Origin: Bolinopsis microptera
Taxonomy: Eukaryota > Ctenophora > Tentaculata > Lobata > Bolinopsidae
Assembly: GCF_026151205.1 (NCBI RefSeq)
Contig: NC_087075.1
Location: 7,024,858-7,088,857, forward strand
Direction of reading: 5' to 3'
DNA: 64,000 bases
The position numbers and the translations under genes are program-made. Below the pieces are notes generated by a model that worked only from the letters and a program-made list of their open reading frames with translations, did not search any database and was not told the DNA's origin. Within the stretch, counting starts at the first letter, position 1; each line of letters opens with the position of its first letter. This document shows positions 1 through 64,000 of the stretch, piece by piece.

Positions 1-206
1 AACAACGCTGTTGCCTAATCTTTCTCACAAACTGAAAGTGAATCTTTATTAAATTGATATCTAATAATAATAAATACAACATTTATAAACCGCCTTATAG
101 CTAAATCATATAACTCGATATAATTTAATCCTGGAGATAAACTCCAGTGCTTTCTAAAGCGGCTCTTACATTAACTGAGCTTAGTTTAATTGAAAATTAG
201 ACATGA
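1..206. other. no gene seen (left edge)
   Basis: AT-rich sequence with no supported reading frame or RNA gene. It ends at the ATGA (203-206) that forms the left target-site copy of the element starting at 207. Confidence 0.5.
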
Positions 207-2129
207 CAGCAATAGCAGCAAATCTGGGGAAACTTGGTGGACATTGACTTTTTTCACACAATTTGAGTATGTTGACTTCAACATTATGTTGCAGCTCATT
301 GTGGTTAATCTCAATGTTGGAGTGATGTTTTTCTGGTGCACAAAACACTGCAGTACGGTTATGTTGAATAATTGTGGTTAATGGGTCATCAATGTGGCCA
401 CTATGGTGGTTAAAATACCAGTTTTAGGGTTAACCACCATTTTGAGATGTGATATTATGAACTGAGTAGTCATTATATTGAGATCATATCATGGTGCAAC
501 TATCACAAAAGTTTTCAAACCTCATGGGGGCATTTTGTGGTCCTAATGGTGGTTAAATTGAAGATGAACGGTGAGCTATAAATATTGCTCTGATTATAGA
601 TGTATAGTGGTGGTTGTTCATTTGTGCATGGATGATAATTTTTTATCACAAATGTGCAATTTAATAGTATGGTTGATTTGAGGTGGTTAATATTCGTAAA
701 AAGTGCTAAAAAGATGGTTAAAATGTCAAAATTTGTTGTTAACCACCAATCAAAACATTATTAATGATTTTAGTCAACATTTTATGGTCAACAAAGGACA
801 TTTGAAGGGTCTTGATAAAAGTTATCAAGAAATGTTGTCATAAAAGTGGTTAAAAGGGCTATATTACTTGCTAGGCTGTTGAACAAGGCATCTATTAAAG
901 TGAAAATTAACCACAATATGAACTTCAGATAATGGTTTGCTATCCAAATGAGTGTATATTTGTTTGCAAATGCATAATTGACCCCAAGTTCATGCATTAT
1001 GATCAATGTGCAGCTATGGTGGTTAAAATGTCTTGAAAATACCCTATATTTGCACTAATTAACCATTTTTAGAGCACATATTAGCTTTGTAAAGCTATAG
1101 CTGGCCATGCTACATTATCTAGATATAACTACCTGGTCATTTATATGACCAGAAACATTGCTGAGTCCTATGTTGCGTCCATCATGGTTAATAAAGGTCT
1201 AAAATTGACCAAAATCAGTGTTTTTGGTCGTTTTAACCACCATACGGCCACACATTTGGTTGCATTATCTTTAAAATCACTTATTATCCTTCAGCTATCT
1301 CTCATAATCAATTATCAAAACAAAATAAGGCACAAAAAGTTCGGAGGTTGCTGAATAATGGTTAATTTGTGATGGCTTCTGTTGACCGAAAGTCCAAAAT
1401 AAACATGTTTTAACCACATTGAGGCCACATCTAAGGTTTTATGGTATTGGGACCATAGTCAAAAGTTTTGGGCACCTGATTGGTGACCTCTGCTTTTGAA
1501 ATTATGGTGATAACTCAATGCTGTGCCATACCAGGTGGTTAAGTACGCGCTAGCGCGCGCACGCGTACAAACATGGTTTTTTTGATATACCACAGTTGGT
1601 GGTTAACTGTTCTACATCAAACCTTCACTAAAAGTATTGGGCACCATAGTGGTGACATAATATATAAAGAATTTAAGCCTAGACTAAATATGTTGGCCTA
1701 CAGATGGTTAAGTACGCGCTAGCGCGCGCACGCGTACACTATAACATAAACAAATAAACCACTCCACAGACCACATTTATTAATTTTTTTAATTTCCTTC
1801 TTCAACTATGTGTCAATGAACCATTTTTGTTCAATAATGACCATCAATATTAACTGTAGTACTTATATCTTCACTGTAGTAAGGGTTTGGGTGTTAGAGG
1901 TATAAAAAATGTCCACTAACAAATCAGTCATTTTTCGACTACTTAACCATCTAACTCAGCACCAAAATGTTCTGAGATTTTTTTCGTTGCACTATCATGA
2001 AGCTATGACATTTTTGGACCTATGTAAATAATCAGATTACTAAAATTCATAATCTTTGATTTTTAAGGGGGGGTTAAATGCTTCAAATTGGTGTATTTCA
2101 AAGTTTCCCCAGATTTGCTGCTATTGCTG
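207..2129. mobile_element. 1.9-kb DNA-transposon-like element, non-autonomous
   Basis: The ends are 29-bp inverted repeats: 207-235 begins CAGCAATAGCAGCAAATCTG, and its reverse complement lies at 2101-2129. The flanks are ATGA at 203-206 and ATGA at 2130-2133, which fits a 4-bp target duplication. No transposase-like frame is visible, so the element would depend on a partner. The interior is dense in GGTTAA-type motifs in both orientations (for example near 540, 740, 1020, 1240, 1610), which could be transposase-binding subterminal repeats. Four-base duplications are known for Chapaev/CMC-type elements, but I cannot assign the superfamily. Confidence 0.8.
1537..1737. repeat. two copies of a 32-bp GC-rich alternating motif
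   Basis: A 32-bp sequence starting GGTTAAGTACGCGCTAGCGC occurs at 1537-1568 and again at 1706-1737 in the same orientation. It is nearly self-complementary and mostly alternating purine-pyrimidine (CGCG runs), unlike the AT-rich surroundings. Such sequence can favour Z-DNA or cruciform structure. It lies inside the element at 207-2129. Confidence 0.8.
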
Positions 2130-2322
2130 ATGACAAGTTCATTTTACCTATGTAAATGCAAAATCAATCAAATGCTAGAGAAAAGAAGTATGTTTTAAGT
2201 TTGGTCTTGAAAGATGTAACTGACTCAGCTGATCTTATGTCGTATGGCAAGGTATTAAATACTTTAACTGCACAGTGACTAAAAGCTTTCTCTGTGTTTA
2301 CATAGTTAGGAGAGGGGATAGG

Positions 2323-2399
2323 GACTAGGTGGCCTAGTGATTAGAGCATCCGTCTTCTGTGCAGAAGGTTCAGGATTCGAATCCCAGTATCACCTAGTC
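2323..2399 (+). repeat. tRNA-derived sequence, probably a SINE head
   Basis: A 9-bp perfect terminal stem pairs 2323-2331 (GACTAGGTG) with 2391-2399 (CACCTAGTC). Between them are a box-A-like segment (TGGCCTAGTGATTAGAGC) and a box-B-like segment (GGATTCGAATCC) at usual tRNA positions. The middle is a near-palindrome (CTTCTGTGCAGAAG) that does not leave a normal 7-base anticodon loop, so a working tRNA is unlikely. A tRNA-derived SINE promoter head is the better reading. Confidence 0.55.
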
Positions 2400-2869
2400 T
2401 AGGGATTAGCTAAGGATCCATTGGATCAATACAATCTCCTCGGTCGATTCAGCTGAACGATAGGAAACTTAAATGAGGGTTAAATGAGAAGGGGTACCTA
2501 CCTATTGAGCCTATTGAGAGGTTTAGAAATAGGCATCTTCACGGCCATCACACAATCTGCAGACCACCTCCTTGACTGCACCAGTCTATTATCGAGTTAG
2601 AGTTTTCTGCACTGTATCCAGGAGTAGGGGGCTTATCTGGAAGGGTGTCTAGGAAGTTTCCAAGAGATGTCTTGAAGCTTGCCAAAGTCTTTTTCAAGAG
2701 TATTGACAATTTTGGGAAGAAAATTCCGGAGTCTTCCAGCTCTCACTGCGAATGAGTGGTTGTAGGTGGAGCGTGCAGCGGCTGATGCTTTTTTGTGAGA
2801 GAAGGGAGTATAACTTTAACTCTCAGGTATTTAACTACCTGTTAAAAGTTCTAGGATACCCCTTCAGTG
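2400..2869. other. possible SINE body or LINE 5' junction
   Basis: Higher-GC unique-looking sequence between the tRNA-like head and the LINE reading frame. There is no protein pattern I recognise. It could be the SINE body or sequence into which the LINE fragment inserted. Confidence 0.3.
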
Positions 2870-3707
2870 CATACTGTCAAAATGCTGCTACATTCACTTT
2901 AGACCTAAGTCACGTACTGAAGCAAACGTTGAAGAAGAATTCATAATGAATATAGACAACTACCCCATCAAAAGAGTAACGTCAGCTAGATTTTTAGGAG
3001 TCGTCATTGACGAAAATCTAACATGGGAAGAACATATAATAGCCCTAAAACGAAAGCTTAACCATGCCACCTCAACTCTGTGTCGTCTACGCTGCTCCCT
3101 CCCAGAATTTCTCCACAGACAGTTATACTACACTCTTTTTGAATCCCATCTGTCGTACTGCATATCAGCATGGGGTGGGGCAGCTAAAAATCGTATAAGC
3201 TCAATATTCACTGCACAGAAGTACTGTCTGAGGGTCTTGTTTGGTGATAGAGCAGCCTACCTGGATAAATTCAAAACGTGTGTTCGAACCAGACCATTTA
3301 CTGACCAGAAACTTGATAGTAAATTTTATAAAAAGGAGCACACTAAACCTCTGTTTAAAAACAACGAGATACTCACTGTACAAAATCTTTATACTTACCA
3401 TAGCTACATAGAATTATTCAAGATCATGAAGTTTTCTACTCCTATGTCTATGTACGAAGAGTATTCTCGTTCTTCCAGGAAACCAATGCTTATTATCAAT
3501 AAACCGGATCCCCCAGACAACCATAACACGAGGTCAACGAAAATATGGAATATAATAACCCCTAACCTTAAAATCTTTGATTGTTCTGTTAGTATTTCTT
3601 GCCTGAAATCCAAACTGAAATCTTCACTACTTTCCAACCAGCATTGTCATGCCGTGTATGACTGGACAAATAAAGACTTTGATATTTGTAACCTTAAATT
3701 TTCGTAG
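2870..3707 (+). mobile_element. 5'-truncated LINE, C-terminal end of reverse transcriptase
   Basis: The open frame to the stop at 3705-3707 encodes the C-terminal third of a non-LTR retrotransposon polyprotein. It shows the typical run from a CCYIHFRPK-like segment (about 2886) through ARFLGVVIDENLTWEEHI and SHLSYCISAWG to a C-terminal HNTRS-type motif. The frame stays open upstream of the first ATG at 2946, so 2946 is not a real start. The RT catalytic core (YADD) and the endonuclease are missing, so this copy is dead. An AATAAA at about 3856 may mark its 3' end. The clade could be Jockey, CR1 or RTE-like; I cannot decide. Confidence 0.8.
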
Positions 3708-4297
3708 GCTCCTGCAGGGATTCCACCTGACCTCCAAAATTTCATGACAAAATCGACTTACTCTGCCAGCGTATTCCTCTGTCAAGTTAAATGTGATGTG
3801 TGAGTGAGTAAGTGTAGTGTAAAGAGATCCTATTTTTGTATCCAATTTGAATTCTAATAAAGACCCTAAGCATTATGATCAAATTTTTAGTACAATAGTT
3901 ATATCAGGGTTGACTTCTATGATTAATATTATAACCCAATATTCATTTCTTTTTCTCCCTTAAATTTAAACCCCCACTTAGACATTTAGCCATGATTTAG
4001 TATTGAACACCCAAAATACTTACCGTCCTTAATAATCGTAAAGACCATTTGTTACAAAATAGCTGCTAGAATAATGCATGCCAAATATTCCCTCTTACAC
4101 CCACAAATTATAATGCCTTCCTATCAACGCCTCTAATTTGGTCACTAATCAACCAGACTAGCGTTCTGGTGTGTACAAAATTCAATACAATTTTTGATGA
4201 CAAAAACATTGCTGCTATTCACATATTTGTAGCTGCTTAATATATATAACTTTTTTTAATAATTGAGTTTAACCGATTTTCACAAAATTGACTATAC
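3708..4297. other. LINE 3' UTR, then no gene
   Basis: Sequence to about 3870 looks like the LINE 3' untranslated end, with an AATAAA signal near 3856. The rest is AT-rich with no supported feature. Confidence 0.4.
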
Positions 4298-5565
4298 AAC
4301 ATTGAGGTTAATAAAATTGAGGTTAATATTTTATTACACTCCATAATTTTTTGTTATTTCGGTCAGCAAATGTTAACTCTAAATTTTAGGTTCATAATTA
4401 TCAGAAAAAGTAATTTCCAAACGTGATTAAATGAGGTTAACCTCTTTTTTAGATATAGCAAAATAGATCAAATGATAGAGCTATTATTTTTATCGTTAGT
4501 TTACGGTATTCATATTTCTAAATTTTTTTATTTTATTTGAAAATTCAATTAATCATTATATATATATAAATCAAGCGTTACATTTCAGCCATGCAAAATT
4601 ACAATGACATATTTTGATATACTAAATGATAAATGGTACTGCAATATAAGTTGCTTAATGTTTGGCCGGATGACAACTAACGGAAAAATAAACTTGATTA
4701 TATAATAATTAATTCGGCTGAACCAACACATAGCAAGAGCCACATTAACGTTGGGGCCGATGACGTGTTGATTGACTTTCTTTTATCTTGGGAAAATGAA
4801 AAAATGAGGTTAACCATCACATTTTGGTACCGTAGGGAATATACATACGATTCTTACTTATGTAATACATACCACAATATCGCAGTGAGGTATCTATTGG
4901 TATCACAATGCCTACAACTATAATCACGTGACAAAGGTGATTTGAACTGACCATATTTTAGTAGAAGATTTTATCCGTAAATGGCTAAAAAATGAGGTTA
5001 ACCTTTAATTTTTTGAATATCTGACCAGTCAAATACATGTTAACCTCAAAAAATTAATCGTTACACTGTGGAAATGTTTTACTACGTATATAATAACATA
5101 TTAATAAACCAATCCCAGTGTTATATGGTCTAAAGCGAGGTTAACAACCAATTTTTTACTACTTTTAAGCAGTAAGTGTTTACAGGAAGTCTTAGTTAAC
5201 CTCATTTTCTACAATACAAGGACATTAACTACTGAAAGTGGCTAAAATCATTAAGGGGGTGGCTAGGTCTGATCAAGCAAACGTTGTTAAGTGTATAGAA
5301 AGTCCTAACTAACGAACTGCGATACATTCCAGTGAATATTCAAAATTTTGAAAACACTAAATTGCATCTATCTCAAAACACATTTTGTGACTTTCAGTTC
5401 CTTAGTTGAGAAAACCAGCCACCCCCTGATATTGAGATTTGGTACAGTGGTTCCTTGGACAAGTATCTAGATATTAGGTGCAGCGATTTTTTTTATTCGA
5501 CTCGTTTCTCGATTTATGAGGTTAACCAATTAAATTTTCCGAATTTTTGACATGGTTAACCTCAT
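4298..5565. repeat. cluster of GAGGTTAACC motifs in both orientations
   Basis: Around ten copies of GAGGTTAA or its complement occur at about 4303, 4316, 4432 (the full palindrome GAGGTTAACCTC), 4804, 4993, 5038, 5136, 5193, 5518 and 5553. They are scattered rather than tandem, like subterminal repeats of a DNA transposon. The core GGTTAA is shared with the element at 207-2129, so this may be a relative or a diverged copy. A further small inverted pair (GGGGGTGGCT near 5254 and AGCCACCCCC near 5419) lies within it. No transposase frame is visible. Confidence 0.5.
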
Positions 5566-5604
5566 AATGCGAGAACCGAGTCAAATAAAAAAAATCGCTG
5601 CACC
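5477..5604. repeat. long hairpin ending in GGTGCAGCGA
   Basis: The arms run from GGTGCAGCGATTTTTTTTAT at 5477 to its complement ending at 5604 (ATCGCTGCACC), with small mismatches. They include inverted GAGGTTAACC copies at 5518 and 5553. The loop is about 25 bases. It may be a short foldback element or fused transposon ends. Confidence 0.75.
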
Positions 5605-6987
5605 ATATATAAGGATATCTGGCCTTAACTATCTATTAACTACTATTAACTATCCTCTCCAAAAAACTTTGTTCAACGCTAAGTTTCTTAAATATGAAAG
5701 ATCACTTACGTAAATTATTTAAGAAAATATTATGGTCACTTAAATCACACTTAATCAACAGAAACAGGTTAGTTTGCGGTCGTCCAACTCGCCCTGGGTA
5801 CTGCAGAGTGTTAATAGCAAATGCAAGTGAGCTATTATAAGATGGACCACGCAAAACATGACCCAACATTCATCGATTTCTGTCCACTCTTGCTGATAAT
5901 GATTCTACATTACAGCGTTTATAAGTTATCGTTAGAAATAATGTTAGGGTACTAACGATAATTTGTTATAAAAAAATAAAAATTATAATGATAACGCAAA
6001 TGGAGATAGCCTGTGCGAATGAGGAAAAATTCTCACATCAATAATGATGTGAAAACAAGAAGGTATGAGCAGCTTGGAGCACACTCATTGCACTGAGGGG
6101 AATCAGAGGAAGATCAACAGCTCTGTATCCCGGACTGCAAAACATATCCTTCTACCTCTTCCATGACTCCGAACCCACCACTTCGGCGGTATTTGATGCA
6201 CCTTTTACAAGCAAGAGCTTCTTTGGTCTACTTGCTGTGAGCTGTCTCAGCTACATGGGTCAGGGGTTCCCCCTTTAACCAATTTTTAGATGAGAAGCTT
6301 GTCCATATAATCGGAGAATGAAGAATTTCTTATGTAAATATAGAAAAAGAAAGTCTGCCAAAAGGCATAGTAGTAAAAGTTGCACGGAGAGCATCTTATA
6401 CAATATACATATTTGTCTAAATATATATTATATATGATATATCATATATACTCCTGTCCTAGTCCTGGGATTGTGTATTATGACCTGTTAATAACATCCT
6501 GAAATATATCCACACTATATAATATTTCTACTATTTACCACTGATCTACATTCTACAGCTAATATTATGGAAACTTACAATTTTTGTATTGTGTACATAT
6601 AGCTTGATCATAATTACAGTTCAGCAATTATTGTCAGCTTTTGCTATCATTTACTGTAAATTTTCAGAGCTTTTCTTACTTAAACATTGATTTATTTTTA
6701 GACACTATACCTAGTTAAAAAGTTAAGGAACAAGATTTTAAGTTGACAATAACTATTTAAATTAACTAGTTTTCATATGTAATTTTTGTAAAAACTTATT
6801 TCAAACATCATAGTAGTTACTAGTTAACATCCTACCAATTGTCATAAGATTGAAGATTTCAAAGTTTTAAAACTTAAAATATACATAAAAATTCTAATTC
6901 TTCTTCAAGTTACTAGCACACAGTGAACTCGATATAACGCTAATAGGACAGTAACAGTAAATATATAATAAATGACAAAGTTGAAGT
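5605..6987. other. no gene seen
   Basis: AT-rich sequence with a somewhat higher-GC patch at about 6060-6260 and a palindromic (AT)n stretch near 6418-6450. No protein or RNA gene is supported. The last part is likely the 3' UTR of the minus-strand CD225 gene. Confidence 0.4.
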
Positions 6988-8133
6988 TCAAACTGAATCA
7001 GCAGAAATTAACATTATTCTGAGTATAGTGACCCACATAATAATGATAAGTCCCATTATAATTGCTACCACAGCCAAGTGCGCTGCTTTGGACCCGTGTG
7101 CATCAGCCAAAGAGAGTAGTCCAGCCTGGAATAAATAAATGTTAGGATTATAAATTCAATATATTATACTATATACTTATGTTTCTTGTTTTATATCATA
7201 GCTACAGAAGTACAGTGTGTTTGAGAAAGTTTTGAGGGTATGATCTCCGTGCCGAAGGTGGTTGCTTTATATGTCTATGAAAATTTTTCCAAAATCTGGC
7301 CCATAAAATCCTCCCCTCAGTAAGTGCAAATTATTAAGAAAATACAGATATATAAAATAAAAATTTGGATATTAGAATTAGATACTCAGATACTGGCATG
7401 AACTAACTGAATCCTTACCTCCTTGTAATAATGGGCCTGCACAGAATGACTAATTGCAAACATTCCCACCACAAAACAGAAGAAAGTGGAGCAAATAGCG
7501 AGACAGATGTTGGTTGATGGTTCTGTATATGTCTTAGCCTCTGATTGATCATAATCATACTCTTGCAGGATTATTTTACTGTTATTTGTTCCAGTTCCTG
7601 TGGTTGTTACTGAACTTTCGTTGACAAGACCATGCTTTTCCTTTGGGTTGTAAAGAAGAGAAGTATGTTCAGATTCTTCTTCAAACAACGGTGTTCCTGG
7701 AAGTAAATGGTAGTGTAACATTGTGCATAAATGAGTAACTGGAGGGCATACAAGTTTTGAAAAGATGATACTTTTATAATGTTAGCTATGTTAGCTTTGT
7801 AAAAAGAACAGCCGATTAGACTTAGACACAGTTTACTGTTGTAATTGAGATACCATGTGGGGAGTGACAACCAACTAATCAAGAAATAGCTTTTTAATTC
7901 CAATTCTAACTATAATTATAATTAATACCTTGCGCTGAAGCTGATACAACGATGTAGCTAGATATTTAACAGTGGTTGAATTATAATCAAGAAACATAAT
8001 GCACGGATAATAACTAAAACAGCAATCCTTCACCTTTGTTCCTTGGTATTTTGGGGAGTGGCAGTTCATCATCAGAAGGGTCCTTTTCAAATTCAAAGGA
8101 GGAAAGTATCTTGGTCTTGTCTTTAGACGTCAT
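6988..8133 (-). CDS. CD225/dispanin-type two-pass membrane protein
   Basis: I join three exons: 8133-8034, 7696-7419 and 7125-6988, all with GT-AG ends and matching phases (1, then 0), giving 171 aa. The start ATG at 8133 gives MTSKDKTKILSS. Residues 1-95 are polar and acidic, without a signal peptide. Residue 96 on matches the CD225 pattern: an N-x-x-L-A-I first segment with cysteines and a G-x-x-A-I-x-x-S-x-x-V exit (97-118), a loop with A-D-A-x-x-S-x-x-A, and a second hydrophobic helix (about 141-163). CD225 proteins (IFITM, PRRT and SynDIG groups) sit in plasma or endosomal membranes with cytosolic N-termini and affect membrane fusion or receptor clustering. Which subgroup this belongs to is unclear. 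The C-terminal tail is very short. Confidence 0.8.
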
Positions 8134-8526
8134 ACTGTCTCATACTCATCACTGTCAACTGATTATTATATAATATCCGATACCTACAATTCTCCTCTTT
8201 AGGAGAAGTAGAATATTACAGTTAGACACAGAACATGCAGTAGAAACTATATTTCTAACACTGTAACGGATATATACTATACATAGCAATATCTGTAATG
8301 CAACCAAGCAAAGCATTTCCCGAGCGAAGCAGGGACAGCAAACCAATACAGATTAGCGATGTGTAACTCAGGAAAGTAATTATAACCGAACATAGTTGAG
8401 GAGAGGGCTAATGCTGGACTAGGAGTACGATATAATAGAAGGAAATAAGGCACGGGAAGCCTAAGCCCACTCGGACTCATTATCTGCAATCAAATGATTA
8501 CCAGAACTTATTAATATATACATACA

Positions 8527-8566
<40 letters not shown>

Positions 8567-9358
8567 ATCGGTCTAGTTTAAGCAGGCTTTGTACTTGTTG
8601 ATACAGTAAAAAATATTCATGTTCTGGTAGTAAATATGCTTCTTAATTGGGATTAAATTACTCAGTTAGCAGCGGCTCTTGTTCAAGTTACAGTTCAATA
8701 GAAACAGGTGTATAACTATAAAGGTTATGTTTAATGAGTTACCTATGATGTTACCACCTGCTAGTTAATGACATTCTGCTCGCAACTAAGTGGTCATTAT
8801 ACCTAATACGGGCTCAAGATAATACATATTGTACTTACCACCGTGCAATTAGGTTCTACATTGTTGTACTTATTAGCTTGCAATTAGGTTCAGAAGTGTT
8901 CATCTAAAATTGTTGTTATGTCCGTTTTATGATATCAGTGTTGTTTGAAATTGAAGCGACTGCAGCAAATCAACGAAAAGATTCAAAAGGTATAGGAAAA
9001 GCTAAGTTCTCAGAGAAGTAGGATCAGTGCAGTATGAATGAAAGATGAGGTGTGAGTAAAGTCTCCACCTACTCAACCTTCCAGGGTTGCACTTTATACA
9101 TTGTTTGTGACTTTTTGCTCTACATTCTAAATGCTTTGCAATTAGTTAAATGATGATGATCTCCCTTTTTGTTTTGCATGATTTTATGGTATTTTATGCT
9201 TCTACTTTTGAAATAACCACATAATTTCCCTTAGCCTCGGTTATATGAGAATGACTGAGTCTTCTAAACTATTTCTGTATCATCGAGGACAAGTACATTA
9301 CCCTCATTTAAACTAAGAGGGGTGTTAAAGCCACTGTGAATCATTAGAGGAGTGGATA
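8134..9358. other. intergenic, with a (GT)n microsatellite
   Basis: This divergent region lies between the minus-strand CD225 gene and the plus-strand BTB gene and should carry both promoters. A (GT)n run lies at 8529-8564. I see no convincing TATA box or other element. Confidence 0.4.
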
Positions 9359-11373
9359 ATGAAAGTGAAACAAGTTGCCGTTCCCATGGACTTTGGGGTG
9401 AAAAACTTGGCTATTTCCAAACATATCAATGTGGCATTGCTTGCGGCTAATGGACGATCTGTCAAAGCAAATTCCCAAATTCTGGCATATAATAGCAGAG
9501 TTTTTGAGACTAAGTTCAAGGAAGACGAACTTTGTGAAACAATTGACCTTACAGAGTTTACCAGGCATGTAGTGGACACATTTGTGAAGACACTTTATTC
9601 AGGAAAGCTTGATTTTGTGAGTCTTCCTTTCATGAGAGAAATGTGGCAACTTGCCGACAATTTCAATGTAAAGTGGCTTCTCAAGCAATTGGATTCACAT
9701 CTCATATATTTAATAGAAGAAAGAATGAGCAATAAACCAACTTTTGCAAATATGAAATATATCTTTGAAGAAGCCAACTATTTCAAGACAAACAAAAGAC
9801 GACACGAGTACATGGCAATGGCCACACACAAGCTCAACAGTTTGTACAACACTAAGACAGTGAAACAAAAATTTTTCAAGCGTTACATATATGCATTTCT
9901 AACAATGACACTGTCATTCTTAGTACAAACCAGATTAATCTTCTGGTTGATTTTGCAGGAGAAAACGTAGATCTTTTGTTAAAGTTCGTCCTTAAAAAGG
10001 TCAAAAGGGACAAGTATACCTCACTGGACATGGGGTCAAGACACCTCCTGGGAAGTATTGATCTAGCACAGTGTCTGAAATTGGACATGGATAGCTATCT
10101 TGATGTCTTCGTCAACAAGGATAAGTACCGGAATTTGACACCTGACCAAGTTAATGAGCTCAGACGACTTGAAGAAAACTCAACCACTAAAGTCTTTCGT
10201 GTTAGACCTGATCTTAGAGAAGTTTTCATTAACAAGAAAAGGAGGCTTACTCCATTACCAGTACCTGTGGGTAATTATATTAACACCTTTCCGGCAACCA
10301 GCTCTACCCGCACACGAGATTACTGTGAGCGTATCTTCTCAATTTATAATTCAAGGATAGTACGAAAGAGACCAGCTTCAGGCATTAACATAAGAGTTAA
10401 CGTTCAAAGACCAAGGCTAGATTTGCATTATTACTCAGATAACTCGGATGATTCAGATGATAACGCTTCCTTGCAACTGTTAGAAGATACTGATAAAATA
10501 CCTAACATTGTTTTCTCCTACCCAGACAAGTTGAAAACATTCCAGACTGCAAATAGGAACTCATCCGGCATCTTCAGGTCCCATTCTTCATACACGCTCC
10601 ATGATGTTTTGAGATTCTTCATGACGTCTGACTTCTCGTTTAGAAATATGTACATGTTCGTCGAGTATATCTTCATCATAAAGGCTGTGGGCTTTTCAGA
10701 GTCCTCCGTGTCTAATGTGGAAATGGTCCAAGTTGTTAACAACATTCTGAATATCAAAGAGCGACATGGCTGGAAAAAAATATCACTGGAATTTGTAAAA
10801 GACATCCTGACAAAGTTGATGGCAGGTCCAATGAAGAATTTATTGACGTTGATTTCTGAAAATGACGATCTGATCTCAACACAAAATGCTGTGGAAATTA
10901 TTTCTTGGAGAGGTGCCAGGTCCACACTCAGAACTCGCAAATACAACGAATATGATACCGTTAGAATGGGGGAGTTAATCATGGGAGGCATAAAGAAATA
11001 CAAGTTTTTCTGGAAGCATCCTGCTACAGCTACAGGAGACTGTCTTGAACCTGGTCGGTGTGGTTTTGTTCTGTGTGTTGTCCCTATCTCCAAAACCTTC
11101 GAAATACGTCTATCAACAAGACCAGAAGACTATTCTGCGGACATCCATTGCCATCCTGAGCTGCTGAACTCTGATGACATGCATTTTGTGCTCAGGCGGG
11201 ATTTCAGCACAAAAGGAAAATCTGTGATGGATTCAGCAAGAAGTTATACGCGTCATGTCACCTGGCAGAGAAGACCAATATTTTGTAAGAATCATGTGGT
11301 GTGGTGTAATGAAAGCATACCTGATAATGCTTATATTGCGTTCATTGTGTACTACAGCTTTGGGTCTAACTGA
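9359..11373 (+). CDS. BTB-BACK domain protein with a frame break
   Basis: The ATG at 9359 opens a frame with a BTB/POZ domain at about residues 18-117: an N-V-A-L-L core, then A-N-S-Q-I-L-A-Y-N-S-R-V-F, L-Y-S-G-K-L and L-A-D-N-F-N-V-K-W-L. That frame stops at 9970. The protein clearly continues in the -1 frame, whose last upstream stop is at about 9851. That second frame reads through a BACK-like segment (I-L-S-T-N-Q-I-N-L-L-V-D-F) to the stop at 11371-11373. The switch must lie between about 9852 and 9960, near the run AAACAAAAATTTTTC. An indel, a sequence error or a small intron could explain it. There is no canonical slippery heptamer in the right phase. No Kelch repeats are seen; the C-terminal half is unfamiliar. 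BTB-BACK proteins usually recruit substrates to cullin-3 ubiquitin ligases. Confidence 0.75.
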
Positions 11374-11493
11374 AGCAAGGTCAGCAATTTTATGGTATAC
11401 TGCAAAACCAAACACTGTTTATTAAAATACTGTTTGGTTTAAAATAAACACTTAGCAGTCTACAAATTAGCATGAAATGTTTTTTTAAAGCTG

Positions 11494-11762
11494 GGCTGAT
11501 TGAGATTACTATTGAAAAATTTTCCTAAACTGAGGAAAGAGTTAAATATTGTATTTTTCTGTGTTCATCTAACCATGTATCTTTATGCTTTTTAGGTTTT
11601 TATCCAATATGTCGTATTTTAATTTCTGGGCAGATTGAGATTACTATTGACGAATTCTCCCAAGCTGAGAAAGTCAAATATTGTATTTTTCTATGTTTAT
11701 CTTAACCATTTATCTCTATGCTTTTTAGGTTTTTATCCAATATGTCGTATTTTAATTTTTGG
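11494..11762. repeat. tandem duplication, unit about 134 bp
   Basis: Two adjacent diverged copies each run from GGGC(T/A)GATTGAGATTACTA to ATCCAATATGTCGTATTTTA (about 11494-11628 and 11629-11762). They follow the BTB gene stop and may lie in its 3' UTR. No coding role is visible. Confidence 0.75.
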
Positions 11763-12157
11763 TTGCAATAGTACAATCATTTTGAATATTTTTAGTACCG
11801 CAGTTGATGTGGTGTTTTGAACTGTTAATTGGTATCCGATTACGTTATGCGAATAATTGTATGATTATATTGTATAAAAATGCATACAAAATTCGAATTA
11901 ATTGTTAAAGCTGATTTTCAATATTACAGAATGATTCTTTATGACTTTTTTTTCTTCTAATGTTTATAAAAAATTATACCTTGTTTCATTTGCATTGATT
12001 CATTCTCCTGGAGGATAGGAAATTTCTTTGTATTATATGTTACATTCCTGACTCAATATTATTGTATTAGTTTAAAAATCAAAGTATATAATATATAATA
12101 ATTATTCTTAATATAGATGAGATAGACCTGCAAGCAAGAAGACGGACAATAAATACA

Positions 12158-19355
<7,198 letters not shown>

Positions 19356-20609
19356 ACTGTGTGACTAGTTAGCTAGTTGATAAGTTGATTTGATAATTAC
19401 TCTGATAAGTGGTTAATTGCTCGGATAATTACACAGATAAGTGGTTAATTGCTCGAAGAAAAACTACTCTAATGAAATGTACTGGCAACCAACCACCTGG
19501 TTAGTGGTTAGCCTTGTGAGTACTTTACAGTTTACAGTGAGTACTACACAGAGCCTCGTGATTACAGTTTACAGAGTGTTGTTGGTGTCAGCTGATAACA
19601 CTCGCGAGTGTCAGAGCACTGTAAAAGAAGAGTGTCAGAGCATCTTGTATCTTTTAATTTTATATTTTACTTATATTAAATACAGTTTTCATCAAGTCTT
19701 TTACTCTTTTATCTTCTTAAGAGTAGTGATAGTTCTTAAGAGTAGAGGCGGAACATTGTTAATATCAGCAATCATATTTTAAAATTATAAAAACTTATTA
19801 TATTAACATATGTTTATACTTATAGGGTTAAAATAATGATGAAATGGTCTGTTATTGTCCCAAACCGTAGAGTTATGCTTAGAAACTTAATCCTTTTTTA
19901 AAAAGAATCTACCTTACTTATCCTGTTTTGCATACCCTGGTCTGTTTAAGTTGCTCAGCAATTAAACAAAATATATTCTTAAGTTTTATCATATGTATAT
20001 ACTTACACATAGCGCAATTGAGCTTTAGTTGTGAGTTATTTTATTTTGAAAAATTACTCAGGTAATATAGCTGTCTTGAAAATAGATATATAAATTAGTA
20101 TTATAATTGGAAGCTGTGATTATCGCTTCACCGTGTTGTTTGTTGGAAATTAGTAATATAAATTTATGAAATAACATTGACAATATCTATTTAGAATTAT
20201 TTATTTATCTAATGTCTTTCTGTGCTGTAGTTCGAACGATTTTTTAAACTTTATTTATCTCAGGTTTCATTGATAAGACTAAATATTTTTTGTGTTTTAA
20301 CTTGTTTGCAGGTCAAATTATTATTACATTCGCTGTAATCATTACAAAAAGAAAATGTATCTGTGTATCTGTAATATTTTTGAGTTGTATTTGTGACTGA
20401 ATTCTTTTTAAAAATTTTGCACCAATTTTGTGTCTGACTATTCCGGTATTTTCAGTTTTCAAATTCCTGATTCATTAGAAATATCTTGAAGAGTTAACGC
20501 CAGTATTGACTGCAAATTTTACATATTTGCCCAAGAATCAATAAAATTTAATAATCTATAGTGAAAATTAATAACCTTGCTAATAACAATTTCTTCATTT
20601 TAGGTAGAT
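19356..20609. other. intergenic between PHM and its copper-less paralogue
   Basis: It starts with the PHM 3' UTR. A 20-bp direct repeat (GATAAGTGGTTAATTGCTCG) occurs at about 19405 and 19437. The rest is AT-rich without a supported gene. The promoter of the next gene is presumably here. Confidence 0.4.
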
Positions 20610-22341
20610 ATGATCAGGCCCCTTCTACTCATCGTTCTCCTCCTCACATTCATCACCAAATCCTCAACAGAACTAACCTCTACTTCAAAAACGAAAGTTA
20701 CGACCAAACCCGAGCCCCCAGCTCCAAAACCTGACCCCTCTGCTCCAGACATGAAACCAAAACCCAACCCCGCTGCTCCAACGACGAACGTGAAATCCAA
20801 ACCGGAGACTCCAGCCCCTGCTCCTCCCACTGAAAAGGAAGGAGATGACCACGATTTACCACGTGACCATGTTCAAGAAGAGAACCCTCATGCTGAACAG
20901 ACCAAAAATAAGCCAGTGGCTAAACCTGGAAGGTCGCTAAAGATCACCTCAAAAGTAACTCAGGTAAAGCATGAAGACAAACTAATACCCACACATAAGA
21001 AAAAAAGCTTAACACAAACAGATATTAAAAGCAGAGTTAAGGTAAAGAAAAACATTCGGTATCAGATTGTAGCCCCACCCAAGGGTTCTGTTACTAAGTC
21101 TCCTGTAAACAAGGCTACATATCTACACATTGGACGAGACAAACACGGGCGTAGACATACCAATGGACATAACAATGGACATAACATTGGACATAAACAT
21201 GATAAGGAAAGGAAACGGATACAAAGTAAAATGTATAAAAAACACGTGGGAAAAACAGAAAGGAAACACAGACGAAAAGGAATGTTGCGGAGTAAAGAGG
21301 AATACTTACGACGACTCGAACAGAGACGACAACAGCGACGTGAATATCTTAAAAGATTTCGTGAAAGACGTCAGCGTCGTCTTAAATACCTAGGTCGACT
21401 GAAACGAAAACGAGTTGAAGGACAACGACAACAACTTGCGCGTCAAGAAAACACAGAAAAAACACATCGCAAGACAAAAATATCGCAAAAATCACATCCT
21501 AAGACAAAAACATCACAAAAAACACATTCCAAGACAAAAACATCACAAAAAACACATTCCAAGACTAAAACATCAGTTGTTGTTCCTGTCCAGAAATACC
21601 ACCATGACAAGGCTACAAAAACACGACAACTAAAAACGTATCTGAAAAAGAAGACTGACGCAGAAAAACAAAAGCATGATGCCGAGCGTAAAGTAGTTCA
21701 AGCGTATCTTTTGTTCAGGTTGTACGAGATGGTTCGGGGGTATCTTAACAGTGAACACTCCTGCCAGAAACACTTTGTTGAGGTTAAAGTTGGGACTGAT
21801 TCTCCGGCTTTTGGAGGTGAGGCTTTTTATCAGTATCAATAATAATCTTACGCCATAATTTTCTTTCAGCTTGACTTTTTGGACTTTTTTCATGTTGATC
21901 ATCCTAAAACCTTAATTAGACTCACTAATTGTAGAGTTTCTACTTTTTATCATGTATACCGAGCGAGTTGCTTTTATCAAGAGTTACTAAATGTCATTAA
22001 ACTAAATGTATTATTATATGTTGAGGCTTGGGCTACTTATCAGCTAGCTTGATGCAAAGTGTTGTATTGTTGTACTACCCTCGTTTCCTGTGTATATATA
22101 ATCTCAGTGAGTTCCCAGTGTGGTTTGTCAGATTTGGTACTCCTTTTTTTCCTGTGCCCTTTATTTACAAATAGCTGGCTGAGTACCCGGCTAGCTACAT
22201 GATATCATCACGTGATTTATATATGCATCACTATAACAGACGTATAACTAATCACTATCTTTGTATAATACTCTTTCCGCATAATATTAGAATTACACAT
22301 TTACTGGAATGTTGTTCGGTTTGCCCACGGTATGTAATGGA

Positions 22342-22372
<31 letters not shown>

Positions 22373-25300
22373 TTTTTCCACGTTTAACTGGATATCAACT
22401 GTTTAATTGGGAGACCGGGCAACTGCTACCCCGAACGCCTCCAACAAAAAGTAAATCCTTGCTGCACTCGGAGCGTATAGTTTTCTCGGTTACGTTTAAA
22501 TAATATTTCAGGTGCGCTGGTGGACTCCCCCCGTGTGTTTCTCTCTGATTTCTCTATCTCTGGGTTCGACGATACAATGAGTCGGTTGGAGTTGTATGGT
22601 TGTAAGCAGCTTCCTCAAAAAGGTTTGTTTAAATTGTTGGGTCTGTTTTAACGAAAAAGTAACCAAGTAATTTCAGATTTTTTAAAAAGGGAAAAAGTAA
22701 TTTCAGATATTCTAAGGAACCTGAATAGTAAATAATATGTTTTTTTTTGCTAATTGCAGATAATTGACGCAATTGTAAAATCTTTATAATATATTATGAC
22801 GTAATGGTTGTGTTAGGCACCCAGGGATGGTGCTCAGTATCTGATACTACACTAATTCTAGGGTGCAAAGACTATCGGCTGGATTTTAGGATTATTCAGC
22901 TAAGATACTATTGCGACATATAATTATCTTCTTCAAAAAGCAATTTTTAGATGGTTAGATACAGTTTTCATTTGATCTGTTGGTTTGAAAGGTTGTAGTA
23001 AGAAACCAGTAAAACTCAAACAGTTGTCAGTTAAGTTAGATAGTCAAGATTTGAAGATTTGTCCTCCCTGACATGTTCTCATACTGCCCCCGGCCCCCTT
23101 AATCTGATTCTACCAGAACTATCTAATTTTCTGCATTTATCCAATCGGGATATCTGCAACTCCAGAGAGTATAAGTAGAGGCATATTAAGAGGCAGTGAA
23201 ACTAGCGGGACTCACACCCCATGGCAATTGGCAACATATTATTGTCTCTCCTACCATCTGCTTATTGTCTTTCCTACCATCTATTATTTGTTATATCGCA
23301 GTGTTGAAAGTATTAAAAGTATATAATATATTACATGATAATATTATATAATATTGATCAGGTGACTGAATTCTCTGTGTGTAATGAGGCCTCGTGACTC
23401 GGACCCTTCTCATAGAATAACGTGTGCTGCCGTGTTATTACTCGCTGTACTGTGTAGTGTAGTGTACGTCTGTAACGTTAGTCATTATTTGACACTTCAC
23501 AATGTTAGTGTTTAATTGACAGCATGTTGTGTGGTGGACACTTGTGCGGTTTTTGTTTGTTGGGATGTTTTAGTTTTTACATTTTTTCTGTTTTATGATT
23601 TGAACTTCGATAATATGGTCTAGTTTGCCTGTTATTCGATACCTATTTTTTCGTTAGTTATAATTAAGTCTCATTATTAAATTTCGCTGGAATAATCGCT
23701 CATATTACTAATTACTATGTATCGCTCATTTCCATATCAATGCTTAACTTCGGTGGCGGATTTGGGCAATCATACTGATCATGATCCAACACCAGAGAGA
23801 TCCTGTCATCCAATCAGTGACGATTATTTGTATATATTGGTCAGGCAACGGAGCAACGGGTTATTAGGTAACTCTATTTTAGTTACATGCGAGATTTTTG
23901 GAGCAATCTTGTTAGCATGAGTCATGACTTTGTATCCAATAAACTTCTTCTCTATCAAAATATGCAATATAGTTATATCTTTAAATATAACCCACCCTAT
24001 GAACCTATGAAGTACTCCTTTATCAAAATATCCAATCAAGTTATTGTGCTACTGTACCTCTTGAGACTAGCCGCAATACCGACCCAGTATCCATCATGAC
24101 CTTGTGCTTGCTTCAATGTTGAATGTAGATGGGTATGTCTTGGCGAATTTAGCCGAAAATAATCTTTCGGTTTTCGAAGTCCACACCTACCCTTTGAATT
24201 TCGATATATACGATTTTCGACTCGAGGGTCCCCCCCCCTCCCTCCTTGTAATGCGATGAATATTTAGGACCTTTCTAGTTACCAGTCCAATAGCCCATAA
24301 TTTGTGCGTATTTTCATTGTTTGCTTGGCAAAAATCCATTTTTAGCCATATTTCCGAAAATAGGCATTTTAAGGTATATGTTGCTTCATAAGGTGTATTA
24401 TAGTATTAGGTACACTTTGGTGTTTCGGAATAGTTTCTACGACCACGAGATAATAACCATCGAAAAATCGCTTTTAACATGAAAAGCTAACGAGATGGCC
24501 TTTTAGAACGGCGCGGTTGGTCTCCGACTAGTTAAGTTTGAAAGAATGCAAACAAAAAATCTCTAATTTAAATAAAATTTTACAATAATTGAAAAATATA
24601 AGAGAATCTCTCATCACTTTATAACATTTCTGTCGTTTAAGGTACGCCTTTCATCTTTCGTTTGAGTCATGGGAACCATGATCATGTTATATCAAATAAT
24701 TAAATGTTTATAAAAAACGGTATTCTTCATAATTAGATGAAATCAATGATCAGTTAATAATAATTAATTGTCTCATTGCTAGAATATCGCACATATCTAT
24801 TAGAAAAATCAATAATAATTATAGTGATGACCAGTCATCTGTATTTTAAAATTTTGTACTTAAAAAAGGCCAACACATCAATTTTCACTAGTTTTCATCA
24901 TTCTATGTTTCATATTTCACGAATTAATTCGTCTGTCGACACATTTCAAGTGTTTAACTTGTTTGAAAAAGATTAAATCTATATTGTCAATTATTAAAAC
25001 AGTTCATCTTTACCAATGCCACCTTTGATCAATGCCACCTTTTCTTCGTCCTCGTCAGGCTTATCTTTGACGTAAAGTCTCATCCCAATACAGATAAGTA
25101 TAGCTATGAGAGCGAATCCAGCTAAAATCTCTGCTGACTCTGAAAATATAATATGATAGAGAAATCTATAACATTTTAATAATATTATACACTGTTTAGG
25201 GTATTATTTCAACTTTTATTAAAGTTGTGCAAAGAAAACCTTTGTTTTGAATGTTTAAAATTTAAATGTTAATCATACTTTTATTCACATTTTGTAAATT

Positions 25301-28300
25301 ATACAGCTATACAGGGTGGGCCAAAAGTCAGTGTGCAAACGTTGGGTCTTATACCTCCGCCGTGTTTTATATTTGAGAGCTGTTGCTTTGCAGATGGCAT
25401 ACTGTACTTACTGGTTCGAGGATTCCGTCGTCAAAATTTGAAAATTCGAATATTTTAGACCACGCCCATTCAATATTAAAACACCTATATTGTTTTCTCT
25501 GAACATGCTAAACGCCTAATTTTTTCAGAGACGGTAGATTATCAAATGTTGCATATGATCTGAAAACATGAGGCAAAACGGATTAGAAATGACGAAGTTA
25601 TCAAGCATTTTGTGTATCTCGTTAACAAAATTGACTGGGTGATTATGTCACATAATATGTGACACCGTGACACGACACCTTAATTGGGCACCCTTAACAA
25701 TTCCCATAATGTTTAACGGGGTAGTTAACGGGGTCACCTTATCACGTGATTAGGTAAACCAATCACCTGATCACACGTAATGAATAAACTCGTTATGCTT
25801 CATATCTCGGTCATCTGAGAAGCTACAGTTCTAATTTTTTCAGGACAAACGTAATTCGAATGGCCAAACACAATTCAATATAATTTAGCTTGATCCGACT
25901 ATCCAAACTATCAAATAAATGTGAAAATGAACCTCCATTTGAAAAAAATGAACGCGAATATTTTTCGAGTTGACAAATTCCTCGAACCAGTGGTGGTACT
26001 AAGTCATACCAGAAGAAAGTATTTCAATTGGGCACTCAGTGACTGAGCTATTAAGGCCAACGTTTGCACACTGACTTTTGGCCCACCCTGTAGTTTTGTT
26101 CACATTGACGCACATTCCTTGTGTTGTTAGTTAATCATGACGTAATCGTAAAAAAATACCTCATTTCAATTCATTTTAATTTTCATTTTATAAATTTTCA
26201 ACATACCTGAGTAAGTAAAGTAGTCCATTAGTGTCCCGGCGATGAAAGATCCTGCATAATACATGGAGCAGTATCCTATAATCCATATCGATGTTATCCT
26301 TGTTGCCATTTTCGGGGTTAACAACCCATTTTTCTGCAGCTAAAAGAATGAATTATTTGTATGTACTATGTTGTGATGTATTTAATTCTATTTTTAGATA
26401 GCTAGCCCCCATGTTTTGATAGAGGTCGGGCGGCACAGAGCCTAAATACACTACTTACTTCTGAGTTATTTATGTTAAGGTGGTGACAATTTGAAAATGT
26501 CCGAACCCTATTAAGCACATACCTGGATGTCGTAGAGGGCTCTAAGGGTAGCAATAGTAATAATGGGGTCCCCGAAACCAGCTATGAAGACTCCAGGATA
26601 TGCCAGTATTGGACTGAGATCATACAAAGCAGGTAAAGATTGTGGAGGGAAAGTTACCAGAAGTCCAGTAAAGATACACGTGGCACCAATCCCCATCACA
26701 GTCAAGGGGTTTAGAATCTTTTTCTGGAGAATAACGCCTACACTAACGCTCCCAGTCGCCATTCCAACTGAGACTAGAGTCAGAACTGTTCCGCCGTAAG
26801 AAATAGGCTTGTTGAACTCTTCCTTCAGAAAGGGGGTTACTGTGACCTGAAGAATACGTCAATGTTGCCTAAAAGGATTTTGGAACGGAGGGGGTGAGAG
26901 ATGTAGTTTAAATATATAATAAGAAGACGAGATCATTAATAATTGTTATATAATATTATGTCTGCATAAATGTTTGCGAAAATAAACAATCCGTACTTGA
27001 ATTACTCCATAGTTTGCATTAATGAGCATTGTAGCTATCATTGGAATTATCAATAACTTTGTGAGCTTATTTTTCTTCGATCCTGTTTTTAACATCGTTT
27101 GATCATCATCCGATATGTCATCTTGAGTGGACAAGTATGTTCTTGTTGTAGGAATGAAGAAAAAGCAACTTGTTGTTGCAAGAAGTGCCATGACCGCAGT
27201 GAATCCGTAGGCTGCTGTGTATCCCATTTTGTCATAGATGATACAGCCAACAGCTTCAGCCACCCCATGCCCACTAAAGTAACCCATATTCACGAGCCCG
27301 TTTACCATGTCAAAATCTTCGGGGAAGTTTGCATGGATGAAATCGACCGGTACAAGAGCGCCTGCATATGTCATAAGTCCCTGACATATCCTTAACACAA
27401 ATGAGATGGCTATAACAACAGTTGTATCGGGAATACTGTAAGCAAAGCCAGTGAGAAGCGAAGCAATTCCCCATCCTGACATGCATAGTAGTAGGATGGA
27501 CCTGCTGCTCCATTTTCTCATCAGCTTTTCCGTTCCCTGGGAGAAAACACTAAACAGAAAACCGAGGAACACACTTGATTCGAGCAAACCGTATATCTTT
27601 CCGGGGACATTTCTCCTCGAAAAAGCATCTGCTAGGAAACCATACCGAATAGAGGCACAAATACTCGAGGCATGGGCAAAGAAGATGACAGCAAAAATGG
27701 TCAGCCACTTTCGCTTTGCACCTGAAATCTTCATTTCGAGGACCTCTGAGCTAGGGAAAGGTTGTAAGTTCCGGAGTAGTTTTAATTGTAGTAAAATCAA
27801 TTAGTTACAAAGTTAGAATTTCCCTAACGGGGAAATTGGAAGATTTAGTTACGTCACTATTATACAGCCTATAAACAGCCACGATAAGACTTCTATACAG
27901 CCACCATACGACCACTATGTGGCCTATAAAGGGCCTCTTCACGGCCACGATACGGCTGCGATACGGCCAGGATACGGCCTCTATTAAACTGCCACTATTG
28001 GACCACTTATTTTCATATCTTGAACAATAATCTCAGAATGTGTGTTTTCTGTGTGTGTGTAATCTCGCTCGCTCTCTGCCATTACTGCATAATATTATGT
28101 AGCGTTGGTACAAATATCATAATTACGTGCTGTCATGGATACTTTAAATTATTAGGGGAGGGAGCGCTTTAAGTAAAGTTTATGAACTGATAGCAATTCA
28201 CCTTTCAAAATTTGCTCCTTCATAAAAATAATTATCGATTTTTGCATTCCACACATTATTTTCAACTCACCCTGTAACGGTCTGTTTGAAGTGTAGAGAG

Positions 28301-31300
28301 AGTTCATACTTTCATACGACAATGTAATGCATGTTTTCAAATATGCGGGTGTGGTGCGGAGTTGATAAGGGTGAATTTCTATTGATTATTGTTGAAGATA
28401 CTATTGTTAAAGATACTATTAGATACGTGAGGGCACTCCGAATAGAATTGCTCACCTAATAGGGGTTTTGGCTCGGTGGGTAAATACTCCTATCCTTTTT
28501 AACTGCAGCAGTGAAATTCCGGCCGAAGGCCGGGTTACACTAGTAATATTATAAATTCGGACAATCTTTCATTAATTTAGTACTCATTCATACATAATTT
28601 TGTTTAGGAGACATTTGATTGAAGACATTACATTTTAAATTTGATTCACGAAAACACTAAACTTCAAACTTTATGGAGACAAAAGAGGTGATAATGTGCC
28701 TAATAACCATAGTACAACTTACATATTATTATATAATATGCCTTAAATTGCTTATTTTCGGAAATATGGCCGAAAAAGGGTTCTTGGCTTGACGCAGTTC
28801 ATAATTACCGTGATTTTTGGCATTTCTGCCTAAGATGGTCGTAGAAACTAAAAAAACTGAAACTAAAAAACTGAAAAACGGATTTTTGTCGAGCGAAAAA
28901 TGAAAATACTCACTAATGGGCTAAGACTAGACTCGTGACTTGGGCCCGAGATCCGATCCTTGTCCCCTAGTGTCCGAAAAGTAAGAGATCGACCACGTAA
29001 GGCAGATTTTGGTCATTTAGACCCGCTCTAAAATCCACTTGTGGACAAATTTCAAGACTTGCTATTTTATTAACCCCTTGATCCGACTATGGAAATTCTA
29101 GGATTACAGTTGTAATTTTCTAGTATGAGTGCCACAGATAAGATATCGAGGCAGCTCACCAGCAACCACTGGATTAAACAAAAACAATGAGTATTATGAG
29201 GACAGACTGGGAGTCATCTCAGATGCCAGTCTGAGGTGGGAAGTTTCAAAAACAAATAACAGTAGCGCACTATATATTACACATCTCGCGGCATATAACA
29301 CATCTCGAGGCAGCTGTAATAACAAAACAGCTATCCAACAACCACGTGCTAAAAAATAACAACGAGGGAATGAATTTCACATATTATTGTTATGTACGAT
29401 GTGCTGTAGAATAGAAAACGGCTATAATACGGCAACCGGCTTGACTGGTCTTTACGGGGCGCTCCCTGGTCAAAGGCTAGGGCGACAGTAGTTGTTACAA
29501 ACAAACTACTTCTAAACAATCTATGTAAGCGGCTCCCGGTAAACGAGGAGTAAGGAACGATATATCTGTTTGAAACGAGATATGCGCTGATAAATAAGTG
29601 ACATCTCCCGATGAACGAGGAAATAACACTAAGAGCTAAAATGGACCTGTATCAAACAAGGTCTAAAACCTACTGGCTGATCCCGATAAACAGGGAGTTA
29701 ACAAATAAACGTAACTGTCTAAAACAAGCTACGGGTGTATCTGTCTAAAACAAGATAAGATCTTGATATTAAACTCCCGGTAAACGAGGAGTTAACAGTG
29801 AAGAAGTCTGTAACTCGCGACGGTAGTGGCTGTACGAAGCACTGACAGTGAACTCCGGTGATTCCCAATGTGATGGCTCAGTCTGTTTATAAACAAGAAA
29901 GGTGGAAGGCTGACGGAGTCCGTATTTAAACAAGACTTAGACTTAGTGTGTTGTACCAAATAAAACGCTCTCGTAACGATATAAAACAAATAATTCGAGA
30001 AGAGCACTTCTCATCGGTTATGTAATCCGGAAAATGTGTTGCTGTTAATAGATAAGCAGCGTTATCCTCAATCCTCATGCCATCCTCACGTGAACTATCT
30101 AGCTATTGGGCCCGAGATCCGATTCTTGTCTCCTAGTGTCCGAAAAGTAAGAGATCGACCACGTAAGGCAGATTTTGGTCATTTAGACCCGCTCTAAAAT
30201 CCACTTGTGGACAAATTTCAAGACTTGCTATTTTATTAACCCCGTGATCCGACTATGGAAATTGAGACTCAGAGACTTGCCCTCAACTGGTTATCTAAAC
30301 CTGGTATGTTACCTCAGTGCCCTCGGTCGAATCTCGAACCCTGCTATTCAGCCAAGTAATCTTAATCTGAGGTTCTAGGATTACAGTTCTAATTTTCTAG
30401 TTTGAGTGCCACAGATAAGATCTCGAGGCAGCTGTAATAACAAAACAGCTAACCAGCAACCACTGGATTAAACAAAACAATGAATAGACAAATCCAGGAA
30501 CTTTTCTTACAAAAGTGCAATATTTCAAAATAACGAGATGGCCTTTTAGAACGGTTGGTTTCCGACTAGTTTGAAAGAATACAAACAAAAAATCTCTAAT
30601 TTAAATAAAATTTTACAAAAATTGAAAAATAGAAGAGAATCTCTCATCACTTTATAACCTTTCTATCGTTTAAGGTACGCCTTTCATCTTTCGTTTGAGT
30701 CATGGAAACCATGATCATGTTATATCAAATAATTAAATGTTTATAAAAAATGGTATTCTTCATAATTAGATGAAATCAATGATCAGTTAATAATAATTAA
30801 TTGTCTCATTACTAGAATATCGCACATATATAATAGAAAAATCAATAATAATAATAGAGATGACCAGTCATCTGTATTTTAAAATTTTGTATTTAAAAAA
30901 GGCCAACACATCAATTTTCACTAGTTTTCATCATTCTATGTTTCATATTTCACGAATTAATTCGTCTGTCGACACATTTCAAGTGTTTCACTTGTTTGAA
31001 AAAGATTAAATCTATATTGTCAATTATTAAAACAGTTCATCTTTACCACCTTCATTGTTTGATCAATGCCACCTTTTCTTCGTCCTCTTCGTCCTCCTCT
31101 GTCTTATCTTTGACGTAAAGTCTCATCCCAATACAGATAAGTATAGCTATGAGAGCGAATCCAGCTAAAATCTCTGCTGACTCTGAAAATATAATATGAT
31201 AAAGAAATCTAGGGTATTATTTTGAACAACTTTTATTAAAGTTGTGCAAAGAAAACCTTTGTTTTGAATGTTTAAAATGTAAATTATACTTTTATTCACA

Positions 31301-34300
31301 TTTTGTAAATTATAGTTTTGTTCACATTGACGCACATTCCTTGAACTCTTGTGTTTTTGGTTAATCATGACGTAATCGTAAGAAAATACCTTATTTCAAT
31401 TCATTTTAATTTTCATTTCATAAATGTTCAACATACCTGAGTAAGAAAAGTAATCCATTAGTATCCCGGCGATGAAAGATCCACCATAATACATGGAGCA
31501 GTATCCCATAATCCATATCGAGGTTATCCTTGTTACCATTTTCGGGGTTAACAACCCCTTTTTCTGCATCTAAAAGAATGAATTATTTTGTATGTACTAT
31601 GTGTCTATGTTGTGATATATTTAATTCTATTTTTAGATAGCTTGACCCCATGCTTTGATTTAGAATTCGGGCGGCAAAGAGCCTAGATACACTTCTTACT
31701 TCTTAGTTATAGTTCTTTATGTTAAGGTGGTGACAATTTGAAAATGTCCAAACTCTAAAGCACATACCTGGATGTCGTAGAGGGCTCTAAGGGTAGCTAT
31801 AGTCATAATTGGGTCTCCTAAACCAGCTATGAAGACTCCAGGATATGCCAGTATTGGACTGAGTTCATACAAAGCAGGTAAAGATCATTGTTAGGCATGT
31901 AGACAAATTTCCAGTTATCGCAAGAGTTGTCTCACTTGTTCAGAACATATTTGTCTACATCCCTCATCATGGAAAAGTTTTTAAGCCCTCAGCGCTTGGA
32001 CATCACCCTAACAGATAAAGGTGACGAAGTTGCAGATACCTACCTGCACTGGAAACAGACTCTAGACAATTTTATTACTATTCTTGGTGAAAAAGCTAAC
32101 ACCGAAGAGACACAATATATGGTGCTTTGCAATTATGTGAGCCCCTCAATATATACAACTATCAAGGGTGAAACAAAGTTTTCGGAGGCAGTTAAGATCT
32201 TGAATGGTTTGTTTGTTAAAACAAAGAATACTAACTTTGCGAGATTTTGTTTATCTACACGGAGTCAAACTGAAGCTGAATCAGTTGATCAATTCGTCTT
32301 GGCGTTGCGGACACTGGCGAAACAGTGTAATTTTACCGAAGTATCCGCTGCTGTTCATGGGGAAGAGAGCATTAGAACAGCTCTTATCAGTGGGCTAAGG
32401 GACAAGCAAATTCGGCAGCGCCTGATGGAGGACACTAAAAGTTTAGATGATACCATCACTCTGGCTTGTACTCTGGAGCAATCAATCTCAAACAATGAAA
32501 AGTATAACGGTTCTAATCTAAATGGTATTGTTAAGGGAAACGATTCTGGACTGGATTCAAATGATCATGCGGTTGTAGCTGCCACTCACGGCAATTCAGT
32601 TAGTCCTAATATAAAGTGTGGATATTGTGGTAAGGAGTACCATGTTCGAACAGCGTGTCCTGCTAATAATACTACTTGTAAAACTTGCGGTAAGCGCGGA
32701 CATTGGGCACGAGTATGTCGATCAGCGACGGGTCTTGGGAAGACCGCACCTAATGATTACTTCTCTAAGAAGAACTCTGCAAACAACGTTTATACTCCAG
32801 TCAACAACGCCTACAACGTCCCGTCCGATCAGCCCCAGCAATCATCCCCATTCTCTTATCTTTGTGCTATGTCTCCATCGACACCTTCAACGCTGTCCCA
32901 GACAACCGTCAACGCAAAGGTAAATAATCATATCGCTTACATTTTGATTGACACTGGTAGCTCAGAGAGTTTTGTTGACTTGGGTTTTGCTAGGCGAAAT
33001 GGCATAACGATAGGCCCTGGTACGAACAAAATAACTTTAGCTTCGGAATCAATGTCAACAAACACTCAGGGGTCCTGTGTAGTAGATATTGTGATTGAAG
33101 GCCACTCCTATTCAGAGTGTAAATTATCAGTTATGGACAAACTATGTTGCGACGCAATCGTGGGTTTGGATTTACTCCGAAGTCATATGAATCTTGTGGT
33201 TAATTTCGGAGGAAATAGAGATCCCTTGGTGATAGATGAAGCTGGTAGGAACTGTGCACAGCTTTCAATGTCGAACCTTGAGCCCATACCTCTATTCTCC
33301 ACATTAATGGAAGGCACCAATCCAATCGCTTGTAGATCCAGAAAGTACTCTGATGCAGAGAGAGCATTTATAGCAAAATCGGTTAAAGAGTTATTGGAAC
33401 AGGGCACTATTAGGCCAAGTAATAGTCCTTGGAGAGCACAGGTCCTCGTTACAGGTTTAGATTCGGCAAGGCCCCGAATGGTGGTAGACTACTCTCGAAC
33501 GATCAACAAATTCACACACTTGGATGCGTATCCTCTGCCAAACCTTGATACTATGGCCTCGCAGATAGCTAAGTACAGGATCTATAGCACATTCGATCTT
33601 AAGTCTGCCTACCATCAAATCCCGATTCTCGAAGGAGAAAAGCCACTCACAGCCTTTGAAGCAGCTGGGAAACTATTTGAATTTAATGGCATTCCCTTTG
33701 GAGTCACTAATGGTGGGCCTGTTTTTCAACGTAATATGGACATACTTGTGGAGGAAAATAAGTTAGATAGTGTTTTTCCTTATCTGGACAATATAACTGT
33801 TGGGGGCTATGATCAAGAAGATCACGACAAAAACGTCAAGGGGTTATTGTCGACTATTAAGAAGTTGGGACTAACGTTGAATCATGATAAGACTATAAGT
33901 TCAGTTGAAACTATCAACATTTTGGGCTATCAAATTTCTCACGGCACTATCCGTCCTGATCCTGAGCGCATGCAGCCGTTGAGGGACTTGCCGGTACCAC
34001 ATGATGCTGACTCACTAAAAAGGGCCATGGGCTTATTCTCTTATTATGCTAAATGGGTGCCAAAATTCTCGGACTTGGTACGACCTTTGATAGAACCGGA
34101 ATTCCCCCTACAGAAAGAGGCAATCACGGCATTTAATAATCTGAAAACGTGTATAGAGGGTTCCTGTGTAGTCTGCCCTAACACTAATGAGCAGATGGTG
34201 CTAGAGTCTGACGCATCTGATTTTGCAGTCTCGGCCAGTTTGAATCAAGGAGGAAAACCGGTGGCATTCTTTTCTCGAACATTGAAGCCCCATGAAAGGA

Positions 34301-37300
34301 AACATCATGCAGTGGAGAAGGAGGCTTGTGCTATTGTGGAGGCATGTCGTGCGTGGCGGCATTACTTAGTTAGCCGGCACTTTAAATTACTTACGGATCA
34401 GCAGGCTGTTTCGTACATATATGATAAAAAGAATCACGGAAAGACAAAAAACAGCAAGATAGACCGATGGCGTATTGAACTCAGCTGTCTAGACTTTGAC
34501 ATAGAGTACAGACCAGGCCCGCTTAATGTCACAGCGGACTGCTTGTCAAGAGCATTTAGTGCTGCTACATATCATACAGGTCCTTCCCTCTCTCGGATTC
34601 ACGAAGAACTATGTCACCCCGGGGTCACTAGAATGTATCACTTCGTTAGGAGTAAGAATCTTACCTATTCTCTAGCGGAGGTAAAAGAGACCATCGCGAA
34701 ATGTGTGGTGTGTTCTAAGATTAAACCACGTTTCTGTAAGTCCGAGAACTCTCCAGTGATTAAGGCAACACAACCTTTTGAACGATTGAGCATTGATTTT
34801 AAGGGACCCTTACCAAGTGGTACAGGGAACAGGTTCATATTAACTGTAGTTGACGAGTACTCTAGGTTCCCATTTGCCATTCCGTGCCGTGATCAAGAGT
34901 CAAGGACAGTGATTAAGGCGCTCATGAATTTATTTTCATTGTTTGGTACTCCGGGTATGGTTCACTCGGATAATGGACCATCACTCGTCTCTCACGAATT
35001 CAGATCATTCCTAATTGAGAACAACATTGGATTCTCAAATAGCAGCCGATATAATCCCAGAGGAAATGGTCAAGTTGAAAGGTATAACGCTGTTATTTGG
35101 AAAGGAGTTGAACTGGCGCTGGCTAGTAAGAAACTAGCACCATGTCACTGGGAACAGGTCCTCCCTCAAGTTCTCCATTCTATCCGCACCTTATTATGTA
35201 CCTCAACTAATCAAACACCTCATGAGCGACTATTTAGTTATGTTAGGAGATCTGCAACAGGTAATTCTCTACCTTCTTGGCTTATTGGAGCATCCAAGGT
35301 TCTCCTTAAGAAACACGTGAGGTCGAATAAGTACGATGATTTGTGCGAAGAGGTGGATATTGTCTCACTTCAGCCTGAATCTGCTAAAGTTAGGTTTGCC
35401 TCCGGAAGGGAGGCCTCGGTATCGATTCGGGATATTGCTCCTCTGGCAGGTCAAGTTGAGATTGACCCTGGACAAAATTCTGTTGTTGATTGCGGTGAAG
35501 TACAGACTATTGATAGGGAATTAACCGCAGGACCTGTTGTAATCGGACAAGATAGTGGCTCTGTTCCTACTAAGAATATGGGTAACCCTGCTGTTCCGCC
35601 GTCGGATGTTGTGGTATCGGACTTTACCCCTGCATTACGTAGGTCACAGAGGACTAATAAGGGAGTACCTCCTCCGCGGTTTGAGGCAGGTTGAAACTTT
35701 ATTGACTTGCTGTTTAATGAATGAGATATTTTCTGGAATTGTGATTTTTATGGTATTAACCGGATTTATAACTTGGTAGATTTGAGATTTTACAAATTCA
35801 TGTCGAATCGTGTTTTACAAATTCATGTTTTATGAGTGCCGTTTAGAACAACACATGTTTATGAAAGATGTAATTTTATACGAACCGATTATTTGGTTTT
35901 TTTGAGTATGTGACTTTTGAGAAGTTTTATCAATGTTTTTTGAGAAGTTTGAATCAATGTTTTAAATGTATCCTTATCTGCGCATTGAAATGGCGCTAAT
36001 TAGTATAAAAAGCACGATTTTTCAGCTGACGCGCGCATTTGCGCGTTTCCATTTGTTAAATTTTTAAATTTTATTTGATTTTTACGGGGGGTGTATGTTA
36101 TAATTTATTTATTAACCATTTATCATTGTTAGGCATGTAGACAAATTTCCAGTTATCGCAAGAGTTGTCTCACTTGTTCAGAACAGGAAAGTTACCAGAA
36201 GTCCAGTGAAGATACACGTGGCACCAATCCCCATCGCAGTAAAGGGGTTTAGAATCTTTTTCTGGAGAATTACGCCTACACTAACGCTCCCAGTCGCCAT
36301 TCCAACTGAGACTAGAGTTAGAACTGTTCCGCCGTAAGAAATAGACTTGTTAAACTCTTCCTTCAGAAAGGGGGTTACTGTGACCTGAAGAATACGTCAA
36401 TGTTGCCCAAAAGGATCTTGGAACGGAGGGGGTGAGAGATTTAGTTTAAATATATAATTAGAAGACGTGATCATTAATTATTATTAAATACAACATTATG
36501 TCTGCATTAATGTTTGCGAAAATGAAAAATCCGTACTTGAATTACTCCATAGTTTGCATTAATGAGCATTGTAGCTATCATTGGAATTATTAATAACTTT
36601 GTGAGCTTATTTTTCTTCGATCCTGTTTTTAACATCGTTTGATCATCATCCGATATGTCATCTTGAGTGGACAAGTATGTTCTTGTTGTAGGAATGAAGA
36701 AAAAGGAACTTGTTGCTGCAAGAAGTGCAACGACCGCAGTGAATCCGTAAGCTGCCGTGTATCCCATTTTGTCATAGATGATACAGCCAACAGCTTCAGC
36801 CACCCCATGCCCACTAAAGTAACCCATATTCACGAGCCCGTTTACCATGTCAAACTCTTCGGGGAAGTTTGCATTGATGAAATCGATCGGTACAAGAGTG
36901 CTTGTATATGCCAAAACTCCCTGACATATCCTTAACACAAATGAGATGGCTATAACAACAGTTGTATCGGAAATACTGTAAGCAAAGCCAGTGAGAAGCG
37001 AAACAATTGCCCATCCTAACATGCATAGTAGTAGGATGGACCTGCTGCTCCATTTTCTCATCAGCTTTTCCGTTCCCTGGGAGAAAACCATAAACCCAAA
37101 ACCGAGGAACAGACTTGTTCCGACCAAACCGTATATCTTTCCAGGGATATTTCTTCTCGAAAAAGCATCTGCTAGGAAACCATACCGAATAGAGGAACAA
37201 ACACTCGAGGCATGGGCATAGAAGATGACAGCAAAAATGGTCAGCCACTTTCGTTTTGCACCTGAAATCTTCATTTCGAGGACCTCTGAGCTAAGGAAAG

Positions 37301-40300
37301 GTTTTAAGTTCCGGAGTATTTTTAATTGTAGCAAAATCAATTAGTTACAAAGTTAGACTTTCCCAAACGGGGAAATTGGAAGATTAAGTTACGTCACTAT
37401 TATACAGTCTATAAACAGCCACGATAAGACCTATATAATACAGCCACCATACGACCACTATGTGGCCTATAAACGGCCACGAAATGGCCAGGATACGGTC
37501 TCTATTAAACTGCCACTATTGGACCACTTATATTCATATATAATATTATAAATTCGGACATTCTTTCATTTATCTAGTACTCATTCATACATAATTTTGT
37601 TTTTGGAGACATTTGATTAAGGACATTACAATTTAAATTTGATTCACGAAAACACTAAACTTCAAACTTTATGGAGACAAAAGAGGTGATAATGTGCCTA
37701 ATTATCATAGTACAACTTACATATTATTATATTATAATATAATATTATTGGCATTTCCGCCTAGGAAAGTCGTAGAAACTAAAAAACTGAAACTAAAAAA
37801 CTGAAACGGATTTTTGTCGAGCGAAAAATGAAATTACTCGCTAATGGGCTATTGGGCTAAGACAAGACTCATAAGCAACATATTATGATGATGAAAATCT
37901 AAAATATTATGGCTACAATGAGCATTTTGATAACAATATTGGTTCTTTTGCGATAGTCAAAACGCGACAACTAGCGCTGGATGGCGACTATCCAGCGCGT
38001 TTTGACTATCGCGTTTTGACTATCGCAAAAGAACCACAATGTACCATGTAATATATGTATATATATTATATATAATAATATTAAAACTGTTATATGTATC
38101 TACTTAAGTACTTAACAACCTTCTCATCATTAATAGATAAGCAGCGTTACCGTCAATCCGCATGCTATCCTCAGGGGAACTATCTAGCTATTGGGCCCGA
38201 GATCCGACCCTTGTTCCCTAGTGTCCGAAAAGTAAGAGATCGACCACGTAAGGCAGATTTTGGTCATTTAGACCCGCTCTAAAATCTACTTGTGGACAAA
38301 TTTCAAGACTTGTTATTAAATTAACCCCGTGATCTGACTATGGAAATTGAGACTCAGAGACTTGCCCTCAACTGGTTATCTAAACCTGGTATGTGACCTC
38401 AGTGCCCTCGGTCGAATCTCTAACCCTGCTATTCAGCCAAGTAATCTTAATCTGAGGTTTTAGGATTACACTTCTAATGTTCTAGTATTAGTGCCACAGA
38501 TAAGATCTCGAGGCAGCTGTAATAAAAAGGGCTAACCAGCGACCACTGGATTAAACAAAATAATGAGTATTATGAGGACAGACTGGGAGTCACCTCAGAC
38601 GCCAGTCTGAGGTGGGAAGTTCCAAAAACAAATAACAGTAGCGCACTATATATTACACATCTCGCGGCATATAACACATCTCGAGGCAGCTGTAATAACA
38701 AAACAGCTATCCAACAACCACGTGCTAAAAAAAACAACGAGGGAATGAATTTCACGTATTATTATAATATTATATGATGTCACGTATAATTATACGATGG
38801 GATAAACTATGCAACTGCAAAAAAATAACACGCGGTCATCCTGAAGTGGGAACCAAGTGGTTGTTGATAACGTAATAAAAATGTTGTTTTTTTCCCTCTA
38901 GAATAATAACAAATTTGAAAATATTTTTAAATTCCACTCAATTTCACTCTGATAATGTTAAATTTAGAAATTGACCGGATATCCTACTTAAGTAAGTAGT
39001 TTAGAAGGTGATTGGCCGCACATATCAATCAGAAATGTCATTAATTTCCAGGAAAAATTCTCGAGGGCTAGGTCCTGAAAAATAAATTTCGACGATCAGT
39101 GTGACATGAACTGTGGAGAAAAATTGTTTCAAGGAAAACCTTTAAAATTTGTGACTTAGAAAATGTTCTCCCCGCTTTCGAACTCGTATTGCCTGCCCTC
39201 CGATCGCATTACAAAGGGGGAGCCTCGACTCCAAGATCGTTTATCGAGGGTGAGGTGTGGACCTCGAAATCGAGATAGAAAACATGATAACTTAATAAAT
39301 TTCGGAAAAAATTTTACTGGATTGTTTTTAGTTTGGAAAGAAAAACGATTTGTACCAAATTTAAGATATTTGAAAAACAAATTTTGGGGGAGGGCCAGGG
39401 ACCCTTGTGTTCAAAAAATTGTTCAAACTAAAAATTGTCTTCTCTCTGCATATAACTCATGTTCCAATACTTGGTGTGGATTTTTGCTCTCACTTCTTCG
39501 GATACTTTGTCCTTACACTTTAAACGGCAAGAGCATGGTTTAAGAATTGGTTTCTGAGTCTCAATGCCATTATTTCGTCCACTTGCGTCATATAATGGCA
39601 TACCTTGGCCTTCAGAAGATGTGATCTCATCTGTTACATTCCCAGATCTTTCTTGTAATCGTAGTTCGTACACCATCTAATTCTTCATTAATGTCACTTC
39701 CAGTTTGAGCAAGCAAACTTTCGTTATTGATAGTGTAAATAGACGTGTGGATATATGCGAATATGTAATCTAAAAACTGATAAACTGTATTCCGCACATA
39801 GCATGAAATTGTGCTGTATATGAGTGGTGATTTCGCTCTGAAAATCAGGGACAGTAGCTCAATAGGTAGAGCAAGGCACGCGATATGTCGAGGTTCTGGG
39901 ATCATTCCCCAGTTGTCCCCAGTTTTTCAGAGTTTATCATCATCTATTATAGACAGCATGAGAGTTATAGGCCCTGCCATCTCGATGAAATAATGTTGTT
40001 GAATGGTTGTTGAATGAGCTGGTAACTTCAGGTGTGTCAACTCATTGATATTTGGGTTTATTATTAACCTGATAAAGCAATGTCTGATGATATTGATAAA
40101 AACGAAATACGACAGTGCGGACACGTACAGCAAACCAGTTATTATAAACCTGCTTGAAGCAGGTAAGATTCCGGAAAAAATCTAACCTGAAGTGGATTAT
40201 TGTGATACCCTCTCTTCATCCAGTAATTTGCGTCTAGTTACCAGAGTGCTCTGTTGAGTTCTCAGTGAAAGGCTCAACGATTGGGAAAGTCATTGAGACA

Positions 40301-42952
40301 ATTATAGAGGGACGCAGTCTTTATATATCATGAGCAAGCAGTTACAGTTTCTCTGGGACCACAGAATAGATTTAAAGAGCTTCTAAAAGAGGGACTTGGG
40401 ATACAGAATATAGTTCCGCTATGTTAGCAGCAGCACCAATGCAACATTGATTATTGGTGATTCAAACACCCGGCAGATGGTATACTGTAAATACTCATTT
40501 TATATTATGGTTGGTGGGCTAGACAGTGAAACACGCAAATGTAGTGTATACTTCGTTAAATTACATCATTAGCTACAAAGGAATTAAGTTGGTTAGTTTT
40601 ATTAGTACTAAATATACATAGATCTAAAATGCCTCAAACAATCGAGAATCAAATAACCTAAATAAAATACACAAGGTAAATGGAGATGAACTACACAAAA
40701 ATATAGCTTCCAAAATGAAGCTTCAAAAAAGAAGAATTAAAAACTAAGAACCTTATCTTTCAACTTTGCATCTATTTAAACCCAAGCAATTAGTTCTATA
40801 CTTCTCAATATACCTAAATTCCTCTCTATTTAATCCCCTGGGGTTACATTCTTTCAAAATGGCAAATTTATAGTTGTCAATAGTAAAAATGTCACTGTGA
40901 TGTTCATAGGCATGAATCGAAAGGGCTGATTTATTACGATCCTCTACTTTAAAACAGGCTCTGTGTCCATTGACACGTTTATGAAAGTTTTGCATTGTTT
41001 GCCCGAAATAAGTGTCTTCTACAACTATCTCATAACCTTCTTCCTTTATAAGATTACAAAGCTTACATTGGGCCGAAATACTCATTCGGGGATTTCGTTG
41101 CCAAAATTTGAAAATTCGATTTTGAAGTTTTGAGGGGCCACACCCAATCAACATTACCTATAACCAGGTACACTGACCGACAAGACCGATCCGACTGCAC
41201 CGTGTGGTCCGGGACCTTACACCCTCTTGTGGGCGTGGTACAACGGACAATCACCTGTTAAACTTCCGGGGGATATAGCCGTTCTTGCAGGGTAAGCACT
41301 GTTGGTATAATTATATTATTAAGATTTGTAAGTAAGATTTTGTAATTCTTATTACATTACTTTCAGAACTTCTAAGTTTGACCCATATCTATATTCTCTG
41401 AAATTTTTGTAAAATTCTGACACGAATTACGTTAGTTATTTAAGGGTTGCGTGTGGGTAGTTACTTTTGGGCCACCCTGTATATTATATTATTTAAATTT
41501 GTAAGCTATCAATTGACTCTTCAAACTTATCGCTTTTTCAGTACACAGTATTCTCAGTACACAAATGAAGTTTGTTCAGATCTAGGCAGTAAGGCACCAC
41601 AATTAGGACGGATTCCTCCTTATTTATTACATGTCTTTAGTCCTAAGAATTAATATACATTATACAATATACATTATACAATATGCATGTTATAATATAC
41701 AAGAGGAACAACACTTAAGAGCTTTAGGAAGCGAGAATGATTAGGAATAACTACCGAAATGTACATAATGTATTCCTTTTATTATTCAACTTATTAATAC
41801 GACATAACCGACCTTAACTCTATAAAGATTTAAGCTTAAGAAATTTCAAGGACCTCTTAAGGATTTCGTAATATAGTTTGCCTTGCGGTCCACCGAGTAA
41901 TGACAGTTGACTGACAATTTGACACTTCTGGGTTTAATACGGGTCAGGAGGTTCCAACTAACATATTCAACATGTTGATTTCAAACGTAATGATTTTAAA
42001 TTCGATTGGCACTCATGGGTCACCTCGCATATCAATTCAATAACGAATAACCAATTCTATGTATGTCAATATATATAATTCACTTGCACTACTTACATAT
42101 CTATCCAGGTTTGAGACAGACGTGCATTTTCTTGTGGCTCGACTGGTGAAATTCTCGATGACCAAGACAAACCGACCCATAGTCTTAGAACACAAAATCG
42201 TTAAAATCCACTTCACCGACTGCCGTAAACCAAAAAAGTACCGACACTCAAACTACAGATTTGTCAGAACCATTACCCGACCACGACCGACATTACACCA
42301 GAGACTACACGTTGACATCTCATGTAAAAACGAGAAATCAAGCTTTATTGTATATGGGTTTGTTGGTGAAATGGGAATGCACGGGAAACATATAACAGTG
42401 TGGGCTGACAACCATAAAGTGAGCATCATCCCGACTATCAACAACACGATAAACCAGACCGCCACAACCTCTAAGATAGAACTAGGTTCACTAAGAGTTT
42501 CCTACAAGATCCACCTCCTGCCCGCTCCTATCCGTATTCGGCCGGGAGAAATACTAAAAGCACGGTGTGAGTACCATGATAGTGGTAGGTACAGCGCTAA
42601 TGTTAACATTCCCTACCGGAACCCACGTGAGGAGCTGTGTAAGGTAACGCTGATGACAATGGTGCAGCACAGTTCAACTATCGGCCCTGAAACCTGTTCT
42701 ACGCCGGCTGATTTCGGGACCGAGAGTGTGACCCTGAGGTTCCCCAAACTTGGTATAGTTGAGTTCTTACAGGCGAACCCTTTTGCTGTTATGGCAGGGT
42801 TTGGTGTTCTGTTGGTGGTGGGGTTGCTGGTGATTAAATGTAGGAGTAGGGCGGTGGGAGAGAGTGAGCAGGGTGCAGGGAGAAGGGCTCACGAGTTTGA
42901 GGGATTGCTGAGGGATTATGATGAATTTGAAAGCAACTTGAAAATGAAGTAA
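20610..42952 (+). CDS. PHM-like membrane protein lacking copper ligands (putative pseudoenzyme)
   Basis: Four exons join in phase to 761 aa: 20610-21816, 22512-22622, 41168-41291, 42109-42952. Residues 1-19 are a signal peptide. Residues 20-380 form a proline-rich then very basic, repetitive stretch (S-Q-K-T-H-S-K-T-K-T units). Residues about 385-680 align with PHM: S-R-L-E-L-Y-G-C (426-433) takes the place of H-H-x-L-x-Y-G-C; C-G-P-G...L-L-W-A-W matches C-E-E-E...I-L-W-S-W; L-V-A-R-L-V-K-F replaces L-V-M-E-L-H-Y-K; Y-G-F-V-G-E replaces Y-R-T-H-A-H; and E-E-L-C (655-658) replaces D-E-M-C. All six copper ligands are therefore absent, while most fold cysteines remain. A membrane helix (about 705-724) and a tail with E-F-E-G-L-L-R-D-Y-D follow. 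The first two intron phases match the neighbouring PHM. It cannot be a standard monooxygenase; a peptide-binding or regulatory role is inference. Confidence 0.8.
21461..21575 (+). repeat. 30-bp in-frame tandem repeat coding S-Q-K-(T/S)-H-(S/P)-K-T-K-(T/I)
   Basis: About four 30-bp units inside exon 1 of the copper-less PHM paralogue encode a lysine/threonine-rich 10-residue repeat. It follows an arginine-rich segment (Y-L-R-R-L-E-Q-R-R-Q-Q-R-R) that could form a charged helix. This lumenal region would be strongly positive. It contains many dibasic sites where prohormone convertases could cut. Confidence 0.85.
22623..24204. other. start of an 18.5-kb intron; no certain gene
   Basis: This is the intron after exon 2 of the PHM paralogue. 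A 29-base poly-C run lies just before, at 22343-22371 in intron 1. No domain is recognisable here apart from the candidate orphan exon at 23384-23476. Confidence 0.4.
23384..23476 (+). other. candidate orphan first exon with a hydrophobic leader
   Basis: An ATG at 23384 opens 31 codons that read M-R-P-R-D-S-D-P-S-H then a hydrophobic stretch (A-A-V-L-L-L-A-V-L) and end exactly at a donor-like AAC|GTTAGT. This looks like a signal anchor exon. It could be an alternative first exon of the PHM paralogue, but the phase (0) does not match exon 3 (needs 1). Chance is quite possible. Confidence 0.2.
24205..24255. repeat. dispersed ~50-bp repeat (three copies in window)
   Basis: A segment like TCGATATACGATTTT-GACTCGA-G-TCCCCC..CTTGTAATGCGAT occurs here, in reverse at about 39200-39255, and again at about 45945-45998. 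No coding content is seen. It may be the end of a mobile element. Confidence 0.55.
24290..24480. repeat. inverted counterpart of the right edge of the transporter duplicon
   Basis: Segments such as GCCATATTTCCGAAAATA and CTACGACCA here are matched in reverse at about 28740-28860 (TATTTTCGGAAATATGGC, TGGTCGTAG). They flank duplicated unit A like long inverted repeats and may have helped mobilise or duplicate it. Confidence 0.55.
24994..27734 (-). CDS. MFS transporter, SLC18B1-like
   Basis: Four exons join in phase to 446 aa: 27734-26997, 26846-26523, 26339-26207, 25139-24994. The ATG at 27734 (MKISGAKRKW) is the first in frame; the open frame extends upstream without another ATG. The protein has the length and hydrophobic pattern of a 12-helix major facilitator. 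An early cytosolic-type segment (Q-G-T-E-K-L-M-R-K-W) lies between helices, a G-x-x-x-G-H-G-V-A-E-A-V-G-C-I-I-Y stretch lies in the N-half, and a G-S-F-I-A-G-T-L-M-D-Y repeat-like partner lies in the C-half. The C-terminus is acidic then K-D-E-L-F, near but not equal to an ER retention signal. SLC18B1 and vesicular amine transporters move polyamines or amines into vesicles by proton exchange; the substrate here is unknown. The gene is nested, antisense, in intron 2 of the PHM paralogue. Confidence 0.85.
25312..26090. mobile_element. 779-bp mariner-like non-autonomous element
   Basis: Perfect 34-bp terminal inverted repeats start CAGGGTGGGCCAAAAGTCAG. Flanking TA dinucleotides (25310-25311, 26091-26092) fit Tc1/mariner target duplication. 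There is no transposase frame. It lies in MFS intron 3 of unit A. Unit B has an uninterrupted site at about 31308, so insertion followed the duplication or was lost from B. Confidence 0.92.
28946..30530. repeat. dispersed-repeat block between the two duplicons
   Basis: A unit starting GGGCCCGAGATCCGATCCTT at 28946 recurs at 30108 and 38194. Downstream parts (AAGAT-TCGAGGCAGCT..., CAACCACTGGATTAAACAAA) recur at 29131, 30417 and 38500. Between 29460 and 30000 a different irregular repeat alternates CTCCCGGTAAACGAGGAGT-like words (29533, 29608, 29682, 29779) with TCTGT-TAAAACAAG-like words. Only short unsupported frames occur. Confidence 0.7.
31897..31960 (+). promoter_or_regulatory. candidate self-priming site of the LTR element
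   Basis: Directly after the left LTR, ATTTGTCTACAT (31949-31960) is the exact reverse complement of ATGTAGACAAAT inside the LTR (31897-31908). No tRNA-type TGG primer site is evident. In the yeast element Tf1 the transcript's 5' end folds back onto such a site to prime reverse transcription. In the 3' LTR the complementary word begins about 30-35 bp after a TATAATT, where transcription would start. Confidence 0.6.
31969..35694 (+). CDS. Gag-Pol polyprotein of Ty3-type retrotransposon
   Basis: A single open frame of 1241 aa starts at the ATG at 31969; the longer frame from 31927 begins at TTG inside the LTR and is unlikely. Domains in order: Gag; two CCHC zinc knuckles (about 216-252); a protease with I-D-T-G-S (about 327); reverse transcriptase with S-T-F-D-L-K-S-A-Y-H, F-G-V-T-N-G-G-P-V-F-Q and Y-L-D-N (about 605); RNase H with S-D-A-S, E-K-E-A and T-D-Q; integrase with an H-H-C-C finger and D, D, E residues (S-I-D-F, H-S-D-N-G, G-Q-V-E-R). 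The second catalytic aspartate of the usual Y-x-D-D is asparagine here. Gag and Pol are fused with no frameshift. Confidence 0.93.
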   Translation: MEKFLSPQRLDITLTDKGDEVADTYLHWKQTLDNFITILGEKANTEETQYMVLCNYVSPSIYTTIKGETKFSEAVKILNGLFVKTKNTNFARFCLSTRSQTEAESVDQFVLALRTLAKQCNFTEVSAAVHGEESIRTALISGLRDKQIRQRLMEDTKSLDDTITLACTLEQSISNNEKYNGSNLNGIVKGNDSGLDSNDHAVVAATHGNSVSPNIKCGYCGKEYHVRTACPANNTTCKTCGKRGHWARVCRSATGLGKTAPNDYFSKKNSANNVYTPVNNAYNVPSDQPQQSSPFSYLCAMSPSTPSTLSQTTVNAKVNNHIAYILIDTGSSESFVDLGFARRNGITIGPGTNKITLASESMSTNTQGSCVVDIVIEGHSYSECKLSVMDKLCCDAIVGLDLLRSHMNLVVNFGGNRDPLVIDEAGRNCAQLSMSNLEPIPLFSTLMEGTNPIACRSRKYSDAERAFIAKSVKELLEQGTIRPSNSPWRAQVLVTGLDSARPRMVVDYSRTINKFTHLDAYPLPNLDTMASQIAKYRIYSTFDLKSAYHQIPILEGEKPLTAFEAAGKLFEFNGIPFGVTNGGPVFQRNMDILVEENKLDSVFPYLDNITVGGYDQEDHDKNVKGLLSTIKKLGLTLNHDKTISSVETINILGYQISHGTIRPDPERMQPLRDLPVPHDADSLKRAMGLFSYYAKWVPKFSDLVRPLIEPEFPLQKEAITAFNNLKTCIEGSCVVCPNTNEQMVLESDASDFAVSASLNQGGKPVAFFSRTLKPHERKHHAVEKEACAIVEACRAWRHYLVSRHFKLLTDQQAVSYIYDKKNHGKTKNSKIDRWRIELSCLDFDIEYRPGPLNVTADCLSRAFSAATYHTGPSLSRIHEELCHPGVTRMYHFVRSKNLTYSLAEVKETIAKCVVCSKIKPRFCKSENSPVIKATQPFERLSIDFKGPLPSGTGNRFILTVVDEYSRFPFAIPCRDQESRTVIKALMNLFSLFGTPGMVHSDNGPSLVSHEFRSFLIENNIGFSNSSRYNPRGNGQVERYNAVIWKGVELALASKKLAPCHWEQVLPQVLHSIRTLLCTSTNQTPHERLFSYVRRSATGNSLPSWLIGASKVLLKKHVRSNKYDDLCEEVDIVSLQPESAKVRFASGREASVSIRDIAPLAGQVEIDPGQNSVVDCGEVQTIDRELTAGPVVIGQDSGSVPTKNMGNPAVPPSDVVVSDFTPALRRSQRTNKGVPPPRFEAG
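37940..38036. repeat. compound hairpin
   Basis: TGGTTCTTTTGCGATAGTCA at 37940 pairs with its complement ending at 38036, and the right arm contains an extra copy of CGCGTTTTGACTATCG. An inner hairpin (AGCGCTGGAT / ATCCAGCGC) sits in the loop. It is likely a small foldback or MITE and lies in intron 2 of the PHM paralogue. Confidence 0.75.
38193..38760. repeat. third copy of the GGGCCCGAGATCCGA repeat
   Basis: Collinear with 28946-29370 and in part with 30108-30480, ending near CAACGAGGGAATGAATTTCAC as in the 29 kb copy. It is a dispersed element of several hundred bp with no coding content. Confidence 0.7.
38761..39847. other. no gene seen; contains a reverse copy of the ~50-bp dispersed repeat
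   Basis: Open frames around 39163-39543 have no recognisable domain and overlap the dispersed repeat at 39200-39255. I see nothing I can support as a gene. Confidence 0.4.
39848..39919 (+). tRNA. tRNA-like sequence, probably pseudogene or SINE head
   Basis: 72 nt fold as a cloverleaf: acceptor GGGACAG/TTGTCCC, D stem GCTC/GAGC and T stem CTGGG/CCCAG all pair. The anticodon arm is imperfect and lacks the usual T before the anticodon, and the T loop (ATCATTC) is not the normal TTCRANT. It therefore looks like a decayed or tRNA-derived copy; the isotype cannot be called safely. Confidence 0.45.
39920..40752. other. no gene seen
   Basis: Part of the large intron of the PHM paralogue. There are short palindromes (ACCTGCTTGAAGCAGGT at 40148) but no supported gene. 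Confidence 0.4.
40753..41148 (-). pseudogene. GIY-YIG endonuclease fragment of a retroelement
   Basis: The minus-strand frame ends at 40753. From about 41080 it encodes a C-x-x-C segment (Q-C-K-L-C-N), T-Y-F-G-Q-T-M-Q-N-F-H-K-R-V-N-G-H, then A-Y-E-H-H and a conserved E-K-Y. This pattern is the C-terminal GIY-YIG nuclease seen in Penelope-like elements, here with Y-F-G for Y-V-G. The reverse transcriptase is missing. The first 25 or so residues of the frame come from a different repeat and are not part of it. It lies just before exon 3 of the PHM paralogue. Confidence 0.6.
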
Positions 42953-43129
42953 GTTGAAGTTGTATGTTAGGTGATTAATGATTATGAATTTACCATGTAA
43001 CAGCGTTTAAAACCTTGAAGGTTTTGTCGTGAAAAGCACAACGATACAGAGGTGCAGTTTTTAATGATTCGTTTTTTGTGCAAAAAAAACTTTAATTTCG
43101 GCCTTGGGGCAAATTTATCTATTGTTTAA

Positions 43130-44491
43130 GGGGGGGGGGGGGGGGGGGACAATGGATATTTTTTTGTGAAACTTGATTTCGAGATAGCAGTTGACCAACA
43201 AACTAGGACCAGTGACCGAACTTTTGAGGGTGTCCCGGATCCCAACCGCCAAACGGTGCCCATATTTGGTCCAAATTAGGCCCAATTTAGCCAAATACCC
43301 CGAACATGCCTAAAACCCAGATTTTATGTGCTTTACTTGTAGTTAGTGGTCTCCTGAACTCGTATATGAAATTTCATCAAGATTGGACAAAAAATGACCC
43401 ATGAGTTATGGGCCAAAAACCATATGCTCATATTTGGGCATACGCACCAAATTTTGTAGATTTCGTCCCATAAATTGGGCAAATATCAATATTTTTGAAT
43501 GAAACTTACTTTATAAGAAAGATAAGCCTAAACTACATATTCTCTGTAAGTTATAGCTTTATATCTGTTTAAATGTGGATACTAAGGCGAAAAAACCACA
43601 AAAAATGAACTAAATTGCCCGTATCTTGGTTCGCGATATTCTCGGAATTGATCTCATTAAAATTGTAACAACTCAATCAGTTTTCAAAATTTTTCCATGA
43701 AATTTTTGGAATCGACTCAAAATTGCATTTCCACCTTAGTTTGAGAACAGATTTTTGATTTAGGCCTCCAAAAAAATTTGGCGGCCAAATTCCAAAATTT
43801 TCCCGTAAAAATTCAGAATTTGGCCGCCAAATTTCTTTGGAGGCCTAAATCAAAAATCTGTTCTCAAACTAAGGTGGAAATGTGATTTTGAGTCGATTCC
43901 AAAAATTTCATGGAAAAATTTTGAAAACTGATTGAGTTGTTACAATTTTAATGAGATCAATTCCGCGAATATTGCAAACCAAGATACGGGCAATTTAGTT
44001 CATTTTTTGTGGTTTTTTCGCCTTAGTATCCACATTTAAGCAGATATAAAGCTATAACTTACAGAGAATATGTAGTTTAGGCTTATCTTTCTTATAAAGT
44101 AAGTTTTATTCAAAAATATTGATATTTGCCCAATTTATGGGACGAAATCTACAAGATTTGGTGCGTATGCCCAAATATGGGCATATGGTTTTTGGCCCAT
44201 AACTCAGTCATTTTTTGTCCAATCTTGATGAAATTTCATATACGAGTTCAGGAGACCACTAGCTACAAGTAGAGCACCTAAAATCTGGGTTTTGGGCATC
44301 TTCAGGGTATTTGGCTAAATTGGGCCTAATTTGGACCAAATATGGGCGTGGCTGCCCCGCGGGCACCGTTTGGCGGTTGGGGTCCGGGACACCCTCAAAA
44401 GTTCAGTCACTGGTCCTAGTTTGTTGGTCAACTGCTATCTCGAAATCAAGTTTCACGAAAAAATATCCATTGTCCCCCCCCCCCCCCCCCC
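43130..44491. repeat. 1.36-kb near-perfect palindrome (foldback element)
   Basis: The left arm begins with a G-run (43130-43148) and the right arm ends with a C-run (44474-44491). The roughly 670-bp arms are almost identical inverted copies that meet near 43810 around GGCGGCCAAATTC / GAATTTGGCCGCC. No protein frame is supported. Transcribed RNA would form a very long hairpin. High arm identity suggests a recent origin or gene conversion. Confidence 0.92.
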
Positions 44492-45810
44492 TTAATAGAT
44501 GTGGATACTGGCGGGGAGGTGATAATTGTTTGTTTACATTAATAGTGAGCACATGTTAAGCAGGCTGAGGAGGTGATAATTGTTTGTTTACATTTTAGGT
44601 GGAGCACATGTTAAGCAGGCTGAGGATGTGATACATGTTTTGTATTATAGAAGGCTTGTAACACTTGTAACGCCTTCTTGTTACCCCCCTTTGAGGGCCC
44701 CGAATTATTTTCTGAACGAAAGCTCAAAAATAACCGAGAAATCGACCTTCTTATAAACTCATTTTGATGACCGTTTCTAACCTAAAATTGCACGAAAAAT
44801 CGATTTAGCTAGGTTTCAGAACCTATAAACACTTCCTTATCCCTCAAAATTGATGTTTTATAGTTTAGAATGCGAGCAACAAGCAACATATATTTTGATC
44901 CTTTGGTTCTACAGCGGAGCACATCAGGGCTGCCCGTCGTCCGAATAAATTTAATTCAGTTGTTATTATGATTGTTATATCATGGTGTTGGTTACCTACC
45001 TTTATTTTGTTTCTTTTGATTTTGCTATCGTGCTCTGCTCTGAAAATTGTGATAGAACCTGTTCGAGTGGCTGCACGACGGCCAGGCCCCCTCATTATTC
45101 GGGGTCCCACGGAGATCAGATCATGTCACCAATTAGTGACGTATGATTAGTGATGTGATCCATCAGTAGAATTTAATTGACCTAGAAATGGGCTAGATAC
45201 AGAGTAGAGTTCACATGTCAACTCTGTTCACATGATATTATTAGTTAAATTGTGTTAATACTTTACCATACTACACGTAATGAAACAAATAAACCCTGTT
45301 TACAATGAGATAAAATCACGTGATCGAATCACGTGTTTTGATAACAGAGCTAGAGACTAAGGGGTATGGAGCAGACTGCTTTTCATGTGTTTTATAGACT
45401 GACCATTAGCTCCTTTACACATTTTGTACTACTAGTCTTAACTATAATTCTAAAAAATTATCTTTTGTGGGGACCGAGGGCTCGTCGTCCGAGTATAAAG
45501 CTGACACTCCTGATCACTACGTTCATAGAAATATTTCCTTTACCCTCATGAGATGTTGTCCGTATATATTGTCTTAACAATTGATCAATGTTATCATTGT
45601 TCCAAATCTCATGATTCAATTTCACTTAACAAATTAACTCCTAACTAACCTTATGACTAACTAACCTTATGCCTAACACGCATTACACATTATTTTATTT
45701 CCTCATCTTTGCCTTTGTTGATTGTTCATCTTCTCGCACAATTCCTTAAGTGGGTGAGTCATCGTCATGTGAATGTTTGCATAATGATCATTATGATCAT
45801 TATGAGCCTA

Positions 45811-45872
45811 ACATATTTTTTTCCGGTTTACTTGCTTCACCGTGTAGCAAGTAAACCGGAAAAAAAATATGT
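45811..45872. repeat. hairpin at the centre of the large inverted repeat
   Basis: ACATATTTTTTTCCGGTTTA (45811) and GCAAGTAAACCGGAAAAAA (45847) form a 25-bp stem with an 11-base loop. Its position is within a few bases of the midpoint between the outer arms' inner ends. Confidence 0.85.
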
Positions 45873-46566
45873 AGCCTACACGTTGCGATCAAAAGGGTGT
45901 GTCAACGATTTACTTTACTGAAGCCCGTACCTTTTAGTAGTACCTACCTCTCGATATACGATTTTGGACTCGAAGCTTCCCCCTTGTAATGCGATCTCGG
46001 AATGCTGAAGTCCGTACATACATTCGGAAGGCTGTGGATGTGATTGGTTCCATATACTTATATTTATAAATAACGTGATATTTGGCCTGAAGATTTAAAG
46101 GAGAATGCACAAATTTGTCGTGTAGAACTGAAATGATCGCAATCTGTCGCGAGGATCTGAGAAAATCGCGATTTGGCGCTGCAAACGTCAAAAATCGCGA
46201 TTTGTCGCGGAGAATAGGAAAAATCGCGATTCCGCACGTGTCGCGATTTCCTTTTGTCCTTGAATTATATACCTAAAAACACATGCCTTTGACACGTACG
46301 TCTCACATCCTAACATCCTTAGATACGAGAACCCCCTTTAGCAAGAGCTCCCGTCCCTTATGTGATATACGAGTCAAGCGGTCAGATCTTAAAGATCATA
46401 TTTACTTCTTAATGCAATGCCATGATGTACAGAGTTGACATGTGAACTCTAACCTGTATCTAGCCCATTTCTAGGTCAGTTAAATACTACTGATGGATCA
46501 CATCATTAATTATACGTCACTAATTGGTGATATGATCTGATCTCCGTGGGACCCCTAATAATAAGG

Positions 46567-47189
46567 CAGAGGCGGCTCGTGGGAGCTGGCTGGCAGTTTT
46601 GTTGGGGGTCCAATCGATGGACTGGGGGGGCCGGGGGGAGGGGGGCTTGGGAGCCGGCTCAAGCTGATCCCTCCAAACTACCGATTACATTACACACAGG
46701 GCCTTGTTATATGTAATGTGTAACACTTTACAGGCGACAGCAAACAAAAACAAAAACTTATAACATGGTTGAAACAGGACACCACACGTGTACGATCTTA
46801 GCCGCGCAGTATCATAGCAGTCAATATTTCAAACTGCAAAGGGTCCTGGACCCTCAAATCGAGGCAAATCATAATATATGGCAAATCATAATAGGTTACC
46901 TGTAGTGGGATGCGCACGATGTGCTTTGTAACGTTTACAATTAACTATGTGTTAAAACTGCGCGGCTGAGTAGTCCAATGGTAGGGTTGGACTCCCTACA
47001 ACACAAAATTTCACGAAGATCATGCGTGCGCTTACATTAAAACGTATGATAGTGAATAAAGAGCTTTATATTGCGATTTGTTATTTCCTAACACTATTAC
47101 TAATTACTATTTCTATTTTAAGCAACAGCCACCAGATAATAATTTTAGGGCGTCCACGGACGCCTGGACGCCCTCAATAGCCGCCTCTG
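46567..47189. mobile_element. 623-bp hAT-type MITE
   Basis: The ends are CAGAGGCGGCT and its complement AGCCGCCTCTG. They are flanked by the 8-bp direct repeats TAATAAGG (46559-46566 and 47190-47197), and the matching left arm of the inverted repeat shows an uninterrupted site. Eight-base duplications with CAGRG-type ends are typical of hAT elements. There is no transposase frame, so it is non-autonomous. Confidence 0.92.
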
Positions 47190-47925
47190 TAATAAGGGGG
47201 CCTGGTCGTCGGCCTCTCGTTCGAGTTGTTAACGAGATGATCTCCTTGTTCTTTCGTTGCAGAATCATCATGTTCTTTGTTTGAGTAACACAAAAATTTT
47301 AGGAATAGGGAAGCGTTATTGGGCTGTAAAACCAACTTAAATCGATTTCTCGTGCAACGTTGTACAGGTGAGGAACAGTCACCAAAATGAGTTGCTTACC
47401 TGCTGTGTTTTGTTGTACTCTGCTCTTCGCTCAAGTTCGATCAGTTAAGGTGAGGATTGCCTCGATCTTTCGGTTTCAGCCCTAGGTCAAGAGCTGCAGT
47501 AGAACCAAAGGATCAAAATATATGTTGCTTGTTGCTCGCATTCTAAACTATAAAACATCAATTTTGAGGGATAAGGAAGTGTTTATAGGTTCTGAAACCT
47601 AGCTAAATCGATTTTTCGTGCAATTTTAGGTTAGAAACGGTCATCAAAATGAGTTAATAAGAAGGTCGATTTCTCGGTTATTTTTGAGCTTTCGTTCAGA
47701 AAATAATTCGGGGCCCTCAAAGGGGGGTAACAAGAAGGCGTTACAAGTGTTACAAGCCTTCTATAATACAAAATATGTATCACCTCATCAGCCTGCTTAA
47801 CATGTGCTCCACCTAAAATTTAAACAAACAATTATCACCTCGATCCTCAGCCTGCTTAACATGTGCTCACTACCTATTAATGTAAACAAATAATTATCAC
47901 CTCCCCGCCAGTATCCACATCTATT

Positions 47926-48245
47926 TATGATATACTAAAATTATTTAAACATTATTTGACAATCTGTGGGGTATCTATTGGTATTTATTATTTATTTATC
48001 GACTATTTCAATTGTGTTTTTATTGCCGAAAACTCAGAAAATAATTCAAATTTATTTCTAAACCCAATTCTGATCGAAACCTGATCGCCAGAATTAAATT
48101 AATTGATTGTAATCAACTTTTTTCTTGTTCAACACAAAAATTATTTTGCATCCTTGTTATATTAAATGCTTGTTTATTTTTATTGCTATTTGTAACTTAC
48201 AGATCTCAATCAAAAACTTCCTTCTTCTTTCTAGGTCCCCACAGA
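47926..48245. other. DUS3L 5' flank
   Basis: AT-rich sequence. A pyrimidine-rich stretch and acceptor TTTCTAG at 48234 lie just before the DUS3L ATG, so a non-coding 5' exon is likely upstream. Confidence 0.4.
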
Positions 48246-50078
48246 ATGATTCGAGTTGGAGAAGCTCCTATTAAACAAGAATTCCTTACAGAAAAGCCTT
48301 CAATTCCGGAAGCACCTGCCTCTGATCCACGAGATGCACAAAACAACCAACCTAAAAAGAGGAAGAAAGGAGGCCAGAACAAGAGGAGAAGAGCCTATCA
48401 ACAACCTGCATCTCAGATGTTATGTCAGAATCTGATCAGGGACGCAGAGTGCCTCTTGAAGGATAAATGCAAGAGGAGTCATGACAGGCAGGCTTTTTTA
48501 TCCATGAAAGGGCCTGATTTAGCTGATGAGTGTGTTAACTTCAAACTGTACGGTCTTTGTAATTATGGTATAGCTTGTCGTTATGGTTCGGGTCACCTCG
48601 ATAAAGATCTAAGAAATATAATTGACGGGGACCTAAATGAAAAGATGAAAATCTATGAAGTAAAAAAGACCTTGCAGAAAGAGATTCAATCGAATCTAAG
48701 GTCAAAACAAGTCTGGTTTAAAAGATCGTACGAATTTCTTGAATCGAACGGTAACGATCTTTCTACTGAGCTGGGAACCCATCTAAAAAGAACTCTGTCG
48801 AAAAGGCCCAAAATTGATGTTTCTACCGTAGACTCAGAAAATAATAACAAAGACAATGTAATACAAACGAATGGCAGCGCAGTTGATACTGAATCAAAGA
48901 ACGGTTTTAAAGCTGAAGCTAATTCGCAAAACAAAGACGAACCAAACCACAAGCTCACATGTCAGAATGTCTATGAAAGAATAAAAGAAGATTATTACTG
49001 CCTCCAAACAAGACCAAAAAAGACCTTAGACCTTCGTGGCAAGCTCTTTCTCTCTCCGCTTACAACCGTAGGTAATCTTCCATTCAGACGAATCTGTAAG
49101 GAGTATGGAGCTGATATAACCTGCGGGGAGATGGCTTTGTGTGGGGACCTGGTTCAAGCTCATGGTAGTGAGTGGGCGTTACTCAAACGACATCACACGG
49201 AGGATATTTTCGGAGTACAGATCTGTGGGAATAATCCCACTATGACGTCTAAAGCGTGTGAGTTGATCAACTCAGAGTGCGATGTAGATTTTATAGACCT
49301 CAACGTGGGGTGTCCTATAGATATGGTGTTTAACAGAGGAGCTGGGAGTGCTCTCATGGATCGTGCTACCAAATTGGAACAGATACTGACTGGCATGGTT
49401 CACGTCTCTGACATTCCTATCTCTGTAAAAATGCGGATCGGCACCTCAGAATCTAAACTCACTGGTATTAGTTTGTGCGAGAGGCTAAAGAAAACAGGTA
49501 TCTCACACATAACAATCCACGGTCGGACACGACAGCAAAGGTACACAAAGAAAGCTGACTGGGAGTACATCAACAAGTGCAAGGAGGCAGCTGACCCCAT
49601 CACTTTAGTCGGAAACGGGGACATTCTCTCCTACGAGGATTATAACGAGAGTCAGAAGTTTACGGATAGTGTGATGATAGGTAGGGGAGCATTGATTAAA
49701 CCATGGCTTTTCTCAGAAATAAAGCAGCAGAAACACATGGATATCTCTTCGTGTGAGCGGATGGAGATGTTAAAAAAGTTTACAAGATACGGTTTGGAAC
49801 ACTGGGGGACTGACACTTCAGGGGTTGAGAAGACACGGAGATTTATGTTGGAATGGATGTCTTTCCTCTACCGGTACATTCCAGTTGGGGTCCTGGAGGT
49901 GCTCCCACAGAAAATCAACGAAAGACCGCCATATTATCATGGAAGAGATGAAACAGAGACTCTGATGTGCTCTGATAACTGTCAAGATTGGGTTAAATTG
50001 ACTGAAATTTTGTTGGGGAAGGTTCCTGATGATTATAATTTTTTACCGAAACATGCCGCTAATTCATATAGCAAGTAA
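48246..50078 (+). CDS. DUS3L: tRNA-dihydrouridine(47) synthase [NAD(P)+]-like
   Basis: A single coding exon of 610 aa. The ATG at 48246 is chosen because M-I-R-V-G-E-A-P-I-K-Q matches the N-terminal A-P-I-K motif of the family and follows an acceptor at 48234; the open frame extends upstream only from non-ATG codons. Residues about 55-130 hold two CCCH zinc fingers (C-Q-N-L...C-K-R-S-H and C-V-N-F...G-S-G-H), typical of DUS3/DUS3L. The flavin-binding TIM barrel follows: F-L-S-P-L-T-T-V-G-N-L-P-F-R-R, the catalytic cysteine in N-V-G-C-P (C356), H-G-R-T-R-Q-Q, V-G-N-G-D-I and M-I-G-R-G-A. The enzyme reduces uridine 47 in the tRNA variable loop, and in some species mRNA uridines. An intronless coding region may point to intron loss. 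Confidence 0.95.
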   Translation: MIRVGEAPIKQEFLTEKPSIPEAPASDPRDAQNNQPKKRKKGGQNKRRRAYQQPASQMLCQNLIRDAECLLKDKCKRSHDRQAFLSMKGPDLADECVNFKLYGLCNYGIACRYGSGHLDKDLRNIIDGDLNEKMKIYEVKKTLQKEIQSNLRSKQVWFKRSYEFLESNGNDLSTELGTHLKRTLSKRPKIDVSTVDSENNNKDNVIQTNGSAVDTESKNGFKAEANSQNKDEPNHKLTCQNVYERIKEDYYCLQTRPKKTLDLRGKLFLSPLTTVGNLPFRRICKEYGADITCGEMALCGDLVQAHGSEWALLKRHHTEDIFGVQICGNNPTMTSKACELINSECDVDFIDLNVGCPIDMVFNRGAGSALMDRATKLEQILTGMVHVSDIPISVKMRIGTSESKLTGISLCERLKKTGISHITIHGRTRQQRYTKKADWEYINKCKEAADPITLVGNGDILSYEDYNESQKFTDSVMIGRGALIKPWLFSEIKQQKHMDISSCERMEMLKKFTRYGLEHWGTDTSGVEKTRRFMLEWMSFLYRYIPVGVLEVLPQKINERPPYYHGRDETETLMCSDNCQDWVKLTEILLGKVPDDYNFLPKHAANSYSK

Positions 50079-50467
50079 CTTTTCACAGCGTTTTCCATAA
50101 TTTATTATATTGCACCAATTTAGCTGGGGTTTTAAATGTAAGTTATTAAACGTGCTTTTCCTTGTATGGTCTATTTTTCACGATTTTAACTGTTTTATAA
50201 CTTTTATAATATCATATTTGACGTAACACCCGTGATCCGTATTTTGTTATTCAAATATTTGTAAATGTTTCACTGTGAGCTATGGTATTTTTGTGAAAAC
50301 AGTAGTATTATCGTTCTCTAACGAAATAATAACGGTAAGTATTACTGTGACTTTTTACAAGTTGTGATTGATTTATTTGTCCTAGATTATGAATTATTTT
50401 TAGTGAGAGCATACAGCTGCTATTTCTAGTTTCTGTATGATACATCAACCTTTATTCTTTGTAGCTT
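50079..50467. other. DUS3L 3' flank and PAM upstream region
   Basis: Only about 390 bp separate the DUS3L stop from the PAM start on the same strand. An acceptor-like TTCTTTGTAG at 50463 just precedes the PAM ATG, so a 5' non-coding exon may exist. No promoter element is evident. Confidence 0.4.
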
Positions 50468-53400
50468 ATGACTCGACAAATGATTGTGCGGTCAGTTTTT
50501 CTCCTCCTATGCCTTGTTTCCCTTTCTAAAGGAGTCCCAACACCTGACGAAACTCCCGCCGCTGAAACCAAAGACAATGTAACTGAGGCTGAAGCGCCTG
50601 CTGAAGAGGCTGAAACATCTGCTAAAGAGGCTGAAGCACCTGCTGAAGCACCTGCTAAAGAGGCTGAAGCACCGGCTAAAGACCCAGAGACCCCTGCCAA
50701 TGAAACGACTGTTCCAGAAAAAGAAGTTGCGAAAGGTGAAATCAAGACCAAATCTATCGAGGGTGACGTTGTGACACTTCCACTCCGAATGCCGGATGTT
50801 TTGACGACAGTGCATGATATGTATCTTGTGACTCCAGTTAAAGTGGACTACGATGATGCTTACATTGTGGGATACGTACCTCAGGTAGGATCACTTAGAA
50901 TTCCAGTAACCATAGTAACTACTACACCGTATAACTTTATATTAAGATCTGTCTTTTTAACGTGGTCTGTGTTTTCAATATCTTATTGGACGGTTTTTTC
51001 CAGATGACTAGTGAACAAATATTAAGATCTTAATTTTATCAGTTCTGAAAGCCAAGCACTTAGTCATCATTGATAACGATTATTGTTTAATTAATAAACT
51101 GAACATTTAATTAATTTATTTATCAATTAATTGCCCAGGCATCTGCGGAGAGAGTTCACCACATTCTGATATACGGGTGCACCAAGCCAGCCCAGGACAA
51201 ACCCTACTGGGATGTGGGTGACATGGGTGGGATCTGTCACTGGTCTGCTGAGGTTAACACTATTCTGTGGGCCTGGGCTCTGGACGCTCCTAAGTTTGAT
51301 CTACCCGACAAGGTGCAGTTATATTGTAAAACTTGTGAAACTTGTAAAACTTCGTTAGTATATTAATTGTTTGAGTTTGGGGTTTCAAACTCATTGATCA
51401 ACATTTATTTGATCAATTTAATAAAAATTCACCTAAAATTGTATTTTGCTCATGACACTGTTATGGATAATTTATTTTAACACCTCTCTATGTTTTTTAA
51501 ATTCTATCAAATTATCAGGTCGGTTTTCACGTGGGAAGGAATGCCAAGATAGACTACATTCTACTACAAGTGCACTACAAATATAAGTTAAAGGAAGCAG
51601 ATAACAGTGGTGTGGATGTGATCCTCATCACCAAACCTCCTCCTAAATTAGCTGGTAATTAATTAGCTGGTAATTCATCAATTAGCTGGAAATTCATCAA
51701 TTAGTGGGAAATTTAAAACTGATAATAATATGTAACCCTTATTGGTTAATGGTTAGTTTAAATAATTTAAATACTTATCAGGGATATACCTGTTTGCAAC
51801 TGGTGGAACTGTAATTCCTCCCCGTATGAGTGTGAACGCTGACACCACGTGTGCATTCCAAGACGATGTCGAAATCACACCATTCGCTTACAGGTACTTG
51901 GTTCATGAATCAAGATTAAGTTTTTTGATAATTAGTATTAAAATGTTGGAAGCACCTAATCATTTAAAGAGAACTTTTAATGGTCTCATAAATAGGGTAA
52001 ACCAGCTTGGGACTGTTAACAAGCATAATGAAAGTCATGAAATAGCAATTGTAATGTCATAACAATCATTCTCATAATACCATCATCAATTTACATAATT
52101 ACCCGCTCATCTTCTGACTAATCGCTAAATCACCTACTAACCACTAACCTCCCCACTAACCACTCACCTCCCCACTCAGGACTCACACCCACAAGTTAGG
52201 AGTGCGTGTGTCAGGGTGGAGAGAGCGCGAGGGAACGTGGACACTGCTCGGTACCGGTAACCCACAGAAACCTCAGATGTTTTACCTCATGAAGGGGGAG
52301 AACCATCCCGTTAGAAAAGGTTAATACAGTCTAATAACTCTAACAACTCTAACGGCTCTAACAACTCTAACAGCTCTAACAACTTGAGACCTGACTTTTG
52401 ATTAGAATTCGGCGATTAAATTGAACCGGATGTTTTTTGGGCGAATATGTATGCCTCTTGAACCCAGTGCTTAAATCTTATCTTTGGGTATATTTTCAAT
52501 TCCAAAGCGTGTAAATGTTAGAAAAATATTAGAAGCGTGTTATAAACATGACAATTTATTTCCTCCCAGGTGACATACTTCACGCACGGTGTGAGTTTGT
52601 GAGCACACGTGACATCACTACCAGAATAGGGTCCACTGGCGAGGACGAGATGTGTAACTTCTACATGATGTACTTCATGGACGCTGACAAATTCAGGTTA
52701 GTAGATATATAAATTTGGGTGTATCATGTTGTACAATAGTGATTTCTGTCGAGTTTAACAATTCCAGTTAGTTTAAATATAGTATAAATATAGAATGTAT
52801 GTACAGTAATGATTTCTGTAGAGTCAAACTGGTATTAAGTGTATTGTACAAAATTATAAAAGCAGTTACAATTAGTTCAAGAAGTTGGTATTATTCTACC
52901 AATCCTAACCCCTTTTCTTGTCCGCAAATCCATTAATTAAATTGCTCAATTTCAGTAATATAACAATGAAATAGTAATATTTAACAATAACTACAATAAC
53001 TAACACTCCACATCCAGTTAAAACAATTAAACAATGGTTTGTCTACACTGAGATAATTATTTAAATTATAATTATAACATAATTCAGGCTAGAGGACGGT
53101 TGCTACTACGAAAAGAAATTCACCGTACCGGATTACGCGAGAGTGAAAGAAGAAGAGAACGAGGTGTCGTACGAGGTGGACGATTCCTGGAAATCTGTTG
53201 GTATTGTGGAGAATATCGGTCAGATAGGAGGCTTATCTCACTCAGCAGATAAGAAACAGCTTGTTGTGTTCCATCGTGCAGGTACGGTTACATTTAATTA
53301 CATGTAATTACTTTTAATTACATTTAATTACTTTTAATTACTTTTAATTACTTTTAATTACTTTTAATTACTTTTAATTACATTTTTTATGAATTATTAT

Positions 53401-56400
53401 GAGCATCATCCGGCCCAAATATTGTTTGCAACTCAATTTGATTTGATTCTTACCTTTTGAAGGCAATGCACTCCGACATTGGACATAATAGATTTTGGGA
53501 CACAAATTTACTAAAACGCCATGGCGATATTATCAAGTTAAAAACATAAAACTTTGAACACGTTAAATTAAGAGAAGTTGCTAGTACCAATTCGGTTAAA
53601 AAGCTGGACTTGTCAAGGACCGTCCTTAGAATGTATTTTGAAAACTTTTCCTATTCCATTTTGTGGTATTTGAAAAAAGAACACATTCCATTCCAAACTT
53701 GAATTCTTAAGAGGGACAAACAGGGAGTATAAGTAGTGACCAAGATCAAGAAGAAAACTGACAACGAGAACAAATCTGATACTGTAACGCGTTAAAAGTT
53801 GTGTAGGTGAACTTAGCAGATCAAAGGACCACGCCAGGATTGCGTATTTTTAAAATTTCGATAGTTTATTTTTTGTAGAGGGTGAAATTTTGAAGAAAAC
53901 TTTTAGGGGTTAAATTATTTGTTATTACTTTATTTTTAATACATGAATGGGGAATATTTTTGATTTATGTTGATTTTAGTTTTGTTACTCTCAGATTTTA
54001 TCTATTTATTCTGAATTTTACTGACTATGCACTTTTATTTCAAATCTTCAAATGTTACAAATTACAATATTATATCCTTTCGACTACAAAATGCATAGTT
54101 TAATTTGGATTGTTCCGATTTTAGTCTGTTTTCTATTCCACTGACAAGTTTCATGATATCACAGTTAAGATAAACAAAGGCAGCATTATGCTGGTATTAC
54201 CTTCAATTTAAAAGATGATCGAAAACGATTTTGCGGCATAGATTGACGATGTGAGTTAAGAGCATTCTTTTGCGTGCCACCTCATCAAGCCCAGTAATGA
54301 TGATAACTTTGAAATAGAACAAGAGGCAGCAGATTCGGCAAGAATAAGTAGTACAGTGATCAAGAATTTCGAGGGTTTTACCAGTACACGCACCTACCTA
54401 CCTATGGTGAGATTCATTAAGTGTTAATGACATCGTGTGACCACCCACAGAGAGGAGATCTCTCTGTCATTCCTCCAGCAAAGTACTAGCGAGTTTGAGT
54501 TCTGGGGAGTTCTGCCCCTGATAGGCGGTGTATCGGGAAGATATGAACTGTGTTGCTCCTGGTCGCCGATGCAATTCAGATGGTAAGGCATTGCATTCCA
54601 CAATTTTGGGTTTATGACTACAAATGAAAATCAAACGGTGATCGGTTTGCTGCTGAGCTGTGTCTGTACTCTGCATGCAGAATGTAGATGGAATGACTGC
54701 AATTCACGATCTCCAAAACGTGACCCGGTGGCCGGGAGACAAACTACACATTATTGTTTGCTGTCTGCATCTAAACTCAAATGAGTGCACATGGCACAAG
54801 CATGTGACTGACATGTAATTGATGTTAGATTTGGTTAGTTTAGTTTCCGGTTAGTGTAACTTGCTGGGTGTTTTTAAGGTTTTAGGTTCTGAATTTTTGA
54901 GTATAATTTTGCTCCCCCTCGAAGACCCCACGAAGGAGCTTATATCCTAAAATATCGAAAATAATTGCTGCGACAGTAAAAAATCTTGAAGAACATCATT
55001 GATAGTTTAATAATAATACCGTACAGTTTTATGGAAGAATACAATCAGGTAAGGGTAGGTCTCTTACTATTTTCCTGGGGAAAAAAAGACATAGCTCGGA
55101 CTAGAAGAAAAAGCAATCATTTACTTATTCCCTATCTGATTTTACTTAATACAAAGTAAACATCATCATAATATTATGTATATTTGGGGGGCAACATTTC
55201 ACATAATATCGAAAGTACAAAATTATGTAACTTATACAACCCTTCCCAACTCACTTGCCACTAAACTATGTAATCATGAACATATAACCCTGGTAACATG
55301 TTACCCCTGTAACCCTGGTAACTGTAACCCAGGTAACATGTTACCCCTGTAACCCTGGTAACTGTAACCCAGGTAACATGTTACCCCTGTAACCCTGGTA
55401 ACTGTAACCCAGGTAACATGTTACCCCTGTAACCCTGGTAACTGTAACCCAGGTAACATGTTACCCCTGTAACCCTGGTAACTGTAACCCAGGTAACATG
55501 TTACCCCTGTAACCCTGGTAACTGTAACCCAGGTAACATGTTACCCCTGTAACCCTGGTAACTGTAACCCAGGTAACATGTTACCCCTGTAACCCTGGTA
55601 ACTGTAACCCAGGTAACATGTTACCCCTGTAACCCTGGTAACTGTAACCCAGGTAACATGTTACCCCTGTAACCCTGGTAACTGTAACCCAGGTAACATG
55701 TTACCCCTGTAACCCTGGTAACTGTAACCCTGGTAACATGTTACCCCTGTAACCCTGGTAACTGTAACCCAGGTAACATGTTACCCCTGTAACCCTGGTA
55801 ACTGTAACCCTGGTAACATGTTACCCCTGTAACCCTGGTAACTGTAACCCAGGTAACATGTTACCCCTGTAACCCTGGTAACTGTAACCCTGGTAACTGT
55901 AACCCTGGTAACATGTTACCCCTGTAACCCTGGTAACTGTAACCCAGGTAACATGTTACCCCTGTAACCCTGGTAACTGTAACCCTGGTAACATGTTACT
56001 CCTGTAACCCTGGTAACTGTAACCCAGGTAACATGTTACCCCTGTAACCCTGGTAACTGTAACCCAGGTAACATGTTACCCCTGTAACCCTGGTAACTGT
56101 AACCCAGGTAACATGTTACCCCTGTAACCCTGGTAACTGTAACCCAGGTAACATGTTACCCCTGTAACCCTGGTAACTGTAACCCAGGTAACATGTTACC
56201 CCTGTAACCCTGGTAACTGTAACCCAGGTAACATGTTACCCCTGTAACCCTGGTAACTGTAACCCAGGTAACATGTTACCCCTGTAACCCTGGTAACTGT
56301 AACCCAGGTAACATGTTACCCCTGTAACCCTGGTAACTGTAACCCAGGTAACATGTTACCCCTGTAACCCTGGTAACTGTAACCCAGGTAACATGTTACC

Positions 56401-58620
56401 CCTGTAACCCAGGTAATCAGTGAATAATCAGTAAACCTGACTTCTACCTACAGGCAACGATTGGTCTAAAAAGCAGTGGTTCGACTATGATAACGTGGTG
56501 GTCGATAAGGAAGCTATCCTAGAGGAGGATGTGATCTTGTTTATTGATCCTATATCTGGTGAGCAAATCAACTTTTTGACACTATTATAGTTATCGTACT
56601 CCTATCTGTATCAGATCTAACAACAACAAAACAACAACAACTACAGATCTAGTAGTTTATTAAGACCTGGGCCTGGATTAACCTGATTTTAGATTTTCGG
56701 CACCAATTCGTTTCCCCTATAATATTATGTAATTAATAATGTACCTAAATTTTCGTTCCCAAACGATCTCTTTACCCAACACTGTAACACAACAGGAAAT
56801 GTGACACGGTCCTTGGGCAAGAATCACTTCATAATGCCTCACGGAGTCTTTGTTGATCACCATGACAATGTCTTTGTTACTGATGTTGCTCTTCATCAAG
56901 TTCTAAAGTTTGAGGTTAACAAGACGGAGCCCTCGTTAATACTAGGTCAGTTTAATTAATTATTTGCATTTTTGTTTCTCTTTTTTATAAATTTCATGAA
57001 ACACTGAGCTTTTTAAACAAAGCGGTCCACTTTTATTTCAAGCGTCTTTTGACCTTCAAAATCTGATCATGTCACCCCGAATGTTAATCGGAAGGAAAGT
57101 CGCTAAAAGAAACTTATAATCGTGATTGAGTATAATATATTTGCTAAAACATTAGTAGTGTTTGATCTTTGCATAATATGTTTAAGTACCATTTTCTGGC
57201 TTTAGTATTGTATATATTTTCAAGCATAAGTTACTTTTCTTAACTTAGTAGTCATGTTATTTTCTGGGATGACTAGTTTAAACACTGCTGAGTATAAGTT
57301 TTATCTTAATAGCGGTGTTATTAAATTTCAATTTATTATTATTAGTAGGAGCATACTGTAACTATCAATATCGATTTCAGGAACTAAATTTGAGCCCGGT
57401 AACGATTCGTCCCATTTCTGCAAACCTACTTCGGTTGTCGTCACTGCAGAGGACTTTATCTTCGTCGGCGACGGATACTGCAACTCCCGGGTTGTTAAAT
57501 TTAACAAGAGGGGGATATTTGTCGGAGAATTTGGCAAAGAATCAAGAAAGAAGAAAGTACCTGGGAGTATGGGCTTGGTGCACGATCTGGCTATCAACCA
57601 CCCAGATAGGATGATTTATGTGGCAGACCGGGAGAACGGACAGGTAAAATTGATTAATATCGTCCAATTAACAGTATAATTGATATCTCAATCAGGTCTT
57701 TAACCGAAATAACGGATCCAAACATGTTACTGTAACATTTAAACAGATACATTAACGAGCTAAATGTTCAGATCCACACGATGACCTACAAAGGAAACTT
57801 CACAGCAGTGTATTCCGTGCCGGGGAGTGTGTACGCTATAGACTACATTCCTGAAAGTAGATTAATTGCTGCTGTCAATATATCTGATTCGGAATCTCCT
57901 GCTAAAGTCATGTTGGTTAACGTAGATTCAGGTATGTTTGATGGGGATTCACAGGTGTTTGACAGATCTATTTGGTTATTGTATTTTTCGGTATTTTGCA
58001 CAGACACAAATTCAGGAATAGATTTTGACCGGGGTTCTTACCTTTTGTCATAATACAGATTAGAAAACTTAATAATCCATCTTAATTAACTTAAAGTTCA
58101 CTAAAGGCACACACTTCAGGCTCCCTTCAGGGTTATTTAAGAGTCGCTGTATGATGGGTAAATATCTTAATATTTCAGGAGAGATAAAAGGAGTGTACCC
58201 TGTAAACATCTTAATATTTCAGGAGAGATAAAAGGAGTGTACCCCTGCAACACCAGCAACTTCACCATGCCACACGCCCTAACCTACATCCAGCACATCG
58301 GCATCTTCCTCGGTGAAATAACCGCACCGTTCCACGTGTGGAAGCTCTCTGAAAAACAGGAAGACACGGAGAAACGTAAGGAAACACCCGCACTGCTCAA
58401 CATCCTTGCATCCAATATTCCCATTTCTTTTCTCGTCGTAATCGCGGTGTTAGCGGTCATTCCCATTGCGTACATGGGGGTGGTCATCGTGATTAGGTGT
58501 AACAATAGAGGGGACAGTGACAGTTATGATAAAAATGGATTTCAGAAGCTGTTGAGAGACTATGATAGTAGTGATGAGGAGGAAGATTTAGTTTTCAAGA
58601 ATTCTAAGGTTTATAGATGA
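50468..58620 (+). CDS. PAM: bifunctional peptidyl-glycine alpha-amidating monooxygenase, membrane form
   Basis: Twelve exons join in phase to 791 aa: 50468-50884, 51139-51312, 51519-51654, 51782-51893, 52180-52319, 52570-52696, 53088-53281, 56454-56558, 56796-56945, 57381-57643, 57772-57931, 58223-58620. A signal peptide is followed by an Ala/Glu/Pro-rich linker (about 25-95). The PHM core keeps H146-H147 (V-H-H-I-L-I-Y-G-C), H216 (Q-V-H-Y-K), T-H-T-H (H282, H284) and M354 (D-E-M-C-N). The PAL lyase follows with zinc-histidine candidates H484 (M-P-H-G), H586 (V-H-D-L-A) and H677 (M-P-H-A) and Y551 (G-Y-C-N-S-R). Residue 678 is Ala where vertebrate PAL has Asp. A membrane helix (about 715-740) and an acidic tail (G-F-Q-K-L-L-R-D-Y-D) end the protein. 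PAM converts glycine-extended peptides to peptide amides in secretory granules. Confidence 0.95.
53285..53385. repeat. (TTAATTACTTT)n array in PAM intron 7
   Basis: Short tandem units of TTAATTAC(A/T)TT directly follow the exon 7 donor at 53282. Confidence 0.8.
53386..55284. other. PAM intron 7, first part; no gene seen
   Basis: Long intron sequence without a convincing exon. Frames such as one at 54467-54676 (minus) show no domain. Confidence 0.45.
55285..56415. repeat. 40-bp satellite array, about 28 copies, in PAM intron 7
   Basis: Units read GGTAACATGTTACC, then CCTGTAACCCTGGTAACTGT, then AACCCA. Copies are nearly identical, with a few shortened or CTGG-for-CAGG variants (55720, 55810, 55880). 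Each unit contains the perfect 14-bp palindrome GGTAACATGTTACC. The array ends about 38 bases before exon 8 (56454), inside the likely branch-point zone. High uniformity implies recent expansion; length may vary between alleles. Confidence 0.95.
58164..58244. repeat. duplicated splice acceptor of PAM exon 12
   Basis: A 37-bp segment including TTAATATTTCAGGAGAG occurs at 58164-58200 and 58208-58244 (44-bp period). Both contain an AG acceptor. Only the second (exon from 58223) keeps frame; using the first (58179) leads to a TAA stop within the duplicate. Confidence 0.9.
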
Positions 58621-60727
58621 GCAGACCCCTGCTTGTGTTTCAGAAATATTTTGTAATGATCTTTCCTAATAAGGTCGATCCGCCATGCATCTGGTAAGGG
58701 AACGCTCACTGTTACGTTTTATTTCGGCATCCCCTTTATTTCGCTGGCGTAATCATTTTCAAATAACCTTTCTAATTGCTTGCATGATATGTGAACGATC
58801 CCTTACGCTACTTAAAAATTTTGGGAGAAATGATTTGATATTGATTATTGCTATATTTTCGTAGGGTTTATGGGGTTTTTTGCTGCCTCAGGCACTTAAG
58901 ATTTAAGGAAAATATTTAAGGCATTTCAAATAAGCACTGCTTATTACTTTATTCATTTTCTGTTGTCAGTAGTTAATTAAGCTAGTCTCAGGATGTGACT
59001 GTGTAAGTTTTGTAGTAGTTCTACGATGATCCGGATATTAATTAATCGCTGTGATATTTATCCCTGAACTGTTGTTAATTATTTCTTTATTCTGCTCAAC
59101 ATTTTCACTGCTGAAAATAGGGAATTTTTAAATTATATTATTTTAATCAGATCTTATTTATTCAGTGGATTTTAAAGTTTTAAAAGTACCAATTTAAGTA
59201 TCAATTAAAGTATGACTATGTATGATTGTAGATAATGAATTGTTGCAACTGTAGATAAAGTAGATCGTAACTAAATGATTATCGCATGTCTGGACATCTG
59301 AGCGACTGTGGAAACCATTCCGTTTTAAATTTGTACCGACTGAAAAGTTTCGGTTTTGTTGATTCATTGTTATTCTTTTTTCCGTTATACCTCTGTGATT
59401 GATTTTTCATCAATGATGTAAGCAACATTTTGACTTGTTGAACGAAAGAGATGTTGTATTTATTTCTGTGGCGTAAAGGCGTAACTTACTCTTCGCTCGC
59501 TCGCCCTGACAGATATTTATCAATAAACCGAAAACCTAACCCTAACGAGAAGTTTGACCTACTCAATTATATTTCACGTGACCGTTTTGGCCAATAATTC
59601 GTCAAGGAAGCATTTTAACCCTTTGCGATTAATATGGGACATTCCAATGTATTTAGTTTTAGAACACACTGCAGTAGAGTGATTCGACACGCTCGCCTAT
59701 TTTTCGCCCCTAGTTGTCCGCTTTTGTACACTATTATTCCCCGTATAATGCCAATCAGAAAATGCCAATCAGAAATTTGTTCAAAAATGGATTGATTGCG
59801 CCACATGTCTATTGTGCATAGCGTGGCAAATAATCAGCAGCCAAGAAATCTTCATAATGGAACGCGCGTGAAACAGTGTCTTAATCATTGCAGCGCAGAT
59901 TTGAGGTTTAACACGGCGCGCGCGCATTTACGTTACGTAATTTAGCGTATCATAGAGCTAGAAGCGCGGACATGGCCACGCCTAATGTTTTAAACGACTG
60001 ACCCACTGTCCGAATTTAATCAAGGTTTCTTAGTTCTGATTGTATTTAAGAGTGAGCTTATTTGAATCAGTAACCAGAAACAGTGGTGTAACGTTGCCTG
60101 TTGGCGCCGCCCCCCCCCCCCCCCCCCCGCTGAAAAAGCGCCCCTACCCTTTTGGCGCCCCTCCCTAAAATGGAACAAATTAGATGATTTTATAGGATAC
60201 GCCGGTGAAATCTCTAAAAAACTGTTTCTAGAACAAAACGCGTAGTTGTATTACAATATTATAGGATCTTTTCGGTTAAGTACGCGTTCGCTGCTGTTCG
60301 AGATTTAATTTTAGAAGAACTTAAATTAGTGAAACTTGGATCCTTTCTTTTAAAATAAGTACAGAAATTAGACTTGGCTTTTATTGTCAAATGAGAAGAA
60401 ATATATTCTGAACAATGAAATATAAAGAACAAATAAAAACAAAGTTCCAAGCGCAGGAGCACCTCCTTGCTCCTGGAAACTAAACCTCGTTAAAGTTAAA
60501 CCATTGTAGGAACAATGATCAAATAAATAATCTCGTTAACTTTCACCATCTAATGGTGTTTGTACAATGGATAAAAGAGAGGTAAGATACGATCAGCGTT
60601 CTTCAGCCCACGGTTTTGTTCAGATACCGTACATATTTAACTGGCACGAAAGCCAAACGGGAGCATTTGTTGAAGAGCGAAGTCACCTGTAACCATGGCA
60701 ACTATTGAAGCACGTCCACACCGCGCA
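58621..60727. other. PAM 3' flank and intergenic; no gene seen
   Basis: It includes the PAM 3' UTR, a short C-run near 60110-60128, and CG-alternating sequence (CGGCGCGCGCGCAT) at 59916. No coding or RNA feature is supported. Confidence 0.4.
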
Positions 60728-60887
60728 CTATTGGTCAGGCTTCTTATTCTTTGGTCCCCCGAGCCCCCCGCGGCCCCCTCCTCCGGGCTGCCCTCCTCCG
60801 GTCTTGTTCTTCTTGTTGGGGACGTGTTGTGGTCTGTTGCCCACTCGGGCTCCACCGCGGCCTCTGGCGCTCCGGTAGTTCTGGTGC
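60728..60887 (-). CDS. last exon of an RGG-rich, probably RNA-binding protein (partial)
   Basis: On the minus strand an acceptor (TTCTGCAG at 60895-60888) opens a 53-codon frame to TAG at 60728-60730. It reads H-Q-N-Y-R-S-A-R-G-R-G-G-A-R-V then basic residues, G-G-G-Q-P-G-G-G-G-R-G-G-L-G-G and a K-N-K-K-P-D-Q end. This GC-rich exon stands out from its AT-rich neighbours. RGG/GGG tails are common in Y-box, GAR1-like and similar RNA-binding proteins. A possible upstream exon around 61550-61730 has a weak Y-box-like N-V-T-G word but I cannot confirm it. The rest of the gene would lie right of the window or beyond the Penelope-like element. Confidence 0.4.
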
Positions 60888-61779
60888 CTGCAGAACAAAT
60901 TGTTAGTTTCGCTCTCAAAACAAAATCATTGCTACTAGATATTGGGGATATTATTATGTAATACATACTACTACGACGGTTTTTAGAACATAAATAGTAT
61001 TTCTCAACCGAGGGCAGGAAGTTACCGGGTCTATATCATAAGTGAGAACCAGTGGAAGCCAACTTGTACTAAGTTAAGTATCCTGACCGATTGTAGTCAC
61101 CGAATTTGGTGACCTCGCACACAGAGTTTTAAATCCGAATACCAATTTAACGAATATAAAATGTCGAAGCAGACAGTGAAATAATGGAGAAGATTGACAG
61201 TTGCACCCAAATGTTAGTGGTTGCACCCGAATGTTTATTGTTGCAACCGGATGTTTATTGTTGCACTAACAGCTTCATGCCCATATGGCCGCCGCTGAGT
61301 CAGTGAACTGGGAAGTGGGACATGCGGCGGCGGTGGAGGCGGTGGAGGAGGCGTCTTACAATATACATATCACAGTTACTTCTTTACTTAACAGAAGAAA
61401 ATGCATGTAGGTCCGGACCGAACATGGCCTTACTTTTGCTTTCAAGTTGGAGTAAAGCAACACTGTTCACAAAGCGGCGCCCATCTCATCATAACCCACA
61501 TGCAGTTCAGTCAACACAGAGCTTATCTGACCACTTACCGGTGAGTGGTGACTACAGTGACTACAGGTATAACAGTGACTGCAGGTACGGCGACCAGTAC
61601 AGCCGGTAGCCCATATCCCACCCTGTAACCCTTGGATATGCAGTACTTTTGGAAACCGAACAGATACTGGACCTGGACTCCAGTCCACTTTCCGGTCACA
61701 TTTATTTGTGGGCTGCCCACTGGAACGGGTAAATTTGGTGACCAGATAATTCGGGATTGTTACCTTGAATACTTACTAG
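60888..61779. other. no certain gene
   Basis: Includes a (GGCGGTGGA)n-like patch near 61325-61350 and several short frames. It may be an intron of the RGG-protein gene. Confidence 0.3.
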
Positions 61780-63765
61780 CTTCAATATATTTTACAATAT
61801 TATTATATTTTGAATGATAGATCTGTATATAGTATTGTAAATAATGTAGATGATTTAGTTTCAGAATTAATTGATAAAATTTCATGTTGGACAGTCAAGT
61901 ATAAAGAAGAATTAGGTATGTCTAAGAAGGTCAGGGAGTGGGTTATTCCGTGTACGGAGCTCAACCAGCCTGGTAATATGTACCTGAATCCCAAGGCCCA
62001 CAAGCCACCTTTGTACCCTGGGAGGATGATTACTACTGGATGTGGTTCGTACATTGAGAACCTATCTGCCCTGACTGCATACGAATTGAAGAAGGCTATT
62101 TTAGATTATAGAATTATTGACACCCCTCATTTTTTGAGGAAGATTGATAGCTTGAATGAGTCCACCATATTGTTGGGTAAGGAGGTGATACATGTTGCCA
62201 TAGATATATCCAACATGTTCACCAATATCCCCAGGGATATGGGGATCCAACAATGCACCAAGCACCTGAATGAAAGAAGTAGTTATGATCAATTGTTCAG
62301 TACAGAATGCATTATTAGTGCTCTAGAAATCACTCTTGATTACAACATAGCTTCGTTCAACGGTATAACATACCGTCAGGAGCGTGGAGCGGCGATGGGT
62401 CCTAATAACTCATGTGAGTATGCAGATTGTGCAATGGATAAGATCGATATTTTAGTTAATGAAAGAGATTTAGAACATGGCCCGCCACACAGACCAGCAT
62501 TCTGGGGTAGGTTGCGTGACGATATATACATGGCCTGGCCTGGTACTGTTGAGGAGCTTCTACAATTTATGGAATGGCTCAATAGTATCCATCCGGACCT
62601 TGTGTTTACTTACGACTACTCTAAGGATGGTGTTGAGTTTTTAGACACCTATGTCTATGCTGTTGGCGATGTTATTCATACCAAACTTTACTCTAAGCCC
62701 AGTGACACCCACTGCTATCTCATCCCCACCTCATGTCATAGGAGCCATGTTCTCAAAAACATACCCTATGGTGTGGCGAGGCGAGTGAGGCAGAACAATA
62801 GTGAAGACACTAATTTCTTAGAGCAAAGGGAGGTATATACTGGTTACCTTGTAGCCCGTGGTTACCATTCTAGTATTGTAGACGATGCTTTCAACAAATT
62901 TAGTGATATAACCAATAGGAAAAACTTGTATGCCCCTAAAAATAAGGATGAGACGACTACTTGTCTAATACCCATGGTGATGGATCAGAATCCAGCACTT
63001 CCCAACATGGGGAGCATTATTCACAAGTATAAGCACCTTCTTAATCTCGATCCAGCCTTGAAGAAGCTAGTACGTGCTGACAGTGTATTTGTAAGTCACC
63101 GAAAGAATCAAACTATCGGTGGCATGCTTGTACACAATAAGTATCGTGCTAGTGGAACTGTAAGCAGTGATAGAGATGGAGAAGCCACTGCTAGTCAATT
63201 TCTTGAACCAGACGCTGCAATATTGCCGGCTGTTCGGGAGGCTGACAACGCAGGGTGCCATGCCTGTGGAAAATGCTATGTTTGTAAGCAAAGTTTCCTG
63301 TCCCCTTGTTCCAAATTTAGTAGTCACCATTCTAAACAAGTTTTCCCTATTACTAAATATATAACTTGTCAGAGTAATAACCTTATTTATTTAATGGAGT
63401 GTAGAACTTGTAAACAGTCGTATGTAGGATATACTACTTCTAATCTCCCTAAGAGATTTTCTAATCATAAGAGCCACATTAAGAAAGGTATCAGAAGTTG
63501 TAAGTTAGTAAATCACTTTTTAGATATTGATCATGATTTAGATTTTAGTTCAGTAGCCTTATATAACACTTCACTTAGTACGCACCTTTCTGTTATTATA
63601 GTGGACGCTCTTGAATTTAAACCTGAAATAAGTCAAGCAGATAGGGAAAAGGCCATGGAAGCTAGAGAGGGGTTCTACCAGACCCAATTGAAAACCCTTG
63701 AGCGTTATGGGGGTATGAACACCCTCGATAGTAACCACATCCTTTTTAAATCCGCTGGAGCTTAG
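61780..63765 (+). mobile_element. Penelope-like element with C-terminal GIY-YIG endonuclease (5' truncated)
   Basis: The frame is open from after a TAG at 61777-61779; the first in-frame ATG is at 61918, so the N-terminus is probably lost. Reverse transcriptase motifs appear in order: P-K-A-H-K-P-P with R-M-I-T-T-G-C-G-S (RT1), I-D-I-S-N-M-F-T-N-I-P, A-A-M-G-P-N-N-S, and a catalytic block L-R-D-D-I-Y where YxDD is usual. Near the C-terminus C-H-A-C-G-K-C-Y-V-C precedes L-I-Y-L-M-E-C and S-Y-V-G-Y-T-T-S with R-F-S-N-H-K-S-H-I, the GIY-YIG nuclease. Domain order (RT then GIY-YIG) matches canonical Penelope elements, not the permuted Naiad type. The copy is otherwise open, so it may be recent. 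Confidence 0.9.
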
Positions 63766-64000
63766 TGTTTAGTTTATTTATTTTATTTGACATGATCTCA
63801 GCCTATTAACCCGTGTTTAGTTTACAATATTGCTATCAGAGACGTGTTATATCCATTACTATTTATATATGTTTACTGCTTGATTCAGAGAAATCTAGCT
63901 TTTTCCGAGAAACTAATCTTTAATAGATTAGATAAAATGTACGCAGCCATTTTTTTCGTTTGATTATTACTCAGTATATTTTAGTTTTGTACCGTTTTAA
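63766..64000. other. 3' flank of Penelope-like element
   Basis: AT-rich sequence to the window end. I saw no hammerhead-like core or terminal repeat matching upstream sequence. Confidence 0.35.

What the first reader, a model, noticed from the sequence alone, without database searches (positions are those of the whole stretch)
20610..42952. A PHM paralogue that has lost every copper ligand but kept the fold and membrane anchor
Four in-phase exons give a PHM-like protein in which the H-H pair (S426-R427), the H-Y-K histidine (V), both histidines of T-H-x-H (V, E) and the copper methionine of D-E-M-C (L) are all replaced. Cysteines at Y-G-C, C-G-P-G, I-S-C, A-R-C, E-L-C and E-T-C that correspond to PHM disulfides remain, as do the splice phases, transmembrane helix and tail. 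Loss of the full metal site with a retained scaffold is the signature of a pseudoenzyme, here with a new basic proline-rich N-terminal domain. I know of no described copper-less PHM next to active PHM and PAM.
Basis: partly seen in the sequence, partly recalled or inferred. Interest (0 to 1): 0.88.

Follow-up and report, generated by a model that had tools for sequence, protein, structure and literature searches.

The report
Copper-free PHM-like membrane protein gene
Between two normal genes for peptide-amidating enzymes, probably in a comb jelly, lies a related gene whose protein seems to keep the fold, the membrane anchor and part of the tail but has lost every copper-binding residue, which suggests a structural or carrier role in place of the enzyme's chemistry.

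Summary
Four exons (20610-21816, 22512-22622, 41168-41291, 42109-42952, +) join through GT-AG introns into an open 761-residue protein. Its core is a very divergent PHM: phmmer E 1e-5 to PHM chains of the PDB; hhalign probability 98, E 2e-13, 22% identity. Residues I recall as substrate-binding (R240, N316, Y318) are also gone; six core cysteines, a membrane helix and a PAM-like tail remain. One of three introns shares position and phase with the neighbouring PHM gene. Open PHM (12158-19356) and PAM (50468-58620) genes with all six ligands flank it. Chromosome number and size fit a ctenophore. Openness and core codon usage argue against decay, but an 18.5-kb intron, no transcripts and no orthologues leave a split gene possible. 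Structure prediction never ran. Best reading: a copper-free PHM-fold cargo receptor or scaffold of the granule membrane; precedent: inactive mammalian PAM (M314I) still restores proANP storage. The mechanism is inference.

The parts
20610..21816 (+). Gene B exon 1: signal-peptide-like start (by eye), Pro/Ala/Lys-rich stalk (residues 22-78), strongly basic low-complexity region (net +66 over residues 101-380), start of the core with C385
   Evidence: residues 86-402 give only the self match in the genome; open frame not chance
21144..21200 (+). His-rich run, six His in 19 residues (179-197)
   Evidence: position; 12-bp tandem repeat 21154-21196
21297..21422 (+). Three consecutive 14-residue basic repeats (starting at residues 230, 244, 258)
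   Evidence: positions; repeat read by eye
22512..22622 (+). Exon 2: first PHM block; S426-R427 (22580-22585) stand where H107-H108 stand in rat PHM; C433 equals C114
22623..41167 (+). Intron 2, 18,545 bp, same position and phase as intron 2 of the neighbouring PHM gene; holds duplicated MFS-like frames (- strand) and a gypsy-like frame (resemblance recalled)
41168..41291 (+). Exon 3: C452 equals C131; LLWAW...LPGD block
42109..42952 (+). Exon 4 with stop: V494 (42146-42148), E568 (42368-42370), G570 (42374-42376), L657 (42635-42637) in place of H172, H242, H244, M314; C553, C634, C658, C677 retained
42782..42838 (+). Transmembrane helix (residues about 706-724)
   Evidence: read by eye from the sequence
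42839..42949 (+). Cytosolic tail with EFEGLLRDYD, like GFQKLLRDYD in the PAM gene
   Evidence: 1 of 5000 shuffles as good against the PAM tail; not better than chance against gene A's tail
12158..19356 (+). Gene A: membrane PHM, 10 exons, 372 residues, open, all six ligands
   Evidence: (best E 3e-56 to PHM chains of the PDB)
50468..58620 (+). Gene C: bifunctional PAM (PHM plus NHL/PAL part), 12 exons, 791 residues, open, all six PHM ligands, acidic N-terminal stalk (net -12 over residues 23-97); PAL active-site residues not checked

Best explanation
Gene B is a tandem PHM/PAM-family duplicate that encodes a type I membrane protein with a PHM-like double domain but no copper site and no peptidylglycine site. 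It most likely works without catalysis in the secretory pathway: the PAM-like tail and helix carry it along the PAM route, the copper-free domain acts as a scaffold, and the basic N-terminal region binds acidic partners in the granule lumen (prohormones, polyanions, or the acidic stalk of the neighbouring PAM), so that it acts as a cargo receptor or granule scaffold. Shown: homology, ligand loss, retained cysteines, resemblance of the tail to the PAM tail, coding character of the core. Inferred: expression, fold, localisation, binding partner.
For: Homology and ligand loss. Residues recalled as holding the substrate are also replaced: R240 V, N316 K, Y318 T. The core, the Pro-rich start and the membrane/tail part use codons like their neighbours (0, 0 and 2 of 1000 synonymous recodings reach the observed score). 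The tail resembles the PAM tail (1 of 5000 shuffles). Opposite charge of N-terminal stretches of B (+66 over residues 101-380) and C (-12 over residues 23-97). Precedent: PAM with M314I has no monooxygenase activity yet restores proANP storage in atrial myocytes, and PAM is proposed as its cargo receptor (PMC8793981, passages); B has L at that position. Apo-PHM crystallises close to wild type (RMSD 1.6 A; PMC6123673, passages), so the fold does not need copper.
Against: No transcript, orthologue or structure. The basic segment 111-380 shows no codon bias (722 of 1000 recodings as good); for the Pro-rich start and for the whole gene the synonymous-only score is slightly higher in frame +1 than in frame (0.134 against 0.097; 0.035 against 0.028). 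B's tail does not resemble gene A's tail beyond chance (2316 of 5000). PMC6123673 (passages) also reports that absent or altered copper loosens the domain arrangement. No localisation or partner evidence.
Confidence: 0.4

Rival explanations
1. Decaying or split gene: the insertion of an MFS gene pair and a gypsy-like element into intron 2 broke an already divergent PHM copy, and the exons are remnants or two separate transcripts.
For: Intron 2 is 18,545 bp while the other 22 introns of the three genes are 127-3172 bp; it holds duplicated MFS frames and a long gypsy-like frame. The first AATAAA/ATTAAA after the stop lies 704 bp away (319 for A, 584 for C). Exon 1's basic part lacks codon bias.
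Against: No stop or frameshift in 761 codons. The intron's duplicated blocks differ by 4.9% substitutions and 1.0% indel events over 3752 aligned bases; if exons 3-4 had drifted neutrally since that duplication, they would be intact with probability about 0.015 (0.39 for stops alone, 0.04 for frameshifts alone; assumes that the duplication arose in the intron). Intron 2 position and phase agree with gene A.
Confidence: 0.13
2. The basic N-terminal region is the working part (adhesive, matrix-binding, antimicrobial or nucleic-acid-binding), and the dead PHM domain with helix and tail is only its anchor.
For: 280 residues of net +66 charge with 10-residue (30-bp) and 14-residue repeats (the latter by eye); only the self match in the genome.
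Against: It would not by itself explain why six core cysteines stay aligned in a domain without a role; the region has no recognised family.
Confidence: 0.25
3. The protein still handles metal: the His-rich run at residues 179-197, or the E-M-G-M-H-G-K-H stretch at the old CuM site, binds copper or zinc, so that B loads or buffers copper for the neighbouring PHM and PAM.
For: Six histidines in 19 residues and Met/His residues beside the lost H-x-H.
Against: Low-complexity His runs arise readily; none of the six ligand columns holds His or Met; no structure.
Confidence: 0.07

Closest known systems
Peptidylglycine alpha-hydroxylating monooxygenase (PHM domain of PAM)
   Same: Two-domain PHM sequence pattern, six core cysteines, membrane helix, tail like that of the PAM gene, one intron position and phase shared with gene A
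   Different: All six copper ligands and the residues recalled as substrate-binding are replaced; 17-21% identity to C, D, A and rat; about 380-residue, mostly basic N-terminal region; no PAL domain
Inactive PAM (M314I) acting as proANP cargo receptor (PMC8793981, passages)
   Same: No monooxygenase activity expected; same ligand position altered
   Different: That is a single laboratory mutation in an otherwise normal PAM; here all ligands are gone in a separate gene
Gene D on contig C8 (L012:3128-6214), PAM-like
   Same: Divergent PAM-family gene of the same genome with ligand loss
   Different: Keeps H242, H244 and M314 equivalents and NHL repeats of the PAL part, lost only H107, H108 and H172
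PNGase F-like jelly-roll pair (recalled, not tested)
   Same: PHM-like fold without copper, from memory
   Different: No comparison was made

Membership tests
PHM / copper type II ascorbate-dependent monooxygenases | Homologous two-domain sequence | tested here: met
   phmmer 1e-5, hhalign 98%, E 2e-13, 54.9 bits against shuffle maximum 8.1
PHM / copper type II ascorbate-dependent monooxygenases | Match to Pfam Cu2_monooxygen or Cu2_monoox_C | tested here: not met
   0 families for B, whole protein at E up to 1 and last 396 residues at E up to 10; genes A and C match both models
PHM / copper type II ascorbate-dependent monooxygenases | Six copper ligands (HH, H, HxH, M) | tested here: not met
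   S, R, V, E, G, L
PHM / copper type II ascorbate-dependent monooxygenases | Core disulfide cysteines | tested here: met
   Cysteines at C114, C131, C227, C293, C315, C334; pairing recalled; C126 and C186 equivalents absent in B, as in A and C
PHM / copper type II ascorbate-dependent monooxygenases | PHM double jelly-roll fold | not tested
   15 requests for structure prediction were not accepted
PHM / copper type II ascorbate-dependent monooxygenases | Peptidylglycine hydroxylation | not testable with these tools
   needs an assay
PAM | PAL lyase domain after PHM | tested here: not met
   membrane helix follows the PHM part directly; no Pfam match in B
Pseudoenzyme | Homologue of an enzyme without its catalytic residues | tested here: met
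Pseudoenzyme | Expressed and selectively maintained | tested here: inconclusive
   Open frame and core codon use favour it; no transcript, no orthologue

The most novel reading that the evidence does not exclude
Probability: 0.25. Interest if true: 0.8.

Novelty: new variant of a known kind. Interest (0 to 1): 0.55.

Why it matters
PAM is usually seen as an enzyme, yet catalytically dead PAM still supports peptide storage in heart cells. A natural, copper-free PHM beside PHM and PAM genes with full copper sites would separate the structural from the chemical role in a single genome, in an early-branching animal lineage with neuropeptides, and would make the structural role directly testable. 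It would also warn against counting PHM-like genes as amidating enzymes without checking ligands.

Tried and rejected
Pfam membership: no hit. Orthologues: none in viral contigs (4 pattern matches, 0 confirmed) or genome contigs (15 pattern matches, 0 confirmed); only the self match in the own genome for exon 4 and for residues 86-402 of exon 1. Hence no dN/dS for B. An alignment of B's exon 4 with single exons of A and C (A2) was misaligned and not used. Species: the VWYamide DNA pattern gave 21 scattered matches against 67 for the reversed control, no support. Three DIOX_N (IPNS-type) matches were found; I read frames for two of the three loci, and neither the one long frame nor the partial one ends in FYY. 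The ctenophore reading therefore rests on 13 large contigs, genome size and innexins, not on these.

Structure prediction of exon 4's luminal part was asked 15 times and never accepted (100 jobs waiting); no fold search could follow. An Rfam scan of the window at gathering scores found nothing.

Papers, what I saw: PMC9525235, PMC6123673, PMC8793981, PMC6529398, PMC10232365 and PMC4488382: passages by word search, plus abstract starts in listings; PMC11797021: search listing and start of abstract. Searches for a described copper-less PHM or for PAM in ctenophores and other non-bilaterians: 25 of 29 listed; 10 of 10; 20 of 284; 6 of 6; 0 found; 7 of 9; 3 of 3; none of the listed titles or abstract starts describes one.

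Full report
What is there. The window lies on contig C4 (7024858-7088857) of a 264.65-Mb genome in 232 contigs. Contigs C1-C13 are 15-26 Mb each and by my hand sum hold about 97.5% of the bases; of the other 219 contigs I looked at the lengths of 6, the longest 0.2 Mb. This fits the published lobate ctenophore Bolinopsis microptera (n = 13; 13 scaffolds with 97.23% of the assembly; about 254 Mb by k-mers; PMC10232365, passages) and its relatives (Mnemiopsis leidyi 247.97 Mb, karyotype 13; PMC11797021, abstract start). Eighteen innexin matches are compatible with this. Two marker searches gave no further support. The organism is therefore likely, not proven, to be a ctenophore.

Three PHM/PAM-family genes stand in tandem on the + strand. 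Gene A (12158-19356) is a membrane PHM of 372 residues in 10 exons. Gene C (50468-58620) is a PAM of 791 residues in 12 exons with PHM and NHL/PAL parts (PAL active-site residues not checked). Both keep all six copper ligands. Gene B, the finding, lies between them. In the whole genome PF01082 is found at 3 places at E up to 0.001, all in A and C, and PF03712 at 5 places at E up to 10: A twice, C twice, and gene D on contig C8 once. These searches do not see B, go exon by exon, and score only the best candidates.

The observation. The four exons of B join through three GT-AG introns of phases 1, 1 and 2 into 761 codons without a stop. Exon 1 keeps its frame open in 0 of 5000 dinucleotide shuffles, its basic segment in 0 of 5000 with 14.2 stops on average. 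The core is related to PHM: phmmer against PDB sequences E 9.9e-6; hhalign against a profile of A, C, D and rat 98%, E 2.1e-13, 22% identity over 241 columns; hmmsearch 54.9 bits against a best of 8.1 in 1000 shuffles; Smith-Waterman z 19.5 to rat, 14.6 to A, 7.3 to D and 6.7 to C with 200 shuffles each. Pfam itself does not recognise B.

The ligands. On the joint alignment H107 and H108 are S426 and R427, H172 is V494, H242 is E568, H244 is G570 and M314 is L657. By eye each lies in a block without gaps between rat and B, anchored by shared residues (DT..YGC; LP..ET; DISC..GK; E-x-C). One other alignment, that of the profile search, puts K495 in place of V494 at H172; that is no ligand-preserving choice either. 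R240, N316 and Y318, which I recall as substrate contacts, are V566, K659 and T661. The rat roles of H107, H108, H172, H242 and H244 were seen in PMC6123673 (passages) and the effect of M314I in PMC8793981 (passages). Cysteines equivalent to C114, C131, C227, C293, C315 and C334 stay. C385 and C519 are additional luminal cysteines that could form one new disulfide (inference).

Gene anatomy. Intron 2 of B and of A lie at the same residue and phase; introns 1 share phase but not position; intron 3 matches neither neighbour; exon 4 spans the region in which A and C have several introns. The tail of B resembles that of C (1 of 5000 shuffles as good) but not that of A (2316 of 5000), while A's tail resembles C's (1 of 5000). 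B's core scores nearer to A and rat than to C. B is thus probably an old tandem duplicate; the intron-free 3' end might reflect recombination with a cDNA (speculation). The N-terminal region has a signal-peptide-like start (by eye), a Pro-rich stalk, and 280 residues of net +66 with a His-rich run and 14-residue repeats. C has an acidic stalk (-12 over 75 residues) at the same end.

Is it alive? For: codon usage of the core (0.231 bits per codon in frame; -0.300 and -0.357 in the other two forward frames; A 0.276 and C 0.271 by leave-one-out) and synonymous choice (0 of 1000 recodings as good). If exons 3-4 had drifted neutrally since the duplication inside intron 2, the chance of an intact frame is 0.015, mostly from indels; this assumes that the duplication arose in place. 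Against: the basic segment shows background synonymous usage (722 of 1000), and for the Pro-rich start and the whole gene the synonymous-only score is slightly higher in frame +1; the first polyadenylation-like hexamer is 704 bp after the stop; intron 2 is about six times longer than the next longest. No orthologue was found with these tools, so purifying selection was not measured.

How it most likely works. Without copper and substrate residues it should not hydroxylate peptides. Mammalian PAM gives the model: PAM with M314I is enzymatically dead but restores proANP storage, and PAM is proposed as a recycling cargo receptor (PMC8793981, passages). Apo-PHM keeps its structure, though with altered flexibility (PMC6123673, passages). 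I therefore propose a cargo receptor or granule scaffold, with the basic region as binding surface and the tail for trafficking, at 0.4. Rivals are an anchor for a basic effector region (0.25), a split or decaying gene (0.13), and a metal-handling accessory (0.07). That B is a real protein-coding, copper-free PHM homologue I hold at about 0.8.

A wider pattern. Gene D (L012:3128-6214), a single long frame on C8 with PHM C-domain and NHL matches, has A, Q and T at H107, H108 and H172 but keeps H242, H244 and M314 (in one search the H-H pair falls in a gap). The genome thus holds PHM domains with both sites (A, C), one site (D) and none (B). PMC9525235 (passages) reports ctenophore PAMs with the domains needed for amidation and says that 'short' incomplete homologues were left out of its trees because of uncertainty about their functions, causes and origins; B may belong to such models.

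Novelty. Seven searches of open papers (some listings capped) listed none that describes a copper-less PHM paralogue; subscription papers, including the 2012 PAM survey of non-bilaterians cited in PMC9525235, were not seen. I file B as a new variant of a known kind: a member of the PHM family by descent, failing its defining copper site.

Noticed in passing
L012:3128-6214 (contig C8 of the same genome): Long single-frame PAM-like gene whose PHM part has lost the three CuH ligands but keeps the CuM ligands; the region before it may hold further degenerate N-domain copies (by eye).
   Followed up: partly
window 26648-28018 and 36186-37539 (- strand): Two MFS-like frames inside intron 2 of gene B, duplicated with flanks; over 277 aligned codons of the stop-to-stop frames dN 0.054, dS 0.041, ratio 1.34; of 31 residue differences only two lie after about residue 215.
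   Followed up: partly
window 31903-35694: Gypsy-like retroelement reading frame of 1263 codons inside intron 2 of gene B (resemblance recalled, no family search made).
   Followed up: no
window 43126-44495: Large fold-back element with C/G-run ends, starting 174 bp after gene B's stop codon.
   Followed up: no
window 61780-63765: Long frame ending in a GIY-YIG-like stretch, resembling a Penelope-type element (resemblance recalled).
   Followed up: no
window 48045-50078: DUS3L-type dihydrouridine synthase in one long frame (Pfam Dus 8.6e-59) between genes B and C.
   Followed up: no
window 55285-56416: 40-bp tandem repeat array, about 28 copies, inside an intron of the PAM gene.
   Followed up: no
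window 58158-58244: 44-bp duplication that doubles the splice acceptor of the PAM gene's last exon.
   Followed up: no
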